Shown: piece by piece, positions 1 through 64,000 of the stretch
Layout of the letters: each line of letters opens with the position of its first letter
How positions within the stretch are numbered: position 1 is the first letter of the stretch
DNA from: an uncultured Oscillospiraceae bacterium
GTDB taxonomy: Bacteria > Bacillota > Clostridia > Oscillospirales > Acutalibacteraceae
NCBI GenBank assembly: GCA_900541565.1
Contig: UQKB01000004.1
Location: forward strand, 1 to 64,000
Direction: 5' to 3'
DNA length: 64,000 nucleotides
Notes under the pieces: model-generated
What the model was told of the DNA's origin: nothing
Seen by the model: only the letters and a program-made list of their open reading frames with translations
The model's database searches: none
Translations under genes and position numbers: made by a program

Positions 1-26
1 CAGCGTCAGATGTGTATAAGAGACAG
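1..26. other. Nextera transposase adapter left on contig end
   Basis: Bases 8-26 read AGATGTGTATAAGAGACAG, the 19-base Tn5 mosaic end used in Nextera libraries, and bases 1-7 (CAGCGTC) match the adjoining part of the read-1 adapter. This is not genomic sequence. The natural DNA begins at about base 27, so the cluster is cut here by the assembly and not by a biological boundary. Confidence 0.97.
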
Positions 27-83
27 CTATAGATGTAATAAATTAGTATTTTTTTGTCGAATTAAAAAGGAATGGCAATAGGA

Positions 84-1703
84 ATGGAAATAGTTAATAG
101 AAAGAAATTTCATGTAAACACAGCTATTAATTCGAAAAATATACCGTTCTTATGGCAAGAGCTCGATTGTAGAACCCGGCCGATAGCCATTGCTTTTTCT
201 GCTTTTAACGAAGATTTTTTAGATTTATTTCTTTTATGGGAATCTTACAGTAAGTTTTACCTGATTGATCAGATGGGCAATATACTGGATGATACTTTTG
301 TGGATTTTTACACAAAAACACTAAAAAATATATTTGGCGTTTCTTTTAAAATTGAATATGTTCAACCGAATGATGACCTGAACGAAGAAATAATGAAAAA
401 TATTGATGATGAAAAAATAGTGGTTCTGCCAGTCGATCTGTATTTGCTGCCATATGCAGCAGATTATAAAATAAATCATCATCAGCATTATATAATTTTG
501 AAAGGATATGATTTGGAGAGGGACTTGTATTATGTTCTGGACAATATGCAATTAGAATCCGGGGCAACCAGATATGAAAATTTTAAAATGCTTTACGGTG
601 AAGTGGATAAGCTGAATTCATGCTATTGCGACCATTTTATTGGAGACGGTAAAAAATATTTTTATGTTTTGCATAAATATAAAGATTCAAAAAAGTATGG
701 CAGCAGTACTTTACAGTTGCTGAAAGAATATATATCTCGGTCAACAAGCAAATCTGAAATTATCTGTCCGGAAAAGATCTGTTACCATTCGCTAAGCCAC
801 ATGAATGAGGAAATTTTACGGTCAAGCTTAAATTTAATGAATAAACGCACTGTGTATTTCCGGGCATTGTGTTCTGTCTTAAAAAAAGCCGGTGCAGACA
901 GCACGGTATTGGCTCAATTTCAGAAAGAAATGCAATCGGTCATGGAAAAATGGCTGTTTATAAAAAATAAATTACTTTATTTAGCAGAAAGAAAAAAAGA
1001 AACGCTTGCCGGCTTTGAGCAAGTTATAGATACAGCGTTAACGGACGAATTTTTGTACGTATCCAAAATACTCGATCAAATTGACTTTTCTTGCATGCAG
1101 GACGGCAGAGTGCCCCGCCTGTTCTTTAAAAATTTTGAATCTTGTGAATATAAACTGGAAAGCGGATTTCTGTATGTGATTCATAGCAGAAAAAAACGGT
1201 ATGATACATGGCTTGTACAGGATGACGCGTGTCAGCTTTTGTTTCCAACGTCAGATTATCAGAACATAACATGCTGTGTTAATGTGGTTAATTCATCAAG
1301 TACGCTGGTTCCTTTTCATATGGGGCTTATTATAAAGCTGGACGGTCATTCGAATATTCTATTTGGAAATGAGTCAAATACTTACCTTTCAATTTATCAT
1401 CCGATCAGTCCCCAGAGCTTTTCCTTATTTAAAAAGGAGAGTTTGAATAAAAATATTTTTATAAAAATTATGTTAAACGGAAATATCTTCAATTTTTACT
1501 GGAAGAAGCAGAAACACAGCCAATGGGAATTAATTTATACATATCAGGCCGCGGCAAAAGCGGGTTATATCGGTTTATTTTCTAAAACATGGGACTTTGT
1601 TGATCATACCGCGACGTTCCAAAACTTTGAACTGGAAATGGACGATTCTATCATCACAATGGATGATGTTTACAAAATAAAGCAAGGTGTTAAACATGAA
1701 TGA
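84..1703 (+). CDS. BtrH-type N-terminal domain protein with C-terminal lectin-like domain
   Basis: Protein of about 539 residues. The N-terminal half resembles the butirosin BtrH N-terminal (papain-like, C39-related) fold: a HYIILKGYD segment near residue 140 followed by a YYVLDN strand, as in the paralogue at 17362. BtrH moves an acyl group from a carrier protein to an amine. The usual early catalytic Cys is not visible here (FHVNTAINS instead), so this copy may be inactive or structural. The last ~180 residues look like a concanavalin/DUF1349-type beta sandwich (FFKNFES start, GYIGLFSKTW near the end). Of two in-frame ATGs (72 and 84), 84 has the better-spaced GGAATGG upstream. The stop overlaps the next start by 8 bases. 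The family call rests on motif resemblance only. Confidence 0.5.
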   Translation: MEIVNRKKFHVNTAINSKNIPFLWQELDCRTRPIAIAFSAFNEDFLDLFLLWESYSKFYLIDQMGNILDDTFVDFYTKTLKNIFGVSFKIEYVQPNDDLNEEIMKNIDDEKIVVLPVDLYLLPYAADYKINHHQHYIILKGYDLERDLYYVLDNMQLESGATRYENFKMLYGEVDKLNSCYCDHFIGDGKKYFYVLHKYKDSKKYGSSTLQLLKEYISRSTSKSEIICPEKICYHSLSHMNEEILRSSLNLMNKRTVYFRALCSVLKKAGADSTVLAQFQKEMQSVMEKWLFIKNKLLYLAERKKETLAGFEQVIDTALTDEFLYVSKILDQIDFSCMQDGRVPRLFFKNFESCEYKLESGFLYVIHSRKKRYDTWLVQDDACQLLFPTSDYQNITCCVNVVNSSSTLVPFHMGLIIKLDGHSNILFGNESNTYLSIYHPISPQSFSLFKKESLNKNIFIKIMLNGNIFNFYWKKQKHSQWELIYTYQAAAKAGYIGLFSKTWDFVDHTATFQNFELEMDDSIITMDDVYKIKQGVKHE

Positions 1704-2736
1704 AAAAGTTGCTATTATCGGGTGCGGACAAATCTGCCTGGTTCACGGATATCCAATCGCTTACAGAAAAGATGTTGATTTGGTGGCTGTCTGTGACATT
1801 ATAGAAGAAAAAGCACGCAACATTGCAGACATATTGAAATGCAAAAAGTATTATACGGATTATTTGCAGATGTTTGAACAGGAAAAAATAGATATTGTAC
1901 ATATTTGTACGCCGCATTATCTGCATCCTGTCATGGCCAGGGAAGCGATGAGACGCAGGATACATGTCATGACGGAAAAGCCGATGGCTATTCATTATGA
2001 CGATGCCGTTGATTTAGTAAAGACCGCCCAAAAATTTAATGTTAAGTTCGAAGCAGTCATGCAGAACCGGTTTAATGCTGCGTCTCAGCTGGTTAAAAAA
2101 ACATTGCAATCTGGAGAATTGGGTGAAATTATTTCCGCTAAAGCGTTGCTGATGTGGAATAGAGATAAGGCGTATTACGATAAAAGCGATTGGAAGGGCA
2201 CCTGGGATAAAGAGGGCGGAGGAGTGGTAATTGATCAGGCGATTCACACCCTCGATTTACTTCGCTGGTTTGTAGATAAACCGGTCGAGACCGTAGAAGC
2301 AACTCTTTATAACAGAGTGCATCACTTCATTGAAGTAGAAGACACAGCAGATGGGATTATCGCATTCAAAGGGGGGGTGTTGGCATCGTTTTATTTCATG
2401 AATTATTACGGATATGATGCACCGATTGAAATAGAGCTCTTTTGTGAAAATGGAATTGTAAAGGTAATTGGCAGCCGCGCGGAAATATTGTTTAACGATA
2501 ATAAAAAGTACATAGCTGACATTGATGAAAAGGAAAAGGAAAAATTCGGTCCGTTTAACAAATGCTGCTGGGGAATCAGCCATATCAAACAAATTAATTC
2601 TTTCTATTCTTATATTAGAAATGAAGAAGAACAGTACATAAAAATTGAAGACGCATTGGAAACACAAAAATTGATCTGTGCCATTTATGAATCGAATAAA
2701 CAAAAAAGCAAGCTTAATTTCAATTCGTTGAAATAG
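1696..2736 (+). CDS. Gfo/Idh/MocA-family NAD(P)-dependent oxidoreductase
   Basis: 346 residues with the N-terminal Rossmann glycine motif VAIIGCGQ, the EKPMA motif that carries the family's active-site lysine, and the GGGVVIDQAIHTLDLL helix typical of Gfo/Idh dehydrogenases. These enzymes oxidise a sugar or cyclitol hydroxyl with NAD(P). The ATG at 1696 is chosen over the GTG at 1687 because AGCAAGG lies eight bases before it. It overlaps the preceding gene and is followed by a zinc-type alcohol dehydrogenase, so the two probably oxidise a sugar or cyclitol intermediate in turn. The substrate cannot be read from the sequence. This is the less likely of the two Gfo/Idh genes to be the RifL counterpart, since the other sits beside the AHBA genes. 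Confidence 0.85.
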   Translation: MNEKVAIIGCGQICLVHGYPIAYRKDVDLVAVCDIIEEKARNIADILKCKKYYTDYLQMFEQEKIDIVHICTPHYLHPVMAREAMRRRIHVMTEKPMAIHYDDAVDLVKTAQKFNVKFEAVMQNRFNAASQLVKKTLQSGELGEIISAKALLMWNRDKAYYDKSDWKGTWDKEGGGVVIDQAIHTLDLLRWFVDKPVETVEATLYNRVHHFIEVEDTADGIIAFKGGVLASFYFMNYYGYDAPIEIELFCENGIVKVIGSRAEILFNDNKKYIADIDEKEKEKFGPFNKCCWGISHIKQINSFYSYIRNEEEQYIKIEDALETQKLICAIYESNKQKSKLNFNSLK

Positions 2737-2779
2737 GCCTGAAAGAAAAAGCTACAGATTTTTTCATAATGGAGATAGA

Positions 2780-3736
2780 ATGAAACAACTATTTATTACA
2801 GGAATCCGGAAAAGCGAAGTTCGAGAAATACCTGATTTGGTACCAGGGAAAAATCAGGTTTTAGTGAAAGTACTATATAACGGTATTTGTATGTCGGAAT
2901 GGTATCCGTGGAATGAAGGCCGCCTGATATCGTTTGGGCATGAACCAGTTGGAATTGTATCGGCGGTTGGTGCTGACGTGACGAAGTTTAAAGTTGGCAT
3001 GCGCGTTACAGGATTAACCTCATCGGCTGGATTTGCTGAATACTGCTTAATGGATGAGAATAAAACCCTGGCCGTACCCGATAATTTGGCGAGCGAAGAT
3101 GCGATTATGGAGCCGCTTAGTTGTTTGATCAGCGCAGGCAGCAAGCTGGAAATAAAAGATCCCGATTGTCCGGTTGCTGTTGTCGGGACAGGCTACATGG
3201 GCCTGGGTATGCTTTCGCTGTTTCAGATGCAGGGAGTAAAAAAGCTGATTGCAGTGGATTGCAATGCGCAGGCATTAGAAAATGCACGCCGTTTCGGCGC
3301 CACTGAATGTTATTTTCCTGAGGAAGTTCCTGATAAATATTTGGTTACGGAATTTAATGACTCCATGTGGGAGAAAGGAATTGGTATAGTCAGTGAGTTT
3401 GCCGGTACGCAATCCGCTTTGCAGCTTGCCGGGGATATGACGGCTGTACACGGCCTGTTAGGAATTGGCGGCTGGCATCAGGGCGGAATGCGTTCGCTGG
3501 ATATCTGCAGGTGGGGCTGGAAAGCAATGACCGTAATCCATACGCATGAAAGACGTATTGCATATCAAATGGAATGCGGCAGGCAGGCGCTTGATTTGTT
3601 ATCAAATGGTAAATGGAGGTTTAAAGGTGTGGCTAACCACATTTACACGTTAGAAGAATTTGACCGTGCTTTTCAAAATACAGTAATAAAAAAGGATAAC
3701 AGTATTAAAACATTAATTCGCTGCGCAGATTATTAA
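2780..3736 (+). CDS. Medium-chain (zinc-type) alcohol dehydrogenase
   Basis: 318 residues of the MDR superfamily. The catalytic zinc region is visible as GICMSEWYPW with the cysteine near residue 38 and the conserved GHEPVG near residue 56. The nucleotide-binding segment VAVVGTGYMGLGMLSLF has the expected glycines. The four-cysteine structural zinc loop is absent, and the protein is shorter than typical 340-350 residue members. ATG is preceded by GGAG in the 43-base gap after the Gfo/Idh gene, so the pair is probably cotranscribed. The likely role is oxidation or reduction of a sugar-derived hydroxyl/keto group during assembly of the cluster product. Confidence 0.8.
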   Translation: MKQLFITGIRKSEVREIPDLVPGKNQVLVKVLYNGICMSEWYPWNEGRLISFGHEPVGIVSAVGADVTKFKVGMRVTGLTSSAGFAEYCLMDENKTLAVPDNLASEDAIMEPLSCLISAGSKLEIKDPDCPVAVVGTGYMGLGMLSLFQMQGVKKLIAVDCNAQALENARRFGATECYFPEEVPDKYLVTEFNDSMWEKGIGIVSEFAGTQSALQLAGDMTAVHGLLGIGGWHQGGMRSLDICRWGWKAMTVIHTHERRIAYQMECGRQALDLLSNGKWRFKGVANHIYTLEEFDRAFQNTVIKKDNSIKTLIRCADY

Positions 3737-3773
3737 GCGATTGAGGAAAGCAGTTAGTTACCAAATGGCTTAA

Positions 3774-3803
3774 CCGCCGCATGAAAATGTTTTCATGCGG
3801 CGG
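3774..3803. repeat. Perfect 14-bp inverted repeat (RNA hairpin) between cluster genes
   Basis: CCGCCGCATGAAAA, then TG, then the exact reverse complement TTTTCATGCGGCGG. It could fold into a GC-rich 10-bp stem with an AT-rich loop, or extrude as a longer perfect palindrome. No T-run follows on the plus strand (GGCCGGAATTT), so it is not a standard terminator. It lies in the widest gap of this part of the operon, 59 bases before the radical SAM start at 3862. Confidence 0.75.
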
Positions 3804-3861
3804 GGCCGGAATTTACCTGACGAAACATATCCTGTTTATGGAAAAGGAAGTGCATAAAATT

Positions 3862-5439
3862 ATGCTAAAAGTAGGTGTGCTGCACGCCCCGAAGCCTTAT
3901 GTGCTGAAATGTCCTCCTCAGGGACTAATGAGCATTGCCGCTTATTTAAGGGAAAATAAAATTATATTTGATATCCTTGATGCTAATATCCATTTTGTTG
4001 ATTGCAAAAAAATCGAAAAAGATTCCTATCAAAAACTTTTGAACGATAAATTATATATCAATAATTTCAATATGGCAAAACAGGACTTTCCGGAACAGCA
4101 GTTAACTGAATATTTTTTAGAGCATCAATTCGAGATCGTTTTAGTCGATTGTAATTTTACCGGTACGGCAAACTATTCTTTTAGAACGATCCAACTGCTA
4201 CGGCGCGTTCTGCCGAATTGTATTATTATTACCGGCGGCATCCATGCGACAATCTTCGACAAGGAAATACTGGACAAATACCCGGTAAATATTGTTATTA
4301 AAGGCGAAGGGGAAGAAATTGCGTTAAAAATTATTCGGGGCTATATCAATCATGACATTGATTTGGCCGACATTGCCGGTATTTCATATAAAGAAAACGG
4401 CAGGGTTATATCAAATGCAGGATCCGGCCTGGTGGAAGATATCAACACACTGCCGCCTGTATACAATGTATATGAAGATTTTGAAATTGAATTGTACCGC
4501 GATTATGTTAAGGCGGTAAAAGGACCTTTTTGGGGAGATCAGGACCCTACAGGCGTGCTTCTGAGCAGCCGGGGATGTGTCGGCCGCTGCACATTTTGTA
4601 ACGGCAGGGTAATCGACCAGGGCCGCTACAGGAGCTCGTCGGTAGAAAATATAATTAAGCAGATAGATTATTTATATACCCGTTATAAACCAAAAAAATT
4701 TGGAATTTATGACGCTATGTTTGGGGGGAATTTATCTTCTTATAAAGCTGTCTGCGACTATTTCAGACAACGAAAGGTTCCGTGGGGATTTGAAACGCGA
4801 ATAGATATTATGACGGAAGAAAAGCTGGATTATTTAAAAAATACAAATTGTAAATATATTTTATATGGGCTGGAAAGCGTTTCGCTCGACACCTTAATTT
4901 ACAACCATAAGGTTTCAAAGGCGACGCGGTCTGATTATGAGGTGAAGGCCGCGAAGCTGTTTAAGAAAACAAGCCGTATACATATTTTATGTGTTATTTC
5001 CATCCTCTATGGATTACCCGGAGATGATGCAAACATTTTTAATAAAACCATCCGTTTTTTTAAAGAGCACAAACTGAACAATGACAGATATATTACCGGT
5101 TTGTTCTACAGCCCCATTATGTATCCGGGGACCGATATTTGGAACAATGCAAAAAAAGAGGATAGGTGCTATAACTGGGATAAGTTTTTCGTCAATAATG
5201 AAAATATTATTGAGGAAGGCGAAATTATTTATAAAAATCCCAACATTGATTTGTCGGAGTTGAATTATTATGTAAAGAATTCTTTCGAGCTGATTCAGGA
5301 GGATAAAACAAAATTCAAGCTGATAAATAAACTGTTATCTAAGCAAAAAAAAATTAGAAATCTATGGGCAGAGGGGAAAGGTGGATTAAGTTCGCTGTTT
5401 TATCTGAAATGGTTTCTGATGAGTATTTTATATAGTTGA
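3862..5439 (+). CDS. Cobalamin-binding-domain radical SAM protein
   Basis: 525 residues. The N-terminus has the B12-binding-type layout: PPQGLMSIAAYLRE, then VLVDCNFTG, then IITGGIHAT and KGEGEE. The radical SAM core starts at LLSSRGCVGRCTFC (CX3CX2C cluster motif). Members perform radical C-methylation, ring contraction or other unactivated C-H chemistry with a [4Fe-4S] cluster, SAM and often cobalamin. Start: the ATG at 3862 follows AAGGAAG at 3844-3850, whereas upstream in-frame ATGs at 3781 and 3838 have no ribosome binding site and the first lies inside the palindrome. One of four B12-type radical SAM genes here; the substrate is unknown. Confidence 0.85.
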   Translation: MLKVGVLHAPKPYVLKCPPQGLMSIAAYLRENKIIFDILDANIHFVDCKKIEKDSYQKLLNDKLYINNFNMAKQDFPEQQLTEYFLEHQFEIVLVDCNFTGTANYSFRTIQLLRRVLPNCIIITGGIHATIFDKEILDKYPVNIVIKGEGEEIALKIIRGYINHDIDLADIAGISYKENGRVISNAGSGLVEDINTLPPVYNVYEDFEIELYRDYVKAVKGPFWGDQDPTGVLLSSRGCVGRCTFCNGRVIDQGRYRSSSVENIIKQIDYLYTRYKPKKFGIYDAMFGGNLSSYKAVCDYFRQRKVPWGFETRIDIMTEEKLDYLKNTNCKYILYGLESVSLDTLIYNHKVSKATRSDYEVKAAKLFKKTSRIHILCVISILYGLPGDDANIFNKTIRFFKEHKLNNDRYITGLFYSPIMYPGTDIWNNAKKEDRCYNWDKFFVNNENIIEEGEIIYKNPNIDLSELNYYVKNSFELIQEDKTKFKLINKLLSKQKKIRNLWAEGKGGLSSLFYLKWFLMSILYS

Positions 5440-5453
5440 ACAGGAGAAATAAT

Positions 5454-6206
5454 GTGGAGTACTATCAATTTTTCATATACATATTGATAGGCTTTATTGC
5501 CCAAATGGTAGATGGAGCACTGGGTATGGCATATGGCGTATGTTCGACAACCTTCCTTACCGCCGTAGGGGTACCAATCAGAATAGCGAGCGCCAGTGTA
5601 CATACGGCGGAGGTATTCACAACATTGGTCTCCGGAATTTCACACTGGAAATGTAAGAATATTGATTTTTCCCTGTTTAAGAGCCTGATTATTCCCGGGA
5701 CTATCGGAGGGGGTTTAGGTGCTTATGTACTTGTTAACGTCTCGGGAGAGGCGCTGACCCCGTTTATTGCAATCTATCTGATTATCATAGGATTTGTTGT
5801 AATATACCGTGCGCTGAAAAAGTTTAAAAAAAAATTTTTTAATTATAAAAAAGTATGCTCTATCGGCCTTATAGGCGGCTTTTGTGATGCCGTCGGCGGA
5901 GGCGGATGGGGGCCAATTGTTACTTCTACGATGCTTGCATCAGGCTATAAGACACGCTTTGTTATAGGGACCGTCAATACGGCAGAGTTTTTTGTTACCA
6001 TCGTGCAGTCCTTTACATTTGCTGTTTTTATGGGAATCGGAGATTATTGGCAGGTTATTCTGGGACTTGCTGTTGGAGGAGCACTTGCCGCTCCTCTGGC
6101 GGCGCTGATCTGTAAAAAACTGGCCGATAAAAAACTGACATTGATCGTTGGAATTTTTATCGTAGTATTAAACGCCTGGAATATATTGAAGTATTTCGCA
6201 GGGTAG
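5454..6206 (+). CDS. TSUP/TauE-SafE family membrane transporter
   Basis: 250 residues, strongly hydrophobic, with about seven to eight membrane segments and the two glycine-rich repeats expected in TauE/SafE permeases (MVDGALGMAYGV early, CDAVGGGGWGPI in the second half). TSUP proteins move sulfite, sulfate, sulfonates or other small anions across the membrane. A GTG at 5454 with CAGGAG seven bases upstream is the best start; the TTG at 5436 has no binding site. It lies directly before the APS kinase gene, so import of sulfate for the cluster's own PAPS supply is the simplest role. Export of sulfite or another anion is possible. Confidence 0.8.
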   Translation: MEYYQFFIYILIGFIAQMVDGALGMAYGVCSTTFLTAVGVPIRIASASVHTAEVFTTLVSGISHWKCKNIDFSLFKSLIIPGTIGGGLGAYVLVNVSGEALTPFIAIYLIIIGFVVIYRALKKFKKKFFNYKKVCSIGLIGGFCDAVGGGGWGPIVTSTMLASGYKTRFVIGTVNTAEFFVTIVQSFTFAVFMGIGDYWQVILGLAVGGALAAPLAALICKKLADKKLTLIVGIFIVVLNAWNILKYFAG

Positions 6207-6236
6207 GTGTTATGTACTTACAGAGAGGAATGATCT

Positions 6237-6836
6237 ATGAAACATAATTTTACACAGGCTGGGGCGAATTCGGCAGGGTTTGTTATCTGGCTGACAGGAC
6301 TGTCAGGGGCTGGAAAAACAACAATAGCCAACAGGGTATCTGATTTATTACAAATGAAGGGGTATGACGTACGTTGCCTGGATGGGGACATTGTCCGGAA
6401 AACTTTCAGCGCCGGCCTTGGTTTTTCTCAGGTGGACCGCATGGAGAATGTCCGCAGAATCTCCGAGGCTGCGTCTTCATTAAGTGAAAACGGCAGTATT
6501 GTCATTGTAAGCGTTATCTCGCCGCAAGCCGAGATGAGAGAATGGGCAAAAAAAAGGATTGGCGATGAACGTTTTATAGAGGTTTTCGTAAAAGCGCAGA
6601 TTAAAACATGTATACAAAGGGATCCCAAGGGATTGTATAAGAAGGCACTTGCCGGAGAAATAGAAAATTTTACAGGAATTTCAGCAGTATATGAGGAGCC
6701 GCTGTGTGCGGATATCGTATTAAACACAGAGACACAGACTTTACCGGAGTGTGCGGAAAAGCTACTTGAATTTTTAAATCGAGCCAACTTCCTGACACAC
6801 GCAATTTATCCAGATAAAAACAATAAGGTTTTTTAG
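6237..6836 (+). CDS. cysC: Adenylylsulfate (APS) kinase
   Basis: 199 residues, normal for a stand-alone CysC. The Walker A loop GLSGAGKTT is at residues 21-29, followed by LDGDIVRKTF, then LGFSQVDRMENVRR, and later DPKGLYKKALAGEI and FTGISAVYEEP, all diagnostic of APS kinase. The enzyme phosphorylates adenylyl sulfate to PAPS, the donor for sulfotransferases. Together with the CysD and CysN genes at 27387 and 28221 the cluster encodes the full sulfate-to-PAPS path, feeding the sulfotransferase at 13789. No reduction gene (cysH) is present, which argues for sulfation and against cysteine synthesis. Confidence 0.95.
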   Translation: MKHNFTQAGANSAGFVIWLTGLSGAGKTTIANRVSDLLQMKGYDVRCLDGDIVRKTFSAGLGFSQVDRMENVRRISEAASSLSENGSIVIVSVISPQAEMREWAKKRIGDERFIEVFVKAQIKTCIQRDPKGLYKKALAGEIENFTGISAVYEEPLCADIVLNTETQTLPECAEKLLEFLNRANFLTHAIYPDKNNKVF

Positions 6837-6841
6837 CAATT

Positions 6842-6871
6842 TTGTATTGATAAAGTTTTATAAGATAAAAT
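6842..6871 (+). promoter_or_regulatory. Weak candidate promoter before the SDR gene
   Basis: TTGTAT at 6842-6847 and TAAAAT at 6866-6871 are 18 bases apart in the 86-base AT-rich gap between cysC and the reductase gene. The match to the sigma-A consensus is modest and the region is AT-rich anyway, so this is only a candidate internal start site in the long operon. Confidence 0.25.
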
Positions 6872-6922
6872 TTGATTGAATTGGATCCTGCGCTTGGTTA
6901 TGGAATGAGAGGAAGATAACTT

Positions 6923-7666
6923 TTGATTCGTATGAAAAATAAACGCGTATTAATTACTGGATCGTCTAAAGGAATAGGGAAGGCTATCGCAATAGAGATG
7001 GCTAAATGCGGCGCGGAAATCTTTCTGAATTACCATCGTTCCGAGCCAGCAGCCCAATGTACCGCCCGCGAAATTTTTGATTTGGGCGCGACGTGCCATT
7101 TAATGCAGGCAGACCTTACCGTACCATCAGAAATAAAAAACCTGTTTACAAAGCTGGATCAAAATAAACAACAGATTGACGTTTTAGTAAATAATGCAGG
7201 GATTCTGCAGAAAAATTATCTGTTTGGTATCTCTGAAGCCGACTGGGACACGATGATAAATACCAATTTAAAAAGTGTTTTTTTATGTTCTAAATACGCT
7301 GCCCGCTCCATGACCCGGGCAAAGCAGGGATGTATCATTAATATTATCTCCACCGCTGTTGAAAAGGTAATGCCTTTACAATCCGCATACATTGCGTCAA
7401 AGGCGGGCGTTAAGGGTTTGACTGCTGCGTTAGCCAAAGAGTTGGGACGTTACGGAGTCCGTGTCAACGGAATTTCTCCGGGGCCGGTTTTTACGGATAT
7501 GAACCGCTTTACTGATGAGGAAAAGAGGAACATAATAAAAAAAATACCGTTAAACAAAGAAATTACGGCAACTAATATTGCCCATGCCGTAATACTGCTG
7601 GCCTCTGATTATGCAAGCGGTATCAATGGCCAAATTCTTTGTGTTGACGGTGGATTAAGTTTATAG
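6923..7666 (+). CDS. Short-chain dehydrogenase, FabG-like 3-ketoacyl reductase
   Basis: 247 residues with the classical SDR marks: TGSSKGIGKAIA cofactor loop, NNAG strand, catalytic IISTAVE serine region and YIASK (YX3K), then PGPVFTDMN and a C-terminal GQILCVDGG. Closest in style to FabG, which reduces 3-ketoacyl-carrier-protein with NADPH. In a cluster with ketosynthases and three carrier proteins it is the probable ketoreductase. AGAGGAAG at 6908-6915 is seven bases from the TTG at 6923 but 16 from the ATG at 6932, so the TTG start is preferred. Confidence 0.85.
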   Translation: MIRMKNKRVLITGSSKGIGKAIAIEMAKCGAEIFLNYHRSEPAAQCTAREIFDLGATCHLMQADLTVPSEIKNLFTKLDQNKQQIDVLVNNAGILQKNYLFGISEADWDTMINTNLKSVFLCSKYAARSMTRAKQGCIINIISTAVEKVMPLQSAYIASKAGVKGLTAALAKELGRYGVRVNGISPGPVFTDMNRFTDEEKRNIIKKIPLNKEITATNIAHAVILLASDYASGINGQILCVDGGLSL

Positions 7667-7676
7667 GGAAGTAAAA

Positions 7677-8474
7677 ATGGGTAATGGTATAAAAACGATA
7701 TATGTTGAACAAGTGAGAATAGATGAGATACCGGTATTATTTGTTTACAACCAAGACAAATCCGGACCAAAATCCGTTGTTTATCTGTTTCATAAAATTT
7801 TAGAAAACAAAGAGCATGAACTGCCGCTGGCGTATCTTCTGGCAGAAAGGGGATACTTTGTTATACTGATGGACATGCGCGGACACGGAGCCAGAGTAGA
7901 CAGCGTTGACGTCCGCCGTATATATGATTTTAACCATATTTACACAGATATTAACCTCACTGCAAAGGATATTGGACCCGTGACAGCGTATTTACAAACA
8001 AAAAGCAAGTTGTTTGATCTGAACCTTCAAAACATAACATGCGTTGGCCTATCTATAGGTGCAAATGTGGCGCTTTGTGCCGGGTATATGTATTTTAATG
8101 TCACACAAGTGGCCGCGCTGCTCGGTTCCTATGATTGGGAGTATTCGGTCAGGAATAATTTATTTGCATCCTTCCGCTTTTTCTCTGTGGACAGACAGGT
8201 AATACGATATGAAAAAGTTAAAAATGACATCAGGCGATACCATCCAATCCAGCATTATAAAGAAGGAATTACCTGGCCCCGAATTCTTTTTATGAATGGA
8301 ATGATTGACATGGCTGCACCGGTTGATTTGGTAAAAAAAAGTTTTGCTTCGCTTTATGAGAGATATGCCGCAGTTGAAAAACAACAACAACTTACATTAC
8401 GCCTGTATCCCAAAACTGGACATAAAATATCCAATCAGATGGTGGATGACTTGTTGCAATGGTTTACAGAATAA
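7677..8474 (+). CDS. Alpha/beta hydrolase
   Basis: 265 residues of alpha/beta hydrolase fold. MDMRGHG near residue 66, the nucleophile elbow GLSIGA with serine at residue 126, an acid candidate in NGMIDMAAP and the late histidine in PKTGHK form a plausible triad. Such enzymes cleave esters, thioesters or amides. In this setting it could release a product from a carrier protein, edit misprimed carriers or trim an acyl group. It starts 11 bases after the SDR stop and is surely in the same transcript. It does not carry enough signature to name a subfamily. Confidence 0.8.
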   Translation: MGNGIKTIYVEQVRIDEIPVLFVYNQDKSGPKSVVYLFHKILENKEHELPLAYLLAERGYFVILMDMRGHGARVDSVDVRRIYDFNHIYTDINLTAKDIGPVTAYLQTKSKLFDLNLQNITCVGLSIGANVALCAGYMYFNVTQVAALLGSYDWEYSVRNNLFASFRFFSVDRQVIRYEKVKNDIRRYHPIQHYKEGITWPRILFMNGMIDMAAPVDLVKKSFASLYERYAAVEKQQQLTLRLYPKTGHKISNQMVDDLLQWFTE

Positions 8475-8504
8475 TGAATTGATTTTAACAGTAGGTGAGT
8501 AGCC

Positions 8505-10121
8505 GTGCGTTTGCAATTGCTTTATGCTGCCAGCAATATACAGTTTGTGGGCGAAGAATATTTAGGGATCAGCCGTATATATGCCTATTTATCGATGCAG
8601 GGACACGACTGTGACCTGGTGAAATTGCTGTTTGATACGGACAAACAAGTACAATTTAATAAAATCGATTTGTCGTGCGATCTCTATGGGATAGCAATCT
8701 ATAATGATTCGGCACGGTTTACTTTTGAATTGATTGAGTATATTCGCAGGCTGAACCAAAATGCAATTATTTTTTTAGGCAGCCAGTTTGCGTCTGCCAG
8801 CTATGAATTGATTTTCAGGGACTGCCCCCAAACAGATTTTATTGTACTAGGACACGGAGAAAAAACAATTGATGAGGTCATGCGAAAAATGGAGGATATT
8901 TCCGATATACGGCCTTTTCTGGATGCGCATCCTCATATTGTAACGCAGCGCAGTCTGTATGGGAAAACCCCGTCGTATTTGTCAATTACAGAGCTTTGCC
9001 TTCCTTCCAGAAAAATTTTAAAACAGGAACGGATCCTTTACGCAGGGTTAATTACAAAGCATGGATGTGCCGGCCGATGTTCGTTTTGTTCTGTGAATGA
9101 AAAGCCAAGCTACAGGATGCCGGAAAGCATCTTAAGCGAAATAATCGCTGTTTATCAGGAGACGGGTATTCAGTGCTTTAATTTTGTTGATTCATCTTTC
9201 CCGGACTTTGGAAGCGTTGGCAAAGCTAATCTGAAAAAGTTTTGCAGTTTGGTCATTCGGTGCCCGGTTAAATTTTCATTCCGATGTTATATACGTGCGG
9301 ATTCCTTTCATAATGAAGAAGAGGATCGAAAACTGTTGCTGCTTATGAAAGAGGCCGGCTTCTATAACATATTTATTGGAATTGAATCGGCCAATGCAGC
9401 TGATCTTGCGCTTTACAATAAGCGGGCTTCGGTACAGGATAATAACACCGCTGTTCATCTGTTAAAACAGATGGGAATACACCCCAGAATGGGCTTTATT
9501 ATGCTTAACCCATACAGTACCGAACAATCACTGTCTGACAACTATGAATTTCTCCTTACGGTGGAAAGTACTGAACTGGGCCACTATATCAGTTGTCTGG
9601 ATATCTATTATAATTCAGAAATCTATCATAAGCTTGTCAGCGACGGTTTGCTGAGGGAGGATTACTCTTATATTGACAATCAGGCGGCATACCATTTGAC
9701 TGATAAAAAAATTTCCCCTGTTTTTCAGTTTATCCGTAGAAAATTCTGGCCTTCAAAGATATTTTCTACCGCCAGTCAATACGAAAACTTTATGTATACC
9801 CTGGCTTATTTATTGCCGATTTTGGGGGACCAGCTGGATAATTATGTACAATTAAAGAAAGAAACCGACCGCCGTCTTTTTATGCTGCACAAAAACTACT
9901 TCAAGATTATCTATAAGGATCATGATTTAGAGAAAGCCGAACGTCTGTATGATGAATATGTATCGCAAGTCATTCCGCTGCATAATGCGTGTGCGCAATA
10001 TACAAACGGATTATTACGTCATTATATTGTGTATCAATTGAAAAATAAAGAACCGAGACATTACGCTGCCTTACAGGCTGTTTTAAAGGAGAGTGGAGCT
10101 AAAAGTGAACAAATCGTTTGA
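8505..10121 (+). CDS. Cobalamin-binding-domain radical SAM protein
   Basis: 538 residues. N-terminal B12-type domain (EEYLGISRIYAYLSMQG, IFLGSQFAS, LGHGEKTID) followed by the cluster motif HGCAGRCSFCS (CX3CX2C) near residue 187 and the IGIESAN strand of the radical SAM barrel. A long C-terminal helical extension follows. The GTG at 8505 is preceded by AGGTGAG. It overlaps the next gene by 17 bases. It resembles the genes at 3862 and 34849 in layout but is clearly diverged, so each probably acts on a different position of the product. Confidence 0.85.
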   Translation: MRLQLLYAASNIQFVGEEYLGISRIYAYLSMQGHDCDLVKLLFDTDKQVQFNKIDLSCDLYGIAIYNDSARFTFELIEYIRRLNQNAIIFLGSQFASASYELIFRDCPQTDFIVLGHGEKTIDEVMRKMEDISDIRPFLDAHPHIVTQRSLYGKTPSYLSITELCLPSRKILKQERILYAGLITKHGCAGRCSFCSVNEKPSYRMPESILSEIIAVYQETGIQCFNFVDSSFPDFGSVGKANLKKFCSLVIRCPVKFSFRCYIRADSFHNEEEDRKLLLLMKEAGFYNIFIGIESANAADLALYNKRASVQDNNTAVHLLKQMGIHPRMGFIMLNPYSTEQSLSDNYEFLLTVESTELGHYISCLDIYYNSEIYHKLVSDGLLREDYSYIDNQAAYHLTDKKISPVFQFIRRKFWPSKIFSTASQYENFMYTLAYLLPILGDQLDNYVQLKKETDRRLFMLHKNYFKIIYKDHDLEKAERLYDEYVSQVIPLHNACAQYTNGLLRHYIVYQLKNKEPRHYAALQAVLKESGAKSEQIV

Positions 10122-10836
10122 CTTTGTTGATTATCTGCAGGATAAACCGTTACCGGAGGATATAAACAAAATACCCAAAGGGGAACCTTTTGTATGTATG
10201 TTCAGCGGTGGTAAAGACTGCATGCTGGCGTTATCCGTCGCCTGTGAAACGGGCATACCGTTTGCTCTGATTCATTCTATGTACGCAGAGGAGGAAGAAG
10301 CGATTTCCATTCTGCATATGCAGAAGCAGTCTTTGATTGAACGTCAGGCTGAGTTGATGAATATTCCGCTCGAGGTAACCCGGGGAAGCATTGTGGAACG
10401 TTGGCCCAATCTTGTGCGCGTGCTGAAAAAATATGCCGGAAAAGGAATCAAGTATATGGTCACTGGAGATCTGGTATATGCAAAAAGTTCAGTACATTAT
10501 ATCAACTTGTGTACTGCGGCCGGCCTGATTCCTAAAATGCCTCTTGTAAATATGCCTTATGAAAAGATTTGGGAACAAATGGAACAAAGAAAGATTCATT
10601 GTTTAATTACCTCAATAAAAACTCCCGCCCTTTCTGAGGATTGGCTGGGAAAGCCATATAACCGTGACACGGTCAATGAGTTGGAAGCAATGGGGGTAGA
10701 TCCGTTTGGCGAGTATACGGAATTCCATACAACGGTAGTGAATGCCGCCCTGTTTAAGGAGCCGTTGGCTTATAAGCTGCAAAGGGTTGAAGGAAACTTT
10801 CGGGGCTCCAGAAGAATTCTTGTATGCCCTGTTTAA
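10105..10836 (+). CDS. Dph6-type ATP pyrophosphatase (amide-forming, diphthine-ammonia ligase family)
   Basis: 243 residues. The PP-loop SGGKDC follows VCMF at about residue 33, and the family-specific C-terminal motif GVDPFGEYTEFHT is present. Dph6 enzymes adenylate a carboxylate and transfer ammonia to make an amide. Bacterial homologues have no diphthamide pathway, so this copy probably amidates or otherwise activates a carboxylate in the cluster product. The GTG at 10105, with GTGGAG six bases upstream, is preferred to the GTG at 10093, which abuts its AAAGGAG. The 169 bases after it hold no gene, only a weak hairpin at 10877-10897. Confidence 0.75.
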   Translation: MNKSFDFVDYLQDKPLPEDINKIPKGEPFVCMFSGGKDCMLALSVACETGIPFALIHSMYAEEEEAISILHMQKQSLIERQAELMNIPLEVTRGSIVERWPNLVRVLKKYAGKGIKYMVTGDLVYAKSSVHYINLCTAAGLIPKMPLVNMPYEKIWEQMEQRKIHCLITSIKTPALSEDWLGKPYNRDTVNELEAMGVDPFGEYTEFHTTVVNAALFKEPLAYKLQRVEGNFRGSRRILVCPV

Positions 10837-11005
10837 TCTGCGGAATAAGCTGATAAACGTTGCGGTTTTAAGCTATCAGGCACTTTGCAGTGTCCTGCTT
10901 TCTCAGGTGCAGTTTTTACACAATTATTTAAATGCTGCGTTACTGTTACCGGGCTTTATATCCCTTTTATGCCTTGCAGCGCAGCGGAAAGGATTGGTCA
11001 TAGGT

Positions 11006-11305
11006 ATGAAAAGTCAAATAACAAATGAAAATGAGCGAGGTATTGCAATGTGCGGCCTGGACTGTTCAAGCTGTAAGCTTGGCATAAGAATGGGTTGCAA
11101 AGGATGTACAGTTCAAAAAGGGCAGGTCTTTTGGGGCAAATGTATTGTTGCAGCCTGCTGCGGCGCGGCCGGTCATCCACATTGCGGAAGGTGTAAAAAT
11201 TTTGTTTGCGAAAAGCTTCATAAGTTTGCTTATGATGAAAAGCAGGGGGATCAGGGAGAGCGGATAGAACGGCTGAGAAAGTTAATACAAAAAGAAAATG
11301 AATGA
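11006..11305 (+). CDS. Cysteine-rich DUF3795-type small protein
   Basis: About 100 residues. From the second methionine (MCGLDCSSCKLGI) it carries many cysteines in CXXC-like pairs: CKGC, CCGAAGHPHCGRC and FVCEKL. This is the DUF3795 layout, presumed to bind a metal or Fe-S cluster; the function is unknown. The longer upstream reading into 10742 lacks any family feature and overlaps the previous gene, so it is discarded. A second, better separated DUF3795 gene lies at 14535. The next gene starts within 25 bases. Confidence 0.65.
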   Translation: MKSQITNENERGIAMCGLDCSSCKLGIRMGCKGCTVQKGQVFWGKCIVAACCGAAGHPHCGRCKNFVCEKLHKFAYDEKQGDQGERIERLRKLIQKENE

Positions 11306-11325
11306 TAGATAGCATAGGGTGTAAA

Positions 11326-12315
11326 ATGAAAAAAGTAGTAATAACCGGCTGCGGACTCGTTTCGCAATATGGGAACGAGAGCAGTATATTGATTGAGCGC
11401 CTGATGGAAAAAAAAACGGCTGGGCCGATTCACAACGAATGGTTAAGCTGTGAAGACACGAAGCACCCATTCCGGTGGATCAATCCCTGCTCTAAAATAG
11501 GGCTACAGGCAGTATATCAGACAGGTTTGACGCCAGCTGGACAACACGGCTGTAATTGGGGCGTATATTGCGCAACTGCTTATGGAGGGACTCCTTTTAC
11601 TCAAAAAAATATTTGCGATGCATATATCAGGGAAGGGCATTATGGAATAACTCTGGCACATACCGTACATAGCGGGGATTCTTTCACCGCTGAAGCTGTT
11701 GCGTCATTATACCAGTTATCCGGCCGGAACAAAACATTTGTCAATGGGTACACCTCTTCCTCAGTCGCTTTCTGGGACGCTTACCAGGATTTGATCTATG
11801 GCGAAATGGAACATGCTGTTTTAATAGGAAACGAATATGTTGAAGACAGTCTGATTAACGGATATAAGGCTATGTCGCAGAATCCTGTATTACTGCACAG
11901 CGGCGGCGGTGCTCTTTTACTGCATGCTGTGTCAAAGCTGCCTGAAAAGCCGGACAAGCTAGTCTGGATAAAAGAATGTGAATATATGAGCTGGACGGAA
12001 AGAAAAGAGCAAAGCATTTTGGAAAAGGTTTGCCATGTGCTGCGCCGCGCCGGCTGTTCTTTACAGAAAATGGATTATATTTTGCTGACAGGGCCTGGTG
12101 GTTGTTTAAAAACCTTGGAAGAAAGTGCAGTTCAGACTACACTGACGGCAAATCTGTTCCGGGTTAATCTTTCTTTTGGGGATATGATTGGTGCAAATGC
12201 TGTATTCTCGTTAGGTCTGGCTTATGAGCTGCTCATTCATAATTTGGGAAAAACAGTGTTATTGCTGGAGCTTGATACGCGGGGAAATATGGCGGTAGCG
12301 GTTATTGCCGCATAA
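11326..12315 (+). CDS. Ketosynthase-like protein lacking the active-site cysteine (chain-length-factor-like)
   Basis: 329 residues of thiolase/beta-ketoacyl synthase fold: VVITGCGLVS start, VYCATAYGG, a catalytic-loop equivalent reading NGYTSSSVAFW where active enzymes have a cysteine (TACASG), and GGGALLLH later. The catalytic histidine motifs are also missing, and the protein is about 80 residues shorter than the active KS at 20115. In type II systems a cysteine-less partner (CLF) dimerises with the KS and sets chain length. The ATG at 11326 is preceded by AGGGTG. A stand-alone decarboxylating or purely structural role cannot be excluded. Confidence 0.7.
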   Translation: MKKVVITGCGLVSQYGNESSILIERLMEKKTAGPIHNEWLSCEDTKHPFRWINPCSKIGLQAVYQTGLTPAGQHGCNWGVYCATAYGGTPFTQKNICDAYIREGHYGITLAHTVHSGDSFTAEAVASLYQLSGRNKTFVNGYTSSSVAFWDAYQDLIYGEMEHAVLIGNEYVEDSLINGYKAMSQNPVLLHSGGGALLLHAVSKLPEKPDKLVWIKECEYMSWTERKEQSILEKVCHVLRRAGCSLQKMDYILLTGPGGCLKTLEESAVQTTLTANLFRVNLSFGDMIGANAVFSLGLAYELLIHNLGKTVLLLELDTRGNMAVAVIAA

Positions 12316-12329
12316 GGGAGAGATAAAAA

Positions 12330-13745
12330 TTGAAAGAAACTGATTGCCTGTTTGTAGCATAAGCAGGTCAGCAGAGACTTTTGACTGATTTACAGACTTT
12401 TTTGAGAAAAAATCGAGCAGCCACAGCCTATATTTAGTGCGGCGATTGCATACTTGTGTACCTATATCTATAAAAAAGGATTTACTTTCGAGTATATATC
12501 TTCTTTTGAACATGAAAAAGAAGAGCTTTGCAATAAATTACAGGGAAATATCCTGGTAGTCGCGATCAGCACGACTTTTTGCAATAGTATTCAGACAATT
12601 CGTGAAATGGTTAGGTTTGTCAGGCAAAATAATAAGACGGCCAAAATTGTTGTAGGAGGATCGTTTATGGCCGCACAGATTGCTCCCATACATCCGCAGG
12701 CACATAGAATCATGCTATGCAGAGAAATAGGTGCGGATTTTTATATCAACAGCTTTCATGGAGAAGAGAGCCTGGCGCAATTGATTGGAAAACTAAAACA
12801 TGCCGGGGATCCAAGTTTAATTCAAAATTTGGTTTACAGAAAAAAAGGAAAATTTCTGTTCAGCAAACGGTTGAGGAATGCGACCGGGAACGCAACCCGG
12901 TAGACTGGCGGCTTTTTGAAAAAAACATTACTTCGATTGTCCCTGTGAGAACGGCTGTTTCATGTATGTACAATTGCTCATACTGCTCGTTCCATATAAG
13001 GGCGGGAAAATATCAAAATACCAGTGTAGAGACGATTGAAAAGGAATTGAATTTAATTAATGAACTGAAACAGGTAAAAATGGTGAATTTTATTGACGAT
13101 TCTTTTAATATGCCCAACAGCCGCTTTAAAGAAATCCTGCGTATGATGAACCGTAATAAATACAATTTTGCGTGGCATTCATATTTCAGATGTCAAAGCA
13201 TAGATGAAGAAACAGTTGCCTTGATGAAAGACTCTCGCTGCGCGGGCGTTATCATCGGTTTTGAATCCGGAAGCCCTCAAATGCTGGCAAATATGAATAA
13301 AAAAATTAATATCTCAGATTACAAAACGGGGCACAGCCTCTTGAAAAAATATGGCATTCCTACGATGGCCATGCTGATCATAGGATTTCCCGGGGAAACA
13401 AAAGAGTCGGTACAGGAAACAATTGATTTTATTGAGGAAATAAAGCCGGATTTCTATCACCCGCATTTGTGGTTCTGCGAAGAGATTGCGCCGGTCTGGC
13501 AGCAGCGGGAGAAATATGGCCTTGTGACTACATCTAATAGCTGGCGGCATAATACAATGGATTCACAAACGGCTCAGGAACAGATTCATTATTTGGTTCG
13601 AGAAATCAAGTCTTCCGTATATATGAGTGTGTATTATACAGATATTTTTTCCCTGTTGCTTCAAGGCATTGGGATACTGGAAATAAAAGAAATACTCAAC
13701 AGAAAAAATGAGCAAAGTTTAAAAAGCGGACGGATGCCGACTTGA
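12330..13745 (+). pseudogene. Broken cobalamin-type radical SAM gene (stop plus two frameshifts)
   Basis: GGGAG at about 12316 precedes a TTG at 12330 that opens KETDCLFVA, then hits TAA at 12360. The same frame resumes as AGQQRLLTDLQTF. Near 12402-12406 the coding sense passes to the next frame (EKIEQPQPIFSAAIAYL, then IVVGGSFMA and a B12-binding-like domain) and near 12860-12885 it returns to the first frame (NPVDWRLF, then the cluster motif SCMYNCSYC and FESGSPQM). Read across the breaks it is a normal ~470-residue B12-type radical SAM enzyme. Either the gene is decayed, or the read depth here is poor. The second half (12717-13745) is fully open and could still be made. Confidence 0.75.
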
Positions 13746-13788
13746 GTGTAGGTTGTATTTCTCGATTTTGAATAAAAAGGAGACAGCA

Positions 13789-14493
13789 ATGAAGAAATTT
13801 GTTATTTTGGCGAATCCCAGAACGGGCAGTGAATATCTTGTGAAAATGATTGATCGCCATAAAGACGCATTCTGCTATTCCGAATTGTTTCAGAAAAATC
13901 TAGGACGTGACTGGAACGAATCGGTTTATCGAACGGAAAAGAAGCCATTTGATTTTTTGGAACAAAAATTTAAAGAGACAAATTGTTTCTGTTGTGGTTA
14001 CAAACAAATGATTCCATGGCTTCAGCATGCCTGTTTTGACAGCTTTCAATCCTTTATAGAGCAAAGCGCTAAGCGGGATTATTTTATTATTTTTTTAAAA
14101 AGAAAAGATTTATTAAGAGAATATATGTCCTATGAGATCATGGCAAAATACCAATATATGCATATCAGGGAAAAAGATGAGCAGAAAAAATATACAATTA
14201 AGCTGTTACCCCAAAAGGCATATTGTCAGATGCGTTCTTGGAAAAACATAAATGATTATATTTGCAGATTATTAGAGGAATATAAAAATCAAAGCTTAAT
14301 ACTGACCTACGAAGAAGATTTTTCTGATAAGAAGCTTCTCAGGCAAAAGGTCTTTGGGGCATTGGGTCTGGAGTATTGCGATATAGAGGATCCCCTGGTT
14401 AAAAATAATATATATCCGATCCAGGAGCAAATAGAAAATTATGAAGAAGTAATCGATTACTTAAAGAACAAGGGAATGATTGCTTCGACATAA
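13789..14493 (+). CDS. PAPS-dependent sulfotransferase
   Basis: 234 residues. The N-terminal ILANPRTGSEYLV segment is the 5'-phosphosulfate-binding loop of sulfotransferases (PRXGSXXL), and FLKRKDLLREYMSYEI corresponds to the 3'-phosphate-binding region. The style is nearest to Stf0/NodH-like bacterial carbohydrate sulfotransferases. It would move sulfate from PAPS to a hydroxyl or amine of the product, using PAPS made by the cluster's own CysD/N/C. The ATG at 13789 follows a strong AAAAGGAG. No membrane segment is seen, so it acts in the cytoplasm before export. Confidence 0.8.
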   Translation: MKKFVILANPRTGSEYLVKMIDRHKDAFCYSELFQKNLGRDWNESVYRTEKKPFDFLEQKFKETNCFCCGYKQMIPWLQHACFDSFQSFIEQSAKRDYFIIFLKRKDLLREYMSYEIMAKYQYMHIREKDEQKKYTIKLLPQKAYCQMRSWKNINDYICRLLEEYKNQSLILTYEEDFSDKKLLRQKVFGALGLEYCDIEDPLVKNNIYPIQEQIENYEEVIDYLKNKGMIAST

Positions 14494-14534
14494 AATATTT
14501 ACACTAATAAAAATAAATTAATAGGAGGTTCATT

Positions 14535-14828
14535 ATGGACAATGAAATGATTGCAAGGTGTGGTACGTACTGTGGTATATGCGTATGGAAAGATAAAATC
14601 AACTGTTTGGGCTGTAAAGGGCAAAAAGGTAATATGTTTTATGGCGAATGCGACAAGGCCCTTTGTTGTATCAGCAAAGGGTATGAACATTGCGGCCTGT
14701 GTCCCGATATGCCCTGTGAAAAGCTGCTCGATTTGTTTAACGATCCCGAGCATGGCGACAAGGGAGCCCGGCTGCATAATTTACAAAACTGGGCTGTAGG
14801 AAACTATATTTACGAAAAACTGCGTTAA
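14535..14828 (+). CDS. Cysteine-rich DUF3795 protein
   Basis: 97 residues with 13 cysteines, including RCGTYCGIC, CLGCKG, CDKALCC and CGLCPDMPCEKL. It matches the DUF3795 pattern and ends with the usual GDKGARLHNL segment. It probably binds zinc or an Fe-S cluster. AGGAGG lies just upstream of the ATG. It is a paralogue of the gene at 11006; both sit close to a radical SAM gene (12330), which suggests but does not prove an accessory role in redox or cluster handling. Confidence 0.8.
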   Translation: MDNEMIARCGTYCGICVWKDKINCLGCKGQKGNMFYGECDKALCCISKGYEHCGLCPDMPCEKLLDLFNDPEHGDKGARLHNLQNWAVGNYIYEKLR

Positions 14829-14861
14829 TTAAAATATACATAATTATATGAGGATTATCTT

Positions 14862-16238
14862 ATGAGAAAGCTTTTGATTCCGATTTTTGAAGGAATAAAT
14901 TATCGGTTGCTGCAAGAGTGGATGAACGTAGGTTATCTTCCCAACTTTAAACGTTTGTCAAAAGAAGGGAATTTGGACAAGCTGCAATGTACACGAATTC
15001 CCTATGAACCGGCCGGGCTGGTTTCGGCTTTTTCAGGTATGAGGGATAGGGAGCATGGTATTCTGGCATATTTTCATGTGCATAACGAAGATTATATGCC
15101 TGTAGTTTGGAAATCCGATCAGTTAAAGGAGCATTTTTTTTGGAATTTCAATGAATTTAAAGATTATAAAATTGGAGTTATCAATGTGTTTGGAACTGAC
15201 CCGGTTTATCCGATTAATGGGATAATGGTCAGTTATGCAATGAGAAAAAGCCTGCACTATACCTATCCCTCGAATTTGTTATATGAATTGAGCAGAAAAA
15301 ACGCGCTGTGCGTCCAGGATACCGCAGTCATTTATAATCCCGACTATACCAAAGATTCCTTTTTCCATGGAGTTGAAAAAATAGAGGATCTGAGACATCG
15401 CACGTGTAAAGAGATGTTAAAAGAAGATCTGGACATCCTCATTGTAAATTATACCCTAATAGAACGGGTCAGTCACTTTTATTTTGGAGAGATACATCAG
15501 GACTGCCCTCTGCAAGAGAAAGCCGTGTTTCAAGCATATGTGAAATGCGATAAGATACTGGGTGATTTGCTGGAGGAAGTCTACACGAAAAACGCAGATT
15601 TGCTGTTCTTTTCGGAAGTTGGATTCGACAGCCATAAAACGTTTGTACCCGTTAACGATTATTTAGCCGAATGCGGATTATTCTCTTATAATACGGACGC
15701 TAAAATGCCAGCATATGCCCGTTGTACAGCCTTTGAGTCTGTACAGGGGTCAAACGGTGTGAATATTAATCGCAAATCTTTTTACCAGGATGGAACAGTA
15801 TCCGATAATGAGTACGATCAAGTCCTGAAACATACAATTGACTGCTTAAAGAAAATGCCCAATCCCTTTTGCGACCAGCCGATGTTTGCAAGTGTATTAC
15901 CGGGGAAAAGCGTATATAAAGGAGACCAGATTCCAGATATTTTGCTGCAACCTTACGACTGGCAGTATTTATTTTTCGGTGATACATATTGGGGCAACTA
16001 TATTCACAGAAATTGCCAGACAGGCTGGCATAGAGACGTCAGCGCGTTTGGAATGCTTGGCCCCCATGTGGGAAAGCTTCGGGATGGAATCTATTCGGTG
16101 GAGGATATCCTTCCCACAATTTACAGTATTCTGAATATGAAAATTAACAGAAATTTCTCTGGTCAAAGTATCATAAAAGGAGCGCCTTATGATGATAAGT
16201 CTGCAAACAGCTCAAACGTATTATCAAAAACTACATAA
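14862..16238 (+). CDS. Alkaline-phosphatase-superfamily protein, catalytically degenerate
   Basis: 458 residues aligned by eye to the two related genes at 25886 and 29471 (type I phosphodiesterase/nucleotide pyrophosphatase style). The GLDGA-type metal aspartate is replaced (PIFEGIN), the nucleophile position in TXPXW is replaced (YEPAGLVS), and the SDHGF metal motif has become SEVGFDSHK. The substrate-domain motif ERVSHFYF is kept. It therefore appears unable to hydrolyse and may be a binding or scaffold protein, or a regulator of its active paralogues. Its last 50 bases overlap the next gene. Confidence 0.75.
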   Translation: MRKLLIPIFEGINYRLLQEWMNVGYLPNFKRLSKEGNLDKLQCTRIPYEPAGLVSAFSGMRDREHGILAYFHVHNEDYMPVVWKSDQLKEHFFWNFNEFKDYKIGVINVFGTDPVYPINGIMVSYAMRKSLHYTYPSNLLYELSRKNALCVQDTAVIYNPDYTKDSFFHGVEKIEDLRHRTCKEMLKEDLDILIVNYTLIERVSHFYFGEIHQDCPLQEKAVFQAYVKCDKILGDLLEEVYTKNADLLFFSEVGFDSHKTFVPVNDYLAECGLFSYNTDAKMPAYARCTAFESVQGSNGVNINRKSFYQDGTVSDNEYDQVLKHTIDCLKKMPNPFCDQPMFASVLPGKSVYKGDQIPDILLQPYDWQYLFFGDTYWGNYIHRNCQTGWHRDVSAFGMLGPHVGKLRDGIYSVEDILPTIYSILNMKINRNFSGQSIIKGAPYDDKSANSSNVLSKTT

Positions 16239-17325
16239 AACGATTCCAAATGATACAACGCTAAGCCTGGCAGGTGTGGGGGAAGTCCTATGCAAAATAA
16301 CGGACGGTTGCAGGCTGGAAGAAGCCTTTCATACGGATCTTTCGTTTGCGGCCACTGTTGCTCTGCTTAGATATATGCTGGAAGATGAGCTTCTCGACCG
16401 TTTGGCTTTAAAAAATGAATGCAGGGCAGTCGTTCTTCCGGATGAAGATACGGCCGAAGATATGTGTCATTTCGCTTCCTATGACTTGATTAATACAAAA
16501 ATCAACAGGAAAAATTTTTCAAAGGCTTATGACCTTATACAAGCCCGAGAATATGAAGCAAATCAAGATTTTTTTCAGTCGTTTAATACATTTGAAAGCC
16601 TGATAAAAAGATTTTGTTTTATGGAAAAATATCGCGATACACTCGATAAATCGGTCATTTTTATTGGCGACGACGAGCTTTTCAGCCTATTTTATGCGCT
16701 TAACGGCAGAGCCAAAAGAATTGCAGTCGTAGATATTGATGACAGAATATTAAAGTATATACGTAAAATAAGCGAGCGGTACCAGCTTGGTATCGAAACC
16801 TATTGCGTAAATATTCTGGAAGAATTTCCAAATTGTTTAGAAAACAAATTTGACATCTTTTTTGCAAGCGGATTAAAGGATTACGATGGTCTGATCGCAT
16901 TTTTGCTTGCCGGACTGGTTTCCCTGCGTGAAGATAAAGACAGCACGGGGTATATTGCATATTACAATTATGCAGGGCAGTCGGACGATTCCTTTGAAAA
17001 GCTGCCGTTAAATTTTAAATTTCAAAAATATCTGACAAATATTAACTTTTATATTCAATATTGTATTCCGTGCGATGAAATGGTTATTCCGCGTCATACA
17101 ATCGATCACATTGTCAGAATGCTGTTGGAAGAAGAGGGCACAAGCCTGTTTGAAATGTTTTCAAAATTAGCTGTAAATAATGTTCTTTCCGTCGATCCGG
17201 CGTATCCATTTGTGGGAGTCAGCCCAATACAGCTTGCCAGAATCAAACCGGCCGGAAATTTTTATTCTATGGCTTCCAGAAGCCAAAAATTGTTGCAGAG
17301 CATAGCAAAAAGCACGAATACGTAG
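16189..17325 (+). CDS. Branched-chain polyamine synthase (BpsA)-like protein
   Basis: 378 residues. The C-terminal half has IFIGDDELFSLFYAL followed by IAVVDIDDRILKYI, the nucleotide-binding layout of the bis(aminopropyl)spermidine synthase family, which adds aminopropyl groups from decarboxylated SAM. The N-terminal part resembles the winged-helix-like segment of that family. The usual DPP-type active-site triplet appears replaced (FFASGLKDYDG). It could add an aminopropyl group to the product or have changed to a different SAM-derived transfer. AAAAGGAG six bases before ATG 16189 fixes the start inside the end of the previous gene. Confidence 0.6.
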   Translation: MMISLQTAQTYYQKLHKTIPNDTTLSLAGVGEVLCKITDGCRLEEAFHTDLSFAATVALLRYMLEDELLDRLALKNECRAVVLPDEDTAEDMCHFASYDLINTKINRKNFSKAYDLIQAREYEANQDFFQSFNTFESLIKRFCFMEKYRDTLDKSVIFIGDDELFSLFYALNGRAKRIAVVDIDDRILKYIRKISERYQLGIETYCVNILEEFPNCLENKFDIFFASGLKDYDGLIAFLLAGLVSLREDKDSTGYIAYYNYAGQSDDSFEKLPLNFKFQKYLTNINFYIQYCIPCDEMVIPRHTIDHIVRMLLEEEGTSLFEMFSKLAVNNVLSVDPAYPFVGVSPIQLARIKPAGNFYSMASRSQKLLQSIAKSTNT

Positions 17326-17361
17326 CTTACTTTCCACATTTAATAAACAGAAATTGGGTGA

Positions 17362-18378
17362 ATGCTTACGGATAAAAAGATAACGATTGAACCTTTTACG
17401 GATTTTTATACAAATTGTTTTATGAACGGCATTTTTTCGATTCTGACTTCTGTCGATAAGGAGTATCAGAAATTGACGTGTATCAACGATTACGAATATG
17501 CAATTGTTGAATGCGGAGATGATGAGAATAAGAGTGAAAAAGCCCTCCGGGTCAGGTACCAGTTAAAATCTTATGCAAGGGCTTATTTCCATCTGTTTCA
17601 AAAAGAACTGCCGTGCAGCACTTTGGAGGAGTTTTTTCACAGTGAGATTCCTATGGGGGAGCCTTACATGTTAAAAAGCGGAGACGCAGCTATCGCAGAG
17701 ATGAAACAGTTATTGGATCAGGGGAACTTTATTTACATAGCGACTGATTTATATTATCTTGTTAAATCTAATATAATGTATTATCAAAAAAGCCATTTGT
17801 CCCATTACACCTTACTGACCGGTTATGACGATAAGGGTGAGCAATTTTATATTTTTGAAAACGGGGCCAAAGGATATAACCGCTATGCAGTTGACCAACA
17901 GCAAATTTTGGATGCAATGAAATATGCAAAGCAAAAAATAAAGTGCTACTATTTCCATATTCCTCAGCAGATTTTAATACCAGATATTTGCATAGAGGAC
18001 ATCAAAAAAAATGCAGAGTCAATTATTGCATCCCTTGAGCAGCTTGGCCGGGAAAAGGATCTTTGGAGGTTCCCGATGGGAGACGCGGCATATAGAATTA
18101 ATGCTGAAAATGCTTCAGCTGTTATGTACAGGCACAAAGCAAACCGGATTCTTTTTCAAAATTGTATTCCTTATTTAAATAAGGATGTTTTTATTAAATT
18201 AACAGCCGATTGCGACAGCCTGACAAAAAACTGGGAATGGATGAAGAATATGCTGTTAAAGGCTTATTTTTCTAAAAACAAAAGCATATACTCCATGCTT
18301 TGCCTGAAACGGCAAAAACTTTTTGAGATGGAGATAAATATGTGGAAATTATTGATAAGAGGTGGACCAGGTCAATGA
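17362..18378 (+). CDS. BtrH-type acyl-ACP:amine transferase-like protein
   Basis: 338 residues. DFYTNCFMNG places a candidate nucleophile at Cys19, and SHYTLLTGYDD supplies the histidine/aspartate region of the papain-like BtrH N-terminal fold; a FYIFENG strand follows. BtrH in butirosin synthesis transfers an aminoacyl group from a carrier protein to an amino sugar. This gene overlaps the first of three carrier-protein genes by four bases (ATGA), which fits transfer from one of them to an amine on the product. It is a paralogue of the gene at 84, which lacks the cysteine. Substrates are inferred only. Confidence 0.6.
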   Translation: MLTDKKITIEPFTDFYTNCFMNGIFSILTSVDKEYQKLTCINDYEYAIVECGDDENKSEKALRVRYQLKSYARAYFHLFQKELPCSTLEEFFHSEIPMGEPYMLKSGDAAIAEMKQLLDQGNFIYIATDLYYLVKSNIMYYQKSHLSHYTLLTGYDDKGEQFYIFENGAKGYNRYAVDQQQILDAMKYAKQKIKCYYFHIPQQILIPDICIEDIKKNAESIIASLEQLGREKDLWRFPMGDAAYRINAENASAVMYRHKANRILFQNCIPYLNKDVFIKLTADCDSLTKNWEWMKNMLLKAYFSKNKSIYSMLCLKRQKLFEMEINMWKLLIRGGPGQ

Positions 18379-18632
18379 ATCAGGAGCAAATACAAGAAAA
18401 ACTGAAAGCAATTTTAAAAGATATGCTGAATCTGGACCAGACTATTTTAGATGGGCTGGCTCCGGACACGGATTTGATTGAAAAGCTTACTCTGTCTTCT
18501 ATTGATGCCATTGAGCTGATCGTTATTGTGGAAAGGGATTTTGGCATAAGCATTGATGATGTCGATATTGGTAAGGAGCTTGTACAGACGCTTGAGACGT
18601 TGAGCAGCAAAATTATGGAGGTATCGTCATGA
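18375..18632 (+). CDS. Acyl carrier protein 1
   Basis: 85 residues, four-helix carrier type. The phosphopantetheine site is the serine in LTLSSIDAIELI (SSI instead of DSL), followed by the ERDFGI acidic helix II/III. The ATG overlaps the stop of the BtrH-like gene (ATGA), so translation is coupled. First of three consecutive, clearly diverged carriers; each probably holds a different acyl group or works with a different enzyme. Confidence 0.9.
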   Translation: MNQEQIQEKLKAILKDMLNLDQTILDGLAPDTDLIEKLTLSSIDAIELIVIVERDFGISIDDVDIGKELVQTLETLSSKIMEVSS

Positions 18633-18889
18633 ATTTGCAGGATATTGAAATGAAAATAAGGGAGCTGCTGGTGCTTTCTCTGCATTTGGATAAACCTCCT
18701 GCGGAAATTGCCGGTACGGATTTAATTACGGAACTCAGTATCAATTCAATTGACGCATTGGAAATATTCCTCAATTTGGAAAATACCTTTGGCTTTCAAA
18801 TACCTGATGAGGATTTAGGAGCCGAATTGCTGCAATCTCTTCCATATTGCTGCGAATATATCTATAACAAAGTATCAGGAATTGGGTGA
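18629..18889 (+). CDS. Acyl carrier protein 2
   Basis: 86 residues. The attachment serine lies in LSINSIDALEIF with the ENTFGFQIPDEDL segment downstream, typical of discrete type II carrier proteins. The start overlaps the end of carrier 1 by four bases (ATGA), so the two are translationally coupled and made in similar amounts. Sequence differs strongly from carriers 1 and 3, which argues for separate tasks and not recent duplication. Confidence 0.9.
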   Translation: MNLQDIEMKIRELLVLSLHLDKPPAEIAGTDLITELSINSIDALEIFLNLENTFGFQIPDEDLGAELLQSLPYCCEYIYNKVSGIG

Positions 18890-18894
18890 ATACA

Positions 18895-19131
18895 ATGGAC
18901 ATTTCTTCGGAAAAGGTTTTAGAAGTAATCAATCAGCTTATGGAAGAGAACAAAATTAACGAAAGCAATATGAACGAAAGCCTTCTTGCTCACAATATAG
19001 ATTCTTTGAAATTTATACAAATTATAGTTTTGCTGGAAGAAGCGTTCAATATTGAATTTCCGGATGACAGTTTAATAATGGACCAATATGCAACCTTCGG
19101 GTCAATTGTGGACATGGTAAAAAAATTGTAA
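18895..19131 (+). CDS. Acyl carrier protein 3
   Basis: 78 residues with the most classical attachment motif of the three, HNIDSLKFI, and EEAFNIEFPDDSL after it. ATG 18895 with GGGTG six bases before is preferred; a GTG at 18886 overlapping carrier 2 is possible. A GT2 glycosyltransferase follows 24 bases later. In mitomycin assembly a GT acts on an AHBA-loaded carrier, so this carrier is the best candidate for the aryl group, which is inference from order only. Confidence 0.9.
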   Translation: MDISSEKVLEVINQLMEENKINESNMNESLLAHNIDSLKFIQIIVLLEEAFNIEFPDDSLIMDQYATFGSIVDMVKKL

Positions 19132-19155
19132 AGGAAAACGGAGGAAAGGGCCAGC

Positions 19156-20115
19156 TTGAGGGACAGACGGATAACTGCCAGTATTGTGATGATCACTTAT
19201 AACAAAGCCAGCCGGTTGCTGCTTACATTGGAATCTGTAAAGCGTCTTGAGCAGACTGAGAATTCTGAACTGATTATTGTAAACGATGGATCAACAGATC
19301 AAAGCAATCTAATATTAAAAGAATTTCAGGCAGAATATCAAGCGATGCCGCTGACTGTTATAGAAACAGAAAACTGTGGAAGAGCAGCCGCGAGGAATAC
19401 CGGGGTTGACCATTCAAAAGGGGATATTATCATCTTTATTGACGACGATTTGCTTTTGGATCCACTGTTTTTATCTGGGCATGTGGAAGCTCATAAAAAC
19501 AATAAAATGCTCGCGGTTCACGGACAGATATTTGACTTGCCGTATTTAAAGCTTTTTTCTGATCCTGTTTCAGGCACGTATTTGAAAAATGTGAACCCAC
19601 ATGCGTCGTACAAGTCGTTGGTTATAAAAAAAGAAATGCTTATGGATGGCTCAATCAACCCATACCTTCAGCGTTATGCAAAGAAAAGCAGATTTGAACA
19701 AGATATAGAACAGTTGTTGCATGCAACAGACAGTCCGGAGTCTGGTTGGGTGTGCTTTACAGGCGGAAATGTTTCTGTAAGAAAAAACAATTTGCTAAGG
19801 GCCGGATTGTTTGACGAAGCTTTTGGCCGGCAGTGGGGTTGTGAAGATTTAGAGATGGGCTATCGTCTGGCGCATGCGGGCATATCCTTTGTATACAGCT
19901 ACATCGGGACAAATTATCACATGAGTCATTTCCGCAAAGATATGCAAGAAAAGCACGACCGTACACTGGAGATCTTCTGCAAAAAGCATAACGACGTTTG
20001 TCTGGAACTCTTGAAAAAGTATTTCTCTGGCGGCTTTCCATCGCTGATTGCCTGGAGTCAGGCAGTACAAAACCTTGCAGCTGATAAGGCGGTCGCAGAG
20101 AGGGCGAATAACTGA
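19156..20115 (+). CDS. GT2-family glycosyltransferase
   Basis: 319 residues of GT-A fold: IVMITYNKASRL start, IIVNDGSTD, RAAARNTGVD, the DXD-type metal motif IFIDDDLLLD, and the late acceptor-base segment WGCEDLEMGYRL. It would transfer a sugar from a nucleotide sugar to an acceptor. No membrane helix is present, so it is cytoplasmic, unlike most polysaccharide GT2 enzymes. A TTG start at 19156 follows GAGGAAAGGG; its stop overlaps the ketosynthase start by one base. Its place next to the carriers, and the PIG-L deacetylase at 33021, suggest transfer and later deacetylation of an N-acetyl amino sugar. Confidence 0.85.
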   Translation: MRDRRITASIVMITYNKASRLLLTLESVKRLEQTENSELIIVNDGSTDQSNLILKEFQAEYQAMPLTVIETENCGRAAARNTGVDHSKGDIIIFIDDDLLLDPLFLSGHVEAHKNNKMLAVHGQIFDLPYLKLFSDPVSGTYLKNVNPHASYKSLVIKKEMLMDGSINPYLQRYAKKSRFEQDIEQLLHATDSPESGWVCFTGGNVSVRKNNLLRAGLFDEAFGRQWGCEDLEMGYRLAHAGISFVYSYIGTNYHMSHFRKDMQEKHDRTLEIFCKKHNDVCLELLKKYFSGGFPSLIAWSQAVQNLAADKAVAERANN

Positions 20116-21329
20116 TGGTAAAAACAAAAGTTTATATAACTGGTATCGGCGTGGTAAATGCACTTGGTTCAGGCCGCGATGCTTTTTTTCAGAATTTGTG
20201 TTTGAATCGCTGCGCAGCAGCCAATTTGCCCGAGGATCAGTTACAGGATTTTTTCAAAAAAAAAGCGGTGCGAATACCGGATGAAAAAAAAGATCAATCT
20301 GAAAAAGACCATTACGGGCGTGCCTGCTATTTTATGTTGCAAGCTGCAAAGCAGGCTGTTTCCGAGGCGGAAATAGACAGCGGAACCATAAAGAAATTCA
20401 GAGTAGGATTGTGCGTTGGTACCGCCGCCGGAGATACAGGTGATATGGAAAGCTGGTACTGTGCAAATAATTACCGGCAGCCCTTAACCAAGAGACAGTC
20501 ACCGCAGCTGAAAAGATATCCGTTACAAAATATAGCGGATACGATTGCAGAGAAATATGGAATATCAGGTCCGGTGGTAACCGTTACGGCGGCCTGTGCC
20601 TCGGGAGCGTTGGCACTTGAAACGGCATATGACTGGATTAAGAGGGATCAGGTGGATATAGCCTTGTGCGGTGGAGTCGACGTCTTTCGTCTTCTTGCGC
20701 ATTTTACTTTAGCAAAATATAGAATAATGGCATCTGAACAATTCAGACCTTTTGATATTGACCGTGAAGGCATTCTCTTGGGGGAAGGCGCCGGCATGCT
20801 GGTGCTGGAGTCGTATAAAACAGTAAAAAAAAGAAACAGGGCTGCTGCTGTGAGTATTTATGGAACCGGGTCTTCTTTTGATTGCTTTTCATTGTCCGGT
20901 AAAGATAAAAGCGCACAGAACATTGTATCAGCAATGCACAATGCGTTATCCTGTGCGCAGTTGAAGCCAAATCAAATTGATTGTATTCTTGCGCATGGAA
21001 TAGGGACTGTCGTCGGAGATGCTGCTGAGATGTCGGCAGTGAATGCTGTCTTTTCAAAAAACAGAGAAAACTGTATTCCGGTTACTGCAATAAAAGGGGC
21101 TATCGGTCATACACAAGGCGCGTCGGGAATTTTAAACGCGATCGTTGCAGTAGAAATAATCAGACGTCAGGTAATCCCGCCGATTGTAAATACTATAAAA
21201 ACAGATCCCCTCTTAGAACATATGGGGGTACTGGCGCAGCCCCTGTCATGCAAAGTCAATACAGTAATGGCAAATTGCTTGAGCTTTGGTGGACATGCTT
21301 CAAGCTTAATTTTAGGCAAAATAAAGTAA
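20115..21329 (+). CDS. Beta-ketoacyl synthase (KS, FabF/KS-alpha type), catalytically intact
   Basis: 404 residues. All three catalytic residues are visible: Cys161 in TAACASGAL, His294 in ILAHGIGT and His332 in GAIGHTQGASG, with the GEGAG motif between. It condenses an acyl-enzyme with a malonyl-type carrier. Length and motifs fit KS-alpha/FabF. The cysteine-less partner at 11326 would complete a KS/CLF-like pair, although the two are 7.8 kb apart instead of adjacent as in classical type II polyketide systems. No malonyl transferase is seen in the cluster; the host fatty-acid enzyme would have to serve. Confidence 0.92.
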   Translation: MVKTKVYITGIGVVNALGSGRDAFFQNLCLNRCAAANLPEDQLQDFFKKKAVRIPDEKKDQSEKDHYGRACYFMLQAAKQAVSEAEIDSGTIKKFRVGLCVGTAAGDTGDMESWYCANNYRQPLTKRQSPQLKRYPLQNIADTIAEKYGISGPVVTVTAACASGALALETAYDWIKRDQVDIALCGGVDVFRLLAHFTLAKYRIMASEQFRPFDIDREGILLGEGAGMLVLESYKTVKKRNRAAAVSIYGTGSSFDCFSLSGKDKSAQNIVSAMHNALSCAQLKPNQIDCILAHGIGTVVGDAAEMSAVNAVFSKNRENCIPVTAIKGAIGHTQGASGILNAIVAVEIIRRQVIPPIVNTIKTDPLLEHMGVLAQPLSCKVNTVMANCLSFGGHASSLILGKIK

Positions 21330-21348
21330 CGCAGAAAGGAAACTCCTC

Positions 21349-22317
21349 ATGTATGTTTTAGGACTTGGCGGCTCTAATCATGATTTTTCTTCTTGCCTTT
21401 TACACAATGAAAAGGTTGTTTGTATGATTGAAGAAGAACGTATTACACGGAAAAAGCATGGATTGGGCTTAGGGATTGAAGTAGCAAAGGGAGCTTCATG
21501 GAAATATTGCCTAAAGCAGGCGGGAATCGGATTTGAACAAATAGATCAAGTTGTTGCAAACGATATCTTACTGAAAAGCCTGTATTTCAGAATACCGGTA
21601 GAGGTGTCTTTAATCAATCACCATTTAGCGCATGCAGCCAGCTGCTTTTATCCCTCCGGCTTCCAGGAAGCCGCGGTGATGGTAGTGGATGCGGTAGGAA
21701 GCAGCTTTTCTGTGGACGGCAAATTAAAATATGAAACCGTTTCTCTTTATAAAGCCGATAACAAGGGAATTCATCCATTATTCAAACAATACGGCGATAA
21801 TTTACCAGGAACAGATTATATTGAAAACTCACTGGGTGTTTTTTATTCCGTTATGACGCAGGTAGCAGGTTTTAATGAAATGGAAGAAGGCAAAACAATG
21901 GGGTTGGCGCCTTATGGCAGCGATAAACGCTACCAAGAGGTGAAACAATATCTTCGCCTTACGGGAAACGGCTGTATAAAAATGACCGCTGATGATATTT
22001 ATGCGCTGTTGGAAATTAAAAACCGAATCGATCATATTGAAGACCCGAAGAAGCAGTTTGAAGAAAGAGCAAATTATGCATGGGCGGCGCAGAAAGTAAC
22101 GGAAGATGTAATGACTTATTTCGCCTTATATTTGCAAAAATTGACGGGCTCAAAACGTTTGTGCCTGGCAGGTGGTGTGGCGCTCAATAGCGTGGCAAAT
22201 TACAAAATTTATAAGCTAAGATTATTCGATCAATATTTTATTCAGCCGGCAGCGGGCGATAATGGTACGGCAATCGGCAGCGCGTTTTACGGTTATAATA
22301 ATTTATACAAAGCATAA
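21349..22317 (+). CDS. O-carbamoyltransferase, N-terminal (Kae1-like) half as a separate protein
   Basis: 322 residues equal to the N-terminal domain of NodU/TobZ/CmcH carbamoyltransferases: GLGGSNHDFSSCLL, EEERITRKKHG, the metal-binding NHHLAHAASC, KTMGLAPYG and LAGGVALNSVAN with GDNGTAIGSA at the end. It stops where the family normally continues into the YrdC-like C-terminal domain. That domain is encoded at 36463. In TobZ one domain makes carbamoyl-adenylate from carbamoyl phosphate and ATP and this one transfers the carbamoyl group, so the two products must associate. The target would be a hydroxyl of the cluster metabolite. Confidence 0.88.
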   Translation: MYVLGLGGSNHDFSSCLLHNEKVVCMIEEERITRKKHGLGLGIEVAKGASWKYCLKQAGIGFEQIDQVVANDILLKSLYFRIPVEVSLINHHLAHAASCFYPSGFQEAAVMVVDAVGSSFSVDGKLKYETVSLYKADNKGIHPLFKQYGDNLPGTDYIENSLGVFYSVMTQVAGFNEMEEGKTMGLAPYGSDKRYQEVKQYLRLTGNGCIKMTADDIYALLEIKNRIDHIEDPKKQFEERANYAWAAQKVTEDVMTYFALYLQKLTGSKRLCLAGGVALNSVANYKIYKLRLFDQYFIQPAAGDNGTAIGSAFYGYNNLYKA

Positions 22318-22340
22318 AAGGTTATGGGGTTAATTATATT

Positions 22341-24071
22341 GTGAAAAGAGCACGTTTTATTTGGACTTTAATTCGTCCGGAAAAATTTTGGTTTCTGCTT
22401 TATATGCTTGTTGTCATCCCCGAATGGGTTGCATCGGTTGCCGGACCGTATTTATTAGGGCAGATGGTTGACGGATTTATCTATGACAAAGATATCTCTG
22501 CGTTCTTCGGCAAGGTTTTACTGTATGCCGTTGTGTTTTTATTACAGCTGCTGTTTAATATGCTGCAGCTGTTTGTCCTCAACTACATTTGCAAACAGGT
22601 GAAAACACGCGTACATACAATGATGTTTAAGAGGGTGCTGCGCTTTCAGGCAGATGTGTTATCTGATATGAAAACGGGCGATTATCTGGACCGCATTGAA
22701 AGCGCAGATTATATTGTACGCTTTTTAATACTCAATATTGTTTGGGTGATCGGGCCTGTTATTAAAGTCGCGGCAACCGTTTATGTGCTAAGTACGATCA
22801 ATCTATATATAGCACTTGCATTTTTTGTATTGATACCACTGACGGTATTCATTTCCAGGTTATATATCAGGAAAATAGCAGTTTTACAGCAGGAATACCA
22901 TAAAAGCCAGGGTGTATTTACAGCATGGACAATGGAAATTATAAAAGGCATGCAGGAAATTAAGCTGATGGCCGCAGGGACGCGCATGCTCAAACAATTT
23001 GTCGGCAAGCTGATTAAACTTTTCCGCCTGAAAATTGATTCTGACAAGATGGAAATAAAAAATGAATGGCTCAACGCAGGTGTTCAGCTGGGTTCTACTT
23101 TGGTTTTGTATATTGTATCAGCTTTCATGATCATCATAAATCTGTTTACGATCGGCGGATTTATTACATGCCTTTTATACTACAACGATGCCATCACCAT
23201 TATGAATAAAGTAGTGAAAAAAATCTTTGAATTTCCTCAATTTTATGCAAAGGTTGACCGATTGGCGGAGCTGTACGGGCAGCCTGTTGAGGATGAGACC
23301 GGGACAGAGCTTCAAATAGACAATGGAGAGATCTGCTTTGAAAATGTTGCGTTTGCGTATGACCGGTCCAAACCGGTGCTATCAGGATTTTCACTGCATA
23401 TAAGGCCAAAAGAAAAAATAGCAGTGGTTGGTCGCAGCGGTGTTGGGAAAAGTACAATGATTCATCTGCTGCTGCGCTTTTATCAACAGCAGGAAGGAAA
23501 TATTTATATTGATGGTCAGAATTTAAACGACTGTTCGCTTGAAAGTATACGGAAGAATATCGGTATTGTTCATCAGGATGTTATTTTGTTCAATGACAGT
23601 CTTAGAGAAAACTTTTCTTGCGTGAAAAAGGATATTACCGACCAGGAGATATGGGAGGTTCTGCAAAAAGTAGATTTAAAGGACTTTGTACAGGGACTGC
23701 CTGACCAATTAGACACGGTCCTGGGGGAAAACGATATGGATTTTTCAGGGGGGCAAAAGCAGCGGTTGTCGATTGCCCGGGCCTTTGTGATGAAACCGGA
23801 AATTTTAATATTTGATGAAGCGACGTCTTCGTTGGATTATCAAACGGAACAAATCGTAAAAGAATCGTGGGAAGAGCTCTCGCAAGGCAGAACAATGATC
23901 ATAATTGCACACCGGCTGTCGACCATTATAAACGCCGACAGAATCGCGGTAATCGATCAGGGTAAGGTTGCCGCGTGCGCTCCGCATGCAGAGCTTTTGA
24001 ACAGCTGTTCAATCTATTGTGATTTGTATCAGGAGCAGAATAATCCCGGCCGGATTATTTCAAAAATATAA
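22341..24071 (+). CDS. ABC exporter half-molecule (membrane plus ATPase domains)
   Basis: 576 residues: six membrane segments over about residues 15-290, then an ATPase with VGRSGVGKST (Walker A), FSGGQKQRLS signature, LIFDEATSSLD (Walker B with intact glutamate) and the switch histidine in AHRLS. Type I exporter of the MsbA/MdlB style. A GTG start at 22341 is used. The second half-molecule follows 17 bases later, so the two probably form a heterodimer that exports the cluster product and could give self-resistance. Confidence 0.93.
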   Translation: MKRARFIWTLIRPEKFWFLLYMLVVIPEWVASVAGPYLLGQMVDGFIYDKDISAFFGKVLLYAVVFLLQLLFNMLQLFVLNYICKQVKTRVHTMMFKRVLRFQADVLSDMKTGDYLDRIESADYIVRFLILNIVWVIGPVIKVAATVYVLSTINLYIALAFFVLIPLTVFISRLYIRKIAVLQQEYHKSQGVFTAWTMEIIKGMQEIKLMAAGTRMLKQFVGKLIKLFRLKIDSDKMEIKNEWLNAGVQLGSTLVLYIVSAFMIIINLFTIGGFITCLLYYNDAITIMNKVVKKIFEFPQFYAKVDRLAELYGQPVEDETGTELQIDNGEICFENVAFAYDRSKPVLSGFSLHIRPKEKIAVVGRSGVGKSTMIHLLLRFYQQQEGNIYIDGQNLNDCSLESIRKNIGIVHQDVILFNDSLRENFSCVKKDITDQEIWEVLQKVDLKDFVQGLPDQLDTVLGENDMDFSGGQKQRLSIARAFVMKPEILIFDEATSSLDYQTEQIVKESWEELSQGRTMIIIAHRLSTIINADRIAVIDQGKVAACAPHAELLNSCSIYCDLYQEQNNPGRIISKI

Positions 24072-24088
24072 GATTAAGGATTTGTCCT

Positions 24089-25831
24089 ATGTTCAGTCTG
24101 ATAAGAAAAAAAATCAATGTATTACAGCACATCAAAAAATTTATGCCTGCGCCCCGATATATGTTTCTTCTGCTTGGCTCAGGTGTTTTTCTGCTGGCTC
24201 TTTCGTATGTAAATCCATACCTATATAAAGTACTTGTTGACAATATAATGACAGAAGGGAATATAAATCTTTTATGGATTTTAATTCTTGCATATATCAT
24301 TACTTTTTCTTTGCGTGCATTGCTGACGGTTTTACAAAAGAAGCTCAGAAATCAAATTACATATCGGACATCCCTAAATTTAAGAAAAAAGCTCTTGAGG
24401 ATTTATTTGATTATGAGTACTCCTGCTTTTAAAAAGCACAATACCGGGGATTTGTACAACAGACTATATCAGGATACTCAGTTCATTCAGGATTTTCCTG
24501 TTGAGCAAGTTGTAAATTATCTTCTCAGCTGTCTGAATATTCTAATTACAGCCGTTATTTTGGTAGTGACAGATTGGAGACTGGCGTTATTTGGCTTTGC
24601 TTTGATCCCTTTGTCTTTTTGGCTGACCCAGTTTATCGGAAAGCGCCTTCAGGCCGCATACTATGATCAATGGTCGCTCACTGTCGAACAGAAAAATTAT
24701 GCATTTGACATGTTTCGCAACTGGCGGGAAATAAAATCGCTTCGAATAATACCTGAAGTCGCAGAAAAATATGAAAAATATGAAAAAAGAATAAATCAGA
24801 TCGGTTATAAAAACGATATTATTTGGACGCTTGGTATTATTTTTTCTGAATTTAAATGCAATATTTTAACCAGGTTAAGCCTTTACGTGCTTGGTGGCTG
24901 CTTCATAATTGCCAATACACTGTCAGTCGGTTCGTTGCTTATGTTTATTACCTACTACGAAATAATAAATCAGATGATAGATGGAATCATTGAAGCGGAT
25001 AAGGGGTTCCTGATCAATGCTGTAGCTACAAATCAGGTTTTTTCCATTCTTGACAGTACTTATGAAAAAAAAGCAGGGGTCAGGAAGCAGAAAATATCAG
25101 GAAATATCGAAATTAATAAATTATCTTTTTCGTACGGCCAAAGTGACGGACCGGTGCTGAAAAATATTAGCATGACAGTTCACCCCGGTGAACGTGTAGC
25201 GATAGTCGGACGCAGCGGGGCAGGGAAGTCAACAATCATTAAGCTGCTGCTGAAAATGTATCCGGTTAGAAAAAATACAATTAAAGTTGACGGGAAGGAT
25301 ATTCAGGAAATAAATGACGATACGCTTCATAAACGAATCGCGGCAGTTATGCAGGATCCATACATGCTTAATTTGTCATTTAGAGACAATTTATTACTGG
25401 CAAATTGCAAAGCAGACGAACAAGAAATGTGGTCTGTGCTGGAGAAGGCATATTTGCGTTCGTTTGTCCAAAGTCTGGAGTTGGGACTGGATACAATAAT
25501 CGGCGAACAGGGCATAAAATTGTCAGGCGGACAAAAACAGCGGCTTGCAATAGCACGGGCGTTGATTGCTGATCCCGACGTTATTGTTTTTGATGAAGCG
25601 ACGTCTTCTCTGGACGCAGAGTCCGAGAAAATGATCAATCGTGCACTTGCCGATATTTCTTCACAAAAAACGATGATTATAGCGGCACACAGATTATCTT
25701 CGGTAATCGGTGCAGATCAATGCTATGTGATCGAGAACGGAGAAATTGTGGGAGCTGGAACTCCAAGTGAGCTGCATGGAAATAACAGGTTTTATGACGC
25801 TTTGTTTGACGGGCAATATTCAAGCGAATAA
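24089..25831 (+). CDS. ABC exporter half-molecule (membrane plus ATPase domains)
   Basis: 580 residues with about six membrane segments and a C-terminal ATPase carrying VGRSGAGKST, LSGGQKQRLA, VIVFDEATSSLD and AHRLSS. Both nucleotide sites of the pair look canonical, so there is no obvious degenerate site as in many heterodimeric exporters; homodimers remain possible. Located directly after its partner at 22341. No peptidase C39 domain is present, so it is not a peptide-processing transporter. Confidence 0.93.
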   Translation: MFSLIRKKINVLQHIKKFMPAPRYMFLLLGSGVFLLALSYVNPYLYKVLVDNIMTEGNINLLWILILAYIITFSLRALLTVLQKKLRNQITYRTSLNLRKKLLRIYLIMSTPAFKKHNTGDLYNRLYQDTQFIQDFPVEQVVNYLLSCLNILITAVILVVTDWRLALFGFALIPLSFWLTQFIGKRLQAAYYDQWSLTVEQKNYAFDMFRNWREIKSLRIIPEVAEKYEKYEKRINQIGYKNDIIWTLGIIFSEFKCNILTRLSLYVLGGCFIIANTLSVGSLLMFITYYEIINQMIDGIIEADKGFLINAVATNQVFSILDSTYEKKAGVRKQKISGNIEINKLSFSYGQSDGPVLKNISMTVHPGERVAIVGRSGAGKSTIIKLLLKMYPVRKNTIKVDGKDIQEINDDTLHKRIAAVMQDPYMLNLSFRDNLLLANCKADEQEMWSVLEKAYLRSFVQSLELGLDTIIGEQGIKLSGGQKQRLAIARALIADPDVIVFDEATSSLDAESEKMINRALADISSQKTMIIAAHRLSSVIGADQCYVIENGEIVGAGTPSELHGNNRFYDALFDGQYSSE

Positions 25832-25885
25832 TTACACAAAGCAATTTTGACGCGGTGCGTTAACCGCTGAAAGACGGGTGAAAGC

Positions 25886-27367
25886 ATGAAGGTATTGTCA
25901 ATTGGATTGGACGGTGCTTCTTTTGAATTAATACAGCAATTTATAGGCGAGGGTATTTTGCCAACCTTTGAGCAACTGGCAATGGAAGGGATATTTTATT
26001 CATTACCTTCTACCACACCGCCCCATACGGCGCCGGGATGGGTTACATCGTTAACAGGAGTTAATCCGGGCAAGCATGGAATATATCAGTTTTGGGAAAC
26101 GCAGGCACAAGATTATGCCGGAGAATTTATGGGAAGCAACGATGTGAAGGTACCGTTTATCTGGGATCTTCTGGGGGAATATGGCTATTCTTCCGGATTG
26201 ATTAACATTCCCATGTCGCATCCTCCACAAAAGATCAATGGGTATATGCTGACATGGCCGCTTTCTAATACGCTGCATTACTCCTATCCACCGGAGCTGA
26301 TCAACGAAATTTCCAGAAATGGCGGGCAATATCTTTCTGATTTAGTCACGATGTTTCATGGGGATACAGATTATATTGATATGGCTCTTGAAATTACCAA
26401 AAAACGTGGAAGAACTCTGGAATACCTACTCGCCAACAGGTCAAGTGATTTTCTAATGGAGGTATTTACTGAGATTGACCGTGTCAGCCATTTTTACTGG
26501 AAATATATGCGTGCAGATAAAAAAGGCAAGCTGGAAAACGCCATACGTAATATTTACAGAAAGACAGATCAGGTTTTAAAGCAGGTGCTCAGCGTGTCGG
26601 AACAGGATACAACACTCCTGATTTACTCTGATCATGGTTTTCAGGCTGGCGAGATGGATTTTTATGTGCAGACTTTTCTTGAAAAAGCCGGTTTGTTGTC
26701 TTTGAGGAAAGACGACGCCTATATTGCACAGGACAATTGGTTTGAGCTACAGGGAGAAGACGGTATCTACCATGTGGATTGGGATAAAACGACAGCATAT
26801 ATGGCAGCGCCTGGCTCATACGGTATCAATATCAATTTAAAGGGCCGGCAGGCACAGGGCATTGTAGACCCGCATTCTTATGCGGAAGTACGCAGCCGGG
26901 TCATTAAAGAGCTCAAAGCTGTGCGCCATCCGGTAAAAGGAACCCTCCTGTTTCGCGAGGTCCTGCCCCGTGAATCTGTTTATAGCGGCGAATTATTGCA
27001 TAAAGCGCCGGATATTATTGTAATTCCGGAAAATTACGGAATCATGCTGCATCATAAAATTACGGATGACCGATTATTTAACTTTAATCCGGAGCAAAAC
27101 GGTATGCATTCCGCAAACGGAATCTTTTTACTGTGGGGCAACGCGGTAAAAGGATTAAAGCATAAACGTCCGCGCGGATTATATGACGTCGCGCCTACAA
27201 TTCTTGATCTTTTTCATATCAGTGCACCCTCGTATATGGACGGGGAAAGCATTTTTAAGCTGCCCTTGAAATCGTACAGCAGCGCTTCTAAAGAGGGCAA
27301 GGCTGCATACAGTGAAAAGGAAGAAGAAGATATCAAGCGGCATCTTAAAACATTAGGATACTATTAA
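25886..27367 (+). CDS. Alkaline-phosphatase-superfamily hydrolase (type I phosphodiesterase-like), intact
   Basis: 493 residues. Conserved metal and catalytic positions are all present: GLDGASFEL at the N-terminus, nucleophile region PPHTAPGW (Thr), GKHGIYQF, EIDRVSHFYW, YSDHGFQ, and the late GMHSANG histidine. Members cleave phosphodiesters, phosphomonoesters or sulfate esters. It sits immediately before cysD and cysN, so a role tied to sulfated or nucleotide compounds, for example removal of the by-product PAP or hydrolysis of a sulfated precursor, is plausible but unproven. No signal peptide is seen, so it is cytoplasmic. Confidence 0.8.
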   Translation: MKVLSIGLDGASFELIQQFIGEGILPTFEQLAMEGIFYSLPSTTPPHTAPGWVTSLTGVNPGKHGIYQFWETQAQDYAGEFMGSNDVKVPFIWDLLGEYGYSSGLINIPMSHPPQKINGYMLTWPLSNTLHYSYPPELINEISRNGGQYLSDLVTMFHGDTDYIDMALEITKKRGRTLEYLLANRSSDFLMEVFTEIDRVSHFYWKYMRADKKGKLENAIRNIYRKTDQVLKQVLSVSEQDTTLLIYSDHGFQAGEMDFYVQTFLEKAGLLSLRKDDAYIAQDNWFELQGEDGIYHVDWDKTTAYMAAPGSYGININLKGRQAQGIVDPHSYAEVRSRVIKELKAVRHPVKGTLLFREVLPRESVYSGELLHKAPDIIVIPENYGIMLHHKITDDRLFNFNPEQNGMHSANGIFLLWGNAVKGLKHKRPRGLYDVAPTILDLFHISAPSYMDGESIFKLPLKSYSSASKEGKAAYSEKEEEDIKRHLKTLGYY

Positions 27368-27386
27368 TGAGACAAGGAGAGATGAC

Positions 27387-28187
27387 ATGGATTATTTGGA
27401 CAAGCTTGAAAATGAAAGTATTTATATTATTCGTGAAGCATACAGCCAGATTAAGGAAGTTGCAATTTTGTGGTCAATCGGGAAAGACTCTACCACTTTG
27501 CTTTGGCTTATTCGCAAAGCGTTTTTTGGACAAATCCCTTTTCCGGCTATCCATATCGATACCGGATATAAATTTGAAGAAATCTACCGCTTTAGGGAAC
27601 ATTATGCCAAAGAATGGGGATTGGATCTGCGTATTTATAAAAACGAACAGGCAATCAGGCGGGGCATGTCACCGGATAAGGGGCGGTTTGAATGCTGTAC
27701 ACAATTAAAAACTGACACTTTGAAAATCGCGGTAGCCAAAGAAAATTTAAAGGCTTTATATCTTGGCATACGAAGGGACGAGCATGGAATTCGGGCGAAA
27801 GAACGAATTTTTTCTGTCCGTGACGAGGAGTTTGAATGGAACTATAAAGGGCAGGCCCCGGAACTTTGGGGACAATATAAAACGAAAGTCAACAGCAATG
27901 AACATATTCGCATACATCCTATGCTTAACTGGACGGAGCTTGATATTTGGAAATATATAGAAAGAGAAAAAATCCCCGTTGTAGATTTATACTTTGCCAA
28001 AGGAGGAAAAAGATATCGCAGCATAGGTTGCGCGTCCTGTTGTGAACCGGTCGATTCAAGTGCAGATTCTATTGATAAAATTTTAAGTGAATTGAGTACT
28101 ACCACAATATCTGAGAGAAGCGGCAGGACGCAGGATAAAGAATCGAGATTTATTATGCAAAAACTAAGGTCGTTAGGATATATGTAG
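27387..28187 (+). CDS. cysD: Sulfate adenylyltransferase subunit 2 (CysD-like)
   Basis: 266 residues of the PP-loop/PAPS-reductase-like fold: WSIGKDSTTLLWL as nucleotide loop, HIDTGYKFEEIY, CCTQLKTD, GIRRDEHGIRA, and the C-terminal SERSGRTQDKES, which is diagnostic for CysD. With CysN (next gene) it makes adenylyl sulfate from sulfate and ATP, driven by GTP hydrolysis. PAPS reductase is excluded by the CysD-type tail and the CysN partner. It begins 19 bases after the upstream gene with a GAGA-type site. Confidence 0.93.
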   Translation: MDYLDKLENESIYIIREAYSQIKEVAILWSIGKDSTTLLWLIRKAFFGQIPFPAIHIDTGYKFEEIYRFREHYAKEWGLDLRIYKNEQAIRRGMSPDKGRFECCTQLKTDTLKIAVAKENLKALYLGIRRDEHGIRAKERIFSVRDEEFEWNYKGQAPELWGQYKTKVNSNEHIRIHPMLNWTELDIWKYIEREKIPVVDLYFAKGGKRYRSIGCASCCEPVDSSADSIDKILSELSTTTISERSGRTQDKESRFIMQKLRSLGYM

Positions 28188-28220
28188 TTACTAATTTATA
28201 TAGGAGCTGGAGAGAAACAT

Positions 28221-29453
28221 ATGGAAAAGGAAAGAATTAAGGTAGCGTTTGTAGGTCACGTAGACCATGGGAAATCTACACTGATCGGCAGGCTGCTTTA
28301 TAATACAAACACCATCCTGAAGGATAAAATGAAAGATATTGAGAACGCTTCAGAAAATGGAATGGATTTTGCATTCCTGATAGATTACTTTGAAGAAGAA
28401 CGGCAGCAGGGTATTACAATTGATACTGCGCAGGTGTTTTTTCGTACCGAGAAACGGGAATACGTGATTATTGACGCGCCTGGCCATGTGGAGTTTATTA
28501 CCAATATGATTACTGGTGCTTCTCAGGCAGATGTGGCTGTACTGATGGTAGACGCGCAGGAAGGGATAAAGGAGCAGACAAAATGCCATGCGTTTTTATT
28601 GTCCATGCTTGGTATCAGGCAGGTTATTGTTGCAGTGAATAAAATGGATTTGATCGCGTATGAAAAGGAGAGATTTTACAGCATCTCGCAGCAGATTGGT
28701 AAATATTTGACAGATTTGAACATCAGGCAATTTTTCTGTGTTCCAATTTCGTCAATACATGGCGATAACATTACTGCGCTGTCTGAGAAGACACAGTGGT
28801 ATTATGGCAAACCTTTTGCAGAATTACTTGACGATATACCGCCGGATACAAACATCAATACGTCGTATTTTGTCTTCCCTGTTCAGGATGTATACTATAC
28901 CCAGTTTTCTGATGAAAAAAAGAGAATAGCTGTTGGGAAGGTTGAAGCCGGAAGCATACAGACAGGACAGTTAATAAAGGTACTTCCCTCAGGAGAAACC
29001 GCAGAGATAACCTCGATAGAAAAATTTGAAGGGGAACAGAGCTCTGCAGATTATGAAGAGTGTGTCGGTCTTACTCTGAGCAAACCTCTGTTTTTGGAAA
29101 GAGGTTACGTTATTTGTTCAGACAATAAGTTTATAAATATAACGAAAAAATTCCAGGCCAACCTTTTTTGGATGTCCAAAACAGCTTTAAAAGTAAATGA
29201 ACGATTGGCCATTCGCTGTTCCACGCAAGAAACATCGTGTACAATCAGCCAGATATTGGGGAAAATAGATACCTCTTCGTTCAAGCAAAACAATCAGGAT
29301 TTGGAAACGCTTAATAAACTGGAAGTCGGACGGGTGATCATACAGGTTAAAAACGATTTAATTATAAGTCAGGTCGAAAACATTCAGGCGCTTTCCAGGT
29401 TTGTTATTTTGCGGAACAATGTTATTGTGGCGAGTGGAATTATATCAGGATAA
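28221..29453 (+). CDS. cysN: Sulfate adenylyltransferase subunit 1, GTPase (CysN)
   Basis: 410 residues, translation-factor GTPase fold: VGHVDHGKSTL (G1), DAPGHVEF (G3), VNKMDL (G4), then two beta-barrel domains. It activates CysD by GTP hydrolysis. No APS kinase domain is fused at the C-terminus, in agreement with the separate cysC at 6237. CysC lies 22 kb away in the same cluster, which shows that the sulfation genes were scattered by rearrangement instead of being inherited as one cysDNC block. Confidence 0.93.
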   Translation: MEKERIKVAFVGHVDHGKSTLIGRLLYNTNTILKDKMKDIENASENGMDFAFLIDYFEEERQQGITIDTAQVFFRTEKREYVIIDAPGHVEFITNMITGASQADVAVLMVDAQEGIKEQTKCHAFLLSMLGIRQVIVAVNKMDLIAYEKERFYSISQQIGKYLTDLNIRQFFCVPISSIHGDNITALSEKTQWYYGKPFAELLDDIPPDTNINTSYFVFPVQDVYYTQFSDEKKRIAVGKVEAGSIQTGQLIKVLPSGETAEITSIEKFEGEQSSADYEECVGLTLSKPLFLERGYVICSDNKFINITKKFQANLFWMSKTALKVNERLAIRCSTQETSCTISQILGKIDTSSFKQNNQDLETLNKLEVGRVIIQVKNDLIISQVENIQALSRFVILRNNVIVASGIISG

Positions 29454-29470
29454 AACAAAAGAGGTGTTAC

Positions 29471-30751
29471 ATGGCTAAAAAAGTTTTTGTATTAGGAATA
29501 GACGGAATGCCCTTTACACTGCTGCATACGGAATATTTTTGCAGACTCATGCCTCGTTTTACTGGAATATGCAAAACATTTGGAGTACATAAAATGAATT
29601 CAGTTTTGCCTGTAATTTCGTCTGTCGCATGGACCTCCTTTGCAACGGGGCAAAATCCGGGTAAGCACGGTATTTTTGGCTTTACAGACAGGAATAGCTC
29701 GCCTTTTGAAATTACGATTCCTACATCGGCAAGCAGAAAATGCCCGGCAGTCTGGAATCAGTTGCCTGGTGGTAAGCACTCTATTGTAATTAATGTACCG
29801 TTGACGTATCCTCCGGAACAGATTAACGGATTAATGGTTTCCTGTTTTCTGTGTCCCGATATTAAAAAATCCACTTTTCCGCGCGATTTCTATAAGCATT
29901 TAGTAAAGATGGATTATATTATTGATACGGACGCGCAATTAGTGGCGACAGATAAAAAAGCATTTTTGTTGCAGCTTTTGACTGCGACCGAAAAACGCTT
30001 TGAGCTGGCTCATGAATTGCTCGGAACTGACTGGAGCTATTTTCAGTTGCATATTATGGAGACCGACCGCCTGATGCATTTTTTTTATCCGTACTTATCA
30101 AAGCCAATAAGTGACGAATATTCACAAATAATAGCGCTTTATTTTAAACAGCTTGACAGCCATATTTACCGTCTTTTCACCAGAATCCGGGAAAATGCGG
30201 CTTTGATTATATTGTCCGACCACGGATTTTGCGAAATTGTATCTGAGTTTCAACTGAATGTTTGGCTTGAACACAATGGCCTGCTGAAATTTAACGGAAG
30301 CGGCCGGACTTTAAATAATTATAGCCCGGATAGTGTTTGTTATGCCTTAACACCGGGCCGCATCTACATAAACCTGGAAGGAAGAGAAGAGAAAGGCAGT
30401 GTAGCGGCGCGGGATTATAATGTTGTAAGAGAGCAAATAAAAAAGCAATTGCTCAGTATTTCTGACACTACAAACGGCAAGCCCATTGCAGACAAGGTTT
30501 TCTACAGGGAAGAAATATATCAGGGGAATTATCTGGACGATGCGCCCGATTTAATCGTTCACCCTAAAAACGGATATGATTTAAAATCTCTTTTGGATGG
30601 CGGAAATATTTTTACAAGATCCTTGCTGACAGGTATGCACACTTATGAGGATGCGCTGATTGTAGGAGCTGGTATGGATGTTTCAAAAGTAAAGGCAATT
30701 GATCAGGTAAGCGGGATTATACAGGAGTATTTCGATGATGAATCTAAGTGA
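29471..30751 (+). CDS. Alkaline-phosphatase-superfamily hydrolase
   Basis: 426 residues, related to the gene at 25886. GIDGMPFTL, PVISSVAWTSFATG (serine at the nucleophile position), GKHGIFGF, METDRLMHFFYP, LSDHGFCE and TGMHTYEDA are all present, so it appears active. It could act on phosphate or sulfate esters; its place right after cysDN again links this family to sulfate handling. The stop lies 17 bases inside the adenylation gene. Confidence 0.78.
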   Translation: MAKKVFVLGIDGMPFTLLHTEYFCRLMPRFTGICKTFGVHKMNSVLPVISSVAWTSFATGQNPGKHGIFGFTDRNSSPFEITIPTSASRKCPAVWNQLPGGKHSIVINVPLTYPPEQINGLMVSCFLCPDIKKSTFPRDFYKHLVKMDYIIDTDAQLVATDKKAFLLQLLTATEKRFELAHELLGTDWSYFQLHIMETDRLMHFFYPYLSKPISDEYSQIIALYFKQLDSHIYRLFTRIRENAALIILSDHGFCEIVSEFQLNVWLEHNGLLKFNGSGRTLNNYSPDSVCYALTPGRIYINLEGREEKGSVAARDYNVVREQIKKQLLSISDTTNGKPIADKVFYREEIYQGNYLDDAPDLIVHPKNGYDLKSLLDGGNIFTRSLLTGMHTYEDALIVGAGMDVSKVKAIDQVSGIIQEYFDDESK

Positions 30752-32126
30752 AAAATTAATAAATACTGCAAAGGCGCAGCCTGAATGGACAGCTTTGCGC
30801 GATAGGAATAAATCTGTATCTTATTCCATGCTGATACGGCGGATTTCATCAAATGCACAGAGGATTACCCATATGGGATACGCAAAACAAACGGTTCTTT
30901 TAAGAATAACCGACTCTGTAGATTTTGGTATAGCTTTATTAAGCCTGTTTGCGGCCGGATGTTGGGTAGTACCAGCGCCCCCCGACATTTCAGAGGATCT
31001 TTGCAGAAAGCTGAAAATTACATATGGAATTCAAATCGAGCTTGCTTCAAACGCTCAGGTGTTTTCTGTAGCCTGTAAAAATGATGGGGTTTTTACGATT
31101 CACGAAGAGTCTTGCGGAATATACCATCTTACCTCGGGTTCTACAGGCGAACCCAAGCTGTGCATCAGGAGCGTCCGGAATCTAATAGACGAGGCGTTGT
31201 CATACGCCGGATTGTTTGCATTGGACGGCAATAAAATACTAAGCTTAGCGCCGGTTTATCATTCGTTTTCCCTGGGCGCCGCTTTCATGGCTTCTCTTAT
31301 TTCCGGATCAAGCCTGCATGTTGTAAATCAGTTTAAACCCAGGCAGGCAGTCGATATCATTGGCAGGTGGAACCCCGATATTGTTGTCGCAGTACCAATC
31401 ATGGCAAAGGCGATTGCAGAGGTATCTTTATCGGAGTACTACAATTTTGACACCTTGAAGGTTATCTTAATCGGGACCGGGAATGTAACAAAAGAGGTGA
31501 ACCGGCAGCTCAAACAACGGTTCGGTGTATCTGCTTCCATAAATTATGGCTCAACGGAGACGGGCGGTTTGATATCCAGACTGACAGAGGAGCCTGAGGA
31601 AGCAATCGGCACAGAAATGGCAGGGGTGGAAATAAAGCTGCTTGATTCCGGCGGGAATGCTGTTCCCACCGGTACCGAGGGGGAGGCGTATGTAAAATGT
31701 CAATACATGATGAGCGGATATCTCGATCAAAAAGAACGGGTTTTCGACCCGGAGGGATTTTTTCCTATGGGAGATATTCTGCTAAAGGACCTGAATGGTT
31801 ATTATTATGTTAAGGGCAGAATCAAAAATATTATCAATATCGGCGGAAAAAAAGTGAACCCAAAAGAAGTGGAATCAATTTTGCTGGAGTATCCCGGCGT
31901 TCGGGACTGTGTGGTCGAGGGCTTTTGCCACGGCAATACAGAGCAAGTTCGTGCTTATATTGACGGAGAAGCAGTGGATGAATTTTCTCTGCGCCAATAT
32001 CTTAAAGAACATTTAGAGGCGCATAAAATACCTACCATAATTCATTTTGTGCCATATATCCTGAGAAATTCGTCCGGTAAATTAATGAAAGCGGGACATA
32101 TAAATTATGAAAAGCAGATGGATTGA
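30735..32126 (+). CDS. Adenylation enzyme (acyl/aryl-AMP ligase)
   Basis: 463 residues of the ANL superfamily: YHLTSGSTGEPK phosphate loop, NYGSTETGG, FFPMGDILLKD, GRIKNIINIGGKKVNP hinge and the C-terminal catalytic lysine in SSGKLMKAG. It activates a carboxylic acid as AMP ester and loads it on CoA or a carrier protein. AHBA is the most probable substrate because the AHBA genes and free carrier proteins are in the same operon, as MitE does in mitomycin assembly. The short length fits a free-standing ligase. Residues of the acid pocket cannot be assigned by eye. Confidence 0.85.
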   Translation: MMNLSEKLINTAKAQPEWTALRDRNKSVSYSMLIRRISSNAQRITHMGYAKQTVLLRITDSVDFGIALLSLFAAGCWVVPAPPDISEDLCRKLKITYGIQIELASNAQVFSVACKNDGVFTIHEESCGIYHLTSGSTGEPKLCIRSVRNLIDEALSYAGLFALDGNKILSLAPVYHSFSLGAAFMASLISGSSLHVVNQFKPRQAVDIIGRWNPDIVVAVPIMAKAIAEVSLSEYYNFDTLKVILIGTGNVTKEVNRQLKQRFGVSASINYGSTETGGLISRLTEEPEEAIGTEMAGVEIKLLDSGGNAVPTGTEGEAYVKCQYMMSGYLDQKERVFDPEGFFPMGDILLKDLNGYYYVKGRIKNIINIGGKKVNPKEVESILLEYPGVRDCVVEGFCHGNTEQVRAYIDGEAVDEFSLRQYLKEHLEAHKIPTIIHFVPYILRNSSGKLMKAGHINYEKQMD

Positions 32127-33027
32127 CGACCCAATTTTATATAAAAAAAGCGCTGCGCTGTTTGCTGCAATCGACTCGGGCCTGTTCACTGTGTTGCGGG
32201 AGCAAAAAGGGCTTACACTGTATGCTTTGAAAGATTTGGGATGGAACCCGGATTATACATTGCTTTTATGCTTGTATTTGGAGGGAGAGGGTTATTTACA
32301 AAAAAAAGACGGGAAGTGGAGCCTTTCAGATGCGTTTGAAAAAAAATATCATTCTTTTATGCTGACGTGTAAACACGAAAGAAATTTATATGAAAGATGG
32401 ATTACCCCACAGGAAATCACGAAGGCAGTGCGCGCTGTTTATCCAGACAGCCGGACATATGACCAGAAGGGGTTTCGCGTAGATGAAAAAGTCGTTTATG
32501 ACGCTTTGATGTATACGGATACAACTGATATTATTGCGCTGTACTTGCTGAGAAAGCTACCTGCAAATAGACCGCTTAAGCTTCTGGAATATGGAAGGAG
32601 CAAAGGAAGAATGACGGAAAAGCTGGCAAAAAAGATTGCTGTCCACAACACCATATGCGAACAAACGCAAGAGATAGAATTTTTAAAAGACAGCTTTGAT
32701 GTCATTTTTATGATGAATACGGTACATTACTTATCTGCTGAGGCGTTTAGCAAGCGTATAACAGAAATGAAGCAAATGCTAAAAAAAGGCGGGCTTCTTT
32801 GTATTGCCGATGTTTTTTATCAGAATGATACGGTGTTTCATTCAACGGTGTTACTGGACTGGCTTACGCATGGGGGAATCCATCACCTGTTTTTGGATGA
32901 AACCTGTAAAGAATTACGTGCTTGCGGGTATGGGGAAATAGGGCACCAATTTATTGAGAATATTTTCATTCATTTAATTTATGCATATCCGTCAGGAGCT
33001 TCAGGACAGGTAGCATCGTTATGTTAA
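32107..33027 (+). CDS. O-methyltransferase-like protein with degenerate SAM site
   Basis: 306 residues. The N-terminal region has a winged-helix dimerisation layout (LFAAIDSGLFTVL, LLCLYLEGEGYL) and the C-terminal part follows natural-product O-methyltransferases (FDVIFMMNTVHYL, MLKKGGLLCIADVF). However, the first SAM-binding motif is LEYGRSKGRM instead of a DXGXGXG form, and the segment between motifs is shortened. It may bind SAM weakly, or do a SAM-independent reaction, as is known for some members of this fold. It overlaps the genes on both sides. Confidence 0.65.
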   Translation: MKSRWIDDPILYKKSAALFAAIDSGLFTVLREQKGLTLYALKDLGWNPDYTLLLCLYLEGEGYLQKKDGKWSLSDAFEKKYHSFMLTCKHERNLYERWITPQEITKAVRAVYPDSRTYDQKGFRVDEKVVYDALMYTDTTDIIALYLLRKLPANRPLKLLEYGRSKGRMTEKLAKKIAVHNTICEQTQEIEFLKDSFDVIFMMNTVHYLSAEAFSKRITEMKQMLKKGGLLCIADVFYQNDTVFHSTVLLDWLTHGGIHHLFLDETCKELRACGYGEIGHQFIENIFIHLIYAYPSGASGQVASLC

Positions 33028-33782
33028 ATACAAAAATTATCAAACAGCTGTTTGGCCCGGCCGATTGTGTAAAATACACGCTGCCGTGCAAACCGGGAGA
33101 CACGGTCTTAGTTATCGCGCCTCATCCGGACGACGAAACACTAGGCTGTGGGGGAATAATTGCTCAAATGCTGCAAAACGACATTACCGTCGCAGTTTTA
33201 ATTGTGACCGACGGTAATGGAGGCGGCCGAATGCCAAATATAAAAAAAATTCGGATGCATGAGTTTGAGTGCGCGAAAACAGTACTTGGCTTTACAAAAG
33301 ATTTCCGCCTGGCGTTTCCTGATGGAAGTCTTGCTCTTTATGAGGACGAATTTTGTGAAAAAATTTCTGAAATTTTGAAAAAAAACAGCTTCAGCCTGAT
33401 TTTTGTACCGTACCTACTGGATTACAACAGCGATCATCAAGCTGTCAACCGTGTATTGGCAAAAAGTCTGATACGGGTGGACTATCCGTTTGTGAAAATT
33501 GCGATGTATGAAATCTGGACTCCAATTACACATCCGAATTGTCTGATAAATGTAAGCTTACAGTACGAGATAAAAAAAGAGGCGCTTTGCTGTTACCGCT
33601 CTCAAGAAAGTTATTATGGAATTTATGAGAAGGCGATTGCGCTCAATGCACTTAGGGCTAAGCTTTCCATGCGCAAACAAGTTGACTATATGGAATGCTT
33701 TAAGCTGCTGGATCCTGAGAATTATGCGGAGGCGGCCTTGTCCGATATTTTTAGATTAGAGGAGAAAAGAGGATGTTTCTGA
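33021..33782 (+). CDS. PIG-L/LmbE-family N-deacetylase
   Basis: 253 residues. The zinc motif APHPDDETLGCGG is near residue 32, VTDGNGG follows, and a late DHQAVNR supplies the third metal histidine. Family members remove acetyl from N-acetylglucosamine moieties of lipids, thiols or antibiotics. Together with the GT2 enzyme it implies that a GlcNAc-type sugar is added and then deacetylated to a free amine. It overlaps the preceding and following genes by 7 and 10 bases. Confidence 0.9.
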   Translation: MLNTKIIKQLFGPADCVKYTLPCKPGDTVLVIAPHPDDETLGCGGIIAQMLQNDITVAVLIVTDGNGGGRMPNIKKIRMHEFECAKTVLGFTKDFRLAFPDGSLALYEDEFCEKISEILKKNSFSLIFVPYLLDYNSDHQAVNRVLAKSLIRVDYPFVKIAMYEIWTPITHPNCLINVSLQYEIKKEALCCYRSQESYYGIYEKAIALNALRAKLSMRKQVDYMECFKLLDPENYAEAALSDIFRLEEKRGCF

Positions 33783-34843
33783 TTAATGATCTTGTTGTCA
33801 AAGAGCATATATGCAATATGCACTGTACTTACTGCCTGACCGGTACCAGCAATCTGAAAAAAGCCGGTATGGAAAAGGCACAGGAACGTGCTTCCCTGCG
33901 CTATCAAGACGGGAGCGTACTTCAGAAGCAGCTGGATAGCGTTACGGATACATTGCAACATATATTTCAAATTCCTATTTTAAAAATCAGTGGCGGAGAA
34001 ATTCTGCTTATTTCCGGTCTGACCGATTACTTAAAAAAACATGCGCCAAACTATAAAGTTGTTCAAATTCTAACAAACGGATTACTGCTGGACGATCAAA
34101 TTTTAATGGAGTTCAGGAAAATTGGGAATATATGCCTGCAAATATCACTGGATCATCATACGCTTGAGGGCAATCAATACCGAACGGCAAAGCAAAAAGA
34201 TTTGGATCAGATTCTTTTAAATCTGGATAAAGCGGTGCGCTATGAGGTTCCAGTTGAAATCAATTGCGTTTTACACAACAAAAATACACACATTTTAAAT
34301 GATTATGTAAAATATTTAGCAAAATATAATGATAAGATTACTCTTTTTCCTTTTCCCGTCCGCGGTGCGGAAAAAGATTTGTTTTTTCCAGAAAAAGAGC
34401 AGCTGTGCGGTTTATCTGATGTTTTGAAATCGTATCGGTCATACAAAGGCATCCTTCCGCCGAAGCCTTATCTGGAAAGATTGCTGTGTTTTTTGGAAAC
34501 CGGTGTACGGGACATTCCTTGCATATTTCCCCGCATTGCCATCGGAAGTTTTGATGACGGAAATATAACCCCTTGCGCAAACTATTGGTTTACCTGTCTA
34601 TGCAATATATTACATGAAAGAGAACCTGAAAAAATAGCAGAAACGGTAGAACAGGCCGGAATATATCATGTACTTTTAAGCAAACATATGCTTTTCAATG
34701 AATGCCGTACCTGCTTTACTCCATGGGATATATTGAACCTTTATGCAAAAGGGGAAATTTCTTTGGACGAGGTGTGTTCCATCCCGGTCTATGCACACCC
34801 GGAAGTCCGTCAAGTTTTGAAAAAGTGTCTGGCGAAAGGGTAA
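33773..34843 (+). CDS. Radical SAM protein without cobalamin domain
   Basis: 356 residues. The cluster motif CNMHCTYC (CX3CX2C) is at residues 14-21, ILKISGGEILL and QISLDH continue the barrel, and C-terminal cysteines (ITPCANYWFTCLC, CRTCFTPWDIL) suggest an auxiliary Fe-S site of SPASM/twitch kind. Such proteins oxidise or rearrange bound substrates. It follows the deacetylase directly, an order that recalls MitC/MitD use in mitomycin assembly, where a radical SAM protein also occurs. The reaction is unknown. Confidence 0.85.
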   Translation: MFLINDLVVKEHICNMHCTYCLTGTSNLKKAGMEKAQERASLRYQDGSVLQKQLDSVTDTLQHIFQIPILKISGGEILLISGLTDYLKKHAPNYKVVQILTNGLLLDDQILMEFRKIGNICLQISLDHHTLEGNQYRTAKQKDLDQILLNLDKAVRYEVPVEINCVLHNKNTHILNDYVKYLAKYNDKITLFPFPVRGAEKDLFFPEKEQLCGLSDVLKSYRSYKGILPPKPYLERLLCFLETGVRDIPCIFPRIAIGSFDDGNITPCANYWFTCLCNILHEREPEKIAETVEQAGIYHVLLSKHMLFNECRTCFTPWDILNLYAKGEISLDEVCSIPVYAHPEVRQVLKKCLAKG

Positions 34844-34848
34844 GCATT

Positions 34849-36447
34849 ATGAACATTATTTTAGTAGCGACTTTGGGCGGAGATCTTGTACGGTCAACTG
34901 AACACGTTGGCTTAGGCTATTTAAGTGCTTATTTAAAGCAGCACAATCATGAGGTGCAAACCATTGAAATAAAAGAAGAAAGTATTTTTCATTGTGAAAC
35001 ATATCTTGATCAATTCAGCAAATGCGACCTGGTTGGATTTACTACTACATGCATAACCATGAAGAGTGTAGCACAGATAGCTTTTGAAATAAAAAAAAGG
35101 TATGGAAGCCTTCATATATCGTGCGGCGGCCATATGGCGACGTTCAGCGGATATGATATTTTACAGATGTATCCGCAGTTTGACAGTGTTATCCGGGGGG
35201 AAGGTGAAATCACGTTCTCGGAGTTGGCTGAAGCTTTAGAGTCGAAACGCGATTTATCCGGAATCAAAGGAATCAGTTACCGCAAGGCCGGGCGTGTGGT
35301 GCAAAATGAGGACAGGGCATTAATCAGTAATTTGGACAGTCTGCCTTTTCCGGACAGAGATCAATTTGAGCTACACAACAGAAACTTTCAATACCTGCGG
35401 ATTTCATCAAGCAGGGGCTGCCTTGGACATTGTGGATTTTGCAGTTCTTTTGTTGGACGAACACAAAAGGGGCCGCGTTGGAGAGGGCGTTCGCCTAAAA
35501 ATGTAGTGGATGAAATCGAAACTCTGGTGAACAAATATAATTTTCGGACATTCGATTTTGTGGACTCGACATTTGAAGATCCGGGAAAAGAAGGGAAACA
35601 AAGAATACGTGAAATCGCACTTGAAATTATAAACAGAGGACTGAAGATTTACTATAATTGTTGCTTTCGAGCTGAAAACTGGAGCGACGCAGATGCCGGA
35701 CTGCTAGAACTGCTGATACAATCCGGACTGGAAAAAGTAAATATCGGCTTTGAAAGCGGAAATGACAAGGGGCTAAAAGTCTTAAACAAGATTGCAACAA
35801 TGGAAGATAACTGGCGCTCTATTCATGTACTGAAGAACTTTCCGATGATTTATGTGACCTTTGGATTCATTATGCTACACCCCTACAGTTCTTTGCAGGA
35901 TCTAAAGGACAATGCGGCATTTTTGCACGGGACAGGGATTGGACAGGTAATTCGTCATTACTTTTGGATGCTGGAAGTGTATCCGAATACGCTTCTGGAA
36001 CAAAAGCTTAAGAAAGACGGTCTGATGAGTAAAGGTTATGATATTAACGACGGTATGTACCAATATAAATTTTTGCTGCCGGAAGTTGAATATCTGGTGA
36101 ATATTTTTAAAGAAATGCTCACCTTGAAATCTGTATGGGATTTTGAGATATTTGATATTCAGCTGCACACATTTATCACCCGGCTGCAAAGGACATATTC
36201 AGGTGCTTCGGTTGCCGAAGAGATCAATGGCTTTTCTGCTTTAGCCGATCAGCATCGAAAAAAAATTGCTGACTTTAATTATCAGTTTTTTATGGAATTG
36301 TTGGCTTGCGGCAGGGGAATGAAGACCGATTATTTAAAAAGGGAGTTGGATTGTTTTATTTTAGAGCAAATGAATGAAATAAAAGCAAAGCAATATCAAC
36401 TGGGGCTTTCGCTTAGGCGCAGAGGATATGAAATGAAATTAAAATAA
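34849..36447 (+). CDS. Cobalamin-binding-domain radical SAM protein
   Basis: 533 residues from ATG 34849 (AAAGGG upstream); a longer reading from 34702 would run through the previous gene and is rejected. The B12-type domain has GLGYLSAYLKQH, GFTTTCITM and HISCGGHMA; the radical SAM core begins at SSRGCLGHCGFCSS and continues through FDFVDSTF and VNIGFESGN. It looks intact. It is followed by the carbamoyltransferase C-terminal half. Confidence 0.87.
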   Translation: MNIILVATLGGDLVRSTEHVGLGYLSAYLKQHNHEVQTIEIKEESIFHCETYLDQFSKCDLVGFTTTCITMKSVAQIAFEIKKRYGSLHISCGGHMATFSGYDILQMYPQFDSVIRGEGEITFSELAEALESKRDLSGIKGISYRKAGRVVQNEDRALISNLDSLPFPDRDQFELHNRNFQYLRISSSRGCLGHCGFCSSFVGRTQKGPRWRGRSPKNVVDEIETLVNKYNFRTFDFVDSTFEDPGKEGKQRIREIALEIINRGLKIYYNCCFRAENWSDADAGLLELLIQSGLEKVNIGFESGNDKGLKVLNKIATMEDNWRSIHVLKNFPMIYVTFGFIMLHPYSSLQDLKDNAAFLHGTGIGQVIRHYFWMLEVYPNTLLEQKLKKDGLMSKGYDINDGMYQYKFLLPEVEYLVNIFKEMLTLKSVWDFEIFDIQLHTFITRLQRTYSGASVAEEINGFSALADQHRKKIADFNYQFFMELLACGRGMKTDYLKRELDCFILEQMNEIKAKQYQLGLSLRRRGYEMKLK

Positions 36448-36462
36448 GTGTGGTGGAGGATT

Positions 36463-37092
36463 ATGTTTAGTCCATTTTTAGGAAAAGATTACAGCAGCAA
36501 AATAACGAGTGTAATTTCTTTGTATCGCGAGCAGCTCGTTTATGAACGCTGTACAGACGTATGCCGGGATGCAGCGTCAGCAATTGCAGAAGGGAAAATT
36601 GTCGGATGGTTTCAGGGCAGATCAGAATGCGGCCCGCGGTCATTGGGAAACCGAAGCATATTAGCAGATCCGCGCAATCCGGGTATGAAGGATTATTTAA
36701 ATAAAAAGGTGAAATTTCGGGAAGAGTTCCGGCCATTTGCTCCTTCTGTTTTATGGGAGCATCAAAAAGAGTACTTCGACCTGGACATCCCATCCCCTTA
36801 TATGCTTATGGTTGCCGATATTTTGCATGACAAACAAAGTATCATTCCGGCGGTAACACATGTCGACGGAACCGGAAGGCTCCAAACCGTTATGAAGGAT
36901 ATCAACCCGCTTTTTCACCAACTGATAGAAAAATTTTATAAGATTACGGGTGTGCCTATTGTTTTAAACACTTCATTTAACGTCAAGGGTGAACCAATTG
37001 TAGAAACCCCGCAGGATGCCATCAAGTGTTTTCTGGGCACGGGTATAGATGTTGTTTATATGCACGATTATTGCCTGAAAAAACGTGGATGA
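36463..37092 (+). CDS. O-carbamoyltransferase, C-terminal (YrdC-like) half as a separate protein
   Basis: 209 residues matching the C-terminal domain of NodU/TobZ enzymes: GWFQGRSECGPRSLGNR, FREEFRPFAPSV, HVDGTGRLQTV and VLNTSFNVKGEPIVETP. This domain makes carbamoyl-adenylate. GGTGGAGG precedes ATG 36463, so it is an independent gene with its own ribosome binding site, not a frameshifted remnant. It must pair with the N-terminal half at 21349. It overlaps no neighbour but ends 13 bases before the RifL-like gene. Confidence 0.88.
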   Translation: MFSPFLGKDYSSKITSVISLYREQLVYERCTDVCRDAASAIAEGKIVGWFQGRSECGPRSLGNRSILADPRNPGMKDYLNKKVKFREEFRPFAPSVLWEHQKEYFDLDIPSPYMLMVADILHDKQSIIPAVTHVDGTGRLQTVMKDINPLFHQLIEKFYKITGVPIVLNTSFNVKGEPIVETPQDAIKCFLGTGIDVVYMHDYCLKKRG

Positions 37093-37105
37093 ATGGGGTG
37101 CTGAT

Positions 37106-38167
37106 ATGAAATTTGGCCTGATTGGCTGCGGATGGATAGCAGAAAAAGCATATATTCCGGCTTTCCAAAGAATAGAAAATGCGGCTATTGAGGCAGTCTT
37201 TGATCCCGATAAGATGCAGCTGCGGAATATACAAAGCAAGTATCATATTCCCTTTGCGTTTGATTCTGTTGAAGCATTGCTTGATTGCCCGATTGATGCT
37301 GTAATCATAGCCGCCCCCAATTATATACATACCCGCTATTCCAATATGGCGCTGGAAGCTGGAAAGCATGTATTATGTGAAAAGCCCGTAGCGCTTACGG
37401 CCGCAGATATTCAGGGAACTGTGGATCTGGCAAAAAAGAAAAAACTGATTTTTTTGCCTGGCTTTGTTTCAAGATTTCGCAAAGACGTACTTGTGTTTGA
37501 TAAAATGGCCGCTCAGGTCGGGAAAATCAGGTGTATTTATGCACAGTGGGTACGTTCCGGCGGAGTGCCCAGGCCGGGAACCTGGATCACGAACCGTAAG
37601 CTGGCCGGCGGAGGCGTACTGATTGACATTGGTACCCATCTGCTGGATATTTGTCTGATGCATGTAAAAGACAAGAAGATTGACTTTATGCGGGCCTGCA
37701 TGGAAAAAGCGTCTTGTCATACTGTAAAGGAAAATGCGGCATGGTGTGAACGGGAAACGGCGCGCTGCTATGATATTGATGTGGAGACAGAATCGTCCGG
37801 TGAAATACGTTTTGCCGACGGACTGCTGCTGCGTTATAACTTGAACTGGGCGATGCCCGCTGGAAAGGACAAAACTTATATTGAAATAACCGGCAGCAGA
37901 GGAACCGCTTCATTTGACAGCTTGTTCGGCTTTAGCAGTAATTGCGGGGAAAAGGACATTCTGATCAGTCTGGAAAAAGGGCAAACACACCAGATTACCT
38001 TTCCTGTGAAAAACACATTTTCGTTTGATGCATTTGTTTCTCTTGTTGAATACTTTATTCACCTGATTCATGGAGAGCAACCTGATGTACTGTGTTCTTC
38101 TGATGCGCTTTATGTTGTAGAGCTCATTGAAAAATTATATCAATCAATACCGGCTGGAGGGAATTAG
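37106..38167 (+). CDS. Gfo/Idh oxidoreductase, RifL-like (UDP-glucose 3-oxidation in AHBA route)
   Basis: 353 residues: FGLIGCGWIAEKAY Rossmann start, CEKPVAL with the family lysine, and RSGGVPRPGTWITN followed by AGGGVLIDIGTHLLD, which resembles the AHBA-cluster oxidoreductases as I recall them. In the rifamycin scheme RifL with RifK forms UDP-kanosamine from UDP-glucose through a 3-keto intermediate. The next four genes are counterparts of RifN, RifJ, RifK and RifM, which supports this. The start at 37106 follows GGGTG; the earlier in-frame ATG at 37085 overlaps the previous gene. Confidence 0.75.
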   Translation: MKFGLIGCGWIAEKAYIPAFQRIENAAIEAVFDPDKMQLRNIQSKYHIPFAFDSVEALLDCPIDAVIIAAPNYIHTRYSNMALEAGKHVLCEKPVALTAADIQGTVDLAKKKKLIFLPGFVSRFRKDVLVFDKMAAQVGKIRCIYAQWVRSGGVPRPGTWITNRKLAGGGVLIDIGTHLLDICLMHVKDKKIDFMRACMEKASCHTVKENAAWCERETARCYDIDVETESSGEIRFADGLLLRYNLNWAMPAGKDKTYIEITGSRGTASFDSLFGFSSNCGEKDILISLEKGQTHQITFPVKNTFSFDAFVSLVEYFIHLIHGEQPDVLCSSDALYVVELIEKLYQSIPAGGN

Positions 38168-39073
38168 ATGCATTATATTGCATTGGACTTAGGAGGCAGC
38201 AACATAAGATATGCAGTTTTCAAAGAACGTATGGTTACCCCTTCAGAGACAGGAAAACGACCTTTTGTACATTGCGGCGATCCTCGTCAGGAAATAGAAC
38301 AAAACATCTGTAGTCTTATTGAAAAATATACAGACGGGCTTAAGGGAATTGGCCTTTCTTTGGCAGCTAATGTTGACCGGTATGACGGAACCGTGTCGGC
38401 CTGGCCTAATAATCCGTGCTGGGAAGGGTATCAACCGGGACTGCATTTAGAAAAGACATACCAGGTACCCGTGAAAATAGAAGATGATGCAAACTGCGGC
38501 GCATTGGGCGAATATTACATGTTAAATCACCCGCCGAAAAATATGATTTATCTTTCTGTTGGTACAGGATTAGGGTGCGGCTTGATTTTAAACAGCAGGC
38601 TTTTCATAGGAGAAAATGGGTTTGCCGGAGAATTGGGTCATGTAGATACCGGCACAAACGATCTTTGCACCTGCGGACAAAGAGGATGCCTGCAAGCACA
38701 CCTTTCCGGACCGGCCATAGTGAATGATTTTTGCACTGCCTGCGAATATGAAGAAGCCGGTACCTTGGAGCAGGTCGTAGCACTATGTGAAGACGGCAAC
38801 AAAACAGCTCTGCTTTGTATGAAAAAGGCGGTTGAATATGCTTGTACTGCAATTTTCAACTTAGTAATGTGTCTGGATGTACCTTACTTTGTAATCGGAG
38901 GCGGAGCCAGCCAGATCGGAGAAATCTTTATCAGGCAAATAAGCCGCGGCGTCAATGACAAGTTGCGGCGTTTCAAACGCGAAGCCGTAATATTAGCTGC
39001 TAAACTGGGAGAATACAGCGGCGTTTATGGGGCGTACTTTTTATTTACAAAAAAATTAAAACAGAATGGATGA
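38168..39073 (+). CDS. ROK-family sugar kinase, RifN-like (kanosamine kinase candidate)
   Basis: 301 residues: ALDLGGSNIRYAVF phosphate loop, EDDANCGALGE, GTGLGCGLILN, and the ROK zinc motif GHVDTGTNDLCTCGQRGC (one histidine and three cysteines). ROK enzymes phosphorylate hexoses at C6. RifN phosphorylates kanosamine (3-amino-3-deoxyglucose), and this gene stands exactly between the RifL-like and dehydroquinase genes, so kanosamine is the likely substrate. Plain glucokinase activity is the alternative. It starts one base after the upstream stop. Confidence 0.8.
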   Translation: MHYIALDLGGSNIRYAVFKERMVTPSETGKRPFVHCGDPRQEIEQNICSLIEKYTDGLKGIGLSLAANVDRYDGTVSAWPNNPCWEGYQPGLHLEKTYQVPVKIEDDANCGALGEYYMLNHPPKNMIYLSVGTGLGCGLILNSRLFIGENGFAGELGHVDTGTNDLCTCGQRGCLQAHLSGPAIVNDFCTACEYEEAGTLEQVVALCEDGNKTALLCMKKAVEYACTAIFNLVMCLDVPYFVIGGGASQIGEIFIRQISRGVNDKLRRFKREAVILAAKLGEYSGVYGAYFLFTKKLKQNG

Positions 39074-39077
39074 TGAT

Positions 39078-39548
39078 ATGAAACAGACGGTTGCGGTAAT
39101 TAACGGACCAAATATAAATATGCTTGGTTCCCGCGAAATTTCTGTTTATGGAGAGGAACGCTGGGCAGACATTGAAAAATCTGTAAGCGCGTATGCTGAC
39201 CGGCTAAATTTGGAAGTGATTTTTTATCAATCAAACCATGAGGGAGCTATTGTGGATTTCATCCAGCAAAACGCAGAGTTGCTTGCCGGCATTATAATCA
39301 ATCCTGCGGCTTTTACCAAAACGGGTTTTTCTGTTCTTGATGCGTTGACTGCCAGAAGGACTCCTTATATTGAAGTGCATTTAACAAATTTAATGCAAAG
39401 GGGCGGCTGGCATTCAGAAAGTATTTTTACGGAACATGCAATTGGATTCATCATGGGGTTTCGAGGTTTTGTTTATCAAATGGGAATTCAGGCAATGAAT
39501 GGCTATTTAGAAGAAACAATGCTTAAAAACAGGACGGGAATCCTTTGA
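39078..39548 (+). CDS. aroQ: Type II 3-dehydroquinate dehydratase, RifJ-like (aminodehydroquinate dehydratase)
   Basis: 156 residues, usual size for the type II enzyme: VINGPNINMLGSRE, tyrosine in SVYGEE, FYQSNHEGAIVDFI, IINPAAFTKT, and the catalytic histidine in IEVHLTN. The loop after this is unusual (LMQRGGWHSES instead of the HXREXFRHXS form), and GFIMGFRGFVYQ ends the fold. A lone dehydroquinase beside an AHBA-synthase-like gene is the signature of the aminoshikimate route, where it makes aminodehydroshikimate. The changed loop fits an amino substrate but could also be drift. Confidence 0.88.
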   Translation: MKQTVAVINGPNINMLGSREISVYGEERWADIEKSVSAYADRLNLEVIFYQSNHEGAIVDFIQQNAELLAGIIINPAAFTKTGFSVLDALTARRTPYIEVHLTNLMQRGGWHSESIFTEHAIGFIMGFRGFVYQMGIQAMNGYLEETMLKNRTGIL

Positions 39549-39605
39549 AGAATTTATCGGTATATGAAATTGCAGGCAGTAAAAAAGCAGATAACTTTTT
39601 ATTTT

Positions 39606-39659
39606 AAGGAAAGGAGTATGTAATCATTTCAGCCTGCCGGCGGATGATTATAGCATCTT
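39606..39659 (+). promoter_or_regulatory. Strong ribosome binding site with start-stop codon and hairpin before the AHBA synthase gene
   Basis: AAGGAAAGGAG (39606-39616) is followed by ATG TAA (39618-39623), a one-codon reading frame. AATCAT (39622-39627) and ATGATT (39644-39649) can pair around an internal GCC/GGC, giving a small stem-loop. The real gene start at 39660 has no good binding site of its own. The arrangement may ration translation of the downstream enzyme, or may reflect a small insertion between site and gene. Confidence 0.45.
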
Positions 39660-40871
39660 ATGGAACAATTAGCAATCAACGGTGGTACACCGAGTAAAAC
39701 GAAGCCGTTTCCCAAATGGCCCTATTCAGATAATAACGAACGCGTCTTAATCGATGAAGTATTATCGAGCGGGAATTGGTGGCGTATGACAGGCGATAAA
39801 TTAGTTACCTTTGAAGAGGAATTTGCAAAAGCACATTCGGTAGATTACTGTTTGGGGGTGACAAACGGAACTCATGCCATAGAGCTTGCATTGACAGCGC
39901 TTGGTATTAAACGCGGCGATGAGGTCATTGTTCCGGCGGTAACATTCATATCTACCGCTTCAGCTGTTTTATATGTAAATGCAACTCCGGTGCTCGTCGA
40001 CGTTGATCCGGTAACTTTTTGTATGATGCCCGAGGCCTTTGAACGTGCAATTACTCCAAAAACCAAAGCGGTTATCCCGGTACATATGGCGGGGCATGCA
40101 TGCGATATGGAACAAATTTGCTCCATAGCAAAGAAATATGGAATTGCGGTCATTGAAGATGCCGCCCATGGGCACGGCGGCCAGTGCAATCATAGAATGA
40201 TCGGCTCCTATGGGGATATGTCTATTTTTAGTTTTCAGAACGGAAAAATTATGACTTGCGGTGAAGGGGGCGCTGTGATTACCAGGCATAAACACCTGTA
40301 TGAGCAGGCGTATCTTATCCATGGTGTTGGAAGGCCTCGGGGTGATCGTGTATATGAGCATCGTGTTTTGGGCTCCAATTACCGTATGAATGAATTTTCG
40401 GCAGCAATACTGCTTGCCCAGCTTCACCGGCTGCCTAAAATGAATGCAAAGCGTGAAGAAAATGCAAGGCTTCTTGATTTGCTTCTTGCCGATGTTGAAG
40501 GGATTATCCCACAGGGGCGAAAAGAATATGCCACAAGAGTTACCCATTATATGTACATGTTTTATTATGATCAGGCGCATTTCAACGGTCTGTCCCGTTC
40601 TGATTTTATAGAATGTCTGATCGCAGAAGGAATTCCGGCGTTTATTTGTTTTCCTGTTTTGTCGGATACTGCATTTTTTCGCCAAAACGATTTTCATAGC
40701 CGGATAGACGCAAATGAGCTGAAACAGTTAAACGATATTTCAAACGCAAGAAAAATAGCATCGGAAGTAATCTGGATCCCTCATTTCACCTTGTTAGGGG
40801 ACCGGCAGGATGTACAAGAGATTGTCGCGGCAATAAAAAAGATAAAACATGCTGTATGCCGCAGGATGTGA
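39660..40871 (+). CDS. AHBA-synthase-like DegT/DnrJ aminotransferase (RifK-like)
   Basis: 403 residues, PLP-dependent. It matches the AHBA synthase pattern segment by segment: WPYSDNNER, SGNWWRMTGDKL, AVTNGTH-type GVTNGTHAIELAL, IPVHMAGHACDME, EDAAHGHGG, the PLP lysine in SFQNGKIMTCGEGG, HGVGRPRGDRVYEH and GSNYRMNEFSAA. RifK both aminates 3-keto-UDP-glucose (with RifL) and aromatises aminodehydroshikimate to AHBA. The GNWWRM and FQNGKXMTXGEGGA signatures separate it from ordinary sugar aminotransferases. ATG 39660 gives the typical family N-terminus even though its own ribosome binding site is poor. Confidence 0.85.
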   Translation: MEQLAINGGTPSKTKPFPKWPYSDNNERVLIDEVLSSGNWWRMTGDKLVTFEEEFAKAHSVDYCLGVTNGTHAIELALTALGIKRGDEVIVPAVTFISTASAVLYVNATPVLVDVDPVTFCMMPEAFERAITPKTKAVIPVHMAGHACDMEQICSIAKKYGIAVIEDAAHGHGGQCNHRMIGSYGDMSIFSFQNGKIMTCGEGGAVITRHKHLYEQAYLIHGVGRPRGDRVYEHRVLGSNYRMNEFSAAILLAQLHRLPKMNAKREENARLLDLLLADVEGIIPQGRKEYATRVTHYMYMFYYDQAHFNGLSRSDFIECLIAEGIPAFICFPVLSDTAFFRQNDFHSRIDANELKQLNDISNARKIASEVIWIPHFTLLGDRQDVQEIVAAIKKIKHAVCRRM

Positions 40872-40884
40872 GGAATGAAAGACA

Positions 40885-41538
40885 ATGACTCAGCTGATTA
40901 TTTTTGATTTCGACGGCGTTATCATTAATTCTCATCAGGTCCAGAGAAAAGCTCTGAAGGAAGCGTATTTTTCTGTGGGCGGAACAGGCAGTCCGCCCTA
41001 TAATGAATTTTTCAGACATAGTGGAGACAGCCTAAAAAATATTTTTAAAAAAATAAAATTGCCAGTTTCCATGGTCAAAAAATATGAAGAGGTAAGCCGT
41101 GAAAACAAGCATTTGATTCAATTACACGCAGGGATGACAGAAGTATTGCAGAGCTGTAAAGACACAGGCTATCAATGTGCGTTATGTACGGGAAAAAGCC
41201 GTGAGCGGACAATGGAAATCCTTCAGATGCTATCTTTGTTGCAGTTTTTTGACGCGGTGATTTGCTCCGATGATATTGCCAATCCAAAGCCTCATCCGGA
41301 AAGCGTTTTTGTTCTTTTGAACGCTTTATCGGTAAAAAAAGAAAATGCAATTTTTGTGGGAGATGGAATAAACGATGTGCTGTGCGCGCGCAACGCTGGT
41401 GTGCGGTCTGTCGCGGTTACATGGGGAGACGTCCCCAAAAACGATCTTGTAAAAACAAAGCCGGACAGGCTTGTTGATTCAGCGGCTGAATTATTGGCAT
41501 GCTTAATAGGGAAAAGAAGCCTTTTGGTTTCCTGTTAA
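40885..41538 (+). CDS. HAD-family phosphatase, RifM-like
   Basis: 217 residues of the phosphoglycolate-phosphatase/CbbY type: IIFDFDGVIIN holds the nucleophile aspartate, ALCTGKSRE the second motif, and IFVGDGINDVLCARNAG the metal motif. RifM in the rifamycin cluster is a phosphatase of this class that acts in the release of kanosamine. Directly after the AHBA-synthase-like gene, this completes the set L-N-J-K-M. A shorter cap than PGP enzymes is typical for small-sugar substrates. Its 3' end lies in a hairpin. Confidence 0.8.
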   Translation: MTQLIIFDFDGVIINSHQVQRKALKEAYFSVGGTGSPPYNEFFRHSGDSLKNIFKKIKLPVSMVKKYEEVSRENKHLIQLHAGMTEVLQSCKDTGYQCALCTGKSRERTMEILQMLSLLQFFDAVICSDDIANPKPHPESVFVLLNALSVKKENAIFVGDGINDVLCARNAGVRSVAVTWGDVPKNDLVKTKPDRLVDSAAELLACLIGKRSLLVSC

Positions 41539-41562
41539 TTTTGATTTACAGGAAAAAGGCTT
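41517..41562 (+). repeat. Hairpin overlapping the end of the phosphatase gene
   Basis: AAGCCTTT (41517-41524) pairs with AAAGGCTT (41555-41562), and inside it TTCCTGT (41529-41535) pairs with ACAGGAA (41548-41554), with a four-base bulge on the left. The stop codon lies in the loop. No T-run follows, so it is more likely an mRNA-stabilising or weak attenuating structure that marks the end of the AHBA block than a full terminator. Confidence 0.5.
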
Positions 41563-41599
41563 TGATTTAAATTGGTATATAAAAAGGAGGAAAATTAAA

Positions 41600-42091
41600 A
41601 TGAATAGGAAACGTGTATTTTTAGGAGGCCCGATTCAAAATATTTCAAATTCAGATCGTCAAGTGAATTATAAAGATAAAACCTTAATTCTAAAAATTGT
41701 TCATTCGCTGCAAAACTCTGAAATAGATGTTTTCTCAGCTCATATGGAAGAGAAGTTCGGTTCGGAAATACCCAACATCCAGGAAATATGCAGAAGGGAT
41801 TATAAGTGGATGAAGGAATGTGATGTTTTTTGTTTATTGATGTTACATAACGACAACGGCTTTATCCGCAGCGACGGAGCTTGCATTGAGCTGGGATGGG
41901 CTTTTTCCATGGGGAAGCCTATCATCCTTATCGCCGAGCCCTTATATCTTCAAAATGCGTCCGCTTTACTACAGGGACTGATATTTGAAAGCGTTGCAGA
42001 AATTGTGCCAATCGATGATTTGGAAAATAATGTGACGTTATTGGCTGATTCCATCAAAAGAATAAATACGAGCTGCTCTGCCGCGTATTAA
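41600..42091 (+). CDS. Nucleoside 2-deoxyribosyltransferase-like protein
   Basis: 163 residues, near the usual length. VFLGGPIQN at the start, RDYKWMKECDVFCLLM with the aspartate strand, and GACIELGWAFSMGKPIILI with the catalytic-type glutamate agree with the family, which cleaves or exchanges N-glycosidic bonds of nucleosides or nucleotides. AAGGAGG lies six bases before the ATG. In this cluster it may free a base or sugar from a nucleotide precursor. It could equally belong to the wider family of small NMP N-glycosidases. Confidence 0.65.
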   Translation: MNRKRVFLGGPIQNISNSDRQVNYKDKTLILKIVHSLQNSEIDVFSAHMEEKFGSEIPNIQEICRRDYKWMKECDVFCLLMLHNDNGFIRSDGACIELGWAFSMGKPIILIAEPLYLQNASALLQGLIFESVAEIVPIDDLENNVTLLADSIKRINTSCSAAY

Positions 42092-42115
42092 TTGTGGAGT
42101 AAAATTGGAGGAAAA

Positions 42116-42973
42116 ATGAAAGCAAAAACTTCTTTTTTTAACTGGACGCTGCCACACCCTATTATAATTCCATCAGGCCCGTTAACGAATAACATTGCGC
42201 TTATCAAAAAAGCTTTTGAGCAGGGGGCTTGTGCAGCCGTAACAAAAACAATTAGCTGTGAAAGAAAATCTTATCAGGGAATCAGGCATTTCCCTGATAA
42301 GATTACTTTTAATCAGGAAGGGTATTCCTCCAGGTCTCCGTCAGAATGGGCGGCAGACTGGCCTGCGTTACAGGGGCAACCTGTCATAGCAAATATTCAT
42401 GGAAATTCTCCTTCTGCATTTGCCGGATTGGCGGAGTATTTGGTGCGGTCAGGGGCCGAAATACTGGAGCTTGGAGTTTCGTGCCCTACTTTTGGGGAGG
42501 AGCCGGCCTGCTATCATCTGGCGGAGCTGGAAAAAATCTGTTCAAGCGTCAGGAAAGCCGTGCCAGTTCCGGTTATCGCCAAAGTGGTAGTCAGTATGTC
42601 GAAACGGCTCAACCGGGATATGGCAAAATGTATTCTTGATACGGGGCTGGACGGGATTACGGTGAGCGATTCGTTGCCGGCAGCCTGCCTGTCATCAGGC
42701 GATAAAAAATGTTACGGTGGTTTGACCGGTCCTTTTTTAAAGCCGTTGGTTTTGCGCGCATTGTATGACATTCAAGATATAAATTTGTGCAAAATTGCAG
42801 TCGGAGGAGTCTTCTCCAGTCAGGATGCAGAGGAGTATCTGCAATGTGGAGCTACATTGGTAGGAGTCTGTAGCTGTATATTGCAGGGAGGATGGAAAAA
42901 CTTACATCAAATAATAGAACCATATATTTATTTTGAAGAGGAGGTGGACCGCAATTGCGTTACGAAGAGCTGA
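42116..42973 (+). CDS. Dihydroorotate dehydrogenase-family flavoprotein
   Basis: 285 residues, TIM-barrel layout of class 1 DHODs: IIIPSGPLTNN, AAVTKTIS, QPVIANIHGN, ELGVSCPTFGE, VIAKVV, GITVSDS, and the phosphate-binding IAVGGVFSSQDAEEYL. The family oxidises dihydropyrimidines or related rings with FMN. The Asn of the usual NCP/NXSCP motif is changed to VSCP, so the substrate may differ. ATG 42116 after GGAGG is preferred to the unsupported start at 42092. It overlaps the creatininase-like gene by 19 bases. Confidence 0.75.
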   Translation: MKAKTSFFNWTLPHPIIIPSGPLTNNIALIKKAFEQGACAAVTKTISCERKSYQGIRHFPDKITFNQEGYSSRSPSEWAADWPALQGQPVIANIHGNSPSAFAGLAEYLVRSGAEILELGVSCPTFGEEPACYHLAELEKICSSVRKAVPVPVIAKVVVSMSKRLNRDMAKCILDTGLDGITVSDSLPAACLSSGDKKCYGGLTGPFLKPLVLRALYDIQDINLCKIAVGGVFSSQDAEEYLQCGATLVGVCSCILQGGWKNLHQIIEPYIYFEEEVDRNCVTKS

Positions 42974-43713
42974 CATGGACTGAACTTTCAAAATGTGCGA
43001 AGGAAAAAATTTTGTTCCTTCCTGTGGGCTCTGTTGAGCAGCATGGCTATAATCTGCCTACCGGTGTTGATTGTTATTTAGCACAATCCATAGCGCAACA
43101 GGTCAGCGATCTGCTGAACGGCGTTCTGGCCCCAACCATATCTTATGGAGCCAGAAGCCAGCCGAACAGCGGCGGCGGCGACCAATTCAGCGGAACTGTA
43201 TATATTAAGGGAAGTACACTGATTGCATATTATACAGACATCATAACCGGTTATTTACGGGCCGGGTTTAAACAGATCATTATTATAAATGCTCATTGGG
43301 AAAACGAAGCGTTTCTCAATGAAGCGATTGAAATTATAAAAGGAATGCAGCTGCTTGATGGCATCAAAGTGATGGCGTTAAGCTGGTGGAGCATTCTGGA
43401 CGACCAGGAGATAAGACAGATCATACCGGAATTTGCCGGATGGAAGTTTGAACATGCTGGTCGGGCCGAAACGGCATTAATGATGTATTACCAGAAAACG
43501 CTGCTTCCAGGCGTTATTAGCTTGGAAAGCAGGGACTTAACTGTGAATCCTGATATATATACATTTCCTATCCCGCTCGAAATTTCGCAAAACGGTGGAT
43601 CATTAAGTTCATGTCAAGGGGTTACCGACGAAATGGGTGCACAGCTGGCGCAACTGACCGTGAATAAAATTGCCGAGGCGGTAAGGGGGTTTCTACAGAT
43701 AAAAACAAATTGA
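42955..43713 (+). CDS. Creatininase-family amidohydrolase
   Basis: 252 residues with metal ligands in PVGSVEQHGYNLPTGVD (Glu, His, Asp), an INAHWEN motif in place of NGHGGN, and EHAGRAETALMM (Glu, His). Members hydrolyse cyclic or linear amides (creatininase, FAPy deformylase, MftE peptidase). A TTG start at 42955 with GAGGTGG before it. As the last gene of the long plus-strand run, with a DHOD-like and a deoxyribosyltransferase-like gene, it could open or close a nitrogen heterocycle in the product. The actual substrate is unknown. Confidence 0.78.
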   Translation: MRYEELTWTELSKCAKEKILFLPVGSVEQHGYNLPTGVDCYLAQSIAQQVSDLLNGVLAPTISYGARSQPNSGGGDQFSGTVYIKGSTLIAYYTDIITGYLRAGFKQIIIINAHWENEAFLNEAIEIIKGMQLLDGIKVMALSWWSILDDQEIRQIIPEFAGWKFEHAGRAETALMMYYQKTLLPGVISLESRDLTVNPDIYTFPIPLEISQNGGSLSSCQGVTDEMGAQLAQLTVNKIAEAVRGFLQIKTN

Positions 43714-43757
43714 TTAAAATACAACATAAAAAGAAAAAGTTAAGGAATGAAAATATA

Positions 43758-43860
43758 ATGCTACATACAAGAGTAAGTGGAGGTTTTATTGCATGCTACA
43801 TCATTTCCAGGTAAATACGGTATTGGAGACTTGGGAGAAACGGCAGAGTATACGGAATAG
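43758..43860 (+). pseudogene. Fragment of a 4-alpha-glucanotransferase (malQ-like) N-terminus
   Basis: From ATG 43758 the frame reads HTRVSGGF. After a frameshift near 43791 it continues ATSFPGKYGIGDLGET, which is the N-terminal SSGXLLHXTSLPGXYGIGDLG signature of MalQ, and it ends at TAG 43858. Only about 33 codons remain. It has nothing to do with the biosynthetic genes and marks a recombination scar next to the cluster. Confidence 0.55.
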
Positions 43861-43985
43861 GCAGGGATAAGCTTTATGAGATGACGAGCCTTGCTAACTG
43901 TCCGTTTGTTCTATGGGAAGGCAACCGGAGAATGATTAAACGCAGGATTTTTGATGAGTACATCGAGCAGATGTATTTGATATGA
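43842..43985 (+). pseudogene. Excisionase-like fragment
   Basis: An open stretch without a proper start reads GRVYGIGRDKLYEMTS, then CPFVLWEG, then IKRRIFDEYIEQMYLI and TGA at 43983. This is the C-terminal two thirds of the small helix-turn-helix excisionases that travel with Tn916-type integrases. It overlaps the malQ-like fragment in another frame and lies directly before a second, complete excisionase-like gene. Confidence 0.6.
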
Positions 43986-43995
43986 TGGAGAAAAT

Positions 43996-44250
43996 ATGGA
44001 CGAGAAAATTATGGCTTACAAAGTCGAACTCCAAAAGCAAAGTGAAAACACACCGTTTTGGACAAAAAAGATTTTAACCGTTAAAGAAGCTGCCGAATAC
44101 ACCGGAACCGGAAGGGCAAAAATCCGTCAAATAATTACGCAAGAAAATTGCCCTTTTACTGTGAACAACGGTACACAGATATGTGTGATCCGGGAAGCGT
44201 TCATTGATTATCTCGATAAGCAGCTTCGCATTTTAGCTGCCATTCATTAA
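43996..44250 (+). CDS. Excisionase-like DNA-binding protein
   Basis: 84 residues. LTVKEAAEYTGTGRAKIRQI forms the winged helix-turn-helix of Xis proteins from Tn916-like elements, followed by CPFTVNNG and AFIDYLDKQL. GGAG precedes the ATG. In complete elements Xis is followed by a tyrosine integrase; here only the integrase tail remains. The gene itself is open and could still be expressed. Confidence 0.75.
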   Translation: MDEKIMAYKVELQKQSENTPFWTKKILTVKEAAEYTGTGRAKIRQIITQENCPFTVNNGTQICVIREAFIDYLDKQLRILAAIH

Positions 44251-44253
44251 GAC

Positions 44254-44443
44254 ATACCTTTACAACAAGAATGTACAAAGCGGGGGGTGAATGTCAAGGT
44301 GATTCAAGACACGCTTGGTCATAAAGATATTTTAACAACGCTCAATATCTATACTGATGTGACGAAAAGAGCTGAGGCAGTCCGAATTTGAGGGTCTTGA
44401 CGCATATTTCAAAAATGAGTATAATAAAGTGTCAAATGGGTGA
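44254..44443 (+). pseudogene. Remnant of tyrosine recombinase (integrase) C-terminus
   Basis: After an undetermined left edge, the frame at 44281 reads GVNVKVIQDTLGHKDI followed by TTLNIYTDVTKRAEAV, carrying the conserved LGH and catalytic Tyr (NIYT) of Tn916/phage-type integrases. A one-base shift near 44384-44391 then continues FEGLDAYFKNEYNKV and stops at 44441. The rest of the integrase is absent, so the element that put DNA here can no longer move on its own. Confidence 0.75.
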
Positions 44444-44723
44444 GGGACATTTCATAGGGAATGATAAAAAGCGTATACACCATTTACACCAATTTGTACT
44501 CCAATCCACCGCAAAACTGCGCGAATTTATAGGAAAATAGCGATTGTGGAAGAAACGCTGTTCAGACCTGTTATGATATATGGGAAGGTTTAGGATAGAT
44601 TGAAAAGATGATTACTTTTGTCCCCGCGATGAAGCCGCTGCCGAACGCTTAACAAAAGGCTGGATATACCAGTGTAGAGGAAGCGTAGGACATGGTCTGC
44701 AGGAATGCCGATAGGAGAGTGAA
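44444..44723. other. Non-coding stretch between integrase remnant and ilvD
   Basis: No convincing gene is seen. A short open frame ends with AERLTKGWIYQCRG before 44718 but matches nothing I know. TTTACACCAATTTGTACTCC at about 44484-44503 contains two near repeats (TTTACACCAAT / TTGTACTCCAAT) of the kind found downstream of integrase genes and may be part of an old attachment region. The sequence changes here from AT-rich to the GC-richer core genome. Confidence 0.4.
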
Positions 44724-46385
44724 ATGATGAAAAGCGATACCATTACAAAATCTGTTAATGCTGCGCCCCAACGCGCGTTACTGCATGCGCTTGGTCTGAC
44801 GGACGAGGAAATCGGCAGGCCAATTGTTGGGGTGGTAAGTTCTAAAAACGATATTGTACCCGGCCATATGAACCTGGACAAGATTGAAGAAGCCGTTAAA
44901 ATGGGAGTGTCCATGGCTGGCGGCGTGCCTGTTGTATTCCCGGCGATTGCCGTGTGCGACGGAATTGCGATGGGGCATGAGGGTATGAAATATTCGCTGG
45001 TGACAAGAGAGCTGATTGCAGATTCGACAGAAGCTATGGCAAAAGCACATGCGCTTGACGCGCTTGTTATGATACCAAACTGTGACAAAAATGTACCCGG
45101 CCTTCTGATGGCGGCGGCCCGTTTGAACATACCCTGTATTTTTGTAAGCGGCGGCCCCATGCTTGCAGGGACAGTAGACGGCAGAAAGATCAGTTATTCC
45201 ACAGTGTCGGAGGCTGTAAGCAGGTATAAGGTTGGGGAAATAGACGACCAAAAGCTGGATGAATATGAAAACAAAGCCTGCCCTACCTGTGGTTCCTGCT
45301 CTGGTATGTTTACGGCAAACAGCATGAACTGCCTGACAGAGGTGCTTGGCATGGGCCTTCGCGGCAACGGGACGATTCCTGCGGTGTATTCGCGGCGTCT
45401 GCAGCTGGCAAAAAGGGCCGGTATGCAGGTTATGCAGCTGTTAAAAGAGAATATTCGTCCGCGGGATATTATGACAGAGGACGCTTTTAAAAATGCGCTT
45501 ACGGTAGATATGGCGCTTGGATGCAGCACAAACAGCATGCTGCATTTACCTGCGATCGCACATGAATGTGGGATTGCGCTTGACCTGGATATAGCAAACG
45601 GTATTTCGGCTAAGACGCCCAACCTGTGCCACCTTGCGCCTGCCGGTGACCATTTTATGGAGCAGTTGGACGAGGCGGGCGGCGTATATGCTGTTATGCA
45701 TGAGCTTGCAAAGCTTGGACTGCTTGAAACTGGCTGTATGACCTGTACAGGAAAAACGGTTGGACAGAATATAGAGGGTTGTGAGATTAAAAATACGGAC
45801 ATTATCCGTACAGTGGAAAATCCGTACAGCAAAAGCGGCGGGATTGCCGTGCTCAAGGGAAACCTTGCGCCCGATGGCTGCGTAGTAAAGCGCAGCGCCG
45901 TTGCAGCGGAAATGATGCACCATACAGGCCCGGCCCGTGTATTTGACTGTGAGGAAGCGGCGCTGGATGCCATTTATACAGGAAAAATTCATCCGGGTGA
46001 CGTGGTTGTGATCCGTTATGAGGGGCCAAAGGGCGGCCCCGGTATGCGGGAGATGCTCAACCCGACCTCTGCTATTATGGGTAGCGGGCTGGGAAGCTGC
46101 GTAGCATTGATCACAGACGGGCGCTTTTCCGGCGCAACCCGCGGCGCGGCGATCGGGCATGTGTCGCCTGAAGCGGCGGTGGGTGGCAATATTGCACTGA
46201 TCCGGGAAGGCGACACCATTGAAATTGATATAGAAAAAAATACGATTAACGTGCTTGTTTCGGAAGAGGAGTTAAAAGCGCGCAGGGCGCAGTGGCAGCC
46301 CAGGCCGCCTAAGATTACGACGGGATATCTTGCGCGTTATGCAAAGCTTGTTACATCGGGCAGCACGGGCGCCGTGCTTGCCTGA
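44724..46385 (+). CDS. ilvD: Dihydroxy-acid dehydratase
   Basis: 553 residues, full length. The three Fe-S cysteines stand in [29 protein letters not shown] and [13 protein letters not shown] context, and the C-terminal [19 protein letters not shown] motif is complete. It dehydrates 2,3-dihydroxy acids to 2-keto acids in valine, leucine and isoleucine synthesis. AGGAG lies six bases before ATG 44724. It is the first core-genome gene after the mobile scar and stands alone, ended by a strong terminator. Any upstream promoter lies in or before the scar, so its normal control region may have been altered by the insertion. Confidence 0.97.
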
Positions 46386-46446
46386 TGTACGGATAAAGCC
46401 GTAATTCTATTGATGGAAATTTGCAGGATGTTTGTGCATAATAAAC

Positions 46447-46488
46447 AATTCACCTCTTGTATTATTGTTACAAGGGGTGAATTTTTAT
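46447..46488 (+). terminator. Intrinsic terminator after ilvD
   Basis: AATTCACCTCTTGTA (46447-46461) pairs with TACAAGGGGTGAATT (46469-46483) around a seven-base loop, with one G-T wobble, and is followed by a T-rich run. Confidence 0.9.
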
Positions 46489-46506
46489 AATGAAACAAAA
46501 TTTTAT

Positions 46507-46535
46507 TTGAATCAAATGTGCAAATATGCTATAAT
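46507..46535 (+). promoter_or_regulatory. Sigma-A promoter for the EF-G-like gene
   Basis: TTGAAT (46507-46512) and TATAAT (46530-46535) are exactly 17 bases apart. The leader of about 80 bases ends in GAAAGGAG before the TTG start at 46623. Confidence 0.75.
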
Positions 46536-46622
46536 TAACAAGCGATTATATTTGTAATTGTAAAAAATGTCTTATCTTGGCGAAATATCTTTTACACAGG
46601 CATTTGAAAGGAGCAACCTGAA

Positions 46623-48692
46623 TTGAAACAGTATGATGCAAAAAAAATAATCAACATAGCGCTTGCGGGCCACAGTGGGGCGGGGAAAACCTCTGTTGCG
46701 GAAGCAATGCTTTATTTGGCGGGAGCGTCCGACCGGCTTGGTAAGGTCAACGACGGAAATACAGTCTGCGATTTTGACGCAGAAGAGGTCAAACGCAAGG
46801 TTTCTGTTGTGACGGCAGTGGCGCCGCTGGAATGGAAGGGCTTTAAAATAAATTTAATTGACACGCCGGGACTTTTTGATTTTGAAGGCGGCGTAAGCGA
46901 GGGAATGCGCGCGGCCGATACGGCGCTGATTGTTGTGTCCGGCAAAAACGGTGTAAACGTTGGAACGGAAAAGGCGGTTAAGGCGGCGACAAAATCGGGT
47001 CTTACGAAAGCGTTTTTTGTCAACGGGCTTTGTGATGAAAGCGCGCGGTTTTATAGGGTGTTTGAAACGCTGAAGGCTTCCTTTGGTCCGTCTGTATGCC
47101 CTGTGGTTGTCCCTTATATTGTGGATGGAAAAGCAAACTGCTACATAAATCTGCTGGAGCACAGGGCCTATCTGTATGAAAATGGAAAGATGACGCCCAC
47201 GGCTATGCCGGACATGGGCGACAGGCTTGACGGTCTGCGCACGGCAATATGCGAGGCGGTGGCGGAAACCAGCGACGAAATGTTTGAAAAATACTTTAGC
47301 GGGGAGGAGTTTACGCCAGAGGAGATTATTGTCGGGATCAGCACAGGCGTAAAAAATGGAACCATCAGCCCCGTGTTCTGCGGAGATGCGCAAAATACGT
47401 TTGGAATTGACCAGCTGTTAAACGGACTTACCTGGCTTGCGCCGAGCGCTGCAGATAAGGGGGCTGAGATCGGCGTGGATACAAACGGGGATCCAATTGA
47501 GCTTGCGGTCAATGAAAACGGTGCCGCTGCAGCCGTTATTTTTAAAACCATTGCCGACCCGTTTGTTGGAAAGCTTTCTTATTTTAAGGTTATATCCGGA
47601 AAAATATCTGCCGATACACCGCTTGTAAATATGCGCACGGGTGCGCCTGAGCGTATTGGAAAGGTGCTGATCATACGCGGGAAAAAGCAGGAGGAGGTCC
47701 CCTATGTTGGTGCCGGTGACATTGGCGCTGTGGCTAAGCTGCAGGATGCCAATACAGGTGACACCCTGTGTTCCCCTGCAAGAAAGGTGGTACTGGACCC
47801 TGTGGAATACCCGGCGCCGTCGTATTCTAGAGCGATTTATCCCAAAACAAAGGGCGAAGAGGACAAAGTGGCGCAGGCGCTTGCGCGTATAGCGGAGGAA
47901 GACCCAACAATTAAATTTGCCAACAACACGGAAACGCATCAGATGATTGTGTCTGGTATGGGTGAACAGCATCTGGACGTGGTCGTTTCTAAAATAAAGG
48001 CGAAATTTGGCGTAGATGTATATTTGGAGGAGCCGAAGGTTGCATACAGGGAAACAATCCGCAAGAAGGTGCAGGTGCAGGGCAGGCATAAGAAGCAATC
48101 GGGCGGACATGGCCAGTTTGGCGACGTATGGATTGAATTTGAGCCCTGTGACTGCGAAGATCTTGAATTTGCAGAAAGAGTAGTCGGCGGCGCTGTTCCA
48201 AAGGGCTTTTTCCCTGCGGTGGAAAAGGGGCTGCGCGACTGTATTAAAAAGGGCCCGCTTGCGGGATACCCGGTTGTTGGGTTGAAGGCAACGTTGTATG
48301 ACGGGTCGTATCATCCGGTGGATTCGTCGGAAATGTCGTTTAAAATGGCTGCTGCCGTTGCATATAAAAATGGACTGCCGCAGGCAAACCCAACGCTGCT
48401 CGAACCGATTGGCGCGTTGAAGGCTACCGTGCCGGACAATAACATGGGCGATGTTATGGGGGAGGTCAACAAGCGCCGCGGACGTGTGCTTGGGATGAAT
48501 CCCGGCGAGGATGGCATGCAGATTGTAGAGGCGGAGGTCCCCATGGCCGAAATGAGCGATTTTGCGACGTATATCCGTCAGGTTACACAGGGCAGGGGAA
48601 GCTTTACCTTTACCTTTGAAAGGTATGAGGACGCGCCTGCAAACGTGGCGCAGAAGGTGATAGAGCATGCAAAGCAGGAAGCGGAAGAATAA
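46623..48692 (+). CDS. Elongation factor G-like GTPase (EF-G paralogue)
   Basis: 689 residues with the five-domain EF-G layout. G1 is AGHSGAGKT (instead of AHIDAGKT) and G3 is DTPG. The G4 position reads VNGLCDE where true EF-G has NKMD, so guanine recognition must differ. The C-terminal half keeps GGHGQFGDVWIEFEP-type and YHPVDSSEMSFKMAA motifs. These marks place it in the EF-G-like/EF-G2 group, whose role in translation is uncertain, and not in the fusA gene of the str operon. A TTG start after GAAAGGAG is clear. It is monocistronic, with its own promoter and terminator. Confidence 0.9.
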   Translation: MKQYDAKKIINIALAGHSGAGKTSVAEAMLYLAGASDRLGKVNDGNTVCDFDAEEVKRKVSVVTAVAPLEWKGFKINLIDTPGLFDFEGGVSEGMRAADTALIVVSGKNGVNVGTEKAVKAATKSGLTKAFFVNGLCDESARFYRVFETLKASFGPSVCPVVVPYIVDGKANCYINLLEHRAYLYENGKMTPTAMPDMGDRLDGLRTAICEAVAETSDEMFEKYFSGEEFTPEEIIVGISTGVKNGTISPVFCGDAQNTFGIDQLLNGLTWLAPSAADKGAEIGVDTNGDPIELAVNENGAAAAVIFKTIADPFVGKLSYFKVISGKISADTPLVNMRTGAPERIGKVLIIRGKKQEEVPYVGAGDIGAVAKLQDANTGDTLCSPARKVVLDPVEYPAPSYSRAIYPKTKGEEDKVAQALARIAEEDPTIKFANNTETHQMIVSGMGEQHLDVVVSKIKAKFGVDVYLEEPKVAYRETIRKKVQVQGRHKKQSGGHGQFGDVWIEFEPCDCEDLEFAERVVGGAVPKGFFPAVEKGLRDCIKKGPLAGYPVVGLKATLYDGSYHPVDSSEMSFKMAAAVAYKNGLPQANPTLLEPIGALKATVPDNNMGDVMGEVNKRRGRVLGMNPGEDGMQIVEAEVPMAEMSDFATYIRQVTQGRGSFTFTFERYEDAPANVAQKVIEHAKQEAEE

Positions 48693-48781
48693 AAGAAAAT
48701 GGTTGTCGGAATGCGTGTAAAAGCGTGTGTCTGCGGCAAGCTTACAGGCTTGGCCTGCTGTATAAAACAAAACAGGTTGAC

Positions 48782-48815
48782 AAGAGGCGGAAAGGTTTTT
48801 CCGCCTCTTTATTCT
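48782..48815 (+). terminator. Intrinsic terminator after the EF-G-like gene
   Basis: AAGAGGCGGAAA (48782-48793) and TTTCCGCCTCTT (48798-48809) form a perfect 12-bp stem with a four-base loop, followed by TATTCTTGTGTTTTT. Confidence 0.9.
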
Positions 48816-48843
48816 TGTGTTTTTATTTGTTTTATAGTATAAT
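48815..48843 (+). promoter_or_regulatory. Promoter for membrane protein and pyr genes
   Basis: TTGTGT (48815-48820) and TATAAT (48838-48843) with a 17-base spacer, directly behind the terminator. It probably drives the gene at 48922 and, through short gaps, pyrC and pyrF. Confidence 0.65.
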
Positions 48844-48921
48844 TTTTTAAATACAGCTTTTTTTGTGCATGTAAAAACGGAATGGCCGGCAGGCGCTGCA
48901 TCTGCCGCAGGAGGAGTGGCT

Positions 48922-50286
48922 ATGCTTCTGAAAGCAAAAAGAAACTATATTTGTGGATTGTTTGCAATTTTACTGCTGGCGGTCTTGACCGTTCCGGCTG
49001 CTGCGTCTGACGTAGACGTCAGTTACCGTCTTTCACCACTTCCCATGAGCGTAAAGCTTCCTGGAAATGATCTTGTTATTACAAGGCAAACGGAAGAGAA
49101 CAGTCCACTGTATGAAAAGCTGGGGCTGGACGCTGTGCAGACACAGGACCGTATGACGGAAGAGAATTTGTATCTGCTGGGGTTCCCGGCAGATCAGTCT
49201 TATGAAATTGATGTAGAGATGACCGAAAACGGGCAAAGCAAAGAGATTCATAATTTAAAGTTTTTATCTGAAAGGCAGCTTGCTGCGTTTGAACAACGGC
49301 TTTTAGAGGAACAAAACAGCGCAAACGGTTCTATCACAGAAACGCCGCAGGCATTGTTCTTTGATTTTGAAACACGTACAGCACTGCAAAATGGGGAAAG
49401 GATCCATACGGTAACGGCGTATACAATTGTCAACGGCCAGCAGATCCTGCTGCGCATGCAATCTGAAGGGGACGATATTTCGGTAGAGGAGCTTGGCGTT
49501 TTTCATAATATGGTCAACAGCGTTACATTCAGCCGGATTGTGGAAAAACCGCTGGATGTGAATATGGGCGCCGTATTGCTTGCTGCGTTTGTCGTTGTAC
49601 TTGTATTGGCCGTTGTCTTTGCGCTGATTATTTTTTTCAGGACAAAAAAGCGTATCCGCACAAATGGAGAAGCGTGTGTGCATCCGCAGCCGCACAGCGG
49701 GAATTCGCCCATGGATGATTTTTATGACGAATTGCAAAAAGATGGATTGTTTAATGGCCGGACACCCGTACCTGCACAAAGTGTTACAAGTGTAGATGTC
49801 AGAGAAAACGAACCACAGGACCAGGTGTTTAAAAACAAGCCGCTGCGGGTAGAGGTGGAAGTGGCTGTAGAGAAAGAAGCAACCAAAAACGCAGAGCCCC
49901 AGAAGCATGGACGGGAGACCGCGTTGGAAGAAGAAAGAGACAGCGTGGAGCTTTCCAGGAGCAACAATGAGGATTATGACGAAGCGGTTGCAGAAGAAAA
50001 CTTACAAAAAAGCAGTAAGCTGCGTATTTTTGTAGGGAGAGCCGGGTCTAAAGCGAAAAATTCGGTATCTTCTGTCGGCGGTGTATGGAAATACAAGAAA
50101 GAAGAGACAATAGAAGAAAACAAAAGCGCCCCCGCACATAAAGCCCCGGCCAAAAAGAAAAAGGCAGTGCAGCAGCATGCCTTACAGCAGGAAAGAAAAC
50201 GGCCAGAAGCAGTGCATACAGTCGTACAGGAGGATGAAATTGTATCGGCTTTTGAAACCGACAGCTACTGGGATAAATACAGGTAG
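48922..50286 (+). CDS. Exported/single-pass membrane protein of unknown function
   Basis: 454 residues. An N-terminal signal-type segment (ICGLFAILLLAVLTV, then PAAAS cleavage-like site) is followed by an extracytoplasmic region of about 180 residues, a membrane helix near residues 215-238 (VLLAAFVVVLVLAVVFALIIFF) with FRTKKR as stop-transfer, and a long, highly charged, probably disordered cytoplasmic tail rich in Glu and Lys. AGGAGGAG before ATG 48922 decides the start; the frame is open further up to 48865 but without a binding site. I do not recognise the family. It lies in front of pyrC with a 20-base gap. Confidence 0.8.
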   Translation: MLLKAKRNYICGLFAILLLAVLTVPAAASDVDVSYRLSPLPMSVKLPGNDLVITRQTEENSPLYEKLGLDAVQTQDRMTEENLYLLGFPADQSYEIDVEMTENGQSKEIHNLKFLSERQLAAFEQRLLEEQNSANGSITETPQALFFDFETRTALQNGERIHTVTAYTIVNGQQILLRMQSEGDDISVEELGVFHNMVNSVTFSRIVEKPLDVNMGAVLLAAFVVVLVLAVVFALIIFFRTKKRIRTNGEACVHPQPHSGNSPMDDFYDELQKDGLFNGRTPVPAQSVTSVDVRENEPQDQVFKNKPLRVEVEVAVEKEATKNAEPQKHGRETALEEERDSVELSRSNNEDYDEAVAEENLQKSSKLRIFVGRAGSKAKNSVSSVGGVWKYKKEETIEENKSAPAHKAPAKKKKAVQQHALQQERKRPEAVHTVVQEDEIVSAFETDSYWDKYR

Positions 50287-50306
50287 AGAAGGGAGTCTGT
50301 GCAACG

Positions 50307-51587
50307 ATGGGCAGTATACTGATAAAAAATGCACGGGTCGTGGACCCGTCTTTGGGTCTGGACCAGGTAACGCATATTTTGATAAACGAAGGTACAGTGC
50401 AGGCGCTTGGTACGGACGCACAGACAGCCGACATAGTATTAGAAGCAGACGGATTGGTTGCCGCGCCCGGCCTGGTGGATATGCATGTGCACCTGCGCGA
50501 ACCCGGCTATACGCAAAAGGAGGATGTTTTTTCCGGATGCCGGGCGGCAGCGGCAGGCGGGGTGACAAGTCTGCTTGCCATGCCGAACACCAATCCCACG
50601 GTGGACGACGCCCGGACGGTGCGTTATATTTTAGACAAAGCAAAAAATGCAAACGCACATGTATATGTGGCTGCCAGCGTTACAAAAGGGCTTAAAAGCG
50701 CACAACCGTGCGATATACAGGAACTGTACGACAGTGGAGCAATTGCGTTGACAGACGACGGAAGACCCGTGGAAAACACTGCGTTTATGGCGCAAGCCAT
50801 GCAGCAGGCGCCAAAGCTGGGTATGACGGTTGTAGCCCATTGCGAGGACCTGTACCTGGCGCAGGGCGGCATTATGCATGAAGGAGAGGTTTCACAACGC
50901 CTTGGCGTGAAGGGGATCCCGGCAGCGGCGGAGGATGCAGGCACAGCGAGGGAAATTGCGCTTGCGGCCGCATATGGCGTACCGGTGCATATTTGCCATG
51001 TGAGTACAAAAACGTCTGTAGAGCTGATCCGGGATGCAAAACGCAGAGGCGTGCCGGTAACGGCAGAAACTGCGCCGCATTATTTTGCGTTTACGGATCA
51101 GGCGCTTTTAAAAAGGGATGCAGATTTTAGAATGAACCCGCCCCTTCGTACGGAGGAAGACCGAAAAGCGATTATTGGCGCGCTGTGTGACGGAACCATT
51201 GATGCGATTGCGACGGACCATGCGCCGCACACGCCGCAGGAAAAGGCCGATTTCCAAAAAGCGCCCAACGGGGCGATTGGGATGGAAACCTCGCTGAGCG
51301 CCGGACTCACGTTTTTGGTGCATACCGGAGCGCTTACGCTGCCGCAGCTGCTGAATAAAATGTCGTGTACCCCTGCAAGGCTGCTGCATATTCCAGCCGG
51401 AAGCCTGCGTGAGGGTATGCCTGCGGATATTGTACTGTTTGATCCGGACGCGCCCTGGAAGGTTGACCCGGAGCGCTTGCACGGAAAATCGAAAAATACC
51501 CCGTTTAAGGGGATGACGCTTAAAGGTCGAGTTAAGACGACGATTCTTGCAGGCAGGGTTGTTTACCAGGATATGGACTGCCGGTAA
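50307..51587 (+). CDS. pyrC: Dihydroorotase
   Basis: 426 residues, type I bacterial dihydroorotase length. The zinc motif DMHVHLREPG, MPNTNPTVDD, ICHVSTKTS and ATDHAPHTPQEK with the catalytic aspartate are all visible. It closes carbamoyl-aspartate to dihydroorotate in pyrimidine synthesis, in the cytoplasm. pyrF follows after 105 bases; the other pyr genes are not in the window. Confidence 0.96.
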   Translation: MGSILIKNARVVDPSLGLDQVTHILINEGTVQALGTDAQTADIVLEADGLVAAPGLVDMHVHLREPGYTQKEDVFSGCRAAAAGGVTSLLAMPNTNPTVDDARTVRYILDKAKNANAHVYVAASVTKGLKSAQPCDIQELYDSGAIALTDDGRPVENTAFMAQAMQQAPKLGMTVVAHCEDLYLAQGGIMHEGEVSQRLGVKGIPAAAEDAGTAREIALAAAYGVPVHICHVSTKTSVELIRDAKRRGVPVTAETAPHYFAFTDQALLKRDADFRMNPPLRTEEDRKAIIGALCDGTIDAIATDHAPHTPQEKADFQKAPNGAIGMETSLSAGLTFLVHTGALTLPQLLNKMSCTPARLLHIPAGSLREGMPADIVLFDPDAPWKVDPERLHGKSKNTPFKGMTLKGRVKTTILAGRVVYQDMDCR

Positions 51588-51692
51588 AGCACGGCCGCTT
51601 TTGTGTTGTTTTATAGGTAGAGGATGGATATGCAGAGCTATGGACGCGGCTGCACAGAACAATAAAGAAAGAAGCCATACGGAGGGAAAACA

Positions 51693-52628
51693 ATGGCATT
51701 GGACAGATTGATTGAAAAAATTGCAGAAAAACAAAACCCCACGGTTGCGGGGCTTGATCCAAAGCTGGATTATATTCCGGACCATATCAAGCAGGCCGCC
51801 TTTGCACAGTTTGGAAAGACAATGGAAGGCGCAGCGGAAGCGATTTGGGTATATAACCGAGGGTTGATTGACGCTTTATGTACGGTTGTGCCTGCTGTAA
51901 AGCCGCAGGCCGCCTATTATGAAATGTATGGATGGCAGGGTATGCGGACGCTTGCCAAAACAGTTGCGTATGCACAGGAAAAGGGCATGTTTGTGATTAT
52001 GGATGGAAAGCGCAACGATATAGGTACAACAATGCAAGCCTATGCCGCGGCGCACCTTGGCGTAACGGAGATTGCCGGGGAAAAATTTACGGCGTTTGGC
52101 GCCGATGCGCTTACAGTAAACGGCTACCTTGGGTCGGACGGTATTTTGCCGCTTACCGCTGTATGCAAAGAGATGGATAAAGCAATATTTGTGCTTGTGA
52201 AAACATCGAACCCAAGCTCCGGCGAACTGCAGAACCTGTGTTTGGAGGGTGCGGAGAGCATTTACCTGCGCATGGGAAAAATGTGTGAAAAGTGGGGAGA
52301 AGGAATCCCTGGGAAATATGGGTATTCGGGTGTTGGCGCGGTTGTGGGTGCGACGTATCCACAACAGCTGACGGAGCTGCGCGCAGAGCTGCCGCGGACC
52401 TTTTTCCTTGTGCCGGGATACGGCGCGCAGGGGGGGACAGCAGGCGATATAGCCGGCGCGTTTGACGAAAACGGGTTGGGCGCGATTGTAAATTCATCCC
52501 GCGGAATTATGTGCGCATGGCAAAAGGAAAAATGCGACCCACAGGATTATGCGGGAGCCGCGCTGCGCGAAGCGCAGAAGATGCAGAGGCTTTTGGCGGA
52601 TGTGACAGGGAAGATCACATTGCCGTAA
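51693..52628 (+). CDS. pyrF: Orotidine 5'-phosphate decarboxylase
   Basis: 311 residues, of the longer bacterial PyrF group. VAGLDPKLDYIP near the N-terminus, the catalytic DGKRNDIGTT (Asp-Lys-Asp) and VPGYGAQGGT phosphate site are present. It makes UMP from OMP. GGAGGG is positioned before the ATG. The gene is closed by a terminator shared with the convergent serA. Confidence 0.96.
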   Translation: MALDRLIEKIAEKQNPTVAGLDPKLDYIPDHIKQAAFAQFGKTMEGAAEAIWVYNRGLIDALCTVVPAVKPQAAYYEMYGWQGMRTLAKTVAYAQEKGMFVIMDGKRNDIGTTMQAYAAAHLGVTEIAGEKFTAFGADALTVNGYLGSDGILPLTAVCKEMDKAIFVLVKTSNPSSGELQNLCLEGAESIYLRMGKMCEKWGEGIPGKYGYSGVGAVVGATYPQQLTELRAELPRTFFLVPGYGAQGGTAGDIAGAFDENGLGAIVNSSRGIMCAWQKEKCDPQDYAGAALREAQKMQRLLADVTGKITLP

Positions 52629-52665
52629 AGCCCATTATGTGCAGAAAAAATGTAGAGTATATGCA

Positions 52666-52708
52666 AAAAGCCCGGCACCATGTAACAATGGCGCCGGGCT
52701 TTTGTTTT
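52666..52708. terminator. Bidirectional terminator between pyrF and serA
   Basis: AAAAGCCCGGCACCAT (52666-52681) pairs with ATGGCGCCGGGCTTTT (52688-52703) except for one position, with a six-base loop. T-runs lie on both sides (TTTTGTTTTT to the right, the complement of AAAAA to the left), so it can stop both convergent transcripts. Confidence 0.88.
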
Positions 52709-52721
52709 TATATAATGTTTT

Positions 52722-53882
52722 TTATTTAATAACCCGTACACGCAAAACGCCGCCGATTCCCTGGATTTCTTCCCGGATTTCTTTTGAAACGTTTGTAGCG
52801 TCTACAATTGTGTAGGCAAATTCTTTTCTGGACTTGTTTTCCATATTTTCGACGTTTGCACCCTTTTGCCCGAGCATTGCAAGAACCTGCTGTAAGATGT
52901 TTGGGGCGTTTTTATGCAGAATGCAGTAGCGTACTTCGCCGGTCTTTGGCATACATACGTTGGGGAAGTTTACAGAATTGGTTACGTTGCCGTTTTCCAG
53001 ATAATCTTTAATTTCGTCCGCCGCCATGCATGCGCAGTTGTCTTCGCTTTCCGGCGTGGAAGCACCCAGGTGCGGCATTGCAATCACACCGGGCTGGCCC
53101 AGTAAATCGTCGGTTGCAAAGTCCGTTACATAAGCGGAAAGCTTGCCGCTGTTTAATGCGGCGGCAACGTCTGCAGAATGGACAAGGTCTGCTCTGGAAA
53201 AGTTTAATATACGTACGCCGTCTTTCATTTTTGCAATATTGTCTGCGTTGATAATTTCTTTGGTGTCAGGCGTAAGCGGCACATGTACCGTAATATAATC
53301 GCATTGTGCAAAAATGGGGTCGAGCGACGTAACATGGGTTGTATGCCTGGAAAGCTGCCAGGCTGCGTCTACAGACAGATAGGGGTCATAGCCAAGCACG
53401 TCCATTCCAAGCGCGGTAGCAGCGTTTGCTACCAAAACGCCGATTGCGCCAAGCCCGATTACGCCGAGCTTTTTGCCTTTGATCTCAGGTCCGACAAAAG
53501 CGCTTTTGCCTTTTTCAACCATCTTGCCTACCTGGTCGCCGTTGCCCTTAAGGGTGTTTGCCCAGGCAATTCCGTCGACGATCTTTCTGGAGCTGAGCAA
53601 CAACCCTGCGATCACAAGCTCCTTAACGGCGTTTGCGTTTGCACCGGGCGTATTGAACACGACAATCCCCTGCTCGCTGCATTGATCAACAGGAATGTTG
53701 TTTACGCCGGCACCCGCTCTGGCAATGGCAATTGTATTTTTGGAAAATTCCATGTCGTGCATGGAAGCGCTCCTTACCATAATCGCGTCGGGATTTTCCA
53801 CGGCGTCACCGCAAACGTAATTTTCCCCAAGGCGTGCAAGCCCCGTTTTGGCAATTTTATTAAGTGTAAGAATATTGTACAT
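52722..53882 (-). CDS. serA: D-3-phosphoglycerate dehydrogenase
   Basis: 386 residues. NAD-binding GLGAIGVLVANAA, the substrate-binding VRSASMHDM region, catalytic HLGASTPESE and a C-terminal ACT domain (YTIVDATNVSKEI) are present; the length is that of the short SerA form. It oxidises 3-phosphoglycerate as the first step of serine synthesis. An in-frame start 12 bases further upstream (53894) abuts its AAAAAGG, so the ATG at 53882 is preferred. It lies behind serC in the same transcript. Confidence 0.95.
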   Translation of the reverse strand: MYNILTLNKIAKTGLARLGENYVCGDAVENPDAIMVRSASMHDMEFSKNTIAIARAGAGVNNIPVDQCSEQGIVVFNTPGANANAVKELVIAGLLLSSRKIVDGIAWANTLKGNGDQVGKMVEKGKSAFVGPEIKGKKLGVIGLGAIGVLVANAATALGMDVLGYDPYLSVDAAWQLSRHTTHVTSLDPIFAQCDYITVHVPLTPDTKEIINADNIAKMKDGVRILNFSRADLVHSADVAAALNSGKLSAYVTDFATDDLLGQPGVIAMPHLGASTPESEDNCACMAADEIKDYLENGNVTNSVNFPNVCMPKTGEVRYCILHKNAPNILQQVLAMLGQKGANVENMENKSRKEFAYTIVDATNVSKEIREEIQGIGGVLRVRVIK

Positions 53883-53931
53883 GGGTACCATCATCCTTTT
53901 TCTATTTTTTCAAATCGTTTATAAAAACAGG

Positions 53932-55017
53932 TCAATTATTTTCCTTCTCAAATTTTTCCATAAACGCAACCAGTGCGGCTACGCCCTCATACGGCATGGC
54001 ATTGTAAATAGAAGCGCGCATACCGCCTACGGTGCGGTGCCCTTTAATGTTGACAAAACCGTTTGCCGTGGCTTCCTGGACAAATTTTGCGTCCATTTCG
54101 GCATTGCCCGTTACAAACGGTACGTTCATCAAAGAACGGTCTTCTTTGACAACCGTGCCCTTAAAGAGCTTGGAATTGTCCAGAAAATCATAAAGCAGCG
54201 CCGCCTTCTTTTCGTTGCGCGCCTGCATATTTGCAAGGCCGCCGACTTCATTTTTAATCCATTCCAGGACAAGCTTTGCCATATAAATGGTATAACATGG
54301 GGGCGTGTTAAACATAGAATCGTTATCCGCATGAATCTGGTAATTAAACATGGTGGGCGTAATGTCCTGCGCATGGCCGATCAGGTCTTCACGGACGATC
54401 ACAACCGTAAGGCCTGCCGGCGCCATGTTTTTCTGCGCACCGGCATACAAAAGGCCAAATTTGGATACGTCGATCGGGCCTGAAAGAATGCACGAGGAAA
54501 TATCTGCAACCAGCGGCACGTCACCCGTTTCCGGAAGTGTATGGTACACAGTTCCGTAAATGGTGTTGTTCATGCAAATATGGAAGTAATCTGCGTCTTT
54601 GGTAAAGGTTGAAGGGTCCAGCTTTGGAATATAGGAAAACGTCTGGTCCTCCGAGGAGGCGACAATATTGGCCTGCGCATAGCGTGCGCCTTCTTTGTAA
54701 GCTTTTTTGGCCCATTGCCCTGTAATGACATAATCTGCTTTTCCGCTTTTTACGGCCAGGTTCAGGGGAACCATTGCAAATTGTGAGGAAGCGCCGCCTT
54801 GTAAAAACAGAACCTTATAGTTGTCCGGAATGTTCATGACCTCCCGCAAAAGGGATTGCGCGCCTTGGATGATAGAGCCGTATACCTTGGAGCGATGGGA
54901 CATTTCCATAACAGACTGACCACTGCCTTCGTAATCGAGCATTTCCGCTGCCGCCCTTTTTAATACGGATTCGGGCAGCATGGAAGGCCCTGCTGAAAAA
55001 TTGTAAACTCTGCTCAT
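53932..55017 (-). CDS. serC: Phosphoserine aminotransferase
   Basis: 361 residues, normal for SerC. VYNFSAGPSMLPESVL at the N-terminus, the PLP lysine in YAGAQKNMAPAGL and the C-terminal RASIYNAMP motif are conserved. It aminates 3-phosphohydroxypyruvate from SerA. It is the first gene of the serC-serA unit and has a near-consensus promoter with an operator-like inverted repeat in front. No serB is in the window. Confidence 0.96.
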   Translation of the reverse strand: MSRVYNFSAGPSMLPESVLKRAAAEMLDYEGSGQSVMEMSHRSKVYGSIIQGAQSLLREVMNIPDNYKVLFLQGGASSQFAMVPLNLAVKSGKADYVITGQWAKKAYKEGARYAQANIVASSEDQTFSYIPKLDPSTFTKDADYFHICMNNTIYGTVYHTLPETGDVPLVADISSCILSGPIDVSKFGLLYAGAQKNMAPAGLTVVIVREDLIGHAQDITPTMFNYQIHADNDSMFNTPPCYTIYMAKLVLEWIKNEVGGLANMQARNEKKAALLYDFLDNSKLFKGTVVKEDRSLMNVPFVTGNAEMDAKFVQEATANGFVNIKGHRTVGGMRASIYNAMPYEGVAALVAFMEKFEKENN

Positions 55018-55104
55018 GACCTAAACATTTCCTTTCTTTTGCGTTTTATGTAACGCTTGTTTTTTAAAAATGCGGCAGGTAAGGGTTCTACACTGTCACA
55101 TATT

Positions 55105-55125
55105 ACAAACTATTCAAAAGTTTGT
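55105..55125. repeat. Operator-like inverted repeat in the serC leader
   Basis: ACAAACT, seven bases, AGTTTGT: a perfect 7-bp inverted repeat about 20 bases downstream of the serC -10 box on the minus strand. Its position fits a repressor site, but no regulator can be named. Confidence 0.45.
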
Positions 55126-55143
55126 TAAATTGCTAACACTTCA

Positions 55144-55172
55144 ATTATAATATTTTATAATATGCAAGTCAA
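55144..55172 (-). promoter_or_regulatory. Sigma-A promoter of serC-serA
   Basis: On the minus strand TTGACT (55172-55167) and TATAAT (55149-55144) are 17 bases apart, almost perfect consensus, and the untranslated leader is about 120 bases long. Confidence 0.88.
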
Positions 55173-55262
55173 CATAAAAAGCGATTTCCCGCCGCTTTTC
55201 TGCAACAAACAAGCAGACACGCTTTGCAGGCATGGGAAAATATATTTTTACAGGATAGGCGC

Positions 55263-56570
55263 TTAGGCGTCTGTATTGGCGGCAGATTTGCTTTTTCTGC
55301 GTTTTGAAAAATCCAGCGTCATGGTGAAAATGCGGTCTGTAGAGAAAATACGGACTGCAACCAGCATGACGACGGCCAGTACAACCACCTGGTACAGCAT
55401 ACCGCCGTAAAACAAAAGAGTGTTGCCGAACATTAGATTGGACGAAGCGATAAACGTGTGTGTAAACGGGATTAGATACAGGATGATCTGTACAACGGTG
55501 GGAAGGGAGGCTATATCGACCATCATGGTAACAAGGTAGGGGATGATCGTCAAAAAAACAAGCGGTGCGATCATACTGCTTGCTGATTTGAGATCTTTGG
55601 CTAAGGCGCCGAGCACCATACTGATTGCAAGCGCGATCAGAACTGTCAAAAACAGCTGTATGCCGATGAGCAGATATTGGACAGGAGAAAGCGTAAGGCC
55701 AAGCGATTGCATGGCGGCGCTGAAGGTATCTTCGGAAGCCTGCCCGATACCCCCTGTGATACCGCCCATAAATGCGGAAAAGCCGATCATATATACACCG
55801 GCCATCAGAATAGACAGCACACCGGAGGCGCACATTTTTGAAGCAAGCACCGAAAGGCGTGATACAGGGCAGGAAAGCAGTGTTTCCAGTGTTTTATCGC
55901 CCTTTTCGTTGGCAATAGCCGCTACGTTCAGCTGAGAAGCGTAGATGATCAGTAAAAACACAATAATGGGAATAAAGATGGATTGCTGCATGGAAAGAGC
56001 GCGCAGGGCGTCTGCCCCGATCTGTGCGCTCGCCCCGTTTGCAACGCTTGTTTCAGAAGTAGAAATAGGGGCCTGTAAAAATGCGGCGTCTGCTGTTTTG
56101 CTATGTTCGGCGATCAGCAAAGCAGAAAGGCTTTGCGTAAGCGTTTGTGCAGCAGCGGAGGCGGAGTAGTCGCTCCCGGAGAGCATGGAAAAGCTGTTTA
56201 AAGCAGACAGGATGCGAAGCGTTTGTGTTTTCCCCTGCGCGATCCCCGCAGAGAAGCCTTCCGGAATGATCAGCACACTGTTATGGCCCTTTTCCGCTGC
56301 GGCGTTCAAAACGGCATCGTCACTGCCGTAGGGGACGGTAGACACGGTAAAGCCCGCTTGTTCCAGCATGGAGAGCGACTGGCGGCTCAGGTCGGACTGA
56401 TCTGCATCGGACACGACGACAGCCTGGGCTTTGGACGACATGTCCTGGGTGACGCCGCTCATCACCTGCCCCAGAAGAAGAAAAATCAACATGCTGGCCA
56501 GCACGCCCACAATGGTGGAAACGGTCAAAATTTCCCGCAGTTCTTTTTTAAACAGTACCAGAAACTTCAT
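55263..56570 (-). CDS. ABC-2 type transporter permease (NatB-like)
   Basis: 435 residues. A first membrane helix (VSTIVGVLASMLIFLLLGQV), a large extracytoplasmic loop of about 150 residues and a C-terminal block of five to six helices give the layout of NatB-type exporters. The GDKTLETLLSCPVSRLSVL amphipathic segment is typical of these permeases. The start overlaps the end of the ATPase gene by 23 bases. Substrate unknown; sodium or drug efflux is common in the family. Confidence 0.88.
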   Translation of the reverse strand: MKFLVLFKKELREILTVSTIVGVLASMLIFLLLGQVMSGVTQDMSSKAQAVVVSDADQSDLSRQSLSMLEQAGFTVSTVPYGSDDAVLNAAAEKGHNSVLIIPEGFSAGIAQGKTQTLRILSALNSFSMLSGSDYSASAAAQTLTQSLSALLIAEHSKTADAAFLQAPISTSETSVANGASAQIGADALRALSMQQSIFIPIIVFLLIIYASQLNVAAIANEKGDKTLETLLSCPVSRLSVLASKMCASGVLSILMAGVYMIGFSAFMGGITGGIGQASEDTFSAAMQSLGLTLSPVQYLLIGIQLFLTVLIALAISMVLGALAKDLKSASSMIAPLVFLTIIPYLVTMMVDIASLPTVVQIILYLIPFTHTFIASSNLMFGNTLLFYGGMLYQVVVLAVVMLVAVRIFSTDRIFTMTLDFSKRRKSKSAANTDA

Positions 56571-57294
56571 CTGTTTTCACCGTCCTTTCAAATACCTCTT
56601 CCAGGTTTTGGGACCCGGTCTGCTCTTTGAGCTGTGCCGGCGTTCCGGTCAGGTGCATAACGCCGTTTGCAATAATCCCTACCCTGTCGGAAACAAATTC
56701 AATTTCCAGCATATTGTGGGAAGAAAGTAAAAAAGACATTCCGTCGTTTGCCAGCGAGCGGATCATACGGCGGATTTCCAGCGCATTGAGAATATCCAGA
56801 CCGCTGGTGGGTTCGTCCAGTATGGCAAGCGCCGGACGGGTCATTACCGCGCGCGAGAGCAAAAGCTTTCGGATCATACCGCGGCTGTAGGTGCCAATTT
56901 TGTCCTGCAGCCTGTCGCCCAAGCCGCAAATTTCTACGGCACGCGCCACATATTGTGCGCACTGCTTTTTATCGGAGGAAAATAAAGACGCCATAAAATC
57001 AAGATAGCGTTTTCCTGTCATGCTTTTATATGCGCCCGCCTCGTCGGGAAGATAGGTGATGCTCTGCCGGACTTTATCCGGATGGCGGATAATACTGTGG
57101 CCGCTTACAAACGCGTCGCCCGCCGTGGGCTGAATCAGCGTGGCGATCATACGCAGCGTGGTGGTTTTTCCGGCGCCGTTTGGACCGATCAGCGCAAAAA
57201 CTTCGCCGGGTTGTACAGTAAAGCTGATCTGATTGGCCGCCAGCTTGTCCGTGTATTTTTTTGAGAGCTTGTCAACACGCAAAACAGCTTCCAT
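56548..57294 (-). CDS. ABC transporter ATPase (NatA-like)
   Basis: 248 residues. Walker A GPNGAGKTT, signature YSRGMIRKLLLSRA, Walker B LAILDEPTSGLD and the switch histidine in LLSSHNM are all present. AAAGGAAG upstream of the ATG at 57294 sets the start; a 27-residue upstream extension lacks a binding site. Works with the NatB-like permease whose gene it overlaps. Confidence 0.9.
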   Translation of the reverse strand: MEAVLRVDKLSKKYTDKLAANQISFTVQPGEVFALIGPNGAGKTTTLRMIATLIQPTAGDAFVSGHSIIRHPDKVRQSITYLPDEAGAYKSMTGKRYLDFMASLFSSDKKQCAQYVARAVEICGLGDRLQDKIGTYSRGMIRKLLLSRAVMTRPALAILDEPTSGLDILNALEIRRMIRSLANDGMSFLLSSHNMLEIEFVSDRVGIIANGVMHLTGTPAQLKEQTGSQNLEEVFERTVKTDEVSGTV

Positions 57295-57390
57295 TTTATC
57301 ACTTCCTTTTGTTGTATATGCCGGCGTATTTATAAAAGGCCGCAGTAGCCTGCGCTTTGAAAATTTGCCGTACACTTTTCTGACGGAGCT

Positions 57391-57419
57391 ATTGTAGCAT
57401 AAGCAAAAAAAATGGGCAA
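57391..57419 (-). promoter_or_regulatory. Candidate promoter of the ABC transporter pair
   Basis: Minus strand: TTGCCC (57419-57414), 17 bases including an eight-T run, TACAAT (57396-57391). The rest of the 276-base gap up to the nif3 stop at 57571 shows only small GC-rich hairpins near a seven-T run on the minus strand (about 57490), perhaps the weak end of the nif3 transcript. Confidence 0.55.
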
Positions 57420-57570
57420 TAGCAAATTGACATGCCGTTTTGCTTTGCGGCCCTTTTGCTGTAAAAAATGTCGTCTGCCTGTAAAAAAATTGCGGCGCCC
57501 GCTTGGCCGGAGGAGTATCCGGTAAGACAGGACGCCAACTTTTACAAAATGTATTTCATGATCTAACCAC

Positions 57571-58326
57571 TTATAAATAGGCAATATGGTCTGTGCAGCG
57601 TTCGGAGACAAAAAATGCTGTGTCTGGAAACTGCTTTGAAAGAAAGTCTGTAAGCGGATGGATTACAACGTTTTCTGTTTTAAAGTGGCCGGCATCGACA
57701 ATACAAAGCCCACACGATGCGGCGTCTAAAAGCTGATGATGCTTGATTTCCCCGGTCACAAAGGCATCGGCACCAAGCTGCAGCGCTTTGTAAAGCCCAT
57801 CACCGCCGGCACCGCCGCTTACGGCCACAGTCTTTACCTGCTTTTGTATAGCGGTAAAACGTACGCCCGCGCAGGAAAGCGCGGTTTTTACGTGCATGGC
57901 GAATGCATAAGCCGCAAGCGGCTGCACAAGCGCGCCCGTTACCATGCATTCCCCGTCTATAAGCTTTTGGTTTGTAAGGCCGAGCGCTTGTGCCAGACAG
58001 ACGTTTACGCCGCAGGGTGAAAGGTCCAGGTTTGTGTGCGCGCAAATAGCGGCGATATGGTTTTGTGCAAGTAAGCCTACAGGGCTGTCGAATGGAAGCG
58101 AACGCAGGGGCTGAAAAATGACAGGATGGTGGCTGATAATAAGCTGCGCTTTTTTCTGTACAGCTTCTTCAACAACGTCCTTTGTAATGTCCAGAGCGAC
58201 AAGCGCCGTTTGAACCTGTGCGTTTGCATCCCCGGCTAAAATACCGCAGTTGTCAAAATCCATTGCACGTTCAAACGGCGCAATGGTATCTATACAATGG
58301 TAAATCTCTTTTACGGTTGTGGGCAT
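57571..58326 (-). CDS. Nif3-like dinuclear metal-centre protein (YqfO family)
   Basis: 251 residues, the short form without the inserted PII-like domain. DNCGILAGD at the start, the metal-binding IISHHPVIFQPL and AHTNLD motifs, and the C-terminal VDAGHFKTE are conserved. A hexameric toroid of uncertain function, sometimes described as GTP cyclohydrolase-like. It overlaps the trmK end by 16 bases, the usual trmK-nif3 pair of Firmicutes. Confidence 0.92.
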   Translation of the reverse strand: MPTTVKEIYHCIDTIAPFERAMDFDNCGILAGDANAQVQTALVALDITKDVVEEAVQKKAQLIISHHPVIFQPLRSLPFDSPVGLLAQNHIAAICAHTNLDLSPCGVNVCLAQALGLTNQKLIDGECMVTGALVQPLAAYAFAMHVKTALSCAGVRFTAIQKQVKTVAVSGGAGGDGLYKALQLGADAFVTGEIKHHQLLDAASCGLCIVDAGHFKTENVVIHPLTDFLSKQFPDTAFFVSERCTDHIAYL

Positions 58327-59027
58327 TTTTTCTTTCCCTCCAATATTTGCTGAATGGACTCTATGTACTGCATAACCTGTGCTGCCTGTGTCTTTTGTCC
58401 TGCCTGCGATAATCCAAAGGCCTTTCGTTGCAGCCGTCTGATAGCCTGTGCGATATAGCTTTTGTCAACCTCGTTTTGCAAAGGCTGCAGCCTGCCGCAG
58501 TATAAAAGCGCCGGATCTGTGCGATAGGACATGCCGGTATATGTACACTGTAAAACAGTATAGAGCTTGCCTTCTGAGAGAACTGCTTTTTCCTGCAATA
58601 TGTCAAAGCCGTTTTGAAACAGATATCCGCGCAGTACCTCTGCCTTGGACATGGGCTGCAGGATCAGGCGCTTTTGGGGATCCCGAATCCATGGAGCGCT
58701 GGAAAGGATCTTTACAATCAGCTCGCCGCCCATGCCGGCGATGACAATGTCATCGCATTCTTCCGGTGAAATTTGCAAGAGGCCGTCTGTAAGGCGTGTG
58801 GATACCTGGCGCTGCACATGGTATGTTTGAATCGTCCTGCGCCCGTTTTCCAAAGGGCCTGGGCGTATATCCGCAGCGACGGCGCTTTTTATATAACCCG
58901 ATTTTACAAGCCATACAGGAAGGTAGGCATGGTCGGTGCCGATATCTGCCATACGGCAGCCACGCCGGACAAAGGAAGCGCACATGGCAAGGCGGGGGGA
59001 TAATACAAACAATGGTTTTGCGCTCAT
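58311..59027 (-). CDS. trmK: tRNA (adenine-22-N1)-methyltransferase
   Basis: 238 residues. SPRLAMCASFV, the SAM motif MADIGTDHAYLPVWL, AADIRPGPLENGRR and the IVIAGMGGELIVKIL catalytic region are diagnostic of TrmK. It methylates A22 of certain tRNAs. Located before nif3 as in other Firmicutes, with overlap of the two genes. Confidence 0.93.
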   Translation of the reverse strand: MSAKPLFVLSPRLAMCASFVRRGCRMADIGTDHAYLPVWLVKSGYIKSAVAADIRPGPLENGRRTIQTYHVQRQVSTRLTDGLLQISPEECDDIVIAGMGGELIVKILSSAPWIRDPQKRLILQPMSKAEVLRGYLFQNGFDILQEKAVLSEGKLYTVLQCTYTGMSYRTDPALLYCGRLQPLQNEVDKSYIAQAIRRLQRKAFGLSQAGQKTQAAQVMQYIESIQQILEGKKKCPQP

Positions 59028-59092
59028 AAAATGGTCCTTTCTATCACAATCAGTTTGGCTGAAAATCCGGCAGCCGGCCGGGTTACTTTTGA

Positions 59093-59136
59093 TTTATAAA
59101 AATAAAAGGGCAGGATCGTATGATGCGATCCCGCCC
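59093..59136 (-). terminator. Intrinsic terminator after the DUF1858 gene
   Basis: Minus strand: GGGCGGGATCG, a seven-base loop, CGATCCTGCCC (one G-T wobble), then TTTTATTTTTATAAA. It ends the transcript of the small gene at 59146 and separates it from trmK. Confidence 0.85.
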
Positions 59137-59145
59137 GCTGCGCGT

Positions 59146-59349
59146 TTATTTGTTTGCAAGATGCGCGTTGATCCGATTTACAAGGTCGTCGGCGTCCACG
59201 CCGTGTACCATACATGCCTCTTCCAGCGTTTCTCCCCTTGCGGAAGGGCATCCCAGGCAATGCATCCCCATTTCCAGGAAAAAGGGCGCGGTTGTTTGGT
59301 CCAGGTCAAGAATATCGCCTATGATGGTTTGTTTTGTAATCTGTGCCAT
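59146..59349 (-). CDS. DUF1858 (hybrid-cluster-associated disulfide) small protein
   Basis: 67 residues. The family mark is MGMHCLGCPSARGETLEEAC, with a CXXC pair and a further Cys, followed by HGVDADDLVNRIN. Such proteins occur in anaerobes and are thought to take part in thiol or Fe-S redox; no reaction is proven. Good GGAGG-type site upstream. It supports an anaerobic host. Confidence 0.92.
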   Translation of the reverse strand: MAQITKQTIIGDILDLDQTTAPFFLEMGMHCLGCPSARGETLEEACMVHGVDADDLVNRINAHLANK

Positions 59350-59459
59350 TATTTTAACCTCCGTAATTTTATTCGTGGCAGCGTTTGTTTTTTTACGCTG
59401 CTATGATTATAGAACATAAAACGCCAAAAAGCAACAGCTGCAAGTGAAGCCAAAGCCGG

Positions 59460-61223
59460 CTATCCCTGCCCATGCTGTGCCTGTATACCCTGTGGAATGC
59501 ACGGCGCAACATAAAGCGTTTTATTGTTTTTATAAATGACCATACCCGGTTTGGCGCCGGATGGCTTGCTTACGTACCGGATTTGGGTGTAGTCTACGGG
59601 AACCTGGGCGCTGTCCCTGGCCCTGCTGTGGAACGCGGCAAGCTGCGCCGCTTCCAAAAGCGTTTGTTCATCCGGCGTGCGGTTTTCTGTTATAATCACC
59701 GTATGGGAGCCGGGGATATTTTTTGTATGCAGCCATATGTCGTTGTTGCCCGCCGTTTTCAGGGTAAGGGTGTCGTTTTGCCGGTTGTTCCTCCCGACCA
59801 AAATTTGAAACCCGCCGGAAGAAACAAAACAAAACGGCGGCAGCGCAGCTGTTTTCTGCTTTTCTTTGCTGCGCCGGATATACCCTTGTTCCATAAGCTC
59901 TTGCCGGATCTCTGCAAGCTCGCGCTCTGTGCCTGCCCGACTGAGCGCCTCGAAGACGGTGTCTATATACAGCAGCTCCTGCTGTGCTTTTTCGATCTGC
60001 ACCTGCAATACCTGCTCAGCCGTCTTTGCCTTGCGGTAGTCTTTGTAATATTTTTGCGCATTTTGCGCAGGGGAAAGGGCGGGGTTGAGTTTAACACGCA
60101 GCGTGCTGCCCTGCTTACCATAAAAATTTTCCAGGTCTGCAAAAGGGGCGCCCCTTTCTATTTTATAAAGGTTTGCCTGGATAAGATCGCCGCAAATACG
60201 CAGGGCTTCACGATCTGCACATTGGGAAAGCTCTGCCTTTTGTGCGTTGATTTTTCTTGCAAGCCGATCAGAGGCGTTTGTTAAAAGCTTTAACAGATCC
60301 TGCGCCTTTGTGCGCATGCGCTCGGCCCGGTCACGTTCATAGTAAAAGCTGTCAAGCAGCCGGGAAAAGCTTTCGCAGCGCTTTGTGCTGGCTGCCGTAC
60401 CGTACTGGACGATATTCATAAAGGAAAAGTCCAACGGCTTGCCGTCGGGCCGACAGACCATATATGGAGCGCCGCTTGTATTTTGAACGGTTTGCGCCGT
60501 TCTGGACAGGAAAAACTGCAGCCTTTGCCTGTGCTCCGGGGTCATGGCTTGCACTGCGGGGTCTGCCCCGCGGCAGGAGAGATGGGCAAGCTCCCGGCAT
60601 ACAATGGGGGAAAGGCCCTGAATATGGTTTAACAGCGCACGACTTAACGGAAGGGTATTTTCCTGCTTATAGATATACGCAAGAATGTCTTGTATATCGG
60701 TCTGTAAAAAGCAAAGCTTATCCTGTGCAGGCGGCATTTGATAGGGGATGCCCGGCAGAATCAACCGTTGTGACGACATGGTCATGTCTACGCGCTTTAA
60801 CGCATCAATAATTTTGCCGTCTTCTTCTGTTAAAATGACGTTGCTGTATTTGCCCATGATTTCGATGATCAGCGTCAGCACGACCCGGTCGCCCAGCTCA
60901 TTGGTTGCGTCAAAGTCAAAACAGAGCATCCGCTCCAGATTGGGTTGGCGGATATCTTTAAGCTTTGCGCCCGAGAGACGTTTGCGCAAAAGCATGCACA
61001 GCATGGGGGGTGTTTGCGGGTTTTCAGGCGCATAAGCGGTTAACGCAGCCCGAGGGGAGTTTGCGCGCGATGAAAGCAGAAGCTTGTGCGCTCCGCCTGC
61101 ACCGCGCATGGAAAGCACAATCTCCTCTTTTGCCGGCTGATAAATTTTTTCTACCCGGCAATGGAGCAAAGCGCTTTGAAGCTCTGCCTTTAAATGGTGT
61201 AAAAAAGCACCGTCCAGCGCCAT
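59460..61223 (-). CDS. rqcH: Ribosome quality control factor RqcH (NFACT/FbpA family)
   Basis: 587 residues, full NFACT-N, coiled-coil and NFACT-R layout. MALDGAFLHHLKAEL at the start, the long helical middle region (about residues 280-450) and DIWLHTKNIPGSHTVI in the NFACT-R domain are typical. RqcH binds stalled 50S subunits and directs alanine tailing. Monocistronic on the minus strand. Confidence 0.94.
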   Translation of the reverse strand: MALDGAFLHHLKAELQSALLHCRVEKIYQPAKEEIVLSMRGAGGAHKLLLSSRANSPRAALTAYAPENPQTPPMLCMLLRKRLSGAKLKDIRQPNLERMLCFDFDATNELGDRVVLTLIIEIMGKYSNVILTEEDGKIIDALKRVDMTMSSQRLILPGIPYQMPPAQDKLCFLQTDIQDILAYIYKQENTLPLSRALLNHIQGLSPIVCRELAHLSCRGADPAVQAMTPEHRQRLQFFLSRTAQTVQNTSGAPYMVCRPDGKPLDFSFMNIVQYGTAASTKRCESFSRLLDSFYYERDRAERMRTKAQDLLKLLTNASDRLARKINAQKAELSQCADREALRICGDLIQANLYKIERGAPFADLENFYGKQGSTLRVKLNPALSPAQNAQKYYKDYRKAKTAEQVLQVQIEKAQQELLYIDTVFEALSRAGTERELAEIRQELMEQGYIRRSKEKQKTAALPPFCFVSSGGFQILVGRNNRQNDTLTLKTAGNNDIWLHTKNIPGSHTVIITENRTPDEQTLLEAAQLAAFHSRARDSAQVPVDYTQIRYVSKPSGAKPGMVIYKNNKTLYVAPCIPQGIQAQHGQG

Positions 61224-61258
61224 TTAGACCACCTTCCTTTTCTATTTTATCCCTTGTT

Positions 61259-61741
61259 TTATTTATGATACTTGCCGCCCGCGGAGATTTGGAACGCACG
61301 GTAGATTTGTTCACAAAGCATAACCCGCGCAAGCTGGTGGGGAAAGGTCATAGAAGACATGGATAGTTGCAGATTTGCGGCCTGTTTGACTGTGCTGGAA
61401 AGGCCAAAGGAGCCGCCGATGAAAAAAATGATTTTGCTCGTGCCCGCAACGGCGATGGCGTTTATTTGTTCAGAGAATGCCTTAGAGGAAAGCGGCTTGC
61501 CTTCTATGCACATGGCGACGGTATATGCCTGTGGATCCATTTTTGCAAGGAGGCGGTTGCCCTCGGCCTGCAAAATTTGTTCGATCTGTGCAGGGGAGGG
61601 GTTTTGCGGAGCCTTTTCTTCGTTTACCTCTGTAATGGTAAAGCGGCAAAACGCGCCTAGGCGTTTTTGGTATTCGGCGCAGGCCTGCGCCCAGTAGGAT
61701 TCTTTTAAGGAGCCTACGCAAAGGATGTGTATGGTCAGCAT
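61259..61741 (-). CDS. rlmH: 23S rRNA pseudouridine-1915 N3-methyltransferase
   Basis: 160 residues, exact family length. The SPOUT knot is seen as FFIGGSFGLSSTV and LSMSSMTFPHQLARVMLCEQ, ending in GGKYHK. AGAGG in front of ATG 61741 fixes the start; the open frame upstream to 61849 belongs to the neighbouring gene's region. The next gene upstream ends 14 bases away, so the two are cotranscribed. Confidence 0.95.
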   Translation of the reverse strand: MLTIHILCVGSLKESYWAQACAEYQKRLGAFCRFTITEVNEEKAPQNPSPAQIEQILQAEGNRLLAKMDPQAYTVAMCIEGKPLSSKAFSEQINAIAVAGTSKIIFFIGGSFGLSSTVKQAANLQLSMSSMTFPHQLARVMLCEQIYRAFQISAGGKYHK

Positions 61742-61755
61742 AATTTGGCCTCTTT

Positions 61756-62547
61756 TCAAAAAAGAATGGTTTTTCCCTGCGTGGTTTCGGGTGCTATTGT
61801 CAGCATATAGTCGCTGTCGCGGCGCATGCCGGCGCTTTCCAGCGCGCATACAGCCGACTGCATGGCAATATTGGGCAGGTTGTTTTCACGGCTTAAATGA
61901 GCCAGCACAAGCCTGGTTGTACCATGTTTGACCAGCGTGGGAAGAAATTGCGCGCACACCTCGTTGGAAAGATGGCCCCGGTCTGATAAAATTCGGCGTT
62001 TTAGGTAATATGGATAGATGCCGTTGAGCAGCATGCCCACGTCGTGGTTTGACTCAATAATCACACAGTCACAACCCAAAACAGCCTGTTTGATAGCTTC
62101 TGTCAAAATGCCGGTGTCTGTTGCGACGGCGGCCTTTCTTCCATCGCCGGTGGTAACGACAAAGCCCGTACTTTCTTTTGCGTCATGTGATGTTTGAAAA
62201 GGCCGGATCAGCATATCGCCGGCCTGCACGCCGCTGCTTTCGACCGTATGGCTTTTAAACTGACCGTTTAGGACACCTTGGGCGTCCAGTGCTTCAAGCG
62301 TGCCGGAGGATGCATAGACATCCATATGGTAACGCGAAGCAAGCACGCGCAGCCCCTGTATATGGTCAGAATGCTCATGTGTAATGAAAATGCCTTTTAC
62401 AAAGCGGATATCCAGTTCGTTTTGTACCATGGCAGCTTCAATTTGCTTGGCGCTGCGGCCCGCGTCAACCAAAATGCCGCCGCTGCCGCTGCCTATGTAG
62501 TAGCAATTGCCTTTGCTGCCGGAAAACAGTGGGCATAAACGTGCCAT
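61756..62547 (-). CDS. Metallo-beta-lactamase-fold hydrolase (YycJ/WalJ family)
   Basis: 263 residues from the ATG at 62547, with AAAGGAG upstream. CPLFSGSKGNCYYIG at the N-terminus, the zinc motif FITHEHSDHIQGL, DTG and ESNHD motifs and VLAHLSREN are characteristic of WalJ, which influences cell-wall/DNA replication balance and is thought to be a nuclease. Located between rlmH and murA, as is common near wal genes in Firmicutes, although walRK are not in this window. Confidence 0.92.
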   Translation of the reverse strand: MARLCPLFSGSKGNCYYIGSGSGGILVDAGRSAKQIEAAMVQNELDIRFVKGIFITHEHSDHIQGLRVLASRYHMDVYASSGTLEALDAQGVLNGQFKSHTVESSGVQAGDMLIRPFQTSHDAKESTGFVVTTGDGRKAAVATDTGILTEAIKQAVLGCDCVIIESNHDVGMLLNGIYPYYLKRRILSDRGHLSNEVCAQFLPTLVKHGTTRLVLAHLSRENNLPNIAMQSAVCALESAGMRRDSDYMLTIAPETTQGKTILF

Positions 62548-62601
62548 ATGAAAAAGCGCTCCTTTAAAAATCTTTGTGTCTTTTACGTTTTTGTATATAT
62601 G

Positions 62602-62632
62602 AAAAAAGAAGGCAGACAAAGCTGTCCGCCTT
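62602..62632 (-). terminator. Intrinsic terminator after murA
   Basis: Minus strand: AAGGCGGACA (62632-62623), loop GCTT, TGTCTGCCTT (62618-62609, one G-T pair), then CTTTTTTC. It closes the murA transcript before the WalJ-like gene. Confidence 0.87.
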
Positions 62633-62669
62633 TCCTTCTTTTAAAAATCATCACCGGTGCTTTAAAAAA

Positions 62670-63965
62670 TCAAGCCGTTACAACGTGCGTGGTAGTTTGT
62701 GTACGCTCTTTTTTGATGTCTGCGCCAAGTCCCCTGAATTTATTGACAATATCTTCATAGCCGCGCTCTATATGCACAATGTTTTCAATTTCTGTCGTGC
62801 CCTTTGCGCAAAGGCCGGCAATAATCATAGCCGCGCCGGCACGCAGGTCGGTTGCCTTTACGGGTGCGGCGATCAGCTCTTCCACACCCTCGATAATAGC
62901 AAGCCTGCCGTCGACAGAAATTTGCGCGCCCATCCTGCAAAGTTCACTGACATAGCGGAAACGGTTATCCCATACGTTTTCGTTAATGATGCTGGTACCG
63001 TTGGAAATCGACAGAAGTGCCGCAAACTGCGGCTGCATATCGGTTGGGAAACCGGGATGCGGCATTGTTTTTATATTGCAGCGTGAAAGGCGTCCGCTGC
63101 TCTTTACATGGACGGCCTCGTCATATTCCGTAACCTGTGCGCCCATTTCGCGCAGCTTTGCAGAAATGGATTCTAAATGCTTGGGGATAACGTTTTTAAC
63201 CAGAACATCGCCGTTTGTGGCAGCAGCGGCGACCATATAGGTGCCTGCTTCGATCTGGTCAGGAATAATGGAATAGGTTGTTCCGTGCAGATGCTGCACA
63301 CCTCTGATTTTAATGACGTCTGTACCTGCGCCGCGGATATCTGCGCCCATGGAGTTTAAAAAATTTGCAAGGTCGACAACGTGCGGTTCCTTTGCGGCAT
63401 TTTCCAGCACAGTCATGCCCTGTGCCTTTACGGCTGCAAGCATGATGTTCATGGTTGCGCCCACAGAAACGACGTCCAGATAAATATGCGCCCCCACAAG
63501 CTGTTCGGCGCTTACGCTGATGACCGCACCGTTGATCAGTTCGTGCTTGGCACCCAAAGCGGCAAAGCCCTTTAAATGCTGGTCGACAGGGCGAACGCCA
63601 AAATCGCACCCGCCCGGCATGGCAACCTGCGCCTGGTTGAATTTCCCAAGGAGTGCGCCCAAAAGATAATAAGAGGCGCGCATGCCCTTGACCTGTTCGT
63701 AGGTTGCAATAGAGGTACGTATACCGGTGGGGTCTATTTCCAAAGTGGATTTGTTAATTCTTTTAACGCTGGCGCCGATTTGCGCCAAAATATTTGCAAT
63801 AAAGGTTACGTCGCTGATGTTTGGTATATTTTCAATGCGGCAGGGCTCATCGGCAAGAATAACAGCCGGAATAATGGCGACAGCCGCATTCTTTGCCCCG
63901 CTTACGGTAACTTCCCCTTTTAGGGGGAGGCCGCCGTTGATCACAAATTTATCCAAGTGTGGCAC
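62670..63965 (-). CDS. murA: UDP-N-acetylglucosamine 1-carboxyvinyltransferase
   Basis: 431 residues, full length. SGAKNAAVAIIPA near the N-terminus, the PEP-binding loop MPGGCDFGVRPVDQHLKGF with the fosfomycin-target cysteine, and GRLAIIEGVEEL and ADLRAGAAMIIAGL late in the protein are conserved. First committed step of peptidoglycan synthesis. The keeping of Cys (not Asp) predicts fosfomycin sensitivity of this copy. The start lies 35 bases from the right edge. Confidence 0.96.
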   Translation of the reverse strand: MPHLDKFVINGGLPLKGEVTVSGAKNAAVAIIPAVILADEPCRIENIPNISDVTFIANILAQIGASVKRINKSTLEIDPTGIRTSIATYEQVKGMRASYYLLGALLGKFNQAQVAMPGGCDFGVRPVDQHLKGFAALGAKHELINGAVISVSAEQLVGAHIYLDVVSVGATMNIMLAAVKAQGMTVLENAAKEPHVVDLANFLNSMGADIRGAGTDVIKIRGVQHLHGTTYSIIPDQIEAGTYMVAAAATNGDVLVKNVIPKHLESISAKLREMGAQVTEYDEAVHVKSSGRLSRCNIKTMPHPGFPTDMQPQFAALLSISNGTSIINENVWDNRFRYVSELCRMGAQISVDGRLAIIEGVEELIAAPVKATDLRAGAAMIIAGLCAKGTTEIENIVHIERGYEDIVNKFRGLGADIKKERTQTTTHVVTA

Positions 63966-64000
63966 ACTCCCATATCGTTTTTCAGTTTGCGCCGTTTTAT

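Follow-up and report, generated by a model that had tools for sequence, protein, structure and literature searches.

Mitomycin, a cancer drug, is known from soil Streptomyces. In the parts available of the published accounts, its pathway joins AHBA, MitE, MmcB, MitB, MitC, MitD and MmcS (PMC8621148; PMC9570651), with MitF and MitH also among the steps (PMC8621148; PMC9570651; PMC8788734). The pactamycin genes, as far as the accessible portion of PMC13402214 describes them, comprise PKS-type genes (ptmI/K/O/Q/S), a glycosyltransferase gene (ptmJ), radical SAM genes (ptmC/H/L/M) and sugar-modifying genes (ptmA/B/G/N). For azinomycin, the available part of PMC9570651 describes sulfation as creating the leaving group for aziridine closure; PMC10764440 merely cites sulfate-elimination work. 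Among the papers listed by a literature search, mostly without subscription journals, none described an AHBA or mitomycin-type cluster in Clostridia, and the part available of a 2021 aminoshikimate review (PMC8788734) does not mention Clostridi, Firmicutes or Paenibacillus.

The stretch of DNA analysed here, referred to as the window, comprises 64,000 nucleotides from an uncultured Oscillospiraceae bacterium (contig UQKB01000004.1). We interpret it as carrying a mitomycin-type biosynthetic cluster (an AHBA-glucosamine pathway) in a Clostridia host, with integral sulfation and an extra KS/carrier/BtrH acyl module, a reading to which we assign a probability of roughly 75%. Gene families, homology to MitD and gene content common to relatives were observed directly. 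Chemistry of the type with which mitomycin starts probably occurs far outside the known hosts. The first-pass annotation had held that these functions are not together in any named pathway; this does not stand, as mitomycin unites the AHBA, ligase, carrier, GT2, PIG-L, radical SAM and carbamoyltransferase functions (PMC8621148; PMC9570651) and pactamycin is similar (PMC13402214), in the parts available of those sources. Similar gene sets are found in Lachnospiraceae, Ruminiclostridium, Pseudomonas, a gammaproteobacterium and actinobacteria. Two of these relatives recur below: G006, an uncultured Lachnospiraceae (SRR19792994_bin.95, contig CAMNSZ010000004.1), and G018, Pseudomonas protegens FD6; others are cited by number.

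Selected from a mechanical ORF list, the cluster is a run of 45 ORFs (the broken radical SAM gene entered as two), all on the + strand, at 72-43713 (~43 kb); about 40 same-strand genes had been claimed. The median intergenic gap is 3.5 bp (n=44) and only two gaps exceed 100 bp (138 and 111). The left end of the contig is a library artefact because an adapter occupies bases 8-26, which we take to be the Nextera mosaic end. GC content is 41% in the cluster and 49.5% in the adjoining housekeeping DNA, and decayed Tn916-type remnants sit at the junction of the two. One 96% homolog, P0121, lies on a 128,598-bp contig. The features are as follows, with the evidence in brackets.

1..26 (mosaic end 8-26), no strand, transposase mosaic-end adapter, artefactual contig end (sequence)
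72..1703, +, BtrH_N-type acyltransferase 1, putatively for carrier-protein acyl transfer (PF14399, 45.3 bits)
1687..2736, +, GFO/IDH/MocA oxidoreductase 1 (profile)
2780..3736, +, zinc alcohol dehydrogenase-like (profile)
3781..5439, +, B12-binding radical SAM 1, BchE-like (profiles; CxxxCxxC at residue 266)
5436..6206, +, TauE/SafE-family transporter (PF01925)
6237..6836, +, CysC APS kinase (PF01583; TIGR00455 219.7 over cut-off 138.7)
6923..7666, +, SDR reductase, MitF candidate (profile; SDRs also in G013, 29%, and G018, 31%)
7677..8474, +, alpha/beta hydrolase (profile; 33% in G006 cluster)
8505..10121, +, B12-binding radical SAM 2 (profiles)
10093..10836, +, Dph6-like ATP-pyrophosphatase, putatively amide-forming (PF01902; SGGKD)
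10742..11305, +, DUF3795 protein a (profile)
11302..12315, +, CLF-like partner of KS (PF00109, 23.4 bits; no Cys at motif position)
12454..13745, +, B12 radical SAM 3, PhpK-like, broken (TIGR04479, 355 bits on C part, cut-off 600)
13753..14493, +, putative PAPS sulfotransferase, motif-level (PRTGS and RK..L motifs)
14535..14828, +, DUF3795 protein b (profile)
14862..16238, +, PDE1, alkaline-phosphatase superfamily, without the N-terminal DG and SDH motif of PDE2/3 (PF01663)
16189..17325, +, BpsA-like aminopropyltransferase (PF01861, 108 bits; PDB 6j27, E 1.2e-15; GDDE motif)
17362..18378, +, BtrH_N/C39-like acyltransferase 2 (BtrH_N 23.6 bits, under its cut-off of 29.7)
18342..18632, +, carrier protein ACP1 (PF00550)
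18629..18889, +, carrier protein ACP2, may fill the MmcB role (PF00550; best matches 30-43% in relatives)
18886..19131, +, carrier protein ACP3 (PF00550)
19156..20115, +, GT2 glycosyltransferase, candidate MitB equivalent for GlcNAc transfer (profile; 40% in G006 cluster)
20115..21329, +, ketosynthase (KS) with Cys-His-His motifs C161/H294/H332 (PF00109/PF02801)
21349..22317, +, carbamoyltransferase N-terminal subunit, CarbN (PF02543)
22341..24071, +, ABC exporter half 1 (profile)
24089..25831, +, ABC exporter half 2 (profile)
25886..27367, +, PDE2, type I phosphodiesterase/NPP-like (PF01663, 130 bits)
27387..28187, +, CysD, ATP sulfurylase small subunit (NF003587 341 over 195; TIGR02039 264, below 396.6)
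28221..29453, +, CysN, ATP sulfurylase GTPase subunit (TIGR02034 339.2 over cut-off 336.1)
29471..30751, +, PDE3, type I phosphodiesterase/NPP-like (profile)
30735..32126, +, AMP-forming acyl ligase, may fill the MitE role (PF00501; 41% in G006 cluster)
32107..33027, +, SAM methyltransferase (profile)
33021..33782, +, PIG-L de-N-acetylase, candidate MitC equivalent (PF02585; HPDD motif)
33773..34843, +, MitD-family radical SAM (131/354 aligned positions identical to P0230; tree)
34702..36447, +, B12 radical SAM 4, BchE-like, true start probably internal (profile)
36448..37092, +, carbamoyltransferase C-terminal subunit, CarbC (PF16861, 246 bits; 69% in G006)
37085..38167, +, RifL-like oxidoreductase (profiles)
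38168..39073, +, RifN-like ROK (kanosamine) kinase (profiles)
39066..39548, +, RifJ-like type II (amino)dehydroquinase, DHQase II (profiles)
39660..40871, +, AHBA synthase, RifK/MitA-like, DegT (profile, homologs, PDB)
40885..41538, +, RifM-like HAD phosphatase (TIGR01454 is the best model, at 159.9 bits under its cut-off of 246.65)
41600..43713, +, three downstream genes: nucleoside deoxyribosyltransferase-like, DHODH-like and creatininase, of uncertain pathway membership (profiles)
43996..44250, +, Tn916-type excisionase ORF, then tyrosine-recombinase C-terminal fragments in two frames (PF09035; frames read)

The gene inventory of the first-pass annotation was confirmed, and its interpretation was borne out in part: a single hybrid cluster, with AHBA, amino sugar and carbamate in its logic, lies in a host of Clostridia type. 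Profiles recovered its carrier-protein assembly (three PP-binding proteins and an AMP ligase), GT2 plus deacetylase (PIG-L), carbamoylation, by genes split into N (21349) and C (36448) parts, and dual ABC export (two exporter genes). The KS/CLF-like pair is there too, the KS with C161/H294/H332 and its partner without Cys, an absence judged from a motif scan without alignment. B12 domains and reading frames confirmed four B12-type radical SAM genes, one of them broken; a fifth radical SAM lacks the B12 domain. The broken gene has its B12 part (12454-12903) in one frame and its radical SAM part (12717-13745) in another. A phosphonate reading of this PhpK-like gene was dropped, the gene being broken and no PEP mutase being among the families found.

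AHBA formation, likewise claimed, is represented by RifK-, RifL-, RifM-, RifN- and RifJ-like genes, that is by five of the seven Rif enzymes, since RifG and RifH are missing from the profile families found in the window. For RifG this is not unprecedented: in G006 and G013 the only DHQ synthase gene sits away from the cluster. In four of ten genomes (G001, G004, G005 and G016), however, a DHQ synthase gene is no more than 6 kb from that for AHBA synthase, as judged from contig number for G001 and G005. The best PDB match of the AHBA synthase-like DegT protein is RifK (1b9h, 314 bits; next enzyme 239). The view that AHBA synthase is mainly an actinomycete enzyme finds no support, given homologs in Hydrogeniiclostridium mannosilyticum (74% identity) and Lachnoclostridium phytofermentans (71%). 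Among plasmids it matched 11 records, all from Streptomyces and below 60% identity.

The radical SAM protein at 33773-34843 aligns over residues 5-354 of 356 with P0230, a protein cluster named MitD (37%, E 8e-92). In a tree it groups within an 18-row clade of Clostridia sequences (95/93), separate from the clade of 16 rows to which MitD belongs, and this topology makes it a MitD homolog and not an ortholog. Among 18 genomes searched, all with AHBA synthase, the MitD-family enzyme was found in nine and not found in nine; in eight of the nine having both it is encoded on the AHBA synthase contig, at most 26 kb away (from contig number and coordinates for G014, G015 and G017). Of the 82 MitD-family matches listed, 23 are fused to a HAD domain (AHBA-type phosphatase) with 42-49% identity to the RifM-like HAD of the window. 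For MitD-family matches whose longest contig is at least 15 kb, at least 18 of 49 share the exact value with an AHBA synthase match, a pairing based on the 120 AHBA synthase matches listed of 1797.

For the other mitomycin roles the equivalents were assigned by family, MitD being the only named mitomycin enzyme compared as a protein: an AMP ligase, a PP-binding protein, a GT2 and a PIG-L protein stand for MitE, MmcB, MitB and MitC, and PF02543 and PF16861, on two separate genes, for MmcS. ACP2 has best matches of 30-43% in G004, G005, G006, G013, G018 and G219, and B12 radical SAM 4 matches at 57% in G006 and 34-38% in G005, G013, G018 and G219. PIG-L scores over cut-off inside the cluster in eight of ten relatives. 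G004 and G013 lack a carbamoyltransferase, and that of G014, G017 and G018 is encoded away from the cluster. No match to the three downstream genes (41600-43713) was seen within the stretches examined of seven relatives.

A full PAPS supply with sulfotransferase had been proposed; CysD, CysN and CysC hold, and the sulfotransferase does not reach the same standing. The protein at 13753-14493 carries the motifs, exceeds the cut-off of no curated profile (Pfam Sulfotransfer_3, PF13469, 15.2 bits, cut-off 27, E 0.026), has a single-sequence predicted fold with pLDDT 36, and resembles the sulfotransferases of relatives not above chance by BLAST. An in-cluster sulfotransferase over cut-off occurs in four of nine relatives (G013, G014, G017 and G018).

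We infer each reaction, and the product, from this gene content. AHBA would come from the RifL/K/N/J/M-type enzymes, the roles of RifH and RifG probably falling to the DAHP and DHQ synthases of the host. AHBA may then be loaded onto ACP2 by the AMP ligase; GlcNAc would be added by GT2 and the acetyl group taken off by the PIG-L enzyme, and the MitD-family radical SAM would form the C-C bond that creates the core from AHBA and glucosamine. Candidates for the finishing steps are a reductase, a methyltransferase, the two-subunit carbamoyltransferase and B12 radical SAM 4, and for export the ABC pair. PAPS from CysD/N/C could serve integral sulfation, as a retained sulfate or as a temporary leaving group for ring closure, and the KS/CLF-like, ACP1/ACP3 and BtrH genes may supply a variant-specific acyl part. 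Weighing against the mitomycin-type reading are the missing RifG and RifH, a sulfotransferase at motif level, the presence of a KS, the lack of a recognised quinone oxidase or resistance gene, the left end cut at an adapter, the tree position outside the MitD clade, the uneven carbamoyltransferase distribution among relatives and the nine genomes with AHBA synthase in which no MitD-family enzyme was found. A bolder version, which we consider tentative and rather unlikely in full, sees an anaerobic mitomycin branch making an O2-free carbamoylated AHBA-glucosamine alkaloid: a PAPS-sulfated hydroxyl would leave as the aziridine closes, sulfation and B12 radical SAMs would replace the oxidative steps of Streptomyces, and the KS/BtrH genes would add an acyl arm. 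We know of no mitosane with such an arm.

A pactamycin-type route is the foremost alternative, although improbable in our view. Here a KS would add a C2 unit to an ACP-loaded aryl starter, and glycosylation, deacetylation and radical SAM cyclisation would give an aminocyclopentitol. Its parts list (KS, ACP, ligase, GT and several radical SAMs) is present at family level only, the window KS has its catalytic motifs, several B12 radical SAMs are encoded, and pactamycin also has PKS-type, GT, radical SAM and sugar-modifying genes (PMC13402214, part available). In the accessible part of PMC10698177, the cispentacin KS pair AmcF-AmcG offers a precedent for one single C2 elongation; the window KS scores 218 bits against the AmcF equivalog, under the cut-off of 325, and is not assigned to AmcF-AmcG. 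Against this route, G006 retains the shared core without a KS match and the window has a five-gene AHBA block, whereas the 3-aminobenzoate starter of pactamycin arises by another route than AHBA. A 3-aminobenzoate synthase and a 6-MSA synthase are the marks of pactamycin; no iterative type I PKS is among the families found in the window.

It is less probable again that two pathways, one operon for AHBA-glucosamine and another, distinct from it, with the KS/BtrH/ACP genes, are chance neighbours in a mobile region. KS, CLF-like, BtrH, ACP1 and ACP3 indeed have no match in the G006 cluster, but ACP1 and ACP3 flank ACP2, the KS gene lies between GT2 and CarbN and the CLF-like gene between DUF3795a and PDE1, all within 45 same-strand ORFs at a median gap of 3.5 bp. 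Two unrelated operons are also argued against because the 22 of 45 ORFs shared with G006 are interleaved over 7677-41538 (34 kb); since these include ATP sulfurylase and the split carbamoyltransferase, the whole looks like one pathway. Another sulfated AHBA conjugate (ansamycin-like or a simple amide) with no tie to mitosane chemistry, which the first-pass annotation had left open, is the least credible reading, for although Firmicutes AHBA synthase loci are diverse and the Paenibacillus and Brevibacillus genomes searched have AHBA genes without a MitD-family enzyme, here MitD-family radical SAM, GT2 and PIG-L co-occur and no modular PKS is among the families found in the window.

If the mitomycin-type reading is true, such pathways form a family across Clostridia, Pseudomonas, other Proteobacteria and actinobacteria and are not an actinomycete peculiarity. 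The core-forming steps (MitD, ring closure), which are poorly understood, would gain model enzymes from anaerobes, and one would have to ask whether anaerobes, including Lachnospiraceae, produce mitomycin-like compounds. AHBA synthase, a MitD-family enzyme and sulfate activation together provide a handle for genome mining. A sample of the host family gave 0 matches in 398, which merely hints at patchiness because the sample had no positive control; a class sample gave 3 in 391, two already known.

Among the systems compared, G006 shares CysD (67%), CarbC (69%), radical SAM 4 (57%), PDE2 (51%) and a two-gene carbamoyltransferase; it differs in having no match for KS/CLF/BtrH, CysC or any sulfotransferase family, and in carrying an ABC importer of the sulfate/molybdate type, a fusion of HAD and radical SAM, and two AHBA synthase-like genes. 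The AHBA/MitD-family cluster of G018 shares PDE1, PDE2, radical SAM 4, MitD-family radical SAM, ligase, ACP, HAD, DHQase II, CysC, sulfotransferase, BpsA-like, PIG-L, GT2, RifL, AHBA synthase and SDR, and differs by lacking an in-cluster carbamoyltransferase and by having an AdoMet decarboxylase and a large ORF that matches an AMP ligase. The actinobacterial locus L073 matches GT2 (29%) and the ligase (27%); its 13.5-kb contig showed no match to ACP or PIG-L. With azinomycin the likeness, sulfate activation beside the sulfate-elimination aziridine route, is in chemical idea only. Pactamycin, in the part of its description available, resembles the window in KS, ACP and ligase-type PKS genes, GT, several radical SAMs and sugar-modifying enzymes, the AHBA block standing in place of the 3-aminobenzoate route. 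From the mitomycin C cluster (mit/mmc) of Streptomyces lavendulae/S. caespitosus the window differs in its Clostridia host, ATP sulfurylase and APS kinase, three PDE-type proteins, BpsA-like gene, split carbamoyltransferase, and KS/CLF/BtrH genes and extra ACPs, a KS not being among the mitomycin steps in the available parts of PMC8621148, PMC9570651 and PMC8788734. It also lacks RifG and RifH, and no oxygen-dependent oxidase, and no mitomycin quinone oxidase or resistance protein of the types familiar to us, was recognised among its families. Common to both, at family level, are the AHBA genes, an acyl ligase, a discrete ACP, glycosyltransferase, deacetylase, MitD-family radical SAM (37%), carbamoyltransferase and methyltransferase.

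We consider the cluster at 72-43713, judging from its sequence, to be a variant of a mitomycin-type pathway of which both the host range and the sulfur arm are unexpected. It includes 45 ORFs on a single (+) strand, separated by a median gap of 3.5 bp (n = 44 gaps), and has a GC content of 0.409 compared to 0.495 in the remainder of the window. The features which define its limits and core are:

8-26, within the record start (1-26): library adapter
12454-13745, + strand: third, PhpK-like B12 radical SAM gene, open frame split in two
37085-41538, + strand: AHBA block of RifL-, RifN-, RifJ-, RifK- and RifM-like genes
43714-44400, at the GC boundary: Tn916-type excisionase (xis) ORF and tyrosine-recombinase C-terminal pieces in two frames

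The left end of the contig (1-26) is an artefact of an adapter kept in the record (at 8-26, presumably the Nextera mosaic end), and since the window begins with this adapter, the contig and probably the cluster are cut on the left. On the other side, the contents of 43714-44400, among them a short snippet which we take from its motif to be 4-alpha-glucanotransferase-like, are remnants of a decayed mobile element. The cluster is most simply thought to have reached its host horizontally with this element, which has since decayed. Families outside the cluster are of the housekeeping type (IlvD, EF-G, 2-hydroxyacid dehydrogenase, class V aminotransferase, dihydroorotase-like amidohydrolase, OMP decarboxylase, NIF3, TrmK, NFACT and EPSP synthase). 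The class V aminotransferase has a top match of 84% among 391 Clostridia genomes, and the host is assigned no more narrowly than to this class.

Gene families were assigned with Pfam and NCBIfam profiles. These bear out most of the list in the first-pass annotation, except that RifG and RifH are missing from the families found in the window and that the putative sulfotransferase is a motif-level assignment only. RifK is the top solved-structure match of the DegT protein, 75 bits ahead of the next. Of the 10 genomes searched, 4 have a DHQ synthase close to their AHBA synthase. Sulfate activation is represented by ATP sulfurylase (CysD, CysN) and APS kinase (CysC). Four of the five radical SAM genes carry a B12 domain and, as had been noted, one of these is broken: the third, whose pieces were profile-searched separately, is spread over two frames, which may be either a sequencing error or true decay. 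Among the families of the window we recognised none of the known mitomycin resistance or quinone-forming proteins; this, like the missing RifG and RifH, counts against the mitomycin-type reading. Deoxyribosyltransferase-like, DHODH-like and creatininase genes follow in series at 41600-43713 and could provide a pyrimidine-to-beta-alanine-type side route.

We infer all steps of the following scheme from gene content. AHBA would be formed by cluster enzymes, with host enzymes covering two steps, and loaded onto the carrier protein ACP2; GlcNAc would then be transferred and deacetylated, a C-C bond made by radical chemistry and the product reduced, with carbamoylation, methylation, sulfation and export as later steps. 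The sulfate might be kept in the product or be displaced by a neighbouring amine to give an aziridine; sulfate elimination giving an aziridine is described for the azinomycin building block in a section of PMC9570651. The BpsA-like protein matches aminopropyltransferases. An AdoMet decarboxylase gene (6215064-6215612, locus L088) lies next to the Pseudomonas protegens FD6 (G018) cluster, which also has a BpsA-like gene, and it is plausible that this enzyme supplies the aminopropyl donor, decarboxylated SAM, there. A pactamycin-type pathway remains a rival to the mitomycin-type reading because there is a KS in the window.

An uncultured Lachnospiraceae (G006) has homologs of 22 of the 45 window ORFs in a single compact cluster, among them CysD (67% identity), CysN (44%), the carbamoyltransferase subunits CarbC (69%) and CarbN (52%), the fourth B12 radical SAM (57%), three phosphodiesterase (PDE)-type proteins, PDE2 (51%), PDE3 (46%) and PDE1 (43%), AHBA synthase (60%), the MitD-family enzyme (43%), ligase (41%), GT2 (40%) and PIG-L (38%). 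That the halves of the window cluster are separate, unrelated operons is argued against by the interleaving of these shared genes, over 7677-41538, with the window-specific KS, CLF-like, BtrH2, ACP1 and ACP3 genes, which speaks for the single cluster first proposed. Neither the seven genes at the left end nor the last three (41600-43713) are the best match of any G006 ORF, and their place in the pathway is less sure; CysC and SDR, both in the left-hand group, have counterparts in the clusters of G018 and of a gammaproteobacterium (G013). The carbamoyltransferase is encoded by two genes in the window (14 kb apart) and by one full-length ORF in three further relatives (G005, G016, G219); since G006 also has two genes, which are adjacent, the split appears to be a two-subunit form that has been conserved, not damage.

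Sulfate activation genes occur in four of the eight compared clusters (window, G006, G013, G018), and no CysC, CysD or CysN matches turned up in the stretches compared from G004, G005, G016 and G219. PDE-type proteins (14862-30751 in the window) are found in the same four clusters, and that of G006 (L086) contains a sulfate- or molybdate-type importer made up of SBP_bac_11, permease and ATPase components. In-cluster sulfotransferases exceed the cut-off in G013, G014, G017 and G018, and none does so in G004, G005, G006, G016 or G219. They share a PRSGTS/PRTGS-type motif with the window protein, whose BLAST similarity to those of G013 and G018 is not beyond chance. The G006 genome has no sulfotransferase-family match despite its ATP sulfurylase and three PDEs; a PDE could act in sulfate transfer or APS/PAPS turnover. 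PDE1 (14862-16238), with homologs in G006, G013 and G018, has neither the SDH motif nor the N-terminal DG that PDE2 and PDE3 both retain, and may be an alkaline-phosphatase-superfamily protein that is altered or non-catalytic. PDE2/PDE3 homologs also adjoin DHQase II and HAD genes in the Streptomyces AHBA loci L050, L053 and L069, which represent a further type of AHBA cluster that has PDE-family proteins.

The starting lead for the pathway comparison was the radical SAM gene without a B12 domain (33773-34843), directly 3' of the PIG-L gene. Its family is encoded in 9 of the 18 genomes with AHBA synthase loci that were searched, from a set of 19 without L012, and absent from the other 9. In eight of the nine, this gene and AHBA synthase share a contig and are at most 26 kb apart (in three cases judged by coordinates and contig number); Ruminiclostridium papyrosolvens, the ninth, has the two on different contigs. 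Among the matches listed from the protein database, 23 of 82 MitD-family proteins are fused to a HAD phosphatase matching the RifM-like HAD of the window at 42-49% identity. The longest contig of 18 of the 49 MitD-family matches in which it is at least 15 kb is exactly as long as that of an AHBA synthase match, for which 120 of 1797 matches were listed.

The homologous enzyme of a Streptomyces niphimycinicus AHBA locus (L073) led to a protein cluster (P0230, 72% to that query) which bears, among other names, the UniRef name MitD, Streptomyces lavendulae. The window enzyme is 37% identical to it over 354 positions (E 8e-92), and an alignment of 12 sequences has 51 invariant columns. In a 43-row tree the window enzyme falls in a Clostridia clade apart from the MitD clade, which argues against a closer claim than MitD homology. 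In the parts of PMC8621148 and PMC9570651 that deal with mitomycin, MitE loads AHBA onto MmcB, MitB then adds GlcNAc, MitC is responsible for deacetylation and MitF/MitH for reduction, MitD makes the C-C bond and MmcS carbamoylates. Each of these roles has a family member in the window, MitD being the only one compared by sequence. The gene inventory and one-strand arrangement reported initially stand, and the accompanying claim that no named pathway joins these functions does not, since the published mitomycin core assembly has the same roles.
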